64,000 nucleotides of DNA, from the NCBI GenBank assembly GCA_903813345.2, contig CAIIXF020000002.1:720001-784000 (forward strand). The letters run 5' to 3'. This document shows, in pieces, positions 1-64,000 of the stretch. Position 1 is the first letter of the stretch. Every line of letters starts with the position of its first letter. The position numbers and the translations under genes were made by a program. The notes under the pieces are model-generated. The model made no database searches and had not been told where the DNA came from. It worked only from the letters and a program-made list of their open reading frames with translations. Origin of the DNA: Owenia fusiformis (Eukaryota; Annelida; Polychaeta; Sabellida; Oweniidae).

Positions 1-59
1 ATTTGAACTTTCATTGTTCTATTTAAGCTTTCAACTAGACAACAGCAACGACAAAGCGT

Positions 60-630
60 AGCAAATCCCATTGAACAGCCATGGCTGGCATTTTTACAAA
101 TAAAGTATATAGTAAAAATGGCAGCCATTTTTCAAAATGACCACCTACCACAAGTGTCATTAAACAGTCTGCCATGCTTGTAGTATTCACATACCAAATA
201 TGAACAGAATCGCTCCACTACTTTTTGAGATATAGTAAAAGAGGATAAAATGGTGGCCATTGTAAAAAATGGTCGCCTTCTGTCAAAAGTGTTATGAGAC
301 AGTGTGCCATGATTATAGTATTCACATACCAAGTATGAACAAAATCGCTCCATTTTTTCCAGTTATAGTAAAATATGTTAAAATGGTGGCCATTTTGAAA
401 AATGGCCACCTTCTACCAAAAGTGTCATTAGACAGTGTGCCATGCTTATAGTATTCAAATACCAAATATGAACAAAATTGCTACACTACTTTTCGAGTTA
501 TAGAAAAATACATTAAATGGCAGCCATTTTTCAAAATGGCCACCTTCTACAAAGGTATCATTAGAAAGTGTGCCATGCTTATAGTATTCACATACAAATT
601 ATGGACAATTATTTACATTTAAAACATATA
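60..630. repeat. 134-bp satellite units at the left edge
   Basis: Units of about 134 bp marked by TATGAACAAAATCGCTCC at 199, 333, 467 (and a diverged copy at 599), with the CATTTT..AAAATGGCCACC palindromic core. A continuation follows the MITE at 1640-1830 and a lone diverged copy lies at 43440-43610. The first 40 bases look like the TTGAACTTTC repeat of T11-type tails. Confidence 0.8.
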
Positions 631-1626
631 CAGGGTGGTCCAAAAAAAGTGAACCCCTGCAACGGCCCATATTTCCCTTATTACTGGCAGGAATTCTTTT
701 TTATTTTCACATGTTGTAGAGAAAGGTCTAAAATTTATGTTGGTACCATACATTTTTTTAGTCTTGAAATTAGCGGAAATTATAAGCCCTAACCAAATAT
801 TACTGAAAATGGACAAAATGTGATTTTCAATATCCGTGATTCTTCAACCCTTCAACACCTTTCCCCTGAGTATTTTTTAAGCTGCAGTCTTAAAGTACTA
901 ATATTTTCTGACTTTGTTCAATTTTAAATGCTGCACATTATGGCTAAAAACTAGCATCCTACCTTTGTTAGTTGCAAAGTTATTGTGATCCAAAGAAATG
1001 TGCTTAGCTTCCACAGACGAAAACATTTTCCAGTGAAATCATGAACATACCCCTATATGATCTTGAAATGTCAATATCTTCATAAATCATGGACCAATTC
1101 TAATGAAATATGGCTCAAAACATTGAATATTGGATTTTCTTTTGATTTTTTAAAGATATTTGATGAAGGGCTTATCAGATTCCTGGTCACAGGGGGCAAC
1201 TTCCTTCCATAAGAGGCCCCCTCTAACTGTTGGTGTAGGTAACATACCCCTGAACTGTTGATCAGTAAAAATGCTTCAAAACGATCAATGAAAGTGTGAA
1301 ATGTGTTTTCTGCTTAATAGTGTCCCTCTTGTCATATGGTAGGGTTTTAAACTTGTATATCTCTAACTGAAAGCTGTTTAAGATCATCCAATGTGTTTCA
1401 ACAATTTCCGTGAATCACATTTGTAAAATTTTGTACAATATCTAATTTTCAGGCATGTTTGTTAAACTCTTGTAATTTCTTGAATATTTAAGACTGAGAA
1501 TAGATTATGGCATCAACTAAAATTTTAGACCTTTCTCTACAACATGTCATAATATGAGCCAATTCATGCATGTATTTAGAAAAGTATAGGCTGTTGCAGG
1601 GGTTCACTTTTTTTTGGACCACCCTG
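631..1626. mobile_element. 996-bp Tc1/mariner-type MITE
   Basis: TIRs of more than 30 bp starting CAGGGTGGTCCAAAAAAAGT with the mirror ACTTTTTTTTGGACCACCCTG at the far end, flanked by TA on both sides as in Tc1/mariner insertions. No transposase frame is visible. Confidence 0.85.
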
Positions 1627-1984
1627 TAGCTATTACAGTTTTACATATTGTCCCTAAATAACTGTAAAAACGGCACTCAAATGGCTGCCATTTTTGAATG
1701 AGCGGCCATTTTGAAAATCGGCTTTAAAGCAGAACTTCTACCCACATAGGGTACAGTTTATGTTTACAAAATATGAACAAAATCGGGCCAACCGTATTTT
1801 AGTTATTGCCCGGACGGACATCTTGTAATATATAGATACACTGTCCCACATGTTTTGTTAAAGAGCAACTGAAGCATACAATCTTTCCACAAAGATAACA
1901 GACGGATGCATTCCCTATATCCCTTCCAAACTTGGTTCGATACCAAAATTTCTTTGCACTTTTTGTCGCCTTACTTGAATCTCT

Positions 1985-2316
1985 TTATATTTTTTGAATC
2001 TTTTAGTTGGCTAATTTGAACCTCCCCTTGGCTCTTTTAAACTGTCAATTGCATAATCAAAACTTTCAATTGACTCTGTTGAACTTTATATTTGCTCATT
2101 TGGACTTTCTGTTCCCTTAATTGATCTTCATTTATGTATTGTTTTTCAGGCTTAAATCTTATTGTATCATCCAATGTTTTTCTCATATACCATCGAAGGA
2201 TACATTTTTGTGAGAAACACATCTCATATATTTCACCTGTGTGGAATCACATATGATATACAATTCACTTTTATTGTTTGTCATATATCACAATAATGCA
2301 TTTTGAATTTGGTATG
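1985..2316 (-). pseudogene. Decayed zinc-finger remnant below T12
   Basis: Minus-strand reading gives fragments matching T11's fingers: a CCDIC-like segment, then CFSQKCILRWYMRKT followed by degenerate Ser/Asn/Glu repeats with the same TTGAACTTT-type DNA as T11's SSNK repeats. Frames are broken and histidines lost. It is the former continuation of T12. Confidence 0.6.
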
Positions 2317-3041
2317 TTACTTGGTCTTCTCTCTAAGCTCAGCTCCTTGTTCTTTTGGAATTGATGGACTAGGCTTAAACCCATCCTGAATGACCTTATG
2401 TTTATTCCACATATGTTTTCGGAAGGAATTTGTTCTTGTAAAGCTTCTTTTACATAGCTCACAGAAAGGAGGTTGTATTCTCTTAGGTTTATAATCTTCT
2501 TGTATAATCTTATGTGTTTTTCTCATATGCAATCGAAGGGTGCATTTTTGTGAGAAACACTGCGCACATGTGTGACACTTAAAAGGTTTTTCTCCGGTAT
2601 GGATTCGCATATGATTTACAATATCATGCTTATTGTAAAACATCTTTTGACATATATCACAACAATGATATTTGGGTCTGGTGTTAATAGATTTCTTGGT
2701 CTTCTCAATAATGTCAGCTCTATGTTCTCCAGTGTGTATTTTCTCTCCAGTGCTTAACTTCTTGCCAGTACATAATTTCACTCCAGTGTACAATTTCTCT
2801 TTAAAGTGTAACTTCTCCTCAGTGTATAAGTTCTCCCCAGTGTGTAATTTCTCCCCAGTGTGTAATTTCTCCCCAGTGTGTAATTTCTCTCCAGTGTGGA
2901 ATTTCTCTCCAGTGTGGAATTTCTCCTCAGTTCTAAATCTCTCCTTGGCATGTACTCTCAAGCTGTGATCAGCGAAATTATTTGCAGTTAAAAACACGTC
3001 TCCACAAATCAAACAGTTGATCAAGCCATTGTAGACATCAC
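2317..3041 (-). CDS. Alternative terminal exon T12: four C2H2 fingers, short relative of T11
   Basis: The TATTTTCAG acceptor followed by GT gives GGT, reading GDVYNGLINCLICGDVF, nearly the same as T11. It encodes 241 residues: lead finger CLICGDVFLTANNFADHSLRVH, about 85 residues of TGEKLHTGEKL hexapeptide repeats, then CCDICQKMF...MRIH, CHTCAQCFSQKCTLRLHMRKTH and CELCKRSFTRTNSFRKHMWNKH, ending REKTK before a TAA. T11 continues with more fingers at this point. Decayed finger sequence does continue here below 2317, so this module was truncated by a stop. Confidence 0.82.
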
Positions 3042-3949
3042 CTGAAAATATCAGAATATTTTTATAAAAATATGAGTTCGTGTATGTAAGCTAAAAACCT
3101 CTTCAAAATATCTACTGTAGGTTTCATGTATATGAGTTAGAATGATACAGCAAACATCAACCAGGCATTAACATACAAAATGTAACCACCTGAAAACTTT
3201 TTTCAGATGACGAACTCTGAATGCCAAAAACCAACCACCGCAACAAAAAAGTTGGGAGACTATAACAATATGGGACGACTTGTTGTGGTGATATAATAAA
3301 CTTTTATATTAACAATATCCTTGATTATATAGCCTATATTATCAGCATAAGAAGTTCTCATTAATTTAAGGAAAAGTAAATGGGAATGGTTCTGTCGAAT
3401 TCAATTATACTTAAATGTACAGGTGCCGAGAGAGGCCTAAAAATGTATTTTAAAATATAAAGGTGAGACATCTACAAACTACTTGGAGTACTAGGTATCA
3501 ACAATAAGGGACTTCCTAGGGGGGTACATGGGCCAACCAGGGAGTTTCCTTTCAATTGTAAAATGGGTTGTAAACCATAGATCTATTTTTTAAATGTTAG
3601 GTTTATATTGTATTCTATATAATCTCTATCACTGTTAAACTGTATATCTGCTTTAAATGGGCTTGTTGCTAAACACATAATCACAATCAGGTATAGTTCA
3701 ATATAATCACAATCAACAGGTTTAATTGCTTTGTTATCTTTATTAAAATGTTACACTGTTGTTTACAATATGAAAACATTTTTAACTTTATATATATTAC
3801 AAGTGATCTAAATCTAATATTATACTATATAGGTGACAAGTCTGTATATTTCCTTGGAGGAAATGTATCAATAATATAGTAAAATAATACATGCTTCTTT
3901 ACAGTTATGATTTTAATATAATTGTTTTTAACTCTGTTCCCATTGCAGT

Positions 3950-4446
3950 GAAAAATGGGTATACATAGATATTGAATATACCATGTATCATTAGAACTTT
4001 TTATTAACCTTATTTGAATTTCTGTTGGCTTGTTTGAACTTTCTATTGACTTCTTTGAACTTTTTGTTAACTTAAAGAACTTTCTGTTGATGTTATTTGA
4101 ACTTCCCATTGACAAATTAGAACTTTTTGTTACCTAATATTTGAACCTTCTGTTAACTTTTTAGTATATAAGCTTCAGGTTCACAACTTAAACTTACTGT
4201 TGGCTCATTTAAGCTCTGTAGACCATGGGCTTTAACCAGAAAGCCCATGTGTAGACTGACTTGAACTCTCAGTTGCTTTATTTGAACTCTCTGTCAGCTC
4301 ATTTGAATTTTCTCTTGGATCATTTGAACTTTGAATTATTTATTAGCTGCATTACCTTTCAGTTGCCTCATTTGAACTTTCTTTGTGCATCAATTTGTTT
4401 TTCTTTGGATTATAACCTTCTTGTATCATCTTATGCTTGGATCAAT
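3950..4446 (-). pseudogene. Decayed continuation of T11's repeat tail
   Basis: Past the T11 stop the DNA still shows Ser/Asn/Lys/Glu repeat units (SSNKPTEI, KSSKKSIESSNKPTE on the minus strand around 4020-4110) and a fragment like YNQKEKQI near 4400. The copies are diverged and frame-broken, so the exon was once longer. Confidence 0.5.
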
Positions 4447-7400
4447 TTAATGTTGGATTGCCTCGTTTGAACTTTCTGTTGGCTTATTGGGACTTTCAAT
4501 TTTCTTATTTGAACTTTCTGATGACTTATTTGAACTTTCTTTTGCCTCACTTGAACTTTCTGTTACCTTATGTGAACTTCCTGTTGCCTTTGTTGAACTT
4601 TCTATTGCCTCATTTGAACTTTCTGTTACCTTATGTGAACTTCCTGTTGCCTTTGTTGAACTTTCTTTTGCCTCACTTGAACTCTCTGTTACCTTATGTG
4701 AACTTCCTGTTGCCTTTGTTGAACTTTCTATTGCCTCATTTGAACTTTCTGTTACCTTATGTGAACTTCCTGTTGCCTTTGTTGAACTTTCTTTTGCCTC
4801 ACTTGAACTTTCTGTTACCTTATGTGAACTTCCTGTTGCCTTTGTTGAACTTTCTATTGCCTCATTTGAACTTTCTGTTACCTTATGTGAACTTCCTGTT
4901 GCCTTTGTTGAACTTTCTTTTGCCTCACTTGAACTCTCTGTTACCTTATGTGAACTTCCTGTTGCCTTTGTTGAACTTTCTTTTGCCTCACTTGAACTTT
5001 CTGTTACCTTATGTGAACTTCCTGTTGCCTTTGTTGAACTTTCTTTTGCCTCACTTGAACTTTCTGTTACCTTATGTGAACTTCCTGTTGCCTTTGTTGA
5101 ACTTTCTATTGCCTCATTTGATCTTTCTGGTGAATCATTTGAACTTTTTGTTGCCTTGGGTAAACTTTCTATTGGCTCATTTGAACTTTCTCCATGTATC
5201 AGATTTTTTAGGCTCACTCGAGGCTTATAACCTTTTTGTATCATATTATGTGTTCTTCTCATATGTAATCGAAGGTTACTTTCCTGTGAGAAACGCCGTG
5301 CGCATATTTCACACATAAATGGTTTTTCCCCGGTATGGATTCGCATATGATTTACAACATCTTTCTTCCGGTAAAACATCTTTTGACAGATATCACAACA
5401 ATGATTTTTGGGTTTGGTAGGCTTCTTACTCTTCTCCTTTTTACTAAAGAAGTGTTTCCTTCTAGGTTTATAGTCTTCTTGTATCATATTATGTGTCCTC
5501 CTCATATGACATCGAACTGCACTTTTTTGTGAAAAACACATCTTACATAACTCACACTTAAAAGGTTTTTCACCAGTGTGGGTTCGCATATGATTTATAA
5601 CATCTTTCTTCTGGTAAAACATATTTTGACAGATATCACAACAATGATTTTTGGGTTTGGTAGGCTTCTTACTCTTCTTACTCTTCTCCTTTTTACTAAA
5701 GAAGTGTTTCCTTCTAGGTTTATAGTCTTCTTGTATCACCTTATGTGTATTCCTCATATGCCATCGAACGGTACCTTTTTGTGAGAAACACATCTCACAT
5801 AATTCACATTTAAAAGGTTTTTCGCCTGTATGGATTCGCTTATGATTTTCAACACCTTTCTTTTCATGAAACATCTTCTGACATATATCACAACTATGCT
5901 TTTTTGGTTTGGTAGGATTGGTAGGATTCTTACTCTTCTCCTTTTTACTAATGAAGTATTTCCTTCTAGGTTTATAGTCTTCTTGTATCATATTATGTGT
6001 CCTCCTCATATGCCATCGAACTGTACATTTTTGTGAAAAACACATCTTACATATCTCACACTTAAAAGGTTTTTCACCAGTGTGGGTTCGCATATGATTT
6101 ATAACAGCAATCTTACAATGAAACACTTTCTGACATATATCACAGCTATGCTTTTTGGAGTAGGTTTCATTTGAATTTTCTAATGGCTCATTTGAACATT
6201 CAATTGTCCTATTCAGTCTTTCTGTTGCCTTATTTGAACTTTCCATTGGTTTGTTTGAACCTTCTGTTGCCTTATTTGAACTTTCCATTGGTTTGTTAGA
6301 ACCTTCTGTTGCCTTATTTGAACTTTCCATTAGTTTGTTAGAACCTTCTGTTGCCTTATTTGAACTTTCCATTGGTTTGTTAGAACCTTCTGTTGCCTTA
6401 TTTGAACTTTCCATTGGTTTGTTTGAACCTTCTGTTGCCTTATTTGAGCTTTCCATTGGTTTGTTTGAACCTTCTGTTGCCTTATTTGAACTTTCCATTG
6501 GTTTGTTAGAACCTTCTGTTGCCTTATTTGAACTTTCCATTGGTTTGTTAGAACCTTCTGTTGCCTTATTTGAACTTTCCATTGGTTTGTTTGAACCTTC
6601 TGTTGCCTTATTTGAACTTTCCATTGGTTTGTTTGAACCTTCTGTTGCCTTATTTGAACTTTCCATTGGTTTGTTTGAACCTTCTGTTGCCTTATTTGAA
6701 CTTTCCATTGGTTTGTTAGAACCTTCTGTTGCCTTATTTGAACTTTTCATTGGTTTGTTAGAACCTTCTGTTGCCTTATTTGAACTTTCCACTGGTTTGT
6801 TTGAACTTTCTGTTGCCTCATCTGAAATCTCTATTGGCTCATTTGATTTTTCTGTTGCCTTTTGGAAACTTTCTGTTGCCTCATTTGAACATTCTTCATG
6901 TATTGAGCTGTTTTTCTTAGGTTTATAATCTTCTTGTATCACCTTATGTGTATTCTTCGTATGCCATCGAACGGTACATTTTCGTGAGAAACTCATCTCA
7001 CATAATTCACATTTAAAAGGTTTTTCGCCTGTATGGATTCGCATATGATTTATAACATCTTTCTTTTCATAAAACATCTTCTGACATATATCACAACAAT
7101 GCTTTTTGGATTTGGTAGATTTCTTGGTCTTCTCTTTAACCTCAGCTGTGTGTTCTTTTTGAATTAGTGGACTAGGATTTAAGCCATCTTGAATATCTTT
7201 ATGTTTACTCTCTTCAACAACCGCTCCACGTTTTTTTGGAATCAATATTTTATGTTTCTTCAACATATGATTCCGGAATGATTGTAAATGTGTAAAGCTT
7301 CTTTTACATTGCTCACAGAAAGGGAGTTGTATTCTCTTAGGTTTATAATCTTCTTGTATCACCTTATGTGTATTCCTCGTATGCCATCGAACAGTACTTT

Positions 7401-9167
7401 TTTGTGAGAAACTCATCTCACATAATTCACATTTAAAAGGTTTTTCGCCTGTATGGATTCGCATATGATTTATAACATCTTTCTTTTCATAAAACATCTT
7501 CTGACATATATCACAACAATGCTTTTTGGATTTGGTAGATTTCTTGGTCTTCTCTTTAACCTCAGCTGTGTGTTCTTTTTGAATTAGGATTTGACTAGGA
7601 TTTAAGCCATCTTGAATATCTTTATGTTTACTCTCTTCAACAACCGCTCCACGTTTTTTTGGAATCAAAATTTTATGTTTCTTCAACATATGATTCCGGA
7701 ATGATTGTAAATGTGTAAAGCTCCTTTTACATAGCTCACAGAAAGGAGGTTGTATTCTCTTAGGTTTATAATCTTCTTGTATCACCTTATGTGTATTCCT
7801 CGTATGCCATCGAACAGTACTTTTTTGTGAGAAACTCATCTCACATAATTCACATTTAAAAGGTTTTTCGCCTGTATGGATTCGCATATGATTTATAACA
7901 TCTTTCTTTTCATAAAACATCTTCTGACATATATCACAACAATGCTTTTTGGATTTGGTAGATTTCTTGGTCTTCTCTTTAACCTCAGCTGTGTGTTCTT
8001 TTTGAATTAGTGGACTAGGATTTAAGCCATCTTGAATATCTTTATGTTTACTCTCTTCAACAACCGCTCCACGTTTTTTTGGAATCAAAATTTTATGTTT
8101 CTTCAACATATGATTCCGGAATGATTGTAAATGTGTAAAGCTCCTTTTACATAGCTCACAGAAAGGAGGTTGTATTCTCTTAGGTTTATAATCTTCTTGT
8201 ATCATATTATGTTTTCTCCTCATATGCAATCGAAGGGTACATTTTTGTGAGAAACACATCTCACATATTTCACACTTAAAAGGTTTTTCGCCTGTATGAA
8301 TTCGCATATGATTTATAACATCTTTTTTATCGTAAAACATCTTTTGACATATATCACAACAATGATTTTTGGGTCTTGTATTAATGCTTTTCTTGGTTTT
8401 CTCTTCATTAACTTCAACTTTATCTTCTTCTTGGATTAATGAATTAGGCTTTAAATCATCTTGAACAACCTTAAATTGTGTGTCACTATTATTAACTTGT
8501 GTGTCACTATCATTAACTTGTGTGTCACTATCATCAAATTGTGTTCCACTCTCAAAACTTGTTCCATGTGTCAATTTCATATGACGCTGAAGGTTGCTCA
8601 ATTCAGCCCAATAGCTTTCCACACAAATGCTACACTTATATGGTTTTGAAATAATTCGTTCACTTCTATCAACAGTTTCACTAGTACTACTAATTAAAGT
8701 GTCTCCATTGTGCAATTTCCCACCAGTATATAATTTTTCTCCAGTGTGTAATTTCTCTCCAGTGTGCAATTCCTCACCAGTATATAACTTTTCTCCAGTG
8801 TGAAATTTCTCTTCAGTGTGCAATTCCTGACCAGTATATGAATTTTCTCCAGCGTGTAATTCCTCACCAGTGTGTAATTTCTCAACAGAATATAGCTTCT
8901 CCCCAGTGTGTAATACATCTCCAGTGGGTAATTTCTCTTGAAAGTGTAATTTCTCTCCAGTGTGTAATTCCTCACCATTGTATAATTTCTGCCAAGTCTG
9001 TAATTTCCCTTCAGCGTGTATGTCCTCTCCATTTCCAATGTTACATTTCTCCTCAGTGTTTAATCCCTCTTTGGCATGCGCTTTCAAGCAGTGCTCAGCA
9101 AAGGTGTTTGCAGTTGAAAACCTGTCTCCGCAAATCAAACAGTTGAAAAGTGCCCCGTGGACATCAC
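4447..9167 (-). CDS. Alternative terminal exon T11: giant 21-finger C2H2 module with three repeat tracts
   Basis: The TATTTCCAG acceptor followed by GT gives GGT with exon 2's G, reading GDVHGALFNCLICGDRF, so the first finger again starts upstream of the first ATG. It encodes 1573 residues in one exon. Order: lead finger; about 130 residues of hexapeptide HTGEKL-like repeats; a CSICVESYWAELSNLQRH finger; then repeated sets of CCDICQKMF / CE(L/I)CEMxFSQK / CELCKRSF fingers; a 14-residue repeat (SSNKATEGSNKPME, about 14 copies); four more finger pairs; and a C-terminal 21-residue repeat (SSTKATGSSHKVTE...) of about ten copies. In total I count 21 fingers. The three near-identical finger triplets (about 7.0-8.2 kb) are recent tandem copies. 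It is uninterrupted despite the repeats, arguing that it is maintained. Confidence 0.85.
4500..5110 (-). repeat. 63-bp coding minisatellite in T11 (21-residue repeat)
   Basis: About ten tandem copies of a 63-bp unit encoding SSTKATGSSHKVTESSSEAKE with alternation SSSEAKE/SSNEAIE, so the higher-order period is two units in part. The opposite strand is also open throughout because of the biased composition. Confidence 0.9.
6195..6830 (-). repeat. 42-bp coding minisatellite in T11 (14-residue repeat)
   Basis: About fourteen near-identical tandem copies encoding SSNKATEGSNKPME. It lies between two finger clusters and acts as a long, probably disordered, linker. Near identity of the copies implies recent homogenisation. 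Confidence 0.9.
8690..9040 (-). repeat. 18-bp coding repeat: zinc-finger linker hexapeptide array
   Basis: Period of 18 bp encoding variants of H-T-G-E-K-L, the C2H2 inter-finger linker, with no fingers between. Parallel tracts occur in T12 (about 2700-2940) and a vestige in T9 (about 15595-15640). Confidence 0.8.
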
Positions 9168-9609
9168 CTGGAAATACCAGAATAATTTATATGAAAATAT
9201 AAATATGCATAAAGTGACGCTAAAACCTATTCAAAATAACTGGGTGCTATAGATACAACAGACGTCAATAGATTCATAAATAAACAATAATTAAAGTTGA
9301 TCTATACAATACACTAGACTCTAGAGGGGCAAAATAATCAGTTTCAGAAGTTGTCACAAAAATTGCTCTTTGACAAGTTTTATTCAATGTATGCATATTG
9401 TGCACTAAAATGTCTTTCTTGGGTTTTGAATCAAAATAAATAGAAATGATGATAATTCAAAAAATATATCTGCACTATCATAGAAAGTTAGGATTCATAG
9501 TTTGTGTACTTGTGCTTTTAAATTTCCAATAAAGGAGTATTCAATCACAGTTAATATAGACTTAACAGAAGATTGTATTACTAAGAATATGATATATTCC
9601 AAAACATAT

Positions 9610-10052
9610 AAGGCCATAAGAAGTAGATTCTTTGTTTTGCGTCCCCTTGCTTGCACGATTTGGAGTAAATCAGCAAAAACAAACACATCCAAATAGCAAT
9701 CACAAGGGTCTGAAAGTACCATCACATTTCGTTCAATCAGAATCAGACGAAATGGCGGATAATTTGATGTGCGTCAAAATTGACAGTGTTATAATTACTT
9801 AGGCATACATTGTGTATTTTCTTATTTCTACCCTTGAGTAATAGCTATGTTTAAATATATTGTATAAAATGGATAGATATGCGTTTGTAATCACTGCAAA
9901 TTGGCATGTCATCCCTTTTTATGCCCATAAAATGTGTACATTTCTCAGCAAAGAAGTTGGTGTTTTTTCTTGAGTTTGTGTTTGTTTTCCTTGTACCCTT
10001 GCATGATTTGAATTTTGCCAGGACGCAAAACAAAGAATCTACTTCTTATGGC
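9610..10052. repeat. Perfect 33-bp inverted repeat
   Basis: GGCCATAAGAAGTAGATTCT and the following 13 bases at 9610-9642 recur exactly inverted at 10020-10052, with 377 bp between. Nothing coding lies in the loop. Confidence 0.8.
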
Positions 10053-10169
10053 CTAATTGGCAAACATGCATCTGCCTTCAATACACTACATACAAAATTA
10101 CAGGGTTACATAGGGAACTTGACATTTTATTCCAATTTAAAATCCAAAGTAAAACTAAAACACAAGAAA

Positions 10170-10340
10170 GAAATACACAATAAAACCTGTCTTTGTACCT
10201 GTTTTGCCTCTCTCTAGTGAACACCTGTGTTTAGTGAACACCACAAGACACATTTTACAATGACTCTGTAGGGAACACCTATATACAGTGACCAATTTTC
10301 ACTCCATAAGTGTTCACTATATACAGGTTTTACTGTATGT
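10170..10340. mobile_element. Tigger/pogo-like AACCTGT...ACAGGTTTTACTGTA element
   Basis: Begins AAAACCTGTCTT, contains repeated TAGTGAACACC, and ends ACAGGTTTTACTGTA, an inverted pair typical of small pogo-type MITEs. Diverged copies are at about 13400-13580 and 13940-14055. Confidence 0.6.
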
Positions 10341-10439
10341 TATATTATATTATGTTATAGAGTAAAAACAATAAGTCAACAGGAACTAACAGAACTTTAA
10401 AATGTAACTAAACATAGTAGCAGTTTCATATTTCAACTT

Positions 10440-11640
10440 ATATGCAAATATTGCTACATGTCTTACACACCTACAATCTGCATGTTATCAGGTGTTTTTT
10501 CATAGATACCTTATATGCAAATATAGCTACATTGTCTTAAACAGCTACAAAACAATCTGCATGTTATTTGGTGTCTTTTCATAGATACCTTATACTGTTA
10601 TATGCAAATATAGCTACATTGTCTTAAACAGCTACAAAACAATCTGCATGTTATCTGGTGTCTTTTCATAGATACCTTATATGCAAATATAGCTACATTG
10701 TCTTAAACAGCTACAAAACAATCTGCATGTTATCTGGTGTCTTTTCATAGATCCCTTATATTCAAATATTGCTACATGTCTTAAACAGCTACAATCTGCA
10801 TGTTATCTGGTGTCTTTTCATAGATCCCTTATATGCAAATATTGCTACATGTCTTAACCAGCTACAATCTGCATGTTATCTGGTGTCTTTTCATAGATCC
10901 CTTATATTCAAATATTGCTACATGTCTTAAACAGCTACAATCTGCATGTTATCTGGTGTCTTTTCATAGATCCCTTATATGCAAATATTGATACATGTCT
11001 TAACCAGCTACAATCTACATGTTATCTGGTGTCTTTTCATAGATCCCTTATATGCAAATATTGCTACATGTCTTAACCAGCTACAATCACTCCCCCCAGT
11101 TTTCTGCAAGTTAAAATGCTCAATTCTGCAAGTGAAATTAGTGAATTCTGCAAGAAGAAAGGGCTAATTCTGCAGAAATTCCGCGGATATTAATGGTTTT
11201 CGAACCAGTAAACGGGAAAATATCGTGATAGTCAGGTAGTCGGTCATTACATACATGCTGCCATCTAACGGCAGAAATCAAACGATGGCGTTTAGAATTT
11301 TCACTTCGCATAATTTGGGTTATTTCTGCAAGGGATTTGACTGAAAACGTGTCAAATTGTTACAGGTAAGACTGACTTTTTAAACTTTTGGAAAATATAT
11401 GGATTCTGCGGAAAATTCCGCGGAAATTGACCAAAATAGTTGATTCTGCAATTCCGCGGGCAGAGGCAAATTCCGTCCGCGCTCTGCAAACACGGAATCC
11501 TGGGGGCAGTGTACAATCTGCATGTTATCTGGTGTCTTTTCATAGATCCCTTATATGCCAATATTGCTACATGTCTTAACCAGCTACAATCTACATGTTA
11601 TCTGGTGTCTTTTCATAGATCCCTTATATGCAAATATTGC
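10440..11640. repeat. 73-bp minisatellite seeded by the last zinc finger of T10
   Basis: About ten units (TATGCAAATATTGCTACATG...CTTTTCATAGATCCCTTA), interrupted by the transposon at 11088. On the minus strand each unit carries the codons FAYKGSMKRHQITC of the T10 terminal finger, mostly followed by stops. Confidence 0.85.
11088..11511. mobile_element. 424-bp transposon inserted into the T10 minisatellite
   Basis: Ends CACTCCCCCCAG / CTGGGGGCAGTG are inverted (11 of 12). The direct duplication TACAAT flanks it (11082-11087 and 11512-11517), and the interrupted array resumes on each side. The interior has several TTCTGCA motifs. Confidence 0.82.
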
Positions 11641-11853
11641 ATGGCATAAAGGGCAGGAATACTTAATTTTGCAATGGGCGGCTTGTTTATGCCTTTTAAG
11701 ATTGGATTTCAACATGGTTTTGTTGCACACATTACACACTCCACGATAGTCATCTTCATACTCAGCAGGGGTATGTTTCACGGAAATGTGCTCCTTCAGT
11801 TGTCTCTTCTGAGAATATGATTTCTCGCAACTTTCACATTTGAATGCCTTTTC
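11584..11853 (-). CDS. Terminal module T10, last exon: C2H2/C2HC fingers
   Basis: The TTATTGCAG acceptor enters in phase 0. It encodes CESCEKSYSQKRQLKEHISVKH, CNVCNKTMLKSNLKRHKQAAH and a final finger CPLCHAIFAYKGSMKRHQITC, which is C2HC in form, then RL and stop: 89 residues. The last 20 or so codons coincide with the first unit of the 73-bp tandem array that fills 10.44-11.64 kb, so the array was seeded by this exon's 3' end. Confidence 0.75.
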   Translation of the reverse strand, partial: EKAFKCESCEKSYSQKRQLKEHISVKHTPAEYEDDYRGVCNVCNKTMLKSNLKRHKQAAHCKIKYSCPLCHAIFAYKGSMKRHQITCRL

Positions 11854-12190
11854 CTGCAATAAATGCATAAATGTTGTAAAATACTACATGTATACAAGTT
11901 AAACTTATCATTATTGCATCTTTGATGAGTATACTAAAATACCAGAATATTGCACAACACTTCAGTGGATCCTCAGACATTCTGATTCTTGGGAAATTGG
12001 AATATTCGATGTACAGAAGCGTTTGGTTCATTTTTCATAAACAGACTAACATTATTTGAGATATCCAGGTTTATCAAAGGGTTGAATTATTGAGACCAAG
12101 GAATCAATGTTAAATTGCAAAATACTTCATGAATATGATTGATGGTTTGAAAATCATTACTTTTATTGTTTTTATTTCAATAAATCATAC

Positions 12191-12345
12191 CTCAACATGG
12201 GATAGTACATGCGCCCTATATTGCACAACACTTTGGTATCCCTTGCCGCAATGAGTGCATGTGTACTTTGGAACACCATGCTTCAACCTTGTATGATCAT
12301 AAAGGCCAGACGCCCCTTTAAATTTGAGGCCGCAATGACTGCACA
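12191..12345 (-). CDS. Terminal module T10, first exon: two C2H2 fingers
   Basis: The ATTCCAG acceptor followed by TG gives GTG with exon 2's G (phase 1). It encodes CSHCGLKFKGASGLYDHTRLKH and CTHCGKGYQSVVQYRAHVLSH. It then ends at GAG|GTATGA in phase 0, and the next exon at 11853 opens in phase 0 after TTGCAG, so the two join as ...SHVE|EKAFKC. Among the modules I could read, this is the only one split by an intron. A palindromic transposon abuts it upstream (12402-12880), less than 60 bp from the acceptor. Confidence 0.75.
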
Positions 12346-12401
12346 CTGGAATTTCCAATAAAGGATTATTTATTCGATACAGGTAAATCAAATCACAATT
12401 A

Positions 12402-12880
12402 CACGCTCGGTGATCGTACAAAAATGATGGAGGGGGGATTAGGCAATTTCTGCAAGAAAACTCAACAAATTTGGAAGATTTATTTTTTCAAGAGAAAATT
12501 TACAAGTGAATTGCCAAATGAATAGGCGCAGTGCATGGAAAAATATGTAAGGTCATCTAGTATTTTTTCTGAACCGATACCCTTCTAAGATATGAGATCT
12601 ATTAAAAAAGGCGCATCATCACCAATGTGCAAAAGTCAATGTTTTTGCTATTAATCGGGCAACAATGGTCTACACGACCTGTAATAAATATCTTAGAAGG
12701 GTATATCGGTTCAAAAAAAATACTAGATGACCTAACACATTTTGCCATGCACTGCGCCTATTCATTTGACAATTCAGTTGTAAATTTTCTTTTGAAAAAA
12801 TAAATCTTCCAAATTTGTTGAGTTTTCTTGCAGAAATCGCCTATTCCCCCTCCATCATTTTTGTACGATCACCGTGCGTG
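12402..12880. mobile_element. Palindromic MITE next to T10
   Basis: Inverted arms start CACGC(T/A)CGGTGATCGTAC and meet near 12630. Flanks AATTA and AATAA are an imperfect 5-bp duplication. A solo end of the same family is at 48319-48395. Confidence 0.8.
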
Positions 12881-14084
12881 AATAAAACGTCCACAGATTT
12901 GGACCTGGACAAAGCTATTTATCAAGCTGTCACAGCTCAGCCGATCAGTTTCAATGTTAAATGGCTAAAAAATATAAATTTCAGTTATGCTACTGATCAT
13001 ATTTACAAAAAGAAATTGTCTTAAATCACAAAAACTAAACAATGTTTTCAGAATTTGATTTAGAATTTATAGTCATCATAGATTCATGAATCACTATAGT
13101 AACAAGGCACATGATTTATTGGAAAACCTTCAAAATAGCCGATATACTGATGGTGTGATAAAAATAGCTTGCAATTCATTATAACAATCTTGCATGGCAG
13201 ATTACTTGAAATTTTTCTCAGTCTTTAGAATTGATTACAGAACATATGTATTATCAAGAACAGAATTTATTTCAAAACATACAACTGACATGCATGCAAT
13301 TTACTTCAATACATTACATAAAAAAGTACAGGGTGACAAAAAGAAATTCACATTTTATTCCAATTTAAGAATCCAATTTAAAGTAAGAAAACAAAATACA
13401 ATTAAACCTGTCTTAGTGAACACCTCTCTCTAGTGAACATCTGGGTTCAGTGAACACCACTTCAAGACATATTTTACATTGACTCATGTATAAATCCACT
13501 CTCTTTAATGAACACCTCCTTACATTGAACACTTTTTGTGGCTACATAGGTTTTCACTAAATGCTAGGTGTTTTACTGTATGTTATACCAGGAAAATAAA
13601 ATTACTCTTCAGTAGCTGACAGAACTTTAAAATGTAACTGAACAAAGAAACTATATGAACACCTCTCTAATGCAAACATCTCTCAACTTGAACACTTTTC
13701 TCGATCAAAAATATATCGCACATGTTTATAATAAAACCTTGATAGCTGATCCTCTGCCAATCTGAACACAAGACATTCAGATAAGGCACGTTTTAACTGT
13801 GTTCGATTTTTCTGTATCTTGTATCTATAATTTCATAAAAGCTTTAAAATGATAGATAAACCGAGACATCGTATTATTTGATGGTAAATAAATCAAATTG
13901 CCTTAGGCAGAAGTTCAGTTGGAACAAGTAATAAACTAAAGTAGAACCTGTATGATCTAAACACCACTGATACCTGCCAAAGTGTTTGCATTAGCATCTG
14001 TTCATATTTGAGGTGTTCATATTTGAGGTGTTCAGATATACAAGTTTCACTGTAATGTAAAATAGCACACAAGTTTCTATACTT

Positions 14085-14215
14085 ATGTAACATCATGTTT
14101 ATTATGTAACATTGTTATCATAATGTAACATTGTTATCATTATGTTAAATCATATTATCATTATGTCACATTGTTATCATAATGTAACATTGTTATCATT
14201 ATGTTACATTGTAAT
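14085..14215. repeat. Short AT-rich tandem repeat
   Basis: Unit TTATCATTATGTAACATTG, about 19 bp, roughly seven diverged copies, 100 bp downstream of T9's stop. Confidence 0.8.
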
Positions 14216-14323
14216 TTGGTAAGAGATGACCCAATTTGAGTTATTGTTCTGAGGAAATGTTCAGGCTTTGCATTTTTCTCTGTTTTGACAACGTTGTTCT
14301 TAATTTTTTTGCGTGTAACTGTG

Positions 14324-15732
14324 TCACAGTTTTTGATCAATGGAAACAGTCTCCAACTTGGGTGATAATGTTAAGGTTGACACTTTGTCTTCGATTTTCT
14401 TTTGATCTGAATGATATTTCCGCTTATGATTTGTCATTCCACTCTTTTGAGTAAAAGTTGAACTACAAACATCACATGTGAATGGTCTCTCTCCAGTATG
14501 GACGACCATATGTTTAATAAGAACAGATTTACATTCAAACCCTTTACTGCAAATTGCACAGAATATATTTTTCACCTTTTTCCTTTTTCGGGGGGCTCTT
14601 GTCATCGGTCTGTAAGCTTTGCGTGGTCGAAAATCAAGTTGTTTTACTTTATGGATCCTTCTCATATGTGCTCTTACAGCACTTTTCTGTGCAAAAGTCA
14701 TGTCGCAAACACTGCATTTGAATGGTTTTTCTCCAGTATGGATCCTTATATGGATTATAAGATTGGCTTTTGAATGAAACTTTTTACCACATATTTCACA
14801 GTCAACATTTTTCACTTTGATTTTCTTAGGTCTCTTCAATAGATCCTTAGATTTATTTTGTTCATTCATTTGTTGTTCATAAACATTTTGTTCATGGATT
14901 TGTAGTTTATTTCTTTGTTCTTTACAAGTTTGTCCTTCATTCATTTGTAGTACACTTATTTGTTCTTTATGAGCCTGTAGAGCATGATCTTGTTGTTCAT
15001 TTATCTGTCCTTCGTGTGTTTGTTCTTGATGGTTTGGTTTTTGTTCAGACTTGACTCTTTCCCCAGTGTGGACAGGCAAGTGATTTGAAAGTTCCCTTTT
15101 CCCATGAAACATTTCATGACATTTCGGACATTCAACCCTCGGCTGTCTGCTGGTCACTCTAATCCCATTGTATTTGTGAGGGCGAAAATCAGATTGTTTT
15201 ATCAAATGTACATTTCTTGCATGTGCTCGCATTGCACATTTTTGAATGAAGGTTTTTTCACAAATGTCACACTTAAAAGGTCTCTCGCCAGTGTGATTTC
15301 TTATATGGCCCTTCAAATGGTAATCCGACTCAAACATTTTGTGACATGTTTCACATTCAAATTTTTTCTCTCGAGGCTTTTTCTCCTTAAGCTTTGTTTT
15401 CATTTGTACATATCCAGTGTCAGTTAATCTCAACATGTACTTTGCAAGTTGTGTCCCATGTGTCAGTCTCATATGACGATCGAGGTTGCTTTTTTCAGAC
15501 CAATAGCTTTCCTTACAAAGTCCACACTTATATGGTTTTGAACTGATTTCCTTATGGTGAGAATCTTCTCTTGTGTGAGGATGAACATTTTCCTCTCCGG
15601 TGGATGGTGTTTTCTCTCCAGTGTGGAGTCTCTCCCTAGTATGTACTCTCATACAATGTTCTGTGAAGATGTTTGCAGATTGGAACATGGCTCCACAAAG
15701 CAGGCAGGTAAAAATACTTTGATAGTCACCAT
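14324..15732 (-). CDS. Alternative terminal exon T9: nine C2H2 fingers with Gln/Glu-rich spacer
   Basis: The GTTTTTCAG acceptor followed by AT gives GAT with exon 2's G, reading DGDYQSIFTCLLCGAMF, so the first finger begins upstream of the first ATG. It encodes 469 residues. Finger order: CLLCGAMF...CMRVH; CGLCKESYWSEKSNLDRH; CETCHKMF; CDICEKTF; CPKCHEMF; a spacer of about 80 residues of NEQ/HEQQ/KEQ repeats; then four more (CEICGKKF, CSVCDMTF, CAICSKGF, CDVCSSTF), each pair joined by TGE(K/R)PF linkers. The lead finger and the CxESYWxExSNLxRHM finger are shared with T11, and the lead finger with T12. A short HTGEK-type linker run (RLHTGEKTPSTGE) also occurs. Confidence 0.85.
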
Positions 15733-16733
15733 CTGAAAAACAGTAAATGCTCGATATTAACTCGATGCTATTTTAGGCGGTTAAAAAGACCTCATATTAC
15801 AAAGCTTATAATATGCCAGTGAATTAGAAATCATTCTGAAACTTGCAATCTGCACCCTGTTAAAAAATATTTTTTTAAGAAAGAGTCAATCAAACCACAC
15901 TACTTGTTAAAAATCATCTCAAATCACACCATTTGCGAAACCTTTGTTTTCAATGTTTATTCGTAATTAGTTTCAATCCGTTCATACTTTTGAAAGATAT
16001 CCAATCATATGAAAACCCTGTCAAAGGGTGACCAAAACAAGCTGAAAATAATGGATAGTATAATTATTTTGTTATGGAAACCTTCGGGTATTTTTCCAAT
16101 TCATCAGGGATGAAAAACAAATTTGTCCTCTAAAAGATGAATGATGTCTAAAAACAATATATAGCAAAGTACCAAGCATTTAAAAATAAGTCTGTAGCGT
16201 ACACATCCCTCTACTCTGAAGGCACATACATAGAACATACAAGTCATATCTTTGAATTGAAACAATTCTTTTTTATTGCAATTAATTAATGTGATGCAAA
16301 TAAAATAAATCATGGAACACATAAGTACTCTTTTATTACTATAATAACATTAATGAATGCAATATAACACAATTACTTGCAATATAATCATGATTAAATA
16401 CAATATAGCATGTGTCATCTTATAATTCATAATGTCACTGACTCTTAACTTATGGGTAAATGTACATCATTCCTTAACATCATTATGTATGTCTTTGAGC
16501 CACTTATAAATATGTTCACCTAGCTCTGCTGTTCTGCAAAATCACGTTTTCCCATTTCTTAATAGCACCTGATTTAAAATTCCACTGCAGCTGCCGTGAT
16601 ACATTTTAACACATGCCTTGGAACTTAGATATTACTTAGTATCTAAAACAACAATGGAAAAAAGATATATCCTGTATTGCCAGAATACTATACTATCGTG
16701 GCAGTGTAAACATAAGGATATTAGCTTATGGAA

Positions 16734-17475
16734 TTAGCCATCATGGTCATTCATGTGACTTTTTTTCATGTGCCTTTTCAAAGAAAATTTATTTGAAAAA
16801 TGTTTATGACACAACATACATTTGACTTTCAAGTTTTTGTGTATATGCATATGCTTCTTTAAATATCGTTGGCATGGAAACGACTTCTGGCATATGCTGC
16901 ATTTTATTTCAATTCTCTCATCTCTGCTTTTACATATATGTTCATGATTGTATTTAGCCGATAACAGTCCAAACTCCCTGTCGCAGTATTCGCATTTGTG
17001 AATCAAATTAACATGATGAGTCGACATATGATTTTTTAGTTCAGCAGATGTAGCAAACCACATATTTCACATGAGAATCGTAATTCATTGTTATCACGAT
17101 GGGCTCTCTGGGTATGTCTATGAAGACCGCTATGAGATTTAAACTCCTTAGAACACTGATCACATATGAGAGTATGGCTTCCATGTTTGTACCTTGCATG
17201 TTCAGCTAGGTTATACTTTGTACTGTATGTCTTATTACATGAATTGCACTTAAAATGAGAGGAATCGTCATGCGTTCTGTTATGGCGAGACAAATTGTAT
17301 TTCAATTGTGTTTCATAGTTGCAAAAGCTGCATTTGTATTTCTTAGTATTTTCATATGATGTACTTGTTGCCGGTGTATCCTTTGTAGAAATATTGAGGT
17401 AAGGATTACGATTTATATTTTCATCATTTATTCAAGGGTCATCACCAATAGAAATGTTGGAACAGGATTTTGATG
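16734..17475 (-). pseudogene. Decaying terminal exon T8: multi-finger module with stop and frameshift
   Basis: The TATTTTCAG acceptor followed by CA keeps the family phase (GCA). Thirteen codons into the exon there is an in-frame TGA in the context GAT GAC CCT TGA, then the frame continues through fingers CSFCNYETQLKYNLSRHNRTH, CNSCNKTYSTKYNLAEHARYKH and CDQCSKEFKSHSGLHRHTQRAH, and then breaks at CEIC. The next part (FATSAELKNHMSTHH and three more finger-like segments down to 16734) is in another frame. So there are about seven fingers with two independent lesions. Either this is a pseudo-exon, or the lesions are sequencing errors or heterozygous null alleles. Only a duplicate read of the locus can tell. 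Confidence 0.7.
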
Positions 17476-18247
17476 CTGAAAATACAAAGAATTGAATTTC
17501 AAAGAAAAAACCATGAGAATGCTCTAGAAATTAGACTAGAAATTAAAATTGAAAATCTTGGGCTATTAGGCTTTGGTGAGCTGGACCTTAAAGAAATCAT
17601 AATTGTTTCACATTTTGTCACTTGAAATCAAATCAAAACATTGCTCCTCATGTTTGTTGACGCTGACACCATATAAAGAATACATGTAGCATAATGGGGC
17701 ATCAAAACACTATGAGGTTTGTAGAATCACTAGATTTGTCAAAGCTGCTCATTAAGGTTGAAAGTGGTCTTCTTTAAGTAGTAATTCACTCATACCTAGG
17801 CAAGGTATGTCTGAATCCAGCCAATCCAAACACAGTATTTCATATAACTGCAGTGCAACTAATCACTGCATTCAAGGTCACTTGTAAAACAGCTGTCAAG
17901 GTGAAAACTTGACTTCAGGTTGCAATTGATACTTTGCCAACTTGACGCTTGCAAGAAGTTTAATTGAAAATACGTTCTTTTAGTGATTTTGTATCTTTAT
18001 TAGGTGATTTTGTAGAAAATATTTTGCAATGTATAAAAAGAATTAAAGCCCAAGACTGTGGCTGCTTCATTTCACTCAGGCGTTGTTTTCTAAACTTTGC
18101 ATTCCCGCTTTGCGGTCATGCAAAGATTTGGAAACAACACCTTCGATGGAATATTTCAGCACACAATGCACTGAGTCCAGGGCTTAAATCCTTGAATAAT
18201 AACATCTATATACTTTAATAAAATTTTTAACAAAAACAATCTACTTA

Positions 18248-18736
18248 CCGGATTTTCTCGCATATACGCCCCCCTAAATTTAGGCCCATGGGCCAAAAAT
18301 CGAATGTAGTACGCTTATACGCCCATGGGCCTATAAAAAATGATTATTTATTGATTTTTTCAATAAATTCAAGAGTATTTTGTCACTGGCAGATAGTTCT
18401 GTCGTTACTTTGTTTCAACATTAAGTTCAACGCTGTGCCGTAAGTGGCAGTGGTGGATCGTTCTGTTGTTACTTTGTTTCAACATTAAGTCCAAGGTTGT
18501 AGGTGACATTTCCTTTATAATTCTTACAAAACATGCGGTAGGACTACAACAGTATGCACGGTAGTCTTTGAGGAACCATTGTATTCATCAGCTCTTCTCA
18601 CCTTTACGCCCACTGGGCCAAAAATCGAAAGTAGTACACTTATACGCCCATGGGCGAAAAATAAGAGGTAAAATAACAGACGAAATTACCCCTTCTTTCA
18701 GTTATACGCCCAGGGCTTATATGCGAGAAAATCCGG
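18248..18736. mobile_element. 489-bp pogo/Tigger-like MITE
   Basis: Ends CCGGATTTTCTCGCATATA and TATATGCGAGAAAATCCGG-like are inverted and flanked by TA. Interior repeats of TACGCCCATGGGC. Terminal style resembles pogo/Tigger elements. Confidence 0.75.
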
Positions 18737-19073
18737 TAGTCTATTTTTATTTTATATACAAGGTAACTATGTGTAATTCATAAAATTGTTCTAAATCCAA
18801 AACCTTAAAGCACTTAAGTTATCTCAGCACAAAAAATCACGAGTTGACATTTTTGCATTATCCATATTTCATATCCAAAACATCACGCTAATCAGAAAAC
18901 TTCGCAATGTGAACGCTTTTTCTTGGTCCAAATAGGGTGAAAACCTTAAAATGTGCCAAACTGCTAATCCAACCACTTTTGGCTGGTCCTATAGACATGA
19001 TAGATGTTTGGATTACACAGGTTTTAACTATACTGAATTGTATTTCTCCAGTACACAATCAGGTCAACTTCAA

Positions 19074-19336
19074 TTAAGATGTCTCGGAAGTTCTCGAAAG
19101 GTTCAACTTTCCATGTTTCTTTCTTTCATGTAGCCGCCTACTACTATTCTGAGTAAAGCACTTATCACACATGTTACATTTGAACGGGCGTTCCCTTGTA
19201 TGAACCCTTATATGGTCTTTAAGGTGGGCTTTGCTTTTGAATAATTTCAAGCAAAGATCACATCGATGCTTCCGGTTCGCAGAATCAAATCTTGAGCCGG
19301 AATCAAATCTAGAGCTGGGTTTCACAGAGAACATTC
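19074..19336 (-). CDS. Alternative terminal exon T7: two C2H2 fingers
   Basis: The TTTTTTCAG acceptor followed by GA gives GGA with exon 2's G, then ATG TTC. It encodes 87 residues: a Ser/Arg-rich leader with a repeated RFDSGSRFDS motif, finger 1 CDLCLKLFKSKAHLKDHIRVH, the variant linker TRERPFK, finger 2 CNMCDKCFTQNSSRRLHERKKH, and a Ser/Thr tail. Finger 2 resembles the second fingers of T9, T11 and T12 (CxxCFTQ/SQKxxxRxH), so this module sits between the short and long classes. Confidence 0.8.
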
Positions 19337-21077
19337 CTGAAAAAAGAAAAACATTAAATTATATTTCATTTTATCGTTTCTTTGTTAAACTGGTACCATT
19401 TGTGCTATATGTTGAATTATGGGATCAGCTTCGCCAATGGATGTTGCTCCTATAACAAAGACTGAGGCCCTACATCATTTAAGACTGACAGAGTACTATG
19501 TCTTGTTGTTTGAGTAACAGGGGTTTCATTAGCAGCAGGCAACAGGCGATTTTCAACAGTTGTATTCACAAAATCGCCTGTTGTTTTAGGGACTTTTCCA
19601 TGTTAAGTTCATGATTTCCATTAATTTTGCCTGTTGTGAGAAATGCTAGTGAATAAGTCATAACTGTTTTTGATTTGAGAAGTTTCAGGTTTTATTATTC
19701 TTCAACATATAGCATTGATCTCCACAGGATTTTTTCTCAAGTGGGTGCAAAATTCTCATTTTCACAATTCAGACCAAAATTGGTCAAAATATGCCAATTT
19801 TCATGATTCTTTACATTTTCATTTTCAAGTTGGTGCAAATGAATTTTCAGGTGGGTGCAAGCCAATTTTCTAAATTTCAGGTGGGTGCTGTGCCCACTTG
19901 CTTTAATGCTGGGGAGATCACTGCATAGTATAATATTGTAAAACCAGTGTATATTGAACATTTTTTCCCAAAAGTAAACCATTCAATGTTGGTAGGTGTT
20001 CACTAAAGACAGGGTAATTTATACAGAATTCAGTAAAGTATTTATGCGGATGAAGGGCATCTACTAGAGACAGTTGTTCATTAGACAGGTTTTATTGTAG
20101 TCTCCAGTATGAATGAAATGTACAATGCTCCTGTGGTCTTGGATTGTTATAATGGTTGTTGAATGGTGAGGGTATTACTATTAGAAATTGTTTCTGTTCA
20201 TTTCACATTATAATTTGATATGTATGGGGTGGGGTGGGGGTCTACTTTTATAACTTGTTGCATTCTTAGATGTTTCATGTTTTACTCTGTTTTGTGAATG
20301 TTAAAGCCTTTCCTCATTGGCAGATATTTAAGATTCAAAAGCACAATTTAAAAACATTAATCATTTATGCGAAAAATCAGAACATAAATCTACAATAATT
20401 TTTGCCATTTTAAAAATGTTGAAATGTGGAAATTCCAAATTTAAAACAGAGCTCTATCAATAACAGTTTCACAGTTTTTAAAACAGCATAATTTCATATT
20501 GATCATTACCTGGACATTATAATGATGATACAAATCATCTAACACTTTATATGAATATTCACCATTTTGAAAATATATGTATATTCAAACAAATGTGCTA
20601 AAATATTTAATTTAATATATGTGTGCTATTCATCAAAGTTGAATTACAATTAATTCATTAATTTCAGCAACTGTTTCAGTGAACAATGCTTTGATATTCT
20701 TAAAGTCCTTTATAACAGAATTCATTTATTTCAAAGTTAAAATTAATGTTATAATGATCATCAATAGATGCTTATAATAATTAATGTCCAGTTTGAATTT
20801 ATCTTATTTCTAAACTAGGAAATTTTTTGCCATAGTCCTCTTTCATACATGAAACTGTCCATAATTCATCAGGCATTCACATTTTCACCAGTATGTACTT
20901 TAAACAGCTCTCAACACAGTTTGCTTCTATTTTATCCATAAGATTTCACCAGTGTGTTCATTTGAGAAATCAATTTTGTTTATTTTCATTATTGAAAATT
21001 TTCCGCCAGTATGTATTTGCATACAAAACCATACCATGATGCACAACAACATAACTTAACATATATGCATGTATTTC

Positions 21078-21313
21078 CTAATAGATGTTATGCTTGTTCT
21101 TCTTGTGGATTTTCAATGATGAAGCACGATTCATACGAACATCACATATATTACACTTGTAAGGCTTTTCTCCAGTATGAATTCTCATGTGGTCTGTTAA
21201 ATGATGTTTCCTTCGAAATCTCTTGTGGCAAAGGTCGCACATAAACGGTCTTGTCATCTTCAATTGGTAATCAGCTTCCTCATATGCATATATGTATGAA
21301 CTTGGAGTTGGCC
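21078..21313 (-). CDS. Alternative terminal exon T6: two C2H2 fingers
   Basis: The TTTTCCAG acceptor followed by GG gives GGG with exon 2's G. It encodes 78 residues: the leader GPTPSSYIYAYEEADYQLK, finger 1 CDLCHKRFRRKHHLTDHMRIH, linker TGEKPYK, finger 2 CNICDVRMNRASSLKIHKKNKH, then NIY and stop. Downstream (20.85-21.02 kb) are decayed fragments resembling TGGTGAAA linker coding sequence, which suggests that further finger sequence once followed. Confidence 0.82.
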
Positions 21314-22017
21314 CTGGAAAACACAAGTACATGTTAGTGCTCTATTGTGAATGTATTGTTAGACTACTCATGGATGAAGTCATTTTGGGTTGAGAGATGT
21401 AAAAGTATTTGAATCAAAACTGTAATCATTATAAATCTGAGTACAACCTTGTATTAATGGTGTTCATAATTTGATTCATAATATTCTCCCCTGACCGATC
21501 ATGTCAGTTGTTTTATCGATATGTACATGTACTTCATAAAAATAAACATAGACCTTAGCATCTTATTTATTTAGGTAAACATAATTTGATACTGTTCTAA
21601 AAATTGCCATATCGTGCATCCTTGTTGACTTCCATGTGCCACTTTTGTGCTCTAATTTAAGAGAAAACTCAATTCACGAATATGAGAATTTATCCACAGA
21701 ATTTTATTTAATATAATTTTGCATATATACAGTAAAATCCTGATTTATTAGTGTTTCAGTTTTTTCACATGATGTTTACTGTTGCATCTGATAATTCTTC
21801 ACATAACTGACAGCTGTCAATCAGACAGGATAAGATCAGTTTACCTCATCAAACCTTCAACTCAATATGACCAATCAGAATAAAACTGTTAAAGAAAGCA
21901 CCTTAAAATGACTTCATAGTTCATACTAATGATCCTCTGACTGTGAGTGGAATGTCTTGCAAGTAGAACAATATTTTGAGCTCTCAAAAGTGGCCCACTT
22001 ACAAAGGTTTTACAGCA

Positions 22018-22352
22018 CTACTTTTGCTGGCTAGCTTCGGCAACGTCTTGATGATAAGCCATAATATGGATCTTCAAAGAAAAATTGTCTTCCGATTTAT
22101 AGTCGCAAAAACTACATGTAAATTGCTTCGTCCTGTTAACATGAACAACGGCTATGTGATTCTTTAAAGTATGCACCCGTCCTGCCCGGTAGTCACAAAA
22201 TTCGCAAGCAAATGGTTTTTCTCTTGTATGTGTCATTTTATGTTGTGTTAAGTGGTGCCGTAGTCTGAACTGCTTATAGCATAGATCACAACGGAATGGT
22301 TTATCAATATTTTTGTTGGTGATCCGTGTCATTTGAGCTGTTTGTATTTCAC
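22018..22352 (-). CDS. Alternative terminal exon T5: three C2H2 fingers
   Basis: The TTTTTCAG acceptor followed by GT gives GGT with exon 2's G (phase 1). It encodes 111 residues with three fingers: CDLCYKQFRLRHHLTQHKMTH, CEFCDYRAGRVHTLKNHIAVVH and CSFCDYKSEDNFSLKIHIMAYH, then the tail QDVAEASQQK. Fingers 2 and 3 are of the CxFCDY(R/K) type, lacking the usual Phe, a type common in long-range DNA-binding polydactyl factors. It is the only module of the 'HHL' class with a third finger. Confidence 0.82.
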
Positions 22353-23178
22353 CTGAAAAACACAATAAGTGAAATGTTAGTATTTATGTCCTCAAGTTCA
22401 TAATCTTTTTTGGTCAGCAAAATATTGAAGGATTTCTGAAAATCTTAGGTTGAAGATACATACATATGTATTATTGATGTAATAGTGAACAGATATTTAA
22501 TTCTGTTTTTCTAAACCATCTAGTACAAGAAAAATAAGAATTACATTACATTTGCATAAGGCTTCTTCATCAATATGCACAAAAATGGCACTCTAAAAAA
22601 TTCAGTATTCATTAATAATAGTCTTGAACCATTATTTCCCATTCCATTCTCTCTCAGAACTCAAAGATTTTAAATAGATCAATATTTGGGAGTATACTCA
22701 TGAGCAGTAAAATGCCAATTTCATGAGTACATGAATACTCCATAGGACAGAAACAATATAATATTCTAAATATTCTCACCCTTTCACATATTTGTTTTAT
22801 TTTTTATTTTTTTAAGAGACACATTCTGTGTCTCACTTCGAAATGTTGACATTCATAAGCCTTTGGGTTTATATATTAAAATTCAACAAATCCTAACAAG
22901 TAACTCCTAATTACCCTACTCCCTTGAATTCGTATTCAAAGGACAATTATCTCTCATGGTGTTCACTGTTTTGAGCATAAATGTTTTATGTGAAATTAAC
23001 CAAATGTCTAATCCAAAACTACTGGAACCAGCCAAAAGTCAATAATTTTGGATAAAGAAAAGATGTTGAGAGGTTTTGGCGTTAGAGATATACAGATTTC
23101 ACTGTATTGTTACAGCATTTGATGTGTTTAATATCAATTACCATATGATGTGCACTTTCTTCATGTCCTATATATTCT

Positions 23179-23426
23179 TCACATGTTATGATGTTTCTTC
23201 ATGTGAGTCTTCAGGTTAAAGGCTTTTGTAGAGCGATAAGCACAAACAGTGCAACAAAATGGCTTCTCGCCAGTATGGATCCTTTCATGCTCCTTCAAAT
23301 GATGGCCAAGTCGAAATCCTTTGAGGCAAACATTGCACCTAAATGGCCTCTCTATTGCCTCACGGTTTCTTTCTGGCGCCTCATATTTTCTGTACATAAC
23401 CTCAGATTCAACTTGCGTGAAATGAA
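23179..23426 (-). CDS. Alternative terminal exon T4: two C2H2 fingers
   Basis: The TTTTTCAG acceptor followed by TT completes GTT (Val) with exon 2's G. It encodes 82 residues ending at a TGA. Finger 1 is CNVCLKGFRLGHHLKEHERIH, followed by TGEKPFC, and finger 2 is CTVCAYRSTKAFNLKTHMKKHH. The short charged leader (VESEVMYRKYEAPERNREAIE) has no recognisable domain. It belongs to the short two-finger class with T3, T5, T6 and T7. The homology of the 'HHL' finger across these neighbouring modules points to local tandem duplication of an exon module. Confidence 0.82.
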
Positions 23427-23999
23427 CTGAAAAACACAAGCGAGGATTTATTTTTCAAGTTTTGGGTTAGAATTAAAGTCCTGGACTGTCACCTTTTTTG
23501 AGAAAACATGAATTGTTGGTGTCAGCGTATAATGAGGATTGAGGTCCAGGATTCATATTAAAGGAACTCTTATTAACTGAAACCAATTGTTGAAAGGAAA
23601 CCAATAGTTTCAGTAATCACTGTTCCAGAGCTGGATGACTCTTAACTGCCGTTAGCGTCATTCAAGATGGTTGCCAAAATTCTTTCATTTTCGAGAAACC
23701 TTCAATTTCAGCTCAACTAAGCTGAATCTTGATTCCAAAAGTTTCACCATGCAGACTAATAAAACTATGATTGTAAAAAAACAAGCTAACTGATGAGGCT
23801 AACTGCAGTTAGAGAAATGAGAAATGTTTGTGTATTAAATACACATTTCACCATGCATACCATAAATTAAAGAAAACATACAAGTAATTTATATTCAAAC
23901 GTATATTTAAGTGCTGGGGGACAGAATGATGATAAATATTTAGATCTTAAGCTATAAGAAGCATCAATAATAAACTATAAGAATCTATAGTAAATTAAA

Positions 24000-24504
24000 A
24001 CTTCTCAAATGTACTTTTTTGAATTCTAATGTGTCTTGTATGACATTGCACAACACTGACATAGGTCTTTCTCCGGTAAGGATCCTATAAAATAGTTGAT
24101 CAAACATTACTCAATCACATCTTCAAATTCCATTATTTTATTAAAAAATGGTTTGGTACCAGTATTTAGGTATTTTTAACTGGTTTAGCCTGTATTTATT
24201 ACACATATAATATTGCTAAGTTCTTTCTCCAGTAAGGATCCTACTTTAATAGTTGATCAAACACAGCTCAAAGGCATCTTCAAATTTCATTATTCTATAT
24301 AGAAAAATTTTGTTTTTATCTGGTTCAATTTATATTTACACATCATTGTTTATTACGTTCTCTGTCCAGTGAAGATCCTATTTTTGTAATTGATCATAGA
24401 TAACTAAATAAATGACATCTTCAAATTCCATTCTACTATTCAAAAATGGTGTGCTTTTGTGTGACCTTAACTGGTAAGATCTTATTGCACTTAAAGCACA
24501 CACA
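24000..24504. repeat. Degenerate tandem copies of T3's 3' end
   Basis: Repeated blocks containing TTTCTCCAGTAAGGATCCTA (linker-like), GTTGATCAAACA, and CATCTTCAAATTCCATTATT, then duplicates of the ATGGTGTG..TGACTTTAACTGGTA end of the T3 finger. No open frame. Confidence 0.65.
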
Positions 24505-24722
24505 TCAAAAATGGTGTGATTTTTTATGTGACTTTAACTGGTATCCCCTCATTGCACTAAAATCACACATGTCACATTTATAGGGTTTCTCTCCAGTATG
24601 AATCCTAGTATGTTCAGTTAAGTGATGTTTCAGGCGGAAACTCTTTAAGCAGATTTTACACTCAAATGGCTTATCCTTTTCAATATAACAAACGTAGCAA
24701 TTTGGCTGAATGGATCCATTAC
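24505..24722 (-). CDS. Alternative terminal exon T3: two C2H2 fingers
   Basis: A short module with no ATG near its start, so it can only be translated after splicing. The TTTTTCAG acceptor is followed by GT, giving GGT (Gly) with exon 2's G. It encodes 72 residues: a lead peptide, finger 1 ([21 protein letters not shown]), the classical TGEKPY linker, and finger 2 ([21 protein letters not shown]), then HF and a TGA at 24507-24505. The finger 1 core RLKHHLTEH resembles that of T4, T5 and T6. Degenerate copies of its 3' end lie at 24.0-24.5 kb. Confidence 0.8.
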
Positions 24723-25504
24723 CTGAAAAACAAGAGGTTGAAATATTAGCTTAGTCAACAATTGGCTCTGCAGTCTATAAGAGAGAACGTCCAGGAGTTA
24801 ACAGACATAATTACATCTCATGTACCAAATACTATTCGATGTGATGTTTTAATTGATATAGGCATATTCCATACACTTTTCTTTATCTTGATGTGAAATA
24901 AGAAGCTATGATATTGGTTAACACAGCATGAATGAACATAATATAAATTGAAGAGTAATCAAAAATTTCGAGGCCACCATTTTGTTTGTCGATTTTTGAC
25001 CAATCAGAGATGTATGTCATCTGAATCGACATTTATTAATATGATATGCCATCTTTGAACACATCCAATGAGTCTATCATAGTGTTCTTAAAACATGCTA
25101 TTGTCATATTGACATGAATATATAGTTGGTGTTTATAAAGGCTGTGCATTTTACAGTAGATGGTGTTAGAATAGTGGTTGTACATCACTTGGTAAATATG
25201 GAGAGTAGTGCTTACTTCTTCCACTGCTAAAATGAATAGCAGGGTTATACGAATAGTATCTTAAAAGTCTCAAATGCAGAGAAGAGGTAAATTACTTTAA
25301 TTCTGTCAGACTCTAACCCTTAATGCATTTAAATTGGTAATTACCTTACTCTTATTGACTTATTAGTGAGATGACAGCATTTCAATAATATGTTTTTTGT
25401 ATTTATCTTATATTTCATTGATCAATATGCATCATATAATCAGTTGGATTACTCACAGAGTGGAACACAATTTTAAGGAACAAGAATGTGTTCCATTTTG
25501 CTGT

Positions 25505-25935
25505 CTTTGTAGGCAACTTTATATTTATTCCATGTGCTTTTTTGTAAATGTCATCACTATCTACTGTAAGTAACTTCATATTTATGCCTTGTGCTTTTTG
25601 TAAATGTCATCACCTTCTACTCTATGTAACTTCATATTTATGCCATGTGCTTTTTGTAAATGTCATCACTGTCTTCTATATGTAAATTCATATTTATGCC
25701 ATGTGCTTTTTGTAAATGTCATCACCTTCTACTCTATGTAACTTCATATTTATGCCATGTGCTTTTTGTAAATGTCATCACTGTCTACTATATGTAAATT
25801 CATATTTATGCCATGTGCTTTTTTGTAAATGTCATCACTATCTACTGTAAGTAACTTCATATTCATGCCATGTGCTTTTTGTAAATGTCATCACTATCTA
25901 CTGTATATAACTTCATATCTATGCCGTGTGCTTTT
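25505..25935. repeat. 57-bp minisatellite seeded by the T2 tail
   Basis: About seven units of ATTTATGCCATGTGCTTTTT..GTAAATGTCATCACTATCTACTGTA type. Minus strand reads the T2 tail (DSDDIYKKHMA) in every unit. The unit nearest T2 is part of its coding sequence. Confidence 0.85.
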
Positions 25936-26122
25936 TGTAAATGTCTTTTATAGGATCGCAGCCATGTGAAAATACTTCCACAGCTACACTGATATTTTGA
26001 GGTACCATGTTTATATTGAACATGCTCTGCCAAACCATCTCTTCTTTTAAATTTCTTGTGGCATAATTCACAACGGAATTGGCCGTCCTTTGTTTTTCCA
26101 ACACCAATGGCTGAGTTCATCA
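25863..26122 (-). CDS. Alternative terminal exon T2: two C2H2-type fingers, second C-x-C
   Basis: The GTTTTCCAG acceptor is followed by TG, completing a GTG codon with exon 2's G (phase 1). It encodes 86 residues: finger 1 CELCHKKFKRRDGLAEHVQYKH, then YQCSCGSIFTWLRSYKRHLQ with KAH. The second finger has C-x1-C spacing instead of C-x2-C. Only the DNA sequence of its own tail (GIDMKLYTVDSDDIYKKHMA) is tandemly repeated downstream at 25.5-25.9 kb. The upstream intron carries the 51-bp acceptor-like array. An ATG follows the acceptor immediately, but I prefer the spliced reading because all modules share the phase. Confidence 0.8.
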
Positions 26123-26139
26123 CTGGAAAACATCAAATT

Positions 26140-27412
26140 GGTCAGTTATACCTCTTTTATACACTTGAAAATAACAAGACATCTCAGTTAGAGACCATCT
26201 ACCTCTTTTATACACTGGAAAATAACAAGACATCCCATTTAGAGACCATCTACCTCATTTATATACTGGAAAATAACAAGTCATCCCATTTAGAGACCAT
26301 CTACCTCATTTATACACTAGAAAATAACAAGACATCCCATTTAGAGACCATCTTCCTCTTTTATACACTGGAAAATAACAAGACATCAAATTTAGAGACC
26401 ATCTACCTCTTCTACACACTGGAAAATAACAAGACATTCCATTTAGAGACCATCTACTCTTTTATACACTGGAAAATAACAAGACATCCCATTTAGAGAC
26501 CATATACCTCATTTATACACTGGAAAATAACAAGTCATCCCATTAAGAGACCATTTACCTCATTTATATACTAGAAAATAACAAGACCTCTCATTTAGAG
26601 ACCATCTTCCTCTTTTATACACTGGAAAATAACAAGACATCAAATTTAGAGACCATCTACCTCTCCTACACACTGGAAAATAACAAGACATTCCATTTAG
26701 AGACCATCTACTCTTTTATACACTGGAAAATAACAAGTCATCTCATTTAGAGACCATCTACCTCTTTTATACACTGGAAAATAACAAGACATTTCATTTA
26801 GAGACAGTCCACCTCTTTTATACACCAGAAAATAACAAGACATCCCATTTAGAGACCGTCTTCCTCTTTTATACACTGGAAAATAACAAGACATCTAGTT
26901 TAGAGACCATCTACCTCTTTTATACACTGGAAAATAACAAGATATCTCATTTAGACCATCTACCTCTTCCATACACTGGAAAATAACAAGATATCTCATT
27001 TAGAGACCATAACCTCTTTTATACACTGGAAAATAACAAGACATCCCATTTAGAGACCATCTACCCCTTTAATAAACTGGAAAATAAAAAGACATCTCAT
27101 TTAGAGACCATCTACCTCTTTTATACATTGGAAAATAACAAGATATCTCATTTAGAGACCATCTACCTCTTTTATACATTGTAAAATAACAAGACATCTC
27201 ATTTAGAGACCATCTACCTCTTTTATACATTGGAAAATAACAAGATATCTCATTTAGAGACCATCTACCTCTTTTATACATTGGAAAATAACAAGACATC
27301 CCATTTAGAGACCATCTACCCCTTTAATAAACTGGAAAATAAAAAGACATCTCATTTAGAGACCATCTACCTCTTTTATATCCTGGAAAATAACATTTAA
27401 GACATCTCATTT
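26140..27412. repeat. 51-bp minisatellite with acceptor-like motif, upstream of T2
   Basis: About 25 tandem units containing TACACTGGAAAATAACAAGA and TTTAGAGACCATCTACCTC. On the transcribed minus strand each unit reads TTGTTATTTTCCAG|TGTATAAAAG, close to the true T2 acceptor GTTTTCCAG|TGATGA, which lies at the array's end. Reading frame in the units is open over several hundred bases (MSCYFPVYKRGRWSLNE, 17 residues). Confidence 0.88.
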
Positions 27413-27599
27413 CACACTTTTTAAGTTACTTTTTAAAAGAAAACAGAGTAGACTGCGGATAGATGTGTAAGATATAATAAGTGATTTTATTTCACTAATC
27501 AAATCAAATCAGTATTTTAACCAAGTTGCTTTCATTTTAAGTTTATTAATCAGCAAATTAATCAAATACAATACAATACAAGTGATACAATCAACAGTG

Positions 27600-28385
27600 A
27601 AATCTGTATATTTGGTAGCCTTGAAAATATTTCATCAGTCCTTGCAGCAATCAAAAAGTCTCATTTCATAAACATTTCCAATGTAGGCTGTGAATGATAT
27701 TTGTATTGCCTTTGAAACATTTCATCAGTCCTTCCAGCAATCAAATTATCTTATTTCATAAACATTTCCAATGTAGGCTGTGAATGATATTTGTATAGCC
27801 TTTGAAATATTTCATCAGTATTCCAATGTAGGCTGTGAATGATATTTGTATTGCCTTTGAAAATATTTCATCAGTCCTTGCAGCAATCAAATTATCTTAT
27901 TTCATAAACATTTCCAATATAGGCTGTGAATGATATTTGTATAGCCTTTGAAATATTTCATCAGTCCTTGCAGCAATCAAATTATCTCATTTTATAAACA
28001 TTTCCAATGTAGGCTGTGAATGATATTTGTATAGCCTTTGAAAGATTCCATCAGTCCTTGCAGCAATCAAATTATCTCATTTTATAAACATTTCCAATGT
28101 AGGCTGTGAATGATATTTGTATAGCCTTTGAAAGATTCCATCAGTCCTTGCAGCAATCAAATTATCTCATTTTATAAACATTTCCAATGTAGGCTGTGAA
28201 TGATATTTGTATAGCCTTTGAAATATTTCATCAGTCCTTGCAGCAATCAAATTATCTCATTTTATAAACATTTCCAATGTAGGCTGTGAATGATATTTGT
28301 ATAGCCTTTGAAATATTTCATAAGTCCTTGCAGCAATCAAATTATCTCATTTTATAAACATTTCAGCATCTTGCAATAGATTAGG
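27600..28385. repeat. 90-bp minisatellite in the 3' flank of T1
   Basis: About nine units (CAGTCCTTGCAGCAATCAAA ... TTTCCAATGTAGGCTGTGAATGATATTTGTATAGCC). The flank just after the T1 stop (28385-28538) is a diverged version of the same unit, so the array grew from this 3' region. Confidence 0.85.
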
Positions 28386-28538
28386 AATGATATCTTTGTA
28401 GCCTTTAAATCTTATAATCAGGTTTTCTAACACAAACATTAACATTTTAGTATCCTCTGATGTAGGCTTTGGATGCTATATTTAGCCTTTAAAACAATTC
28501 ATTAGTTTCCTTACAACGTAATCAAATCATTCCACTTG

Positions 28539-28753
28539 TCATGGCAGGTCAGGGTGACATCTGTGTTTATGGCGCCGATATGAACGTTCCCATGTAAACA
28601 ACTTTCCACAACAGCGATATTCTTCTTTTCCATGAAAAAACTTAGTATGTTCCGCTAAGGAACCCTTTCCCTTATAAGTTTTGAAACAAAGGGGACAGCG
28701 TAAGGACTGGCCATCATTAGATTTGTTAATGCCCATTTGGTATGGATACAAGT
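28539..28753 (-). CDS. Alternative terminal exon T1: two C2H2 fingers, second atypical
   Basis: Nearest terminal module to the common exons. The TTTTCCAG acceptor at about 28754 followed by AC gives GAC with the leftover G of exon 2, so it is in phase 1. It encodes 71 residues and stops at 28539. Finger 1 is a normal C2H2 (CPLCFKTYKGKGSLAEHTKFFH). Finger 2 starts YRCCGKLFTWERSYRRH and ends in KHRCH: its two zinc-binding cysteines are adjacent rather than separated by two residues, though a later Cys could take part. Module T2 has a closely related second finger, so T1 and T2 are probably sister copies. The 3' side is bounded by a 90-bp tandem array. Confidence 0.8.
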
Positions 28754-28794
28754 CTGGAAAACAGCAAAACAATCCTTTTATTGATAACAACATC

Positions 28795-29070
28795 TCAACT
28801 TGGGCATAAACAAATCTTAATAATGTGATTCATAAATTATAAACTTGGCATCCAAATGTCTTAATCTTACATTATGAAATCTCAAATTGGCATTCTGGAG
28901 TTTTGCATCCGGAAATTTTAACTTGGCATTCTTGAATCTCAACTTTGCATTTCGATGTCTCAACTTGACTTTTTGGTGTCTTCCTTTGCATTCTGAAATC
29001 TAAAATTGGTGTGCTTTGATCTCAACTTGGCATCAATAAATCCTCAACTTGGTACACCATTGATGCTCAA
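28795..29070. repeat. Degenerate 28-bp tandem repeat upstream of T1
   Basis: Diverged copies of CTCAACTTGGCATTCTGAAAT in the intron immediately 5' of T1. Confidence 0.6.
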
Positions 29071-32058
29071 TAAATATATTCCCAACAACACTTATTAGAC
29101 TATACACAAATGTACATCTATTCATAATCAACCTTGGTTCCATGGTAGAAAAGAGACAAGCCAAAACCTAAGTAATCAAGAGTAAATTCCTGCCATTTGA
29201 GGCAATCACTTGAGGAATTATCATATCATGAGCACATTTTAATGATTGATTCCTGCATGCACGTCCCACCACCTTGAAATATCATCAACAACCTTAATGT
29301 ATGCATGGTGATCTCCTAATATGGTGATGTCCAAATATGGTGATCTCCAAATATGTCCTTGTCATGGTGATGTCCAAATATGTCCTCATCGCTATCCTTC
29401 AAACAAAGCCCTGTCTTCTGGAGAGAAAATGACAACAGCGGAGGAAAGTCTACCAAAGGGTACAACTTATCATTCTGAGATGTATAATACCATATTAATG
29501 TATATTTCAAAATGAGTCCCAGCCCTGGTACCTGCTAATAAAACTCCTAAATCCAATATAAAACAAACTGCAAAATAATGCACAGCTCTAAATAATTAGT
29601 CCATAGAGTGTCCAATCATTAAAACCTTAGATTGCCAAGAGCTGTGCACTAAAGTAAAATAAAAAAATCCTGAAATGAAATTCAGTTTGATGTTGTATTT
29701 TGGTTGATGGCAGCTTCTATGTACCTGGACACCTGATACTCTAACAATATGCCATAAGTTATAATGACAATGTCAAATTCAGAATTCCCATATGTGTATG
29801 TATTTTAAAACAGTAAAGCAAAGTAAATCATGCAAAACTGACAGTCTTACAACAATTCCTTCTCTTTATGTACATAATATGAAATCTTCTCTTCGCATCA
29901 ACTTTTTTAGAATAAGATAGTTCAGATTCTCCCCTTAATTTTTTTTCTCAGGGAGCAAAACTTCATTATTCATACATAAATAACCATGATTTAAAACCCG
30001 GTCTGAATGCATGACCATGATTATCTACATTCCTGATGCAAATTTACTTTTAAATAGAGACAACTTTTATATTATATTGCTGGGAAGATCTAAATACTCA
30101 ACTTAGTAGATTATTTTACAGAACTACATGCGTGAGGTGAAATATATGAAATACAATTTTTTTATATAGATAATTCATCTGTACTAAATGATTTTCAAAG
30201 ATCATTTGATGCGTGTCTGATTTTTCTTCGAAATGAAATGGCAAAAAATTTCAAACTTAGTCTTAGTGCTTATAAAAAAACAAAACCTTAAAAGAACTTA
30301 AAGGGATACAGATAACTTAAAGTTAAAAGACTCAAACAATGGTCACAATTTACATTTTGTTTGCTCTTATTCCATCGAATCAAACAGTTCTATATCATAT
30401 CAGGATAATCATCAAAGGTGATATGGCAAAAATTTTTTGTGAATTTTGACAATCTTAATCTTCAATAACTTCAAAATTTGATCAAAAATCTCATTTTTTA
30501 CAGAATATTAAATCAGGAAAGGAATTGAAAGTAAGCAAAGGCAGTTTTCAAAATTTAATTATTTATGTCAAAAGTTTACACTCCATCCCTTTAAATTCTT
30601 TTAATAGCCCTTAAGATTTTCCACTTTTGATATATGCACTGATAATACCCTCTTATGTTGGAGGATTATGAGTAAACAAAAGCACAAGAGTTGTGTAATT
30701 CATATATTTCACCTATAAGACCTCATATTCATTGTTCAATTTCTTGAGCTATTTGAGTAACATGTTTGTGTCTTAAAATGCAGACCCCTCTTTGTTTGAG
30801 TCACGTTGATGAACTTTTTGAAGTTATGGCAATGTTCTCCGCAGGATTTTTTCTCAAGTGGGTGCAAAATTCTCATTTTCATTATTCAGACCAAAATTGG
30901 TCAAAAAATGCCAATTTTTCATGATTTTTCTCATTGTCAGCAGGTGCAAATGGATTTTCAGGCGGATGCAAGCCAGATTTTACAATCTCAGGTGGGTGCT
31001 GTGCCTACTTGCTTTGATGCTAGAGAGATCACTCTATGGTTATCTTGGTTTTGAATAAATGAGCAAAAATATATAGATAATTTGCCCCTTTCTGGTTTTA
31101 CTACAGGTCAGCAACAAATCACTAGTATTGGTGCAAAAGTGGTTAAACTGCAGGAATTCGAAAAATGATTGTGGTAACTAACTGGCATGTCTTGAAGAGG
31201 GGTCTACATCTAATTGGATGAAGAAATGTGTGCTTAATGAAATGAATTGTGAATGACTATTATATTGTGCTGGTATTACAATTTAGGCAAATTTGTGTTG
31301 GTTAATTTCATTTATCGCAGTTTTAAAAATTGTCAATTTTCATGAGGTTAAGTTCTATTTGTAGGCTTTGTTCATGACTAAGTTTGAAAAAACAGTGATC
31401 TCCACAGGATTTTTTCTCAAATGGGCGCAAAATTCTCATTTTCACAATTCAGACCAAAATTGGTCAAATTTCATTATTTTTCTCATTTTCAATTGGGTGC
31501 AAATGGATTTTCAGGTGGGTGCAAACCTATTTTCAAAATCTCAGGTGGGTGCTACGCCCACTTGCTTTAATGCTTGGGAGATCACTGAAACATATTTGTC
31601 AAAATTTACTAGTCCACTGTCCAATAGGTACCTTATTTTAAGTTCATTTCCAGGAGTACCATTTGGCAATTACCCAAATGCGAGTAGGTAGTTTTTCAAA
31701 GTTGATAAACACTTTTTAAAACCACATTGCTAGATGTAATTTTACATGTAGATTTCAAATATGATATTACTTAGACTGAATTTTTAATGACGTAAATCAA
31801 GCTTATTTCTACTCGCATCTGGGTTATTGGTATTGAGCATAAACTGAATATGGTGAACTAATGTTTTCAACATTATAGATGTAAATCCCTGTAGAATTGT
31901 TTGCTATGCAGGAGAATTTAGATACCCATTTGGGGATTCAGGGTTGTTTTGACAACTGAAGGTCTGCATCTTAGATGTGTGTGCCTAATGGTGTTGGATG
32001 AGATGAGAAATTGAACAAAGAATTTCAGGTCTTCTATAACAAAGGAAAATCAACCCAC
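29071..32058. other. Intron between common exon 2 and T1
   Basis: Apart from two copies of the 200-bp element and a small ATGGTGATGTCCAAATATG repeat at 29310-29390, I see no zinc-finger coding or exon-like segment. Confidence 0.5.
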
Positions 32059-32397
32059 CTGATTGGTCACCCATATCGCCACCTGCAACCTGCATAGCAC
32101 CACCTGCATCATGCATTTGAGATTCATCACCGGTATCCGCACTTGCGTATGTATTATTCATTGAGTCCATATTATCAAATGTCCTTGTAGTATCATCCCC
32201 TTCAGCACCCATCCAACTAGCACCAGCTGTCTCAGTGTCCCCTTCACCGCCATCATCATCTTCTTCATCATTTAGTTCAATTGTAATAGCTTCCTCTTTA
32301 ATGTTATATTTTGCTAGTTTGGCTGGAACTTCTTCATTTTGATCAAGATTGGAATCACTGTTTTTCCGTTTGGAATTTGGAGAGGTATCGGGTTCAG
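32059..32397 (-). CDS. Common second exon: acidic linker with basic patch and SUMO-type motif
   Basis: Bounded by a TTTCAG acceptor and a GTGGGT donor. It enters in phase 1 and leaves in phase 1 (2 nt + 112 codons + 1 nt), so it joins exon 1 without a frame break. It encodes a short basic patch (SKRKNSD), then IKEE, a psi-K-x-E match of the type used for SUMO conjugation, then an Asp/Glu-rich run and a low-complexity Gly/Met/Asp tail. The paralogue's exon 2 has the same order (FKKTK, then IKTE, then an acidic stretch). The leftover G is the base that each downstream zinc-finger acceptor needs. Reading past the donor meets a stop within about 20 codons, so a non-spliced short form is conceivable. 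Confidence 0.8.
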
Positions 32398-32874
32398 CTG
32401 AAATTATGAATTTATTTGTATTATGATAACAAAAAGGCGTAGTTACAGGATATCTAGAATGACTGGCAGTTTCTGTTTTGAGATTCTCCGTAAGACTTGC
32501 CTCTAAACCCGATCAGAAGTTTCCAATTTGAGTGACGCTGCATATATACTAATTCTAAAGTCTCAGGAGTAATTTTATGTATATGTTGAATATATGTAGG
32601 GTGATGAGAATTAGGAAATAATTTAAGAGTAAATTTAATTGAATATCAAGCTGTATTTTAAGAGTGACAGGCTCTGATAGAGCCATATGCCCTATTGGTC
32701 TAAGCCTATGCTCTATTGGTCACTGCATGTCACTTATAGTACTTAATCAGGGAAGGGGGTAAAACGTGAAGGCTGAATATCCAACTTGAAAAAACATTTT
32801 ATCAGGGGTTAACTCTATCAGAAACATAATACATGAGTCAGTTCCACACTGTTCATTTATGTAAAAATATTTAC

Positions 32875-33346
32875 CTTTTATATTTGTTACTGAGTAATCA
32901 CTGTCAATATCTAGACCACCAGGTGTCTCTTGTGTTGCTGTTGGTTCTGGTGGTTCATGAACCTCATTAAATGTCCTTTTGGGTGGCTCATTCACAACAG
33001 TATGTTTAGATTTATATGGACCACGATGACCGGGTCTACTTTCAGATCTGCGAGGTGTTGAAGAGTCATAGCTATCAAATGAAGTGTTTCTAGGGGTATT
33101 TGTATTCGCAGTATTTTGCCAGTCAGCCTCAAGGGACGGGGACCATGATTCTACGGGTGTAGGGGCCACTTCGGGTTTCACTATAGTTCGATGCATTTTA
33201 ACGACAATATCCCGTTGTTCTTCTCCACTGGATACACAAATGATCCCATCGATTTCCAGGGACTTTTGGAACATGATGTTTTGCGTACAGAGTTTCAGGA
33301 CGGCATCTTGGATCATTTGGGTGATCATTGGATTATACGTCCCCAT
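32875..33346 (-). CDS. Common first coding exon of the multi-terminal-exon zinc-finger gene
   Basis: Starts at the ATG at 33346 (M-G-T-Y-N-P) and ends in phase 1 at a GTAAAT donor, giving 157 codons plus one base. I chose this ATG because the plus-strand paralogue at 38602 starts at the equivalent residue (M-G-S-S-N-P). The first 60 or so residues are strongly conserved between the two: QMIQDxVLxLCTQ, SLxIDGIxCxS, and VKMHRTIxKP. I do not recognise this domain; it is not a BTB/POZ domain. The rest is Pro/Ser/Thr-rich with basic patches and looks disordered. Inferred role: the constant N-terminus of a family of nuclear zinc-finger isoforms, perhaps mediating dimerisation. The open frame extends 22 codons upstream of this ATG without a better start. 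Confidence 0.8.
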
Positions 33347-34738
33347 GGTAATAATAATGAGGTAAGTAAACTTCGTTCTGAAAAGCAAAGAAGCAGAATG
33401 AAAAAGGAACAAGATGGGATCGATTTCATGTAGGCAAAATGTATACCATGCCCACTATTTTGCAGGATTATTCTTCAGAATGTTTGAATAACTAGAATAT
33501 TCAGTAGTTAACTTTTCAAAATTGCAAAAAAAAATTCAAGGTGCACTCTGGCATAGATCCCGGCCAGATTCTTTTGTAGTAGGATCAGTAGCTCAATAAA
33601 TAGGCTTATCCTTCCAGATGAGACACCTAAGAAAATTTCAAATTTTAAATGACGATTGTGCAGCCATTTCTGAAAAATATGAGACAAATCATACATCATT
33701 CGAAGCGTCTTGTTATTCTTTACCTTTCTGATCATTAATGAACGGTATTCAATCAATCCTGCTATTTTTGGTAAAAATAGTGATATTTTATTTTCTGGCT
33801 CTTGTTTGTCCAAATCTGAATGGTGCTCCTGTGATTCCAGAAATGTGACGTCAGAATTACAATGATATTTGGACACACAAGAGCCTGGATCAAGTGAAAA
33901 ATATTTGCCGTATTAAAATCTAAATTGCTGCGTCCATAGGTTATGTACTCGAACCATACATGTAGAAATAGAAAGATGAAGATCTCAGCTATAAAATAAG
34001 TGCAAAATCTGTCACGGGGAAGCACAGATCCGGAGCAAGATCCAGCCCCTATTGGTAGTAGGCTCAAAGGATAAATGGGAAGATAAGACGCAAGCCAAAA
34101 ATGCTACATCAAAAAAATGACCACCCAAGAATATGACCCTCCTACTGACCTTTATTTTTTCCATCTGTCAGACATTGATTGATCAATATATTTACCCTGT
34201 AATCTCTTCTCATAAAAGTATTAGTTTGAATGGTTGCATGATATCAATTATTGACGCTGTAAATCAAACTTTCTAGGGACATTTCTTTCAAATTTTCAGA
34301 GCGTAAAGGTAATGGAGTGTTTCAGTAATTTCCTGCAATGTCGGATGTTGTTCGTCTCTCAAATTATGTCACATCGCAACAAACAACCAATGAAAGTAAA
34401 GATCGTATAGCCTAACAAACCGTTGTTATTGTTTCTACAGGATTTTAAAGATACGTCATGGGGTTTCTAGGTAATCTCTGATGTGACACGTCATCCGGAG
34501 TGGCGTCATATTCTCAGAAAAGACATTTGACATCGGGAATAAACATTTGAACAATGGAAATAGCCGAAGCACTCCATTCAATATACGCTTGCTTATTTTA
34601 TGCTTTTATCAACAGACGCTTTCTGAATGTGTGGCTTTAGTGATTGGAGATGAAGCTAACAACAGTATGCATCCAAAAGCAAGGAAATATCAATTTTCCG
34701 AAGATATTGTGTCTTGTCCTTGAGTATATTTATTGAGC
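33347..34738. other. Promoter-side region of the minus-strand gene
   Basis: No exon or recognised promoter motif is visible. Expected to hold its 5' UTR and part of the divergent regulatory region. Confidence 0.4.
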
Positions 34739-34743
34739 CTAGA

Positions 34744-37188
34744 CACGCCTAACCATCGCGTAAGTAGGCGTCACCGTACAGCGTCAAAAAATACAGTAGT
34801 ACAGTTTTACTGCAAAAACTATAATGGGGGTTTTAAAAAAATTAATAAGATGAAAATAAATACGATTTCGAGTGTAATAAAAACAGCATTCTCTTAGGAA
34901 TGGTTTTAACTTTCTAATTATGATAAAAGTTTTTCGAGCACTGCTCGGATTTTTTCTGACTGGATCGGCCCACACAATCGACTCGAGAGAAAAATGTTGT
35001 TTTTTTCACTTTTCTTTTGGTTATTATTTTCCCTGTCATCTGAGAGTATGGATTATTTTTATGAGAATATGTATTTGTTATCTACACATTTTAGAACAGA
35101 TGAATATTCGGCAAATAATCATTCAGTGTATTTATTTAAAAAAGATCAGATCTGTACAGTGACGCATCTGCTGTATGGTGACGATTCCTTAGATTTCATG
35201 AAGTGTAATATATGACCTCAGTATCAACTTAAGATTCCATAAGTTTTTGTGTGGAAATTCATATGCTGTATCCCATTCAACATTGAAAAAATCAATTCTT
35301 ATGTCTGATAACAAGGATTAAATACTGAAACACATTCAACTCTAAGCTTACTGTTCGAACAAGAGGTAAAGAAGCGTCAGATCTACATTATCACTGGTAA
35401 GTATCAAGCGAAGGTTACAGCCGTCACCTTAGCATTTAAGATGGCGGACAGGAAGTATTAATTTCGATATTTTTAGTTTTCGTGGAATTGACTATTTGAA
35501 AGTTGACGCAATGCTTTGATATCATTTGAAATACAGACCAGGCTTTTCTCATATGACTAACAAAGATAGCCTACATAGCCATCTTTACCCCATGCAAGAT
35601 ATTGCATATTTCATCCTAAAAGTCACACGTGCAAGATGAGATTTACTTGTGACATCCCTTGTTTTAAAACAATAATAACATAGCAACAAATATACTGAGT
35701 TTTTGGTTTCATGATCCCTACCGTATCACACATTTCCAGTAACCTTCCATTAAGCGATGGAAGATATCGTTGAATTGTAGCGCCCATGCACTATATACGA
35801 ACAAATGATCATACTCCAGAGTTTCCATTTCATATAAGCCAAGTCTCATTTAGTTCATCAAAGCATAACGCCAACTATAAAGAATTCGATGAAAACTAAG
35901 AATATCGAGATCGACACTTCCTGTCCGCCATCTTAAATGCAAAAGTGACTGCAGTAACTTTCACTGATCATTTTGACAACATGTATACGAGGGATACTTG
36001 ATTGGATCAACATTTGAACTTACACACCAAAACTTATGCGATTTGAAGTAATAAATAATGAATTCTTTATATTACTTCTCACAAAGTATAATGAATCGTC
36101 AACAAACAGCTGATGCGTCACCGTACAAATTTGATATTTTTTAAATATACATAATGAATGGTTGTTTGTTGAATCTTCGCCCATTCTAAAATGTGTAGTC
36201 GACAAATACATATTCTCATAAAAATAATCCATACTCTCAGACGGCAGGGAAAATAAAAATAATAACCAAATAAAATGTGAAAAAACAACCTTTTTTCATT
36301 CTGGTCGATTATGTGGGCCGATTCACTCAGAAAAAATCCGAACAGTGCTCATAAAACATTTATCATAATTACAAAGTTAAACCATTCCTTAGAGAATGCT
36401 GTTTTTATTTCACATGAAATCGTATTAGTTTTCATCAAATTAATTTTTTTTAAACCCTTGTCATAGTTTTTGCTTCAAAGCAGTTACAGTACTGGTATAT
36501 ATTAATTGATTAGTCGTATTATTGGCATATTTTCTTGAATTTTAACATTTAATGTCCCAAACTCCCACAAACTGCAGAAAAGTATACACCATAAATCATA
36601 TTTACCAAAATGAGTGTCTCCAAGGCTTCACACCAGCGTATGCATAGTTAATTTGTCACGAGTTTGAGCTGAAATTTCGCCAAAATGAAGTAGGCTCAGG
36701 GTAGTCGGGCCAGTCAGGCCAGGTTTGTTTATTGTGGTAAGCTTGTAAGTGCTCAGAAGCAAATAATTCATGTGCGCAAAATAATCAAATAATCTGATTG
36801 GTTAAAACTTTGCTGCACATCCGCACAATGTATGCCATATTTTTTCTAGTGATTTTGTTTCATTTCATGGAGTTTGTGTTTCAGTGTAACTTCCGCCAAA
36901 ATGGCGGACAATGGACAGAATTAACAGGTAAAATCACTTTGAAATTTCAAGAGAACTTTTTACCTATAATAGCAAATCTTTTGTTTTATTTGTGCATTCT
37001 ATCTATCAGATAAGAGTCTCAGGGGTATGTAGGCAAATTTATTTTGGTAGGAGCACTCTGTTTAGTTTGAAAACGCACCCTTGATTATTATATATCAGCA
37101 CTGTAATTTGCGTCATCGTACAGAAAACTGTACTCTGCTATTTTTTGACGCTGTACGGTGACGCCTACCTACGCGATGGTTAGGCGTG
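34744..37188. mobile_element. 2.4-kb foldback transposon between the divergent genes
   Basis: Terminal inverted repeat beginning CACGCCTAACCATCGCG continues into long inverted arms (left about 34744-35620, right about 35790-37188). The arms also meet near the middle at inverted copies of an AAGATGGCGGACAGGAAGT motif. The 5-bp direct duplication CTAGA flanks it (34739-34743 and 37189-37193). The right arm carries an extra block of about 630 bp (36497-37125) not in the left. Open frames in the arms (34994-35215 plus; 36020-36232 minus) are mirror copies and differ mostly by amino-acid changes, so I do not call a gene. Confidence 0.8.
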
Positions 37189-37193
37189 CTAGA

Positions 37194-38601
37194 CACCATC
37201 GAAGAAAAGGTAATCTGGCAGAGGTCCATGCAGGGAAGCCCGTACCATTTTGTATAAGGAACGTTTTGAAAGGTGGCAACTTTTTTTGAAATTTTCCAAT
37301 TTAGTGACGCATCTTCTGAATTATTCTTTGAGCCTATGAGATCCTACTACAACACGATCTGGCCAACATCTAGGCACTCTGGCCGCAGGAAATATCTCGC
37401 CTTGCTTCTTGGGCTTCTTTTTCTTCTTGGGCTGTCGCCATTTTTTGATTGATTTTTCAAATTTTCAGAACAACATCGCGCTTGAATCATCAACAGGTCA
37501 AGACTTACATTTATAAACTAGTCCCGAATGATAAGTTGTCACTTTTCTACTTACTTATAACCTTACTGGCAATATGCATATGTTGATTTAACGAAAAACT
37601 CAAAAAACTTACCAAAATTTAAGACAAAGAAAATGCCGGTCAAATTTTGTTTCTCAATGTGCGCATGCGTGAGTTTCATTTCCGGTCTGAGAATTGGTAA
37701 ATATTATTTTCTTGCTTTGTTTAGTACTTGTTTTTACAACTGACTGAGTTCACAACTGCTCATTGAAATGGCCAAAGGTTTTAGGATTAGTAACTACAGG
37801 CCTGTTAACCTGGAAACACCTCAAATGGCTGAATACTTAGGTCCAATATTATTTGAACACTTCCCTGGTTCAAAATGAATCAAATTGATTGCAGCTGAGA
37901 TTGCATATCAGATATTGATAAATATATATGGATTTTGGGCATCTCAAATTTTTCACGCTCAGTTCGCTTGTGTTCACAAACTACGAATGTGTTACAAATA
38001 CTCAATTTGCGTGAAAATTCCGAATGAACAGTGTTTGTTTTTATCGGCGTCCATTTTATGGCATTCAATTCATGCTCTTCCCCAGAAATATTTTAGCTTG
38101 ACAATAATCAGAATAAATGCGTAATAGTATTTGCATGACATATTCTGTCATGCAAAAGACGGGATTGACTTCAATTTCTTCAGCAAATGCTTGACACGGA
38201 CGTCAAGTAAGTTTCTGGCGAAAGCCGGAGCATAGATTATTTAGAGGACTGGAAACAAGAATGACCTACCTTTTTATTTCCCGAATCTCGCCTGAAATTA
38301 GCTCATCTTGGTGACTGTACCCTGTATATCTGCTTTAATAGAGTCTTTTTGTATCGCATCCGCCTCAATTTTAAAGTTTTATTGGTATTTTTAATATGAT
38401 TTCACTGGATGTTTTGAGAAGAATATTGAGAAATCTTGTTCTCAGTTGGTACATATGATACACCGACATTAAAATTTCAACAGGATTCTCTCTGTGTTTT
38501 AGGGAAACCGTCAGAATACAAAACACACAACCTCTATGCCCTAAAGACGACCAGACTCCAGTATATAGCAATAACATTGACTCTTATCATCGCAACCCAG
38601 C
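37194..38601. other. Upstream region of the plus-strand gene
   Basis: No convincing coding frame. Expected to hold 5' UTR and promoter of the Crypton-domain gene. Confidence 0.4.
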
Positions 38602-38944
38602 ATGGGATCGTCAAATCCTGTGAATATTGCTCAGATGATTCAAGATTCTGTTCTCCAACTTTGCACCCAGTATGCCTTGTTCAAAACATCATTGGATATA
38701 GATGGCATCGTATGTATTTCCCCGAGGGATGAAAAAAATCAGGATATTATCGTGAAAATGCACCGGACGATTATAAAACCAGGATCGGGACCTCAAGTTA
38801 AGCATGTTAAAAGAATCAATGACCAGCCCCAAATGATATTTCTGGCTCAAGCCAACACTGAACAATACAATTCTCACCAACCAGAGACACCGGTGGTGGT
38901 GCCAGGAACAATTGGAGTCCAAGTCAAAGATCTGAATCCAATAG
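38602..38944 (+). CDS. Paralogous gene, exon 1: same N-terminal domain
   Basis: ATG at 38602, ending ATA G|GTAACT in phase 1 (114 codons + 1). The first 60 residues (MIQDSVLQLCTQ, SLDIDGIVCIS, DIIVKMHRTIIKP) align with exon 1 of the minus-strand gene; the remainder is diverged and low complexity. The two genes are divergently arranged with 5.2 kb between the ATGs, so they arose by inverted duplication and may share a regulatory region. The intron phase (1) is conserved, supporting the model. Confidence 0.8.
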
Positions 38945-39037
38945 GTAACTACATGTACTTGTTTACAACATCAGATTTTTGGGAATTTTTGCTCTGAGCC
39001 TTAAACATTGAAAATGAACAGGCCAAGAAAAATGCAT

Positions 39038-39140
39038 ACAGGGTGAAGCAAAAATGTCCTCGAATATTTTGAAATGCAGTTTATTTTTAAAAACAATCCG
39101 CAGCAAAATACAAAATGTGGAGATTTTTTGGGCCAACCTG
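39038..39140. mobile_element. Small mariner-like remnant in intron 1 of the plus-strand gene
   Basis: TA-CAGGGTGAAGCAAAAATG at the left and a diverged CCAACCTG-TA at the right; another CAGGGTGGTCCAAG end lies at 39177. A similar remnant starts at 55011 (CAGGGTGTCAAAAAAT). Confidence 0.45.
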
Positions 39141-39681
39141 TATATATGAAAAGCATCATACCAATCAGCTGAATCTACAGGGTGGTCCAAGTTAAGATCT
39201 GATCTAAATGACAGAGATGATATTTAGCTAGTTGGACAATGGTAAAAATTTAAAAGGATGGGAAAGTGAATGTTAAACGTCTAGAGCAATTTTCTCAAAA
39301 ATCATACCCAGAGAGCTCAGTACATGTACATGTAGTTTTTAACCAATTAAGGGTAGAAAAATCCCAGATTTAATGTTTTCTAAGAAAGGATTGAGATATC
39401 TTATTGAAGATTTAAGATGCAGAAATATCAATTAGAATAAGTCAAAAAATTCAAAAAGGAGACTTAACTTTTTTTAATTAATGTCCAGTAATAACCTAAA
39501 TACAGACATGGCCTGGAATGGTGACAGAAAATATTATACAATTTTTAATGGTATAATTCACTGATATTTGAAAAATTAACACTTCACATGTAAATATAAT
39601 TACACTAGATATTCATCAACACATTTGGGATATTTTTGTGACATAATGTTTAATCAATTAATTTTTGTCTATTTATTCTAG

Positions 39682-40068
39682 ATGCCACCTCCAAGAAGAC
39701 CTGGAGAAACATTAAACGACATCTTACTGAAACAAGTCAAGAAACAGTTGAACAGAATCCAGATCAAACGGATGAACCACCATTTAAAAAGACTAAACAG
39801 GAAGAAACAATTATAAAGACTGAAATCGATGATGATGCTATTACACTAGACTTGGATATAGTTTGCCAACAAGGGTCAGAAGAATATGGCTCAAACAGTG
39901 TTAATGCGAATGAAGACGTTGGTTGTTATGACAGTTTTACTGGATATGATGTTGACGATGATGTCTATGATAATAGTACGGGGAATATTGCACAAGGTGC
40001 ACATGAAGTTTCAAGACAAGAGCTACGGCATAATTGGAGAACAAAATGGGCAATCTCCGTTTTTGAAG
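39682..40068 (+). CDS. Paralogous gene, exon 2: acidic linker
   Basis: Entered at TTCTAG|AT (phase 1, giving GAT) and left at GAA G|GTAGCA (phase 1), 387 nt. It encodes ATSKKTWRNIKRH..., a basic patch (FKKTK), IKTE (psi-K-x-E), then an acidic Asp/Glu/Tyr-rich stretch ending WAISVFE. The order matches exon 2 of the minus-strand gene. The following intron holds an 807-bp palindromic transposon starting 67 bp after the donor. Confidence 0.78.
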
Positions 40069-40135
40069 GTAGCATCGTGTTTTTATTATCACAATTTGAA
40101 AAATTGCTTTGTTGTCATCTTAAAAGCTACTAGAT

Positions 40136-40942
40136 CACCCTATGCAGACAGAGCCTGTGGGAAATATTGGGTGCGGCGCAAATGAGCGGAGGGTGCGGAG
40201 CTAACGGTCATTTTTGAATTTAAAATTGGGATATTTCTGAAACTAAGCCGTTTTGGGACTTCAAATATACCAAGATATGTGTATTTGACACCAAATATCA
40301 ATAAAATTGTGAAAATAGTAGCGCAATTCATTCTATAGCGACGCAGTGTGCCTTAAACATTTCCCAAACCTATATATTTTGAGACTATCCTTTTAATACT
40401 GCGTCCCCAGCATTCATAAAAAATGGTGTTCGAGATACACTACCCATGCAAATTATTTTTGCATCTTGGAAGCCAGGCAGTATCTGTGTGATTTTATAAA
40501 AATTCGGAGGTACGTTTATGGAGCTCCTCCGCACCCAATATTTAGAGGGGGCTCTATCTGAAAAACATTTCCGAATTTTTATAAAATCACACAGATACTG
40601 CCTGGCTTCCAAGATGCAAAAATAATTTGTATAGATAGTGTACCTTGAACACCATTTTTTATGAATGCTGGGGACTCAGTATTAAAAGGATAATTTCAAA
40701 ATATATAGGTCTGGGAAAGGTTTAAGGCGCACTGCGTCGCTATAGAATGAATTGCGCTACTTTTTTTACAATTGTATTGATATTTGGTGTCAAATACACA
40801 TATCTTGGTATATTTGAAGTCCCAAAACGGCTTAATTTCAGAAATATCCCAAATTTAAATTCAAAAATGACCGTTAGCTCCGCACCCTCCGCTCATTTGC
40901 TCCGCACCCAATATTTCCCACAGGCTCTGTCTGCATAGGGTG
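40136..40942. mobile_element. 807-bp palindromic MITE in intron 2 of the Crypton-domain gene
   Basis: Near-perfect inverted arms beginning CACCCTATGCAGACAGAGCC and meeting near 40540. Flanked by the direct duplication TAGAT (40131-40135 and 40943-40947). No coding capacity. Confidence 0.88.
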
Positions 40943-41459
40943 TAGATGCACATGTGGGTGGCACATATACTTTTTCTTCAAAATTCTGTGAAAACGACTT
41001 ATCTGTTCAACTCAAAATTTTACATTTGCAATAGAAAAAGGGTTTTTGGTGTGCTGGTTAAATTACAATTGGTGGCTGTTTTACTCTTCAAATTGTGATA
41101 TTTATCACCATCTGTATTGTTCACATTATAATGCACCCAATATTGTTTCATTACCCTTTGGTTTCTGCACATTTTCACAGTTGACTTCTAACACCATGTA
41201 CTTTTGAATTATCCTTTTTTAGCAATTTTTTCTTCATGTAACTATAGTATGTCTGTAGCCAGGCATGAAGAAGTTTTGTAGAAAGTATTGATTCACACTT
41301 CTTTATTTTTAATTGAAATCAAAATGAACTCTTTTTCTGAGTATTTGCCTCACCAAATTTAATATCCTGGCTATGATCCTAAACTATGTATACATGACTG
41401 TGATACACATAAATATACAGCACACGTCATAAAATATTAGATTGGACATTTACTTTCAG

Positions 41460-42352
41460 AATGGCTAAGGGAGACCAGGATGGAAAACACGTTCAAACAT
41501 TTAGATGCGGAGTTAGTGAAAAGTGACGATTTCCCGTTGTTGCTACCATTGTTTTACAGTTCAGTGACTAAAAAAGATGGCGGACAGTATTCAATACAAA
41601 GTCTGATTAACCTCAGAGCTGCGCTACAATGTGCCATCGATAGTATGCAGGAAGATGTGGACATTGTGAAGGATAGGAAGTTTAGTGCTGCCAACAAGGC
41701 GCTAGAAGATGTTGTGAATTATCGAAGAAAGTATGACATTTCCAAACAACGGCCTAAAATTGAACTAGAGGATATACGAAAGTTATACAAAACAGTATTG
41801 TCAAATGACAACCCCCAACATTTGCAGAATAAAGTGTTCTTTGAATTAGTGCTTCATACTGGAATTAGGGGAAGGGATACATTAAGAGAGTTAACCAAGT
41901 CATCATTTAGGATAGATAAAAATGAAAATGGGGTTGAATATATAGAACTTGTCACCAACGAGCAAAACAAGTCAAATAGCGCAAATGACAAAAACAAAAA
42001 GATCATTCTCGCAACAGATGAACCAAACTGTCCCGTCAAATCGTTTAAGTTGTACTTGGAAAAACTACAGCCAGACTGTGATTATTTCTTTCCGGCACCA
42101 TTGAAAGTACCTAACAGTAATAGAAACCAAAAGGTGTGGTTCACGAAGATACCACTTGGTGTGAACAGTCTGGGGAATTATATGAAGACTCTCAGCGAAA
42201 CAAGCCAGTTGTCAAAGATGTATACAAACCATTGTATTATCGCCACGGCCGCTGCAGCTGCGACTCCAAGTGAAAGTTCTAGTACAGGAATTGGAAAATA
42301 TTTTATCATGAATTGTCTCAGGGAACCAAGCATTAAATCTGAAATGCCTTGA
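41460..42352 (+). CDS. Paralogous gene, terminal exon: Crypton-derived recombinase-like domain (DUF3504 type)
   Basis: The TTTCAG acceptor followed by AA completes GAA with exon 2's G, reading EEWLRETRMENTF; the frame then runs 297 codons to TGA, for a full protein of 540 residues. The domain matches the C-terminal tyrosine-recombinase-derived region known from ZMYM2/QRICH1/KCTD1-type proteins and Crypton transposons: DNPQHLQNKVFFELVLHTGIRGR (first catalytic Arg region), PNCPVKSFKLYLEKL, WFTKIPLGVNSLGNYMKTLSE, and TNHCIIATAAAA. In active enzymes the last motif is H-x-x-R; here it is HCII, so the second Arg is gone and catalysis is unlikely. Inferred role: DNA-binding or scaffold domain of a domesticated nuclear protein. 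The C-terminus beyond the motif is short and Ser/Ala-rich. Confidence 0.8.
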
Positions 42353-44012
42353 ACTTTTTCCAACTAAATTATGTGCCTGAAAATTATACAAAATTGCTTT
42401 AATTTGGCGGATCTGGCAAATTTTGAAAATTTGTACCAAATGTTATCAAAGTGTGATATTTGAAACTTTTTTTTTTTTCAAGAAGTGGTTTTTGAAGGAC
42501 CTTTTATTCAAAAAATTGTGTATTTATTTAAACTAACTTTGAGAGGTCACACATATCTTTTAATAAGCAATATACAATTCAGACCAATCCATAGAATTCA
42601 TCCTCGCATGTTTTTTGCCGAAAAAAATTAAGAAAATCGATTCATAAATAAGCGAGAAATGAACTCATCAGTGCATGAAAATGGTTAAGAGAAAAATGCA
42701 TTTCAAAATTTTAGCTCTCATAGAAACCAATGGTACAATCATATCTAAAACATAATATATTCTTCCTTTTAACCAGGTTAGGCAATCAACATTGGTTTAT
42801 TACTGAAGTTTAGCATATTTAGAAAAGATTTATACAGAAATCAATTTTTTCAAAGGTTTTTGCCACCCGAGTGAGTCATAATGACATCACTAATGTTAAT
42901 ATGCTAAAACATTGAAGTAGCTCATTAAATATGGCATTTTATTATTGAAATAGTGTGTCCTTTGTTCAATCTTTGCATTGGTGTTAAAAAGATTTTTTTT
43001 CTAATTGAAAGCCCATGGTATTAAGAAATATTTGATGATTAAAATTTTTTTAATATTTTCAAAATTTACATGGGGACTTTAACAGTATTTTATCAGTACA
43101 ATGACATAATTGAAGTGGAGCATATCATATCTAGTTTCTCTTTGCTTATCTAAATAAAGGCGTTCTCTACATTCTCAATTATATAATTCTCAGAACCACA
43201 CACTCCAAGAGTCTTCAGTTACAACAACACTTCCTGTGTGCTGTTAAATGCAGCCTTACTGATCGTTTTTTCGGTCACATTGGTTTTCCTTTGCTAGTGT
43301 TGACATTCTTTAAAGGAGAACAGGCATTGTCTAGACTCTTTCATAGTCGAGCTAAGCCCATATGACCCCCCCCCCCCCCTACACATCATACAGGTCTTGT
43401 AACCAGTGAGTACTTGTCACTTCAATGTGAGATTTGTGTTAAGTCATTTTCAATATGGCCGCTTAATTCAAAATGGCCGCCATTTTCGGAAAAATGTAAT
43501 CTTTGATAACCCAAAATCTGCTATTTTATATTCACTAGCCAGAGAGTCATTGGAAAATGTATCATGCTCATCAGTATTCACATATCAAATATGTAAAAAT
43601 CCTCATTTTCCAGATTCGGCAAATATCACAAAAGTTTAATATATTATGTCAGGGGGATTAAAAACAATGCCATAATTTAATCTTAGATATTCAAAGGATC
43701 ACATTTCAATCAACACTATGTAAAAATCAAAATTGTTGGCGACATTGATAACGTCGAAATAAGCCGATGGACTTCATTTTCCAAAGCGAGAATGGTCCTT
43801 TGGCACCAGAATAACTTACTACAGGGCTGCAGTGTACGTCAAACCTGTCATGGCCACATTACTTCTAAAAGTTCGAGAAAATAACATTTCAGAGGTTTGC
43901 AGTTTCGCCTTAATAAATCGTGTTTTGATGGGAAATATCACCAGATTGATGTGCTAGGTACAAGCTTATTAGAGATTCTAAGTAAAACTGCCATTTTATA
44001 ACATCTTTAAGT

Positions 44013-45413
44013 AGAGAGACCGGCTTACGGACAACTCATAGATCTCAACTCATCCCCTAGACAACTCACCCCTGGACAACTCATCCGCTAGACAACTCTT
44101 CCCCTGGACAACTCATCCCTGGCTAACTCATCCCCTAGACAACTCATCCGCTAGACAACTCTTCCCCTGGACAACTCATCCCTGGCTAACTCATCCCCTA
44201 GACAACTCATCCCCTGGATATTTCATCCCCTAGACAACTCAACCCCTTGACAACTCATCCCCCAGACAACTCATCCCCTTGATAACTCATCTTTTATCAA
44301 ATGAAGCCAAAATAATTGTTTCTTGAAAATCTTTCGCTCTATAACAGTCGAACGATGCCATTTAAACTTTCATCTCTTGTCCTTATATTACATTACTTAA
44401 TATGTCATGACAAAAAAAATAGAGTTTTCTTTCTGCATCACTTTGAAACATGAACTTCAGTAACTTCATCTATGAATGCTGTGAAAAAATAATCTTTGGA
44501 TTAAAGAATATTTGAACTATGAACAACAAACATAGTATGACATCAAAGGAGCTTCTTCAATCAATGTTAATAAAATATATTGTAAATTAGAATTAAAATT
44601 AAAGGTAAATATTTACAAAACAAATTACAGATTTATTAGTTGATTATCTCCTTGACAATATCATATTTTTTCAACAATTTCCCAGATTTCCCCTTCAGAA
44701 ATTCATTGTTCATCATTTGTACTCCACTCAATTATGCTTTTCCCAAAATCAGGTATTTTTGGTAACAAATCGTCCTTTTTTCTTTTCCTTATTTCACGAT
44801 TTGTAGGCAGAATTCCCACTACATTTTTATCACAAACGTGTGTCAGTATTATCTGTTCAAGAAAAGTAACAGAAGACGGAACAGTTTAATCGTCAATTTA
44901 ATACCTCATTATTGTTATGTAAATGGAAAGAGTTAAAAGTGCAGATCTTAATCGTTTTTTAAGTTCTGTTTACGTAACAAAAGTGAGGTATTAAATCGAT
45001 GATTCTGTTGTCTTCTGAACTATTTGTTCACAAACATATACATTTTCTGAGACACATTTGTGATAAAAATGTTGTTGGAATTCTGCCTCCAACTGGTGAA
45101 ATAAGGAAAAAAAATCGTATCTTCGAGGCTCTGACATTTTGTTACAGAAACGGATCATATATTTCGGTAACAAAATGTCGTGGCCTCGAAGGTACGATTA
45201 TAATCAAGTGGAGTACCAGTTATCATGTAATATATGTTTTTGAAACTTAAAACTGATCATATTGATAACCAAAACATTTAAAAATCATTTGAATAATATA
45301 TGAATTGATAATGTAACATTTAATTACTCAAACATGCCAGGATGAGGTGTCCAGGGGATGAGTTGTCTAGGTGATGAGTTGTCCAGGGGATGAATTGTCT
45401 AGGGGACGAGAGA
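44013..45413. mobile_element. Foldback element with tandem-repeat arms
   Basis: The left arm (about 44030-44292) is made of tandem ACAACTCATCCCCTAG-like units of about 16 bp. The right arm (about 45340-45405) carries the same unit inverted (GGGGATGAGTTGTC). The interior is itself palindromic about a centre near 44940. No recognisable transposase. Ends and target duplication could not be fixed. Confidence 0.65.
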
Positions 45414-47130
45414 CCTTGTTGAAAAGGCGGGTTTAGTTCACGGAGACCTCACTAGTTTGTTTTGCAATTTCTCTGGTTGGATGTGGTTAGTCAACGTGCT
45501 TTGCAACCAGATCCGCAGATAGAAGTATTTTTAAGTACAGTACATAAAGTTCAGATTAAAGTGTCAACATTTAAAGGCGAAGTCCGACCCAGGGTGTGGT
45601 TAATCAGAAGTCTCCACCTGCGACACCATCCATGTAGAGTGTGTAACATTTGTTGTAAATTATCTGTTGAGCTTACAATAAGCACTATGTTATCAACATA
45701 AGGGAGAATGCCCATACGAGAATTGTCCAAAAAATTGAAATGACCGCGAGTTGTATGTAGAATGAATCGGGGGAGTTTTTCACGCATCACCAATACCATG
45801 GGCTCTACCTGATAGAGCCCATGCCAATACCCACCATAAAACGCTTTATTGACTATCACGATTACATCATAAAAAAAATCAACATTTCTTATTTCCTAAG
45901 ATAGTCTATGGATAAACACCCAGGTATTGTTATTTTTCCAAACGTCAGGGGTACCGTGAAATATTGATAATCAACGCTTTTGAATATATAAATGCTGTTT
46001 TAAATAGGTTTCATGTCCGCCAATAATTTCCCAAGTTTTGTTATCCGGGCACTTTCCTTAATCTGTCTCAACCAATCGGATTGATTTTCACTGTTCATTG
46101 TTATTGTGCAATGTATATGGTGTATAGAGGGGTCAGTTTTCTCATACCTAGGTACATTTTTCTGTACCGTTTTGCGGTTATTTTTCTCTATGACATTGCA
46201 ATCCGTTCACATGATTTGCTACAAGATTGGTTAACTCAAATGTATTTATACGAATTTTGCCAATGTGACGATATTCATGAAGATCGTCAACGTAACAAAA
46301 GCGAGGGACTAAATATGTGAATTGCGTCTTCGTTAATATACCAAACATAGAACCGCCTGCATATTCTCAAACTAGACTATCTTCCTTAACTCTTAGCCAA
46401 ATTATTGTCCACAACTTGACTCATAAAAGGTATAGAATCGAGAAATAAAAATAGATTAACGAAAACGATGACCGGAAGTTCTTCCATCGTGTTACGCTGA
46501 CGTATAGCGTAACTAGGTGAGTACCAGTGCCCTTGGTACATGTAGTTCAACATGCCCGTTTATTTCTTTAAAAAGCAAAACAAATGACGTCATTCAAAAG
46601 TCTGATCTGAACATTAATTATTGAAACCAATCCAATCTCAATCCAAATTGGTTTCATAACTTTGAAATTAAAAACGAATCGGATATCAAAATAAGTAAGA
46701 ACTTTCTTCTCATTCCATATCGTATTAGCCTAAATAGGGTGTCATGATAAACCAAGCTCTTTTAGAGACTAAAATAGGAATCAACAGATGGCAGGCACAA
46801 ACGTTATGAAAGTCTCATTGCTCAGCTCTGATATTGAATTTTTTGATGCATTTTTTTGAATTAATCAATTATCACATCATTTCACAATCTCTTTTATATT
46901 TGTATATCTTGCTAAAGATATCCTTGGGCAATTTTATGAAAACTTTTGATAAATTTGAGTCATTTATTGCTGAGAAATTGTTTACTAAAAGTGTGGCGCT
47001 ATTTGGGGACACCCGATCATCCTCCGATCACAGGGCTTCAAAATCCAGAATATATTCTTTCTTTTACCCCCTGCGATAATTAGTTAGCATTTCTCCGATT
47101 AAGAATTCGCAATCTGATTGGCTGTCGCAA

Positions 47131-47950
47131 CACGGGTGCTTCCAAATTGGTTATAGCAGGGGAAAGAAGGAGGCGCTTCCAAATTGGTTATAGCAGGGGA
47201 AAGAAGGAGGTACGGATCCTGGATACCCGCTTAGGAGGATGACACCCGATATACTAGATAATGTATAGTAAGACGGCGTTCAGATTATTAATTGCTTATA
47301 TACGATAACAGAATCCATGATGTTTAAATGGTTATAAGAAGCAGCCGAGGAGGGAATCATAACTGCAAACTGGGTATGTTGAAACACAAATAAAATTAGA
47401 GCTGTCTTTTCATTTCTTATAATAAGATAGGGTAGTGTTTAAATTACTTAAATTGTTTAAATTGCTAATATAAAGATGACAAGGTCGATGAAACAGCAGA
47501 TAATCGAATTACTCATTATATATATACATTATGTCATACAAATCAAATATGGAGGAAGTCCTGCATTACATTGACATGTGCTTTAAGAAAAGAAACCTAT
47601 AACATCGCAACCATTACAACACAATATCTTTGTAGATTAATGTGACTGTATAAATGTAACTGTATAAATGTAGTTTGTATAATTGTAGTCTGGCCATGCC
47701 CTGATAACACAGTGGCTGTGCCTTAATAAACTCTAAATTCTATATCGGTATTTCAACTAAAATGAGAGAATGAAGCAAAACCTGCCTAGTGAACAGATGT
47801 ATTTCTAAATCAGTCAATGTCTAAATCTCTAATTTTACAGAAGATAACATCAAATACTACTGGTACAGAAATTGTTTATAGCAAAACTCTTGCGACGCTC
47901 AACACATTGCTTATAGCAAAACTCTTGCGACGCTCAACACAATTGTAACG
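47131..47950. repeat. Two short direct duplications
   Basis: CTTCCAAATTGGTTATAGCA and the rest of a 36-bp unit are tandem at 47131 and 47167; a 37-bp unit with TTATAGCAAAACTCTTGCGA is tandem at 47876 and 47911. Confidence 0.8.
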
Positions 47951-48664
47951 TACAATGGCATCTAATATAATGAAGGTATGGACATTTTGAATCGTATAAG
48001 AATCATGGCAAAAACAGTGAAACAAACCACTGAATCCTGGAAGCAGGATTCATATGCGCATATAAATCGAGGATTCATACACGATTTGCTGTTAAATTGT
48101 TTACAAATGAATCCTGCTTTCAGGAATCATGCAGGATTCAAAGAAGGTAGTTTATGACTGACCGAATCCTGTAGCAAGGCTTCACGTGTAAGATAGTTTA
48201 GTTTAGTTTTTAATTATCTATAGTGGGCTTGGGTTTATTAACCACTGTTAACAATAGGAAATACAAAATTAATACACGAAAATCAATATCACATGTTGTA
48301 AATGAATCATATCTATTCACGCCCGGTGATCGTACAAATGGGATCGATGGAGGGGGATAAGGCGGCGATTTCTACAAGAAAACTCAACAAAGGTCCATGT
48401 GTAGTACGGCAAGTGATTTTAGACAGTCATATCGTTCACCATGAGTACTTTCTGGCCATAAATACAATGGTTTTTATTAAAACAATATGTTTTCTTTCAT
48501 GTGAAGTCTCCATGATAATAAAATATCAATCCAACTCTTTGAAAAATTAAAGATTAGGGCCCCACCTTGCACTTTTTAAAAACGTTATGCTCAGTTTCTA
48601 AAAAGAGGATCTTGTTTTCTCAATTTAAACATATCGAAAGTTTCTTCTACTCTACAGTAACCAA

Positions 48665-49806
48665 AACATGATTGTGGCACCTGTCATTAGAAGCAAAGGA
48701 AATCATAAAAACTTGTCAATGTTGCAACTTCTGGCTCAGATATGCTTATTTTTGACGTGCGGCCAGTCGCCGAGATGCCACTGGCATAAACATCAATATA
48801 GTCCATTTGTCACCCCTATACATACTATAGTGAACCTATGAATTGTTAAAAACACGATGTTTTATGGTTAATTTATAATAACAAGGGTTTTCTGAAGTGA
48901 TTTAACTGGGTTGGACAAAAAGTTAGTTTGGGGAAAAAAGTATATCGGCTGATTAGGGAGGGGTGCATTGGCTTAACATGGCGTTGATTATTGACTTAGT
49001 TTCGGGATACCACCATGTACCTGGTATGTTACCATGGTGATAGCTACAAAAAATTTCCCCAATGTTAATTTTTTGGCAACCCAGCTAAATCACTCCAATA
49101 AACCCTAATAATAGTATTTGCACAGAAAAACATCATGTTTTTAAATATTCATACGTTAAGAAAATGACAAATGGACTAATACACTTTAAAACAATTTATT
49201 GACTATGGGATTGCACCATATACTCCCCAAAAATATTTCTCTGGGAATTATTTATAATCACGATCAACGCTTTGAATCTGATTTAGAAAAAAAGGAACGG
49301 CATAAAATTAGATTTTTCCAAGGCCCTTGACACAATTAATCATGACATTTTGAATGAATGGAATGTTGTAACTATAACAATGTGGAAATAATGGGATCAC
49401 TTACTACTATACTTTACAGGTTATTAACAAAGGAGATCATAAATCACATCCACGGCTATTTTTAGCCATTTTCGCATCTTAATGTGCAATGTAATTTACA
49501 ACATAATGAAAATATAACAGAATGATTCAAAGTATGTAACTGATATGTAGCTAAGAGTAAATTGCAACACAATTTCTAGTTTCTGAGAAATAAAATGTTA
49601 TACTATCTATTGGTTGGCTTTATTTATCTTGAAATATTTTCCATAAATGAGTAAATATAGAGCACAAAAACGTGATTCGACATGTACCTATAGAAACATG
49701 ATTGTGGCACCTGTCATTAGAAGCAAAGGAAATCATGAAAATTGGTCAATGCTGCAACTTCTGGCTCAGATATGCTTATTTTAAACGTGCGGCCAGTCGC
49801 GAGTTT
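48665..49806. repeat. Duplicated block, 48665-48780 and 49692-49806
   Basis: The sequence starting ACATGATTGTGGCACCTGTC and running to the GTGCGGCCAGTCGC block occurs in both places, about 1 kb apart. With the LINE copies beside it, this suggests a local duplication of a segment that includes repeat material. Confidence 0.6.
49195..49380 (+). repeat. Second, 5'-truncated copy of the same LINE segment
   Basis: The stretch from the CACTTTAAAACAATTTATTG block to CATGACATTTTGA repeats 50198-50370 with about 95 percent visible identity. It then stops abruptly. Confidence 0.7.
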
Positions 49807-50279
49807 ACTGGCCGAGATGCACTAAAATGTTGTTTTTCTCAGCCAATACTCAACCAATGTCCAAAATGTTTTAACTTTGTGATAGCCAGGCCTATTATTA
49901 TATCTAGGATGTTCGTTTTGCAAAATTGTTATTTGGTCAGTATACCAGGTCCTAGACTGTGTTTTGTCTCCCTCCCTTTATTTCTATTTTTCGATATTTT
50001 ATTTCTTCAAACTGCATACTGGTATGACTCGTTTCTCAAAATCTCAAAGAAAATCTGAATTTATTGAAGCAGTCGATGATAAAAAGTCTTTAAACTTCTA
50101 CAAAAAGTTGAAAGGAAGGGAGTTGTTTGTTAAATGAATTGGGGGAGTTTTTTCATGCATTTCGCTTATGTTTTTCATCAAAATAAAACAACAATACACT
50201 TTAAAACAATTTATTGACTTTGAGATTGCACCATATACTCCCCACAAATATTTCTCTGGGAATTATTTATAATCACGAT

Positions 50280-51363
50280 CAACGCTTTGAATCTGATTTA
50301 GAAAAAAAGGAACGGCATAAAATTATATTTTCCAAGGCCTTTGACACAATTAATCATGACATTTTGATACATACACTTGAATATTATGGCATTAGAGGAA
50401 TAGCTAAGTCCTGGTTTGAAAGCTTTTTAAAAAACGTAAACAATGTGTCACCATTAACAATAATGAATCTAGACAATCATCTCTAAATTGTGGTGTTCCG
50501 CAGGGCTCGGTACTTGGACAACTGTTATTTATTCTTTACATAAATGATCTGCCTATTGTTGCCCCTAATCTAAAATTTATCATGTTTGCTGATGACACCA
50601 ATCTTCTTGATAGTGACTACAATTTAATTGAACTTATGACTAGAACTAATGCAAACTTGAATTCAATAGATGACTGGATAAAAGCAAACAAACTTTCACT
50701 TAATAATGGCAAAACCAATGCTATTCTATGTGGACCCAAAAGTCATCGAACAAATCTGAATCTTAAAATACGCAATGAGAAAGTAGATTTCCTTGAAAAA
50801 ATTGACTTTCTTGGAATTATTATCGATAAAAACCTGAAATTTAAAGAGCATATCAAATCTGTTGAAACAAAGATTTCTCGCGTTATTGGTTCTCTTTATC
50901 ACATTTAACATCTACTTCAAATAGACAGTTTCAAAACAATTTAATACTCATTGATACACTCTCAATTAAATTATTGCAACATAATCTGGGGTAACACATT
51001 TAAATCATTCTATGATTGTCTACATAAACTGCAGAAACAATTCTTAAGGCTAGCTTTAAATAAGGACAGACTTTCTCACTCCACTCCCTTATTTAAAGAT
51101 CTTAAAATATATTAAATATTTTTGACATTAACAGATATTCTACTGGTCAGTTCATGTACAAAGTCTTGAATAAACACCCCAGTCTTCCAAAAAATCTATT
51201 TCAAGATTTGTTTGATATAAACATTAATGTTCATCATTATTACATAAGACAGTTGAATTATTTTCATACCCCTAAATGCTCATGTCAACCAAACTTTCCT
51301 TTATACAAATACGATATTGAGAGACCTAAACACAATTGTGTTTATGTCGTTTTGTTCCAATGA
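50280..51363 (+). pseudogene. Degenerate non-LTR retrotransposon (LINE) reverse transcriptase fragment
   Basis: Fragments of one RT domain in shifted frames: KAFDTINHDILIHTLEYYGI, then after a frameshift near 50476 GVPQGSVLGQLLFILYINDL and FADDTN (the catalytic motif region, normally FADDxx), then WIKANKLSLNNGKT and FLGIIIDKNLKFKEHI. A later block, MYKVLNKHPSLPKNLF, is the typical C-terminal tail of CR1/Jockey-type ORF2 proteins. Stops and frameshifts show it is inactive. Confidence 0.8.
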
Positions 51364-51702
51364 GGTTCGGAAAGATGTTTCATTAATTCATTCCGAAAAT
51401 ATGATTCCAAGAACAAAATAATTGTTTGATGTGTTTTCTAAAACAATACAGAGAAAATGATATATATATATATTTCAAATTATAATGTTACCATCCAAAG
51501 ATGACCATTAAATTGATGATGTGTAAAATTTGAGGAATGTTTTGATGACTGGTTTAAGAGAAACGCGTGTTCAAAAAGTTCACCATATCAATACCACTCC
51601 TTTGCTTGAGTTTGAAAAACCTAAAATTGATTCTTTTTCAACGAATTCACGCGTGTATTTAAGCTAAGATTTAAAATCTGATTTACATTTGTATTATTTC
51701 AG

Positions 51703-52944
51703 GATGTCATGTTGAAAATGCTGGTGGCGTGTGCTCTCCTAAAAGCTGTATTTCCCTTGCAAAACAGCAACATTATAGACATGAGCGAGAACAACATTAC
51801 TATAGTAAGAGATGGCATGTTCAGTAACCACACACATTTAGAATATTTGGACCTGAGCAAAAACAAAATATCTGAGATTTTATCCGAAGCATTTTCAGGT
51901 CTGGAATCATTAAAAACACTCAATTTGGAAGGAAACGATCTAAAAATCTTAAAAACAGGAATTTTCAGTAACCTGATATCCCTTTGGTACATTCACCTTC
52001 AGGAAAACGAAATATCAGGGATAGAAAGTAGTGCATTTTCAGGTTTACTGTCATTGCATGTTCTTAACCTTCAAAAAAACAAGATTTCGGTATTGAAAAA
52101 TGGAAGATTCAAGAACCTTGCATCCTTAACAATTCTCAACCTTTACGACAATGGCATTTTAGAGATTGAACCTGAGGCTTTCTTTGGTTTGCAAGCATTA
52201 GAAATGCTCCAATTGCGAGGAAATAAACTCAAAATTTTGAAAAGTGGAATATTCAGTAACCTAAACTCCTTGAAACGTCTTATACTTAACAACAACGAGA
52301 TTTCAGTCATAGAATCAGATGTATTTTCTGATTTGCAATCATTAGATAGATTGGTACTATTTTCTAATAAACTCACAAATGTGACACAGCGCGTGTTCGG
52401 TAATTTATCCTCTCTTTATAAAATCGACCTCTCACATAATAAAATATATATGATAGAACTTGGGTCTTTCTCTGATTTGAAATATTGTGACTCGTTATAT
52501 TTGTCTCAGAATAAACTCACAAAACTTTATTCTGGTATGTTCAGCGGCATGTCCTTATTACGAAATTTGTTATTAACTTTCAATCAAATAACAGATGTTG
52601 AATCTGGCGCTTTTGTTGGACTAAAAAGTCTTGAATACCTCTTTCTAGATAGAAATAACTTGAGTAAAATACCAACTGATGTTTGCGAACATTTACCAAA
52701 ATTAAATTATTTATCAATCATAAGTAACAACATGACGGGTGGCCCCTCTGAATACACAAGTAGTAATGAAATAAGGGAACTATGTTTAATCAGGAAACCT
52801 AAATCCCATCTTATGACGTCAACAATAAAACATACGCCTGTCAATACTGAAACGCCATTTGTCAACAAGGCTACAGTTTCACCCTCTCAAATAAGACAAC
52901 CATTGATTTTTATGTGGATACTGTTAGCTAAGCTATTTACTTGA
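51703..52944 (+). CDS. Leucine-rich-repeat surface protein, probably GPI-anchored (last exon)
   Basis: Opens at TTATTTCAG|GAT GTC ATG; an ATG lies at 51709. The exon encodes about 413 residues: 13 to 14 tandem 24-residue LRRs of the LxxLxxLxLxxNxIxxIxxxxFxxL type (residues about 18-345), a short cysteine-containing cap (CEHLP...LCLIRKP), a Thr/Ser stalk, and a hydrophobic C-terminus (PLIFMWILLAKLFT) that looks like a GPI-attachment signal rather than a TIR-bearing receptor tail. There is no convincing N-terminal LRR cap or signal peptide in this exon (MLKMLVACALLKA is marginal), so an upstream exon likely supplies it. I could not locate that exon. Family members act in cell adhesion or pathogen recognition; no specific partner can be read. 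Confidence 0.8.
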   Translation, partial: DVMLKMLVACALLKAVFPLQNSNIIDMSENNITIVRDGMFSNHTHLEYLDLSKNKISEILSEAFSGLESLKTLNLEGNDLKILKTGIFSNLISLWYIHLQENEISGIESSAFSGLLSLHVLNLQKNKISVLKNGRFKNLASLTILNLYDNGILEIEPEAFFGLQALEMLQLRGNKLKILKSGIFSNLNSLKRLILNNNEISVIESDVFSDLQSLDRLVLFSNKLTNVTQRVFGNLSSLYKIDLSHNKIYMIELGSFSDLKYCDSLYLSQNKLTKLYSGMFSGMSLLRNLLLTFNQITDVESGAFVGLKSLEYLFLDRNNLSKIPTDVCEHLPKLNYLSIISNNMTGGPSEYTSSNEIRELCLIRKPKSHLMTSTIKHTPVNTETPFVNKATVSPSQIRQPLIFMWILLAKLFT

Positions 52945-52949
52945 GTCGA

Positions 52950-53945
52950 GTGTCTCTGACCTAGGTTTTGGGCCGACGTAAAGATGTCAGCAGTGGTAGA
53001 AATTGCCATGCCCTCTTTGTTTGAAAACTATTTCTATCGCCCTGGCTTCAGCCTATGATGATTGTACGAGGCAGAAGTGGTAGAAACACACGTTGATTGC
53101 CATGCCCTCTTTATTTGAAAACTCCTGGCTTCAGCCTATGATGATTGTACGAGGCAGCAATGGTAGAAACACACGTTGATTGCCATGCCCTCTTTATTTG
53201 AAAACTATTTCTATCGCCCTGGCTTTAGCCTATGATGATTGTACGAGGCAGAAGTGGTAGAAACACACGTTGATTGCCATGCCCTCTTTATTTGAAAACT
53301 CCTGGCTTCAGCCTATGATGATTGTACGAGGCAGCAATGGTAGAAACACACGTTGATTGCCATGCCCTCTTTATTTGAAAACTATTTCAATCGCCCTGGC
53401 TTCAGCCTATGATGATTGTACGAGGCAGCAATGGTAGAAACACACGTTGATTGCCATGCCCTCTTTATTTGAAAACTCCTGGCTTCAGCCTATGATGATT
53501 GTACGAGGCAGAAGTGGTAGAAACACACGTTGATTGCCATGCCCTCTTTATTTGAAAACTATTTCTATCGCCCTGGCTTCAGCCTATGATGATTGTACGA
53601 GGCAGCAGTGGTTGAAACACACGTTGATTGCCATGCCCTCTTTATTTAAAAACTCCTGGCTTCAGCCTATGATGATTGTACGAGGCAGCAATGGTAGAAA
53701 CACACGTTGATTGCCATGCCCTCTTTATTTGAAAACTATTTCTATCGCCCTGGCTTCAGCCTATGATGATTGTACGAGGCAGCAGTGGTTGAAACACACG
53801 TTGATTGCCATGCCCTCTTTATTTGAAAACTCCTGGCTTCAGCCTATGATGATTGTACGAGGCAGCAATGGTAGAAACACACGTTGATTGCCATGCCCTC
53901 TTTATTTGAAAACTATTTCTATCGCCCTGGCTTTAGCCTATTGAG
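52950..53945. repeat. Alternating 83/94-bp minisatellite after the LRR gene
   Basis: Units GGTAGAAACACACGTTGATT...TGATTGTACGAGGCAG alternate between a short (83 bp, AACTCCTGGC) and a long (94 bp, AACTATTTCTATCGCCCTGGC) form, a 177-bp higher-order repeat, about five and a half copies. It starts within 60 bases of the LRR stop and so lies in its 3' UTR. Confidence 0.88.
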
Positions 53946-54544
53946 ATTGTATAACTAAAAGAATCGAAGCAGTCAAATATAAGGTATAATTGACAAAAAA
54001 GAGTACAAATTCTGATACAATGAAAGAATGACTGGAATGATAAGAGACTATATGTATATTACTGTAATAACTATATCTGAAAGAAAATTTACATGGTTCT
54101 TTGATTCATATTGGTCAAAAAGGATGTGTCGCATGAAGATATATCACATGGACTAATAAATGATTATAGAAGACATATATTATAGTTTTTGGTTTTAATG
54201 TGAGAAACTATAATAATATACAGACTGGCTTATAATAAAAATGTAACAAGTACAAAATGGTCAATATCTTTATAATTTTGGTATTAACCCTACAATATAC
54301 TTAAGCACTCGATGAGCAAGCTCTCTCAGTTAATTATACACCAGCAGATTCCATATCCATGCATGGTTGGCTGCATAGGGCAGATTTTATTGACCTCACT
54401 TGCTCCAACTTCTCAGTGGTTAAACAGAACAAAGAAAAGGAGCACTCCTTTTTATTCACGGTTGAAGATTGACATTAAGTCTTACCGATCCATTCTGCAA
54501 TTTTCCTATCTGTCTTCCACATAGTCACCGTGCCTATCCAATCA

Positions 54545-54770
54545 GACATGAGCTCCCCTCAACATATCTTTAAAAGCACGTCTGGTGAGCCCCCTGTCTT
54601 GTAGTGCCACAATGGCTAATAATTTTGGCTAAAGTTCATTCAGATCAGTTGGGTGTGTTCGAAAGAGCCTGTTCTTTAGGTGGCCCCACAAGAAGAAATC
54701 CAGGGAAGTTAAGTCGGGTGACCTATGGGGCCACTCAACTCAAAGTGTTCTGCTAAACCTCACATGCTGA
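54545..54770 (-). pseudogene. Fossil DDE transposase fragment (Tc1/mariner-related superfamily)
   Basis: Minus-strand reading gives EWPHRSPDLTSLDFFLWGHL followed by KNRLFRTHPTDLNEL, then a stop where Gln is expected, and later LQDRGLTRRAFKDML. The PRSPDLTPLDFFLWG signature, around a catalytic Asp, is typical of DDE transposases of IS630/Tc1-like elements in invertebrates. In-frame stops show decay. Confidence 0.65.
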
Positions 54771-56944
54771 AAATGACCATTCTGCTGGTGTTGGAATCTC
54801 ATCTAGGAACGGCATGCCTTGATCACTGATCATATCGAGATTGCAGAATGAATCAACTGAATGTCAGTCCTCAACTGCGTATAAAATCAAATGTCAAATA
54901 AATGTTTCCTCTTTATTCTGTCCAACCCCTTAGAAGTTGGCGCAAGCCAATTGCATATGTCAATAAAAGCTGGCCTGTGCAACCGACCATGGAAGGTTTT
55001 TGAATATACAGGGTGTCAAAAAATAACGGCATCACTGAATACAAATTCTTTGACTTCTCCTAAATCTAAGAAATGGCATAATGGGTATAATGATGCCGTC
55101 CACGAAATCATAGAATATAATATGGTTCCTTCAAAATTATCGACATAATTGTGTTTTAAATGTTGGTTTTTCGATTTTGAATTTTGTTCTTGCTTTGAAC
55201 AGCTACGCGTGGCTGCGCCGCGGCTCCTCTGTCCACCTTGTATAAGTGAGTTACGAAATCCTTCTTATTTAAGAAATATAGACCGAAAAGCAGGGGTTAT
55301 ATCGTCGAATACACCCCGCAGGGCTAGGCACAAACGTTTTCTGCATGGCCGTAGGGACCAGGGGTTCGATGGGTTCGAACGAACCCCCGGTCAGGGTTTC
55401 CCAAAAAATATTTGTTGAAAATTCATTGCAATAACCAGAAACATTCATTCAATTTATATGACCATATCAAAGTTACACTTCTCTCCAAAAGTTTGGCAAC
55501 CTTAGGCACGGGATAGGAATGTCTAATTTTGGGTAGGCCCCGGATCATCATGACATTATGCAAAGAAATATCAATAATCTCGCACAACTTATTTTCTAAC
55601 TTAAAAGCTGCTTCACCTCCGGTGAAATAAACCAACTGTCTTAATACTGATGAAACACATTTTCTTTCAATCTATGCGCCTTCGATTTGTTTTATTACAA
55701 ACAAAAATTCTTGTCTGGAGCTGATAAGTCCCCAAGAGCAATTATTAAGTAATTTTGAAACATTTTGAAATGAGTTATTATATAAAGCATACATGTATTT
55801 CATTTATAAACGCAAGCATTTGATCGAATGGGTGTAGTATTTATTATCCATCACTTCGATTTCTTATATTTTTGAGAATAAAATTGTCCAAAAATGTAAA
55901 AATGCTATTTTCTGAAATTGAGATTTCTGTCTTTGCCATTATTTGAGGCATTTCTGTATTAGTCTTGCACACGTTTCAAATCGTGCGTCCAAAAAAGGAT
56001 TTGACAGCATTCTTTAATAAAATAAAAAAGCTCTTTTCTCAAAACAAAGTCTATAATGATTCACAAATTCTTCTAAAATGTTTTCATTTCTCAAAACAAT
56101 TCTCGTCATTATTAATAATAAAAAAAACGGCGAACATTGATTATAGGGAATGGAATGTTTTCAAAGTTATTAAAGAGAGAATCAGATCTAGCGAGCAGTA
56201 TAACAAAACATTGTTTCAATCTTAGAATATTTCTGGCTTATGTCATTCCTTTTCATGTTTATTTTCTGAAAATCCCTATAGTTTCAGGAAAACTAAGAAT
56301 TTTACAATAATGTATTATTTTCTATAAGAATGGTTACCATTCTTATTACTTGGGAGAATTAAAAAAAATTCACCAATTTTTGCACTTTGGATCCATTATA
56401 ACTTCACTAATTTAAAAGATATCGTGAATCATTTGAGAGATATTGTATTTTAGGAATAGATTGGTAGGTGAATTGTTCATGTTACTTCGAAATTTGTCAC
56501 CCCCATAGATCTGATGCTGCCTTTAAGTATAGATTACTTTTTATTTTCAATTCAAAGAAACAACAAATAGGTATTTTGAGCACTATGTAATCTTTGTTGC
56601 AAGGCATTGCAATTTAAAAAAGGTTACTTTTAGAGTCTACGGAGCGAAATGGATATCTTGAGTACCAACTGAGAGTATTCATGTAGTAAAAAAGACGTTT
56701 ATATGTGCGCCATGATTAAATAAATAATACTCTTCGAAAATATTTGCTATTAAACATCTACTATTCAGTAACTAACTATAGGTGCATGAGGTCATTATGA
56801 ACACTCCTCTATTATAAAATGAAATACCAAATAAAATTCTTTTGATTTGGAATTCTTTTCAAATCATCATCTTACCTCAGTTTTGTGGTGTGGGAATCTC
56901 ATGTTTCAGAATTTGACATATTTAACTTTTTTTATTTATTTTTA

Positions 56945-57143
56945 CAGGGTGGTCCAAAAAAATGGGACACTCGTATTTCAAAAATAAATATTGATTTTCT
57001 TGATGAAAACATGTCATATTATATACCAGTGGATAGGGAATTTACTTATCTTTAATTTGGTATATCATAAGTTCAAATTTATTATAATGTCTGTCAACCA
57101 GCGTCCGTTATATAAATGACGTCATTTTAGTTGGACCACCCTG
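56945..57143. mobile_element. 199-bp Tc1/mariner-type MITE
   Basis: Ends CAGGGTGGTCCAA and TTGGACCACCCTG are inverted, flanked by TA. Same terminal sequence as the 996-bp element at 631, but a different interior. Confidence 0.82.
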
Positions 57144-58554
57144 TATTTATATAGTATTTAAATCTGTGGCCCGGTTAACCTGACATTGTGTGCCATTTTA
57201 ACAGAAGTATTATGAATTGACATACATAGGTGTTACATAGTTGAAAGCATACAACCAAGTGAGGCTCGCACGACTAGTAGCATGTTTGTGGTGCTCCAAG
57301 GGTGTAATGGCTTAGCGGTTACAAAATGCTGTGTCTAAATTTTCAGCAAATGATTTAATATTGAACTCTGAAGTCTCGATGAATTAGGAATGCGGATTTC
57401 TTCCTCAAATATATCTCGTTATAAAAAAATACGTTCCTTAAAGATATGTTGGGATTTGCCCTTAAATGTATGTTAACTCTGGATTTGGATTTCATTTTAC
57501 AAATGTTATATTAAAATGTATGATTTTGCTTTCAGATTTCAGGATATCTAGTAAAAGATTCATCGAAAACTATTTTAATATAGAAAATCAAATTGTCTAA
57601 CTTTTTCAAATTCAATTGTATTTTGCGAAAACAAAATGCAGGTATCAGAAATGATGTCAATTAATTTTTTCCAGCCCTAATTTTAGATTACCTTTTTAAT
57701 TACCAATACAAGAAAGCCCCTTGTGACTCTTGGTTCAAAAGTTCACCTATTTTCGAAATGGCCATCTTGTTGTCGAGGAAAATTCACCTTTTATGAATTT
57801 ATTGTAGTGACTTTATGAGTAATTTCGAATGGCCTGCATTGCAATAACTCACGTCACTGTTATAACAGTAGTTTTATGAGATCATATTGTAAAAAATCCG
57901 CAAAAATTGTATCTGCGTTTTTATTGTCGGCCAAATTAGGATTTTGGATCCTAAAACCTCGCTTAAGAAGTCTTCTCTATAGATTTTAAGCCAGACCTCT
58001 GTTGATATTATTTTAGTTTTAGGTTACCCTTGACATATTGTATTGTTTTGTTTAATAGTATCCATCAATCCATCCATCCATCCAAACACCCACCCACCCA
58101 TCAACCCATCCACCCACCCATGACACAATGAAAAGTAGTAGAATTTTCCGCTTTTTTATTGTTACAAAATTTATGGCGTCGTTCTGAATATGGTTCAGGG
58201 TTCACTACTACATCATATTTACATTTTGAGGAGGGAAGAAGAAAGCATTTAGACCTGACTTAGGTTAAAGAATAGAATTTTCTGTATGAAGTAAGAACAT
58301 CCACTTACCAAATATTTATTTACCAAGTGTATACAATGGCATTGTTGCCACTATTCATGACTTTCGTTTTGGCAAGAGAACATGTACATACTGTATTTTC
58401 CTCTGTTTATTCATAGTAGGCTTCTAAAAGGTTTTTAAAAACTAGACGTCTGTGTTGATTTTGTTGCCTCGTTCATCAAAACAAGTATCCTGGTTTTTAA
58501 CGAAACCACTCGTCATTTTGTTGACGTACTTTAATTAAATGAAGCCTGCACGAT

Positions 58555-58589
58555 CATTAGACTCCAGATTTTTATCTGGAGTCTGTTGT

Positions 58590-58638
<49 letters not shown>

Positions 58639-58700
58639 TTCTTCTTCTTCTTCTTCTTCTTCTTCTCTTTCTCCTTCTCCTTGTCTACCCTTTCAATGTC
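58555..58700. repeat. TTTC/TTC microsatellite with a short hairpin at its edge
   Basis: AGACTCCAGATTTTTATCTG (and GAGTCT) hairpin at 58558-58583, then (TTTC)n and (TTC)n runs. A (CCAT)n run lies at 58065-58120. Confidence 0.85.
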
Positions 58701-61700
58701 AAGGGTATTAGTAGAAATTTTGTCACTAAAAGTTATGGCGTTGTGAAATCTCAAAAATCGCTTTTAGTTCCCCATGTTAAATCGGACTGAATAATTTTTC
58801 GAAGTGTAAAATTACGAGATATAGACTAAGAACAGCTAAACAGAATGGAAGCCCATAAAAGAACGGGACCTCAAAATTTGGACACCAAAATGCCTAGGCC
58901 AAAATCTAGGTCAAATTCAATGCTTTTCCTTATATTTGCGATTCTGACACTACACTTTAATTATATTCTTCGAAAGTGTGTATACATGTAGTTAAGAGCT
59001 GTGCTAATAGTGTTAGCCTTTTGCCGTCAGAAAGTATTTTGACCCACTTTTGAGATATGGTGTCGGAAAAGTAGGTCAAAATAATAAGTTCTCCAAATTT
59101 AACGTATGAGTTATAAATGAATGAGAGAATTTTCTCAGAAATCCGAATCTGCAAACTAAAAATTATACAATGTAGCACGGGGACTATACAATCATTACAT
59201 ACATGTAAACTTACCTGGCAAAATAATTTTTTGCGGAAATTAGAACCACCGGGTGTAGAAATTAATCCATATAATAACTATAACAAACGGATCAATATTA
59301 ATGAGTACTTAACTCATTTGCAAGAATTATATATAATAAGGGATTAAAGTTTTGTATATTGCTCTGGCATGTCAAAAGGTATTTTTTGTAAGTTTGCTCT
59401 ACCATTCACAAAACTTATTAATTGATCTGTCAAATGAAACAGTTGCAATAAATGTGGCAGTTTCTTTATCTTTATTATCAAATCAACTGAGCATACCGAA
59501 TCTTTCAAATTTCGTGAATATATTTGGAAATGAGAAACAAAACAAGACCCAATTTGAAATAGAAACAAGGCTATCTCTGATAAAATGCATAACAGAAAAC
59601 ATGTATTGTGAAATATATTGTTTTCACGTTTAACTCAGTAAAGTCACCTGAATAATGTATGTCCCCTAATATCTTATTACACGATTGAGAAGAGACTGGG
59701 GCAATTCATCATATTACAGGCTCGTTGCCAGCTTTCGCCTGGGGGAGGGGGGGGGGGCTCACGTACTTTCAAAAAAGTTCATATTAAACGCAATTGATAT
59801 TTCATGCAAAGATCATGTAGAATATAGATCTTAGTGTCAAGGTTATCTCATTTGATTTCACAAAATGGCTAACCTTATAATCACTATTTGAACCAGGGGC
59901 AGAGTCAGTAATTGTTCAGGGGGTGGGATTTCTTGGGTTTGCATCAATGCAAACGAAGCGAGGCCCGGAACGACGTTTACCCCCGGAATTTCTGGATGTC
60001 AATGTCAATGTTTTTTTCATATTTTGCAAAATTGTTTTTTCTTTTTGAGAGGGTGGGGAATGCAAGCGCACATGTCACCCCCCCCCCGCCTTGGCTACTC
60101 CCATGCGAACCTACACTCAGACGTAAAAAGGTATGGGAATTATGTTATAATGATCATGACATTTATAATGAGACGAAATATAGCCTGTATAACTGTTGAT
60201 TCCAGGGTTTTGTCTCTTCATTCTCATATTATCAAATTATCAAAAAATGATATTTTGATTCACAAAACTGCACCGAAACATAGAAAAGTACACGAAGGCA
60301 ACCGCATTTACAATCTATAGTTCTGAAAAAGCAGGATAAAAAAGCCAGTTTCAAACTGAAGTTAAAAAGACGGCTTTTTGATACCCAGTTTGTAAAGTTC
60401 AAATAAGAATACTATCTTTATTTTCTATTTAAACTTAAATCAATTTATTATAAACAAACTATCCGGGCAAACAATGACCAAGCATCGGGAATAGAAAACT
60501 CATGTAAATGAGTTATATAACCTAAGACAATGAAATCAACACTGATGGAAACATAAACACTATGAAATCTTCTTTCGACTCCATTACCTATTATAATTTT
60601 TTTTAAATACCGACTTTACCGGGAGGACTTTAACATGGGCTTTAATTCAAAGGCAAGAATGTGTTTTGATAACTTATTAAGCGGATTAAAAGCTGTTGGA
60701 CGTTGCTCCAGTGATTTATATTTTATGAATCTGAATTGATGCGTGGATTATAATTGAAATCGAAAACATGACCAAAAGAGTCTAGACTTCCATTTGCTTT
60801 GATCATGAGGAATTGAAACAATCAAAGCGGCGATTTGAAAAAGTAAAAAATTGAATTTCCATGCATAATCCAAGATTTAATACAAACGGTGTTAACAGGT
60901 TGTCAATGTTAAATAATAATACCTTCTCAGGAAGAATTAGGTTGCATTGACTCTTAAAGTAGAGATAACAAGTTCAGCGGTGCAGCCAGCTTTCCGTCGG
61001 GGGGGGGGGGCGATATCCATACAAAACACGTGTTTGCACAAGCTATTTTTATTAGCAACTTTTGATAACTACAAGGAAGATCTCTCTTTTCTGGCGCGAC
61101 TGTAAAGGTGTCCAAAATCATAATTATAGTAAAAATAGATAATTTCAAAATCCATCTAGTTGCTTATTATACACAGGTAAAGTCATATTCATTAAGAACT
61201 ACGGACGGTACTTACATTCTTTTGTTGTATTGTTTTATCATGCTTAAAAGAAAAATACGCACAAATAGTCTGTTTTTTATTTGTATGCTCAGTTATAAAA
61301 TGAGCAGTGTAACTTAGAAATAGCTTAATATAGTCAGAAAGAAGCAATTATAATGTGTGACTATATTGCACACTTACAAAGTATTGCGTTTGCATATATT
61401 TGAGTATTCTTAACTTCACATATAATCAGTGCTTATTTGTGCTGTTCTACAAATAAAGAGGAGCAATACCTGAATATACAGAGTGTTCCATATACGCAGC
61501 GAGTATTGTTTCTGTAATGTCTCTGTTTATATGTGCTGAGTATTTTTGCTGATTACTGCTGATTACAAGAGATTCTTACAAATAGACACTTCTTATAACC
61601 AAGCAATATTCTCTATTTTATATAGTGATGGGCACCAAATTTAGCGATTTTTGAGCTTTCAAAACGCCATAACTTCCGAACCGGAAGTCTGATTCGAATT

Positions 61701-61737
61701 TGGTTTTCAGATTCGGAATCCTGAGAAAATTTCCTAT

Positions 61738-61876
61738 AAGACTAAGATTTCATCTGGAGTCTAATAATAAGAATACTGGCAAAAACAATAGACTCCAGAT
61801 TGACATCTGGAGTCTAATAATAATAAAGAATACTGGCAAAAACAATAGACTCCAGATTTTCAATCTGGAGTCTAAT
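61738..61876. repeat. Three tandem AGACTCCAGAT hairpins
   Basis: Tandem units of about 55 bp ending in GACTCCAGAT(n)ATCTGGAGTC (11-bp stem, 4-6 nt loop) separated by TAATAATAAAGAATACTGGCAAAAACAA. The same hairpin is at 58558. The arms are nearly perfect in all copies. Confidence 0.75.
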
Positions 61877-63354
61877 AATAACATATTCAGTAGCTATGAC
61901 GAATGTTAAAATAGTATTTAACAAAATACACGTACGTGCTCTAGTAGTAAGAGATCCACTAGTGTTGCCGACATGTTTAGGATGAGAAAAGGTGAGTTTA
62001 AATTTTTTGCATTGCACTGCCTTTATAAAATGAATGAAATTGAGATGTATACAACTAAAATATGTCTCGATAATTCCTCGTAGAGTTTACATGGTTAAGT
62101 TCGGAGTTTTAACTTGTACGTACTAAATACTATAGATTGATCTATATCTAAAAAATAAAACTGTACTATACTGGTAAAGAATACTGAAAATTTGAATTCT
62201 ATAGAATGTTAAATTACGTCATATCAACAAAACAAGAAAGCCTCTGTCACATTTGCTCTACGGCGGCCGTACGGTACGGCGGCCGTATGGTGATTCTAAC
62301 TTCAAATGTTTACCCCAGTACATGTTCCCAATGGAATGACCTAATCTGTATGCCAAAATGTTCTAAATTGACATATCTACATACACAGTTTTTCATCACT
62401 GTGGGAAAACAGTTGTAATGGCTATTTTATAACCAATGTGCAAATGTATATAGTATCGCACATAGTCTTTTGATTTCTTATCTTTTATATATGTTTGACG
62501 GAGAGAAAAAAGTGAAATGGATATAATATAGTTGAGTGCTATAAATATATCACTACTGAATAGCAGAGTAGGAGCTCATTCATGTCAAAGTGTCAAACTT
62601 TGCAAAACCCATGCAAAAATATTCTGGTTAAAATCCATTCTTTCTAGTGATCCTGCACAAAATATTTTGAAGTATGTGAAATGATTTCAAACTAAAATGA
62701 CTAATGACTCAATGAATTGTGGATGATTAATGCACTCATATCTTGTATCCTTGGGCTACTACTCTCATTTGAAGTCTTGATACAAGACATGCGTGCTTTA
62801 AATAATCCATAATTCATTGAGCCTGGGCTTAATTATATTAAACAATTAAACAGGTGTTTGAAACACAGACCTTGAAAGAAGAGGTCAAGGCAATGGCATT
62901 TGTTCGTCATGTTCAATGAATTTTAAAGACACCATAGAACATCGTAATTTATATGCCCTTCAACATTAGACTATAGAATAATTTTCTAAAAGGAAATTTC
63001 ATCTAAATGTAACCTTGAAGTATCATCAGAATTCTCATTCTCAAGCCCTGAATGCAAAACGAATTGGGTTTTGGGAGATAGGGTGAGTGACTCATGGGGC
63101 AAAGAACAATGTATTTTATAAATATTAGATCAATGCGCAAAGCGTTTTTTAGTAAAGATATATAATGAAATTAAAGATAAGTTGTATGATTGATGGTTTT
63201 AAAATTTATTGTTTTATAATTTAAATGTTATACTATGTAATTTTATTATGTAATATGCCGCACTGGGACCTAAGGACCCATGTGCCACTGCTGTAAAAGT
63301 GTGTGCAAATAAATAAAAAAAATTAAAAATAATTACATGATTTTTGTTTTTCAG

Positions 63355-64000
63355 TAATACCAGCAATATGTTTTGTATTCCTTGTATGCATACTATGGTG
63401 GGTACCGAAATACAAGACAAATCGGAAAGATTCCTCTAATCGAGATGTTTTGCAGAACGTGGCCAATGCACGGGGGAACCATGTCAAATCAGGTTTAGTG
63501 GATACAAATCAGACAGATTCCTCTCTCCAAGATGCTTTGCGACACATTGCCAATGCAAAGGAAAACCTGGTTATATTAACTTTTGTGGATAAGGCATATT
63601 TCAAAATGTTTTGGAATATGAGACTGTCCCTCCAAAAAATAAACAAACATTTGACAGATATTATGTTACCTATATGCAAAGATGAGTTCAGTTTTCGGAA
63701 ATTGAAATCTATGGATGTTCGATGCTATTTTGCTGGAACTAAATCAAATAAAACTGGACTGGCAAAATATGGTACAATGCAGTTTAACAAAGAGACGAAT
63801 GAAAAAATACACTGGTTATTGCAATGTTTACAACTTGGGTATAATACACTATTAACTGACGGTGATATCGTTTACAAAAAGGATCCATTGCTGCATTTAA
63901 ATTGTAACGACTGTGATATAATTATACAGGAAAATAGACCCAAGGGAGAAATCATTGAATACGTTCATGGGGAAGTAAATCCTGGTTTCATGTTTGTAAG
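63355..64000 (+). CDS. GT77-like nucleotide-sugar transferase, type II membrane (partial, runs off the window)
   Basis: The acceptor TTTTTCAG|TA leads into an open frame (from ATA at 63357) to the window edge, at least 214 residues. It starts with a hydrophobic segment (AICFVFLVCILWWV), a type II Golgi anchor, then a stalk, then a domain starting LVILTFVDKAYF with ...HWLLQCLQLGYNTLLTDGDIVYKKDPLLHL and NPGFMFV. This resembles the Nucleotid_trans family (GT77-type xylosyl/galactosyltransferases), whose usual D-x-D motif is D-G-D here. The stalk has an internal duplication (DSSNRDVLQNVANARGN / DSSLQDALRHIANAKEN). The 5' exon(s) lie upstream and were not identified. Confidence 0.72.

What the first reader, a model, noticed from the sequence alone, without database searches (positions are those of the whole stretch)
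2317..33346. A lola-like locus: one constant N-terminus, at least twelve alternative zinc-finger C-termini over 31 kb
All twelve finger modules are on the minus strand, and each starts at a good acceptor in phase 1, matching the single leftover G of common exon 2. Eleven give frames free of stops. T3 has no start codon of its own, and the lead fingers of T9, T11 and T12 begin upstream of their first ATG, so these must be spliced to something. The arrangement is analogous to lola and mod(mdg4) (established), but here the constant region is a different, unrecognised domain, so the architecture looks convergent. It would yield a combinatorial set of DNA-binding isoforms.
Basis: partly seen in the sequence, partly recalled or inferred. 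Interest (0 to 1): 0.93.

Follow-up and report, generated by a model that had tools for sequence, protein, structure and literature searches.

The report
Zinc-finger gene with many swappable ends
An animal gene appears to attach one shared front end to any of a dozen or more different DNA-reading tails, and it belongs to a family of similar loci found mostly on one chromosome, which would be a second way for animals to make many gene regulators from single genes.

Summary
Two constant exons (33346-32875, 32397-32059, minus strand) end in phase 1 and are followed by twelve C2H2 finger units on the same strand, each with a phase-1 acceptor. T8 is decayed and T10 is really a two-exon unit. The array continues left of the window. 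The constant domain (about 60 aa, no Pfam or PDB match) gave 57 hits in the genome, 48 on this contig. Two paralogous loci, A and B, hold at least 41 and 27 finger exons behind one constant region each. Over the three loci 76 multi-finger frames are sense and 0 antisense, and the best acceptor is phase 1 in 68 of 75. Of 132 short finger frames on the contig, 125 lie within 100 kb downstream of a same-strand constant exon (2 with strands flipped). Best reading: lola-like loci on an unrelated N-terminal domain, in which a constant N-terminus is spliced to alternative finger C-termini. Splicing is inferred, since no RNA was available; cis versus trans is open. Against: only one of five randomly drawn constant copies had fingers 3-13 kb downstream, and only three of seven finger frames left of the window favour phase 1.

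The parts
32875..33346 (-). Constant exon 1 (CDS 472 nt, ends phase 1); codes the new ~60-aa N-terminal domain MGTYNPMITQMIQDAVLKLC...VVKMHRTIVKP
   Evidence: domain repeated in the genome, 53 copies aligned
32059..32397 (-). Constant exon 2 (339 nt, phase 1 to phase 1): basic patch, psi-K-x-E (IKEE), hydrophobic-acidic ITIELNDEED, ASWMG motif; donor cag|gtgggt
   Evidence: phase 1-1 in 17 of 18 distinct paralogue fits; 12 of 30 distinct copies not fitted, this one among them
28539..28753 (-). T1 alternative terminal exon: one C2H2 finger plus a second Cys/His motif
   Evidence: zf-C2H2 E 0.0086, below the curated cut-off
25863..26122 (-). T2 alternative terminal exon, related to T1 (53% identity)
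   Evidence: below the zf-C2H2 cut-off
24505..24722 (-). T3 alternative terminal exon, two fingers, no ATG before the first finger
   Evidence: just below the Pfam cut-offs
23179..23426 (-). T4 alternative terminal exon, two fingers
22018..22352 (-). T5 alternative terminal exon, three fingers
21078..21313 (-). T6 alternative terminal exon, two fingers
19074..19336 (-). T7 alternative terminal exon, two fingers
16734..17475 (-). T8: decayed unit; the phase-1 acceptor leads to a stop after 14 codons, fingers lie in other frames and the frame breaks near 17060
14324..15732 (-). T9 alternative terminal exon, eight fingers; lead finger related to T11 and T12
12191..12345 (-). T10a: first exon of a two-exon end (phase 1 acceptor, phase 0 donor gag|gtatga)
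   Evidence: a unit built alike at C2:709959/709549
11584..11853 (-). T10b: second exon of the same end (phase 0 acceptor ttgcag), joined through a linker VEEKAFKC
4447..9167 (-). T11 alternative terminal exon, 1579-aa open frame, about 20 fingers with coding minisatellites
2317..3041 (-). T12 alternative terminal exon, paralogue of T11 (74% DNA identity over acceptor and exon start)
38602..38793 (+). Second, divergent copy of the constant domain, head-to-head with the first; an exon-2-like frame at 39654-40133 was seen by eye only; no fingers found on the plus strand to 64000
   Evidence: not fitted by the exon-2 rule

Best explanation
This is one gene that makes a set of transcription factors. 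A promoter upstream of 33346 (probably with a non-coding first exon, as an acceptor-like site lies just before the ATG) drives two constant exons. The phase-1 donor of the second (32059) is spliced to one of many downstream terminal units, each with its own acceptor, C2H2 fingers and stop. Isoforms share the N-terminal domain and the acidic exon-2 segment and differ in DNA recognition. Shown from sequence: the anatomy, the phase match, a single constant region per array strand, constraint on finger exons, and repetition of the design in paralogous loci. Inferred: that splicing happens, that it is in cis, that the N-terminal domain makes contacts shared by all isoforms (by analogy with BTB in Lola), and that exon 2 is a SUMO-attachment and SUMO-binding segment.
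For: Twelve of twelve window acceptors are phase-1 compatible. Over three loci 76 multi-finger frames are sense and 0 antisense, and 68 of 75 best acceptors are phase 1 (one more frame had no acceptor). The constant domain was found once on the array strand in each of the window, A and B. Of 132 short finger frames on the contig, 125 lie within 100 kb downstream of a same-strand constant exon; 2 after strand flipping; 64 of 70 (1 flipped) outside the window, A and B. Recent duplicates: homology starts 32-88 nt before the acceptor in 3 of 5 locus-A pairs and 74 nt before it in T11/T12. 30 of 73 exons have no ATG before the first finger. dN/dS of the closest pairs is 0.14-0.62 where dS could be estimated. 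Contact residues of the first two fingers differ in 36 of 36 exons compared in A and 25 of 25 in B. One paralogue (C2:11634406) holds the domain and fingers in one open frame. Copies with four or more detected modules have shorter constant-domain branches (median 0.079, n=10, vs 0.41, n=35).
Against: No RNA evidence of any kind. Of five constant copies drawn at random from 40, only one had a finger exon 3-13 kb downstream. The second copy in the window has none within 25 kb. Left of the window only 3 of 7 finger frames have phase 1 as best acceptor, and of three hits predicted there only two do. Homology reaches about 880 nt upstream in one A pair and starts inside the exon in one A pair and in T3/T6; one A pair also has an offset upstream match. 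The exon-2 rule failed in 12 of 30 distinct copies. 43 of 73 exons do have an ATG before the fingers. 13 of the 132 frames also have a same-strand constant within 100 kb on the wrong side. Eight of the 21 constant copies that own a module own only one.
Confidence: 0.86

Rival explanations
1. The same exons are joined, but by trans-splicing: constant exons and groups of finger exons are separate transcripts with promoters of their own, as reported for lola and mod(mdg4).
For: Arrays are long (A about 87 kb from constant exon to last finger exon); trans-splicing is described for both fly loci (PMC11426971 and PMC4667647, passages).
Against: All multi-finger frames in the three arrays are on the constant strand, so nothing requires trans joining; in fly mod(mdg4) nine isoforms use the opposite strand (PMC4667647, passage).
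Confidence: 0.12
2. A tandem cluster of separate zinc-finger genes, each with its own promoter and short first exon, lying by chance downstream of the constant-domain gene.
For: 43 of 73 exons contain an ATG between acceptor and first finger; the genome has long-frame finger clusters elsewhere, e.g. on contig 12; upstream homology of about 880 nt in one duplicate pair.
Against: Phase 1 matching the constant donor, 30 of 73 exons without an ATG, strict orientation, and association with constant exons; homology of several recent duplicates begins near the acceptor.
Confidence: 0.05
3. The arrays are mostly relics: a few finger exons are used and the rest are decaying duplicates.
For: T8 is broken, locus A has an apparently frameshifted unit near 34331400, and locus B carries stop-separated tandem copies of one finger; array DNA of the window is rich in minisatellites.
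Against: Eleven of twelve window units are open, 79 exons over three loci have a phase-1 acceptor and an open finger frame, and the closest pairs show dN/dS below 1 where it could be estimated.
Confidence: 0.05

Closest known systems
Drosophila lola (BTB-C2H2, about 20 isoforms; PMC1947980, PMC11426971, passages)
   Same: Shared N-terminal exons joined to alternative C-terminal exons, most with C2H2 fingers.
   Different: No BTB domain; N-terminal domain unknown to Pfam and PDB; locus A has at least 41 finger exons; many copies of the constant part in one genome.
Drosophila mod(mdg4) (BTB-FLYWCH, at least 31 isoforms; 9-41 combinations in six insects; PMC4667647, passages)
   Same: Single 5' constant part with a large array of alternative 3' parts; numbers comparable with locus A.
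   Different: FLYWCH in most ends instead of C2H2; some ends on the opposite strand in flies; all multi-finger frames found here are on one strand.
KRAB-, ZAD- or SCAN-zinc-finger families
   Same: An N-terminal domain joined to diversifying C2H2 fingers, expanded in clusters (recalled).
   Different: Those families multiply whole genes (recalled); here finger exons multiply behind one constant part, and no such domain was matched.
Clustered protocadherins
   Same: Array of variable exons sharing a constant part.
   Different: Order reversed: variable exons first, constant exons last; cell-surface proteins (recalled).

Membership tests
lola / Tramtrack-group BTB-zinc-finger genes | BTB domain in the constant N-terminus | tested here: not met
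   No BTB match in the window constant region or in 53 constant-domain copies; none of the 146 BTB hits reported lies in the window locus, A or B (150 of 196 candidates scored).
lola / Tramtrack-group BTB-zinc-finger genes | One constant part followed by several alternative, phase-compatible C-terminal exons | tested here: met
   (sequence anatomy only).
lola / Tramtrack-group BTB-zinc-finger genes | Most alternative ends carry C2H2 fingers | tested here: inconclusive
   The ends found do (T1, T2 and T3 score below Pfam cut-offs), but ends were sought by their fingers, so ends without fingers would not have been seen.
lola / Tramtrack-group BTB-zinc-finger genes | Transcripts joining constant and variable exons, in cis or trans | not testable with these tools
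lola / Tramtrack-group BTB-zinc-finger genes | Arthropod gene | tested here: inconclusive
   Organism not identified: no COX1 match in the assembly; the two papers listed for the assembly size are on plants.
mod(mdg4) | FLYWCH domains in most variable ends | tested here: not met
   7 of the 13 window finger exons were scanned against Pfam; all matched C2H2-type families and none FLYWCH.
KRAB / SCAN / ZAD zinc-finger genes | Named N-terminal domain present | tested here: not met
   No such Pfam match at E up to 0.1 in 53 copies.

The most novel reading that the evidence does not exclude
An animal chromosome carries a superfamily built on a new N-terminal domain (57 hits in the genome, 48 here). 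At least thirteen copies already show two or more finger units downstream, some copies stand in head-to-head pairs, and much of the family's diversity is made by choice of terminal exon rather than by whole genes. About 150 ends are seen, and several hundred are plausible. It would have arisen independently of the insect BTB loci, and may serve cell identity or silencing of mobile elements.
Probability: 0.65. Interest if true: 0.93.

Novelty: new variant of a known kind. Interest (0 to 1): 0.86.

Why it matters
To my knowledge, and within the searches made, large constant-plus-alternative-finger loci are known mainly from insects (lola, mod(mdg4)) and rest on the BTB domain. Such loci on a different, undescribed domain would show that the design can evolve again, that one locus can hold at least 41 finger ends, and that a genome can expand it to many loci. 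It makes testable why a shared N-terminus plus interchangeable DNA-reading ends is favoured, and offers recently duplicated exons in which DNA specificity can be watched changing while the rest of the protein stays fixed.

Tried and rejected
Pfam and PDB for the constant region: nothing credible, best E 0.017 in a single member. Structure prediction of the domain from the two window copies: mean pLDDT 54, too poor for a fold search, so none was run; only the hint of one helix and three strands is kept. COX1 search to identify the organism and papers giving the assembly size: none useful. My guess from memory that it could be the annelid Owenia fusiformis (about 500 Mb, 12 chromosomes, recalled) is untested; a paper search with that name listed nothing on it.

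Considered and rejected: that the fingers are chance frames (76 sense to 0 antisense); that each end has its own constant exon (one found per array strand in the window, A and B); that the phase result is a general bias (random frames give phase 1 in 38.6%).

Limits of my measures: the acceptor and donor scores use frequencies from memory and were set after I had seen the window acceptors, before A and B. The exon-2 rule rewarded acidic and long exons, and some exon-1 donors it chose may be wrong. The SUMO-like patterns were written after seeing the peptides, and those peptides are related. The hit list was typed by hand. The 11-kb limit for pairs was chosen after seeing the layout.

Paper searches for this family or a lola-like design outside arthropods: (search listings only); none listed one. 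The library holds open-licence papers only, so this does not show that it is unpublished.
Full report
WHAT WAS CLAIMED.

CHECK. The gene model reads as stated. Exon 1 codes from 33346 to 32875 (472 nt), exon 2 is 32397 to 32059 (339 nt), and both end in phase 1. Each of the twelve acceptors ends in AG and gives phase 1, most behind a clear pyrimidine tract; T10's is weak. Eleven open into C2H2 fingers. T8 does not: it stops after 14 codons, its fingers lie in other frames, and these break again near 17060, so it looks decayed. T10's apparent end (HVEV, then stop) is better read as an unspliced donor: gag|gtatga in phase 0 fits an acceptor at 11853 in phase 0 and adds three more fingers through a linker VEEKAFKC. 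No convincing finger lies on the plus strand of the window.

THE LOCUS IS NOT ALONE. A translated search with the constant domain gave 57 hits at E up to 1 in the 498-Mb genome, 45 of them below 1e-8; 48 of the 57 lie on this 35.75-Mb contig. The copy on contig 483 equals one on contig 2 over the 75 residues printed and may be a leftover haplotype. Of the 57, three were not fetched and one identical copy was dropped; 53 align with a core IQDAVLKLCTQ...LEIDGIICVS...IVVKMHRTI. No credible Pfam and no PDB relative was found.

TWO FURTHER LOCI READ. I fetched the stretches downstream of two close paralogues: B (C2:32275001-32335000, with one 500-N gap) and A (C2:34308001-34398000). Counting only frames with a phase-1 acceptor scoring 0 or more, A has 41 finger exons, B 27 and the window 11 (other frames were left out there). 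A's finger frames end near 34311417 and B's near 32284586. Most ends there have two or three fingers. The constant domain was found once on the array strand in each.

STATISTICS. On the window, A and B before extension, 76 frames with two or more fingers are sense and none antisense. With an acceptor score blind to phase, the best acceptor is phase 1 in 68 of 75 (one further frame had no acceptor), and in 54 of 55 with score 3 or more. By locus: window 8 of 11, B 23 of 27, A 37 of 37. Random frames give 38.6% (3577 of 9276), p about 5e-21 if exons were independent, which they are not, being duplicates. 30 of 73 exons have no ATG before the first finger.

ACROSS THE CONTIG. I pooled contig-2 hits with frames up to 250 aa from four module searches (three of them scored only 150 of over a thousand candidates, the fourth all 148 or more it lists; all but one of the tandem single-finger copies in B were not entered). 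After merging there are 132. Of these, 125 lie within 100 kb downstream of a same-strand constant exon (45 contig-2 copies used). Controls: 2 when module strands are flipped; 8.6 on average and 55 at most with constants placed at random; 13 have a same-strand constant on the wrong side. Without the window, A and B: 64 of 70, against 1 flipped. 21 constant copies own at least one module, 13 own two or more, 10 own four or more, and eight own one; these are lower bounds. Adding the 79 exons, these 64 hits, four hits left of the window and one exon found gives about 150 ends; the 64 are hits, not exons checked base by base.

RESULTS AGAINST. Five constant copies drawn at random from 40 gave a finger exon 3-13 kb downstream in only one. 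All five have weaker matches (E above 1e-16), and one of the four without a finger there has a hit 24.5 kb downstream; but on this sample most copies lack a near array. The second copy in the window has no fingers within 25 kb. In the 20 kb left of the window, seven finger frames are all minus, but the best acceptor is phase 1 in only three; of the three frames predicted there, two. Of the four that fail, one looks like the phase-0 second exon of a unit built like T10 (709959 + 709549), one has a phase-1 site scoring 2.1 below a phase-0 site at 5.5, and two (712965, 712519) are unexplained and may form a multi-exon unit.

WHY NOT SEPARATE GENES. Among five recent duplicate pairs of locus A, homology begins 32, 36 and 88 nt before the acceptor in three, about 880 nt before it in one, and inside the exon in one; in the window it begins 74 nt before it for T11/T12 and inside the exon for T3/T6; the 88-nt pair also has a weaker, offset match further upstream. 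In several pairs the duplicating unit is thus branch-point region, acceptor and exon, without a first exon. With the shared phase this fits alternative terminal exons. A paralogue with the domain and fingers in one open frame (C2:11634406) supports that the two belong together in proteins.

SELECTION AND DIVERSITY. The closest pairs (the top 30 were printed) have dN/dS of 0.14 to 0.62 where dS could be estimated; in the rest dS was saturated. Predicted contact residues (positions -1, 2, 3, 6, recalled numbering) of the first two fingers differ in 36 of 36 exons of A and 25 of 25 of B that were compared, and no two of the 79 exons share a full signature. Constant copies with four or more modules have short terminal branches (median 0.079, n = 10) against the rest (0.41, n = 35), Spearman -0.59, and -0.53 without the three query loci. 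Eight distant rows were left out of the tree; it rests on 62 columns, few forks are resolved, and module counts favour loci resembling the queries.

THE CONSTANT PART. Exon 2 could be fitted in 18 of 30 distinct copies tried; 17 are phase 1 to phase 1 (one duplicate row removed). The window's own copy was not fitted by the rule and was checked by hand. Of 19 exon-2 peptides, 16 hold psi-K-x-E and 13 a hydrophobic core followed by acids such as ITIELGDDDD; shuffled peptides give 3.1 and 0.7. The copies are related and the patterns were written after seeing them, so this is not an independent test. The motifs resemble a SUMO acceptor site beside a SUMO-interacting motif (recalled definitions); that reading is inference. 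The structure model of the domain is poor, so the proposal that it mediates contacts between isoforms is by analogy with BTB.

LAYOUT. Of the 48 contig-2 hits, 43 were placed (five weak or second-domain hits left out). Seven neighbouring pairs lie within 11 kb and all seven are head-to-head, p about 4e-5 from strand frequencies, with a limit chosen after seeing the layout. An eighth, with a weak double-domain copy at 33050621, was not in that list. One pair (14481198/14491747) are each other's closest relatives.

COMPARISON. Lola has at least 20 isoforms, made from BTB-bearing common exons and unique, mostly finger-bearing exons (PMC1947980, passages; PMC11426971, passages). Mod(mdg4) has at least 31 in flies, and 9 to 41 combinations in six insects, partly from the opposite strand (PMC4667647, passages). 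This locus works like them in anatomy. It is not a member: the BTB domain is absent. Searches for a similar design elsewhere listed none, within an open-access library only.

VERDICT. Observation confirmed and interpretation supported; the finding is larger than stated, though how many constant copies head arrays is not settled. The kind of system is known; the domain, the number of loci and the concentration on one contig look new. What is missing is RNA.

Noticed in passing
window 38602-38793 (+), C2:758602: A second constant-domain copy, divergently placed 5.3 kb from the first; six other such head-to-head pairs lie within 11 kb on the same contig.
   Followed up: partly
C2:11634406 (L057): A copy in which the constant domain and C2H2 fingers share one open frame, perhaps a retrocopy or an ancestral form.
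   Followed up: partly
C2:33050621, C2:4535804, C11:12129516 (L059, L060, L061): Distant copies carry the domain twice in tandem within one open frame.
   Followed up: no
window 4447-9167 and 2317-3041: T11 and T12 exons contain coding tandem repeats whose reported periods are all multiples of three (18, 42, 54, 63, 252, 420), including repeated two- and three-finger units (score 200 or more).
   Followed up: partly
window 10437-11088; C2:32293608-32295290: A 73-bp minisatellite that by eye resembles the end of T10b, and several tandem copies of one finger (about 147 bp apart) behind a locus-B exon: slippage near finger exons may seed new units.
   Followed up: no
window 26149-27395: 51-bp tandem repeat, 24.5 copies, starting 27 nt upstream of the T2 exon.
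   Followed up: no
window 41441-42352 (+): Open frame with a DUF3504 match (E 2.7e-9), downstream of the second constant copy.
   Followed up: partly
window 50420-50908 (+): Reverse-transcriptase fragment (RVT_1, E 1.9e-13).
   Followed up: no
window 51682-52944 (+): Leucine-rich-repeat protein frame of 420 aa (LRR_8, E 4.5e-104).
   Followed up: no
C2:24119778-24258687: A cluster of mostly long-frame C2H2 hits on the same contig; its short frames had no listed same-strand constant copy within 100 kb upstream.
   Followed up: no
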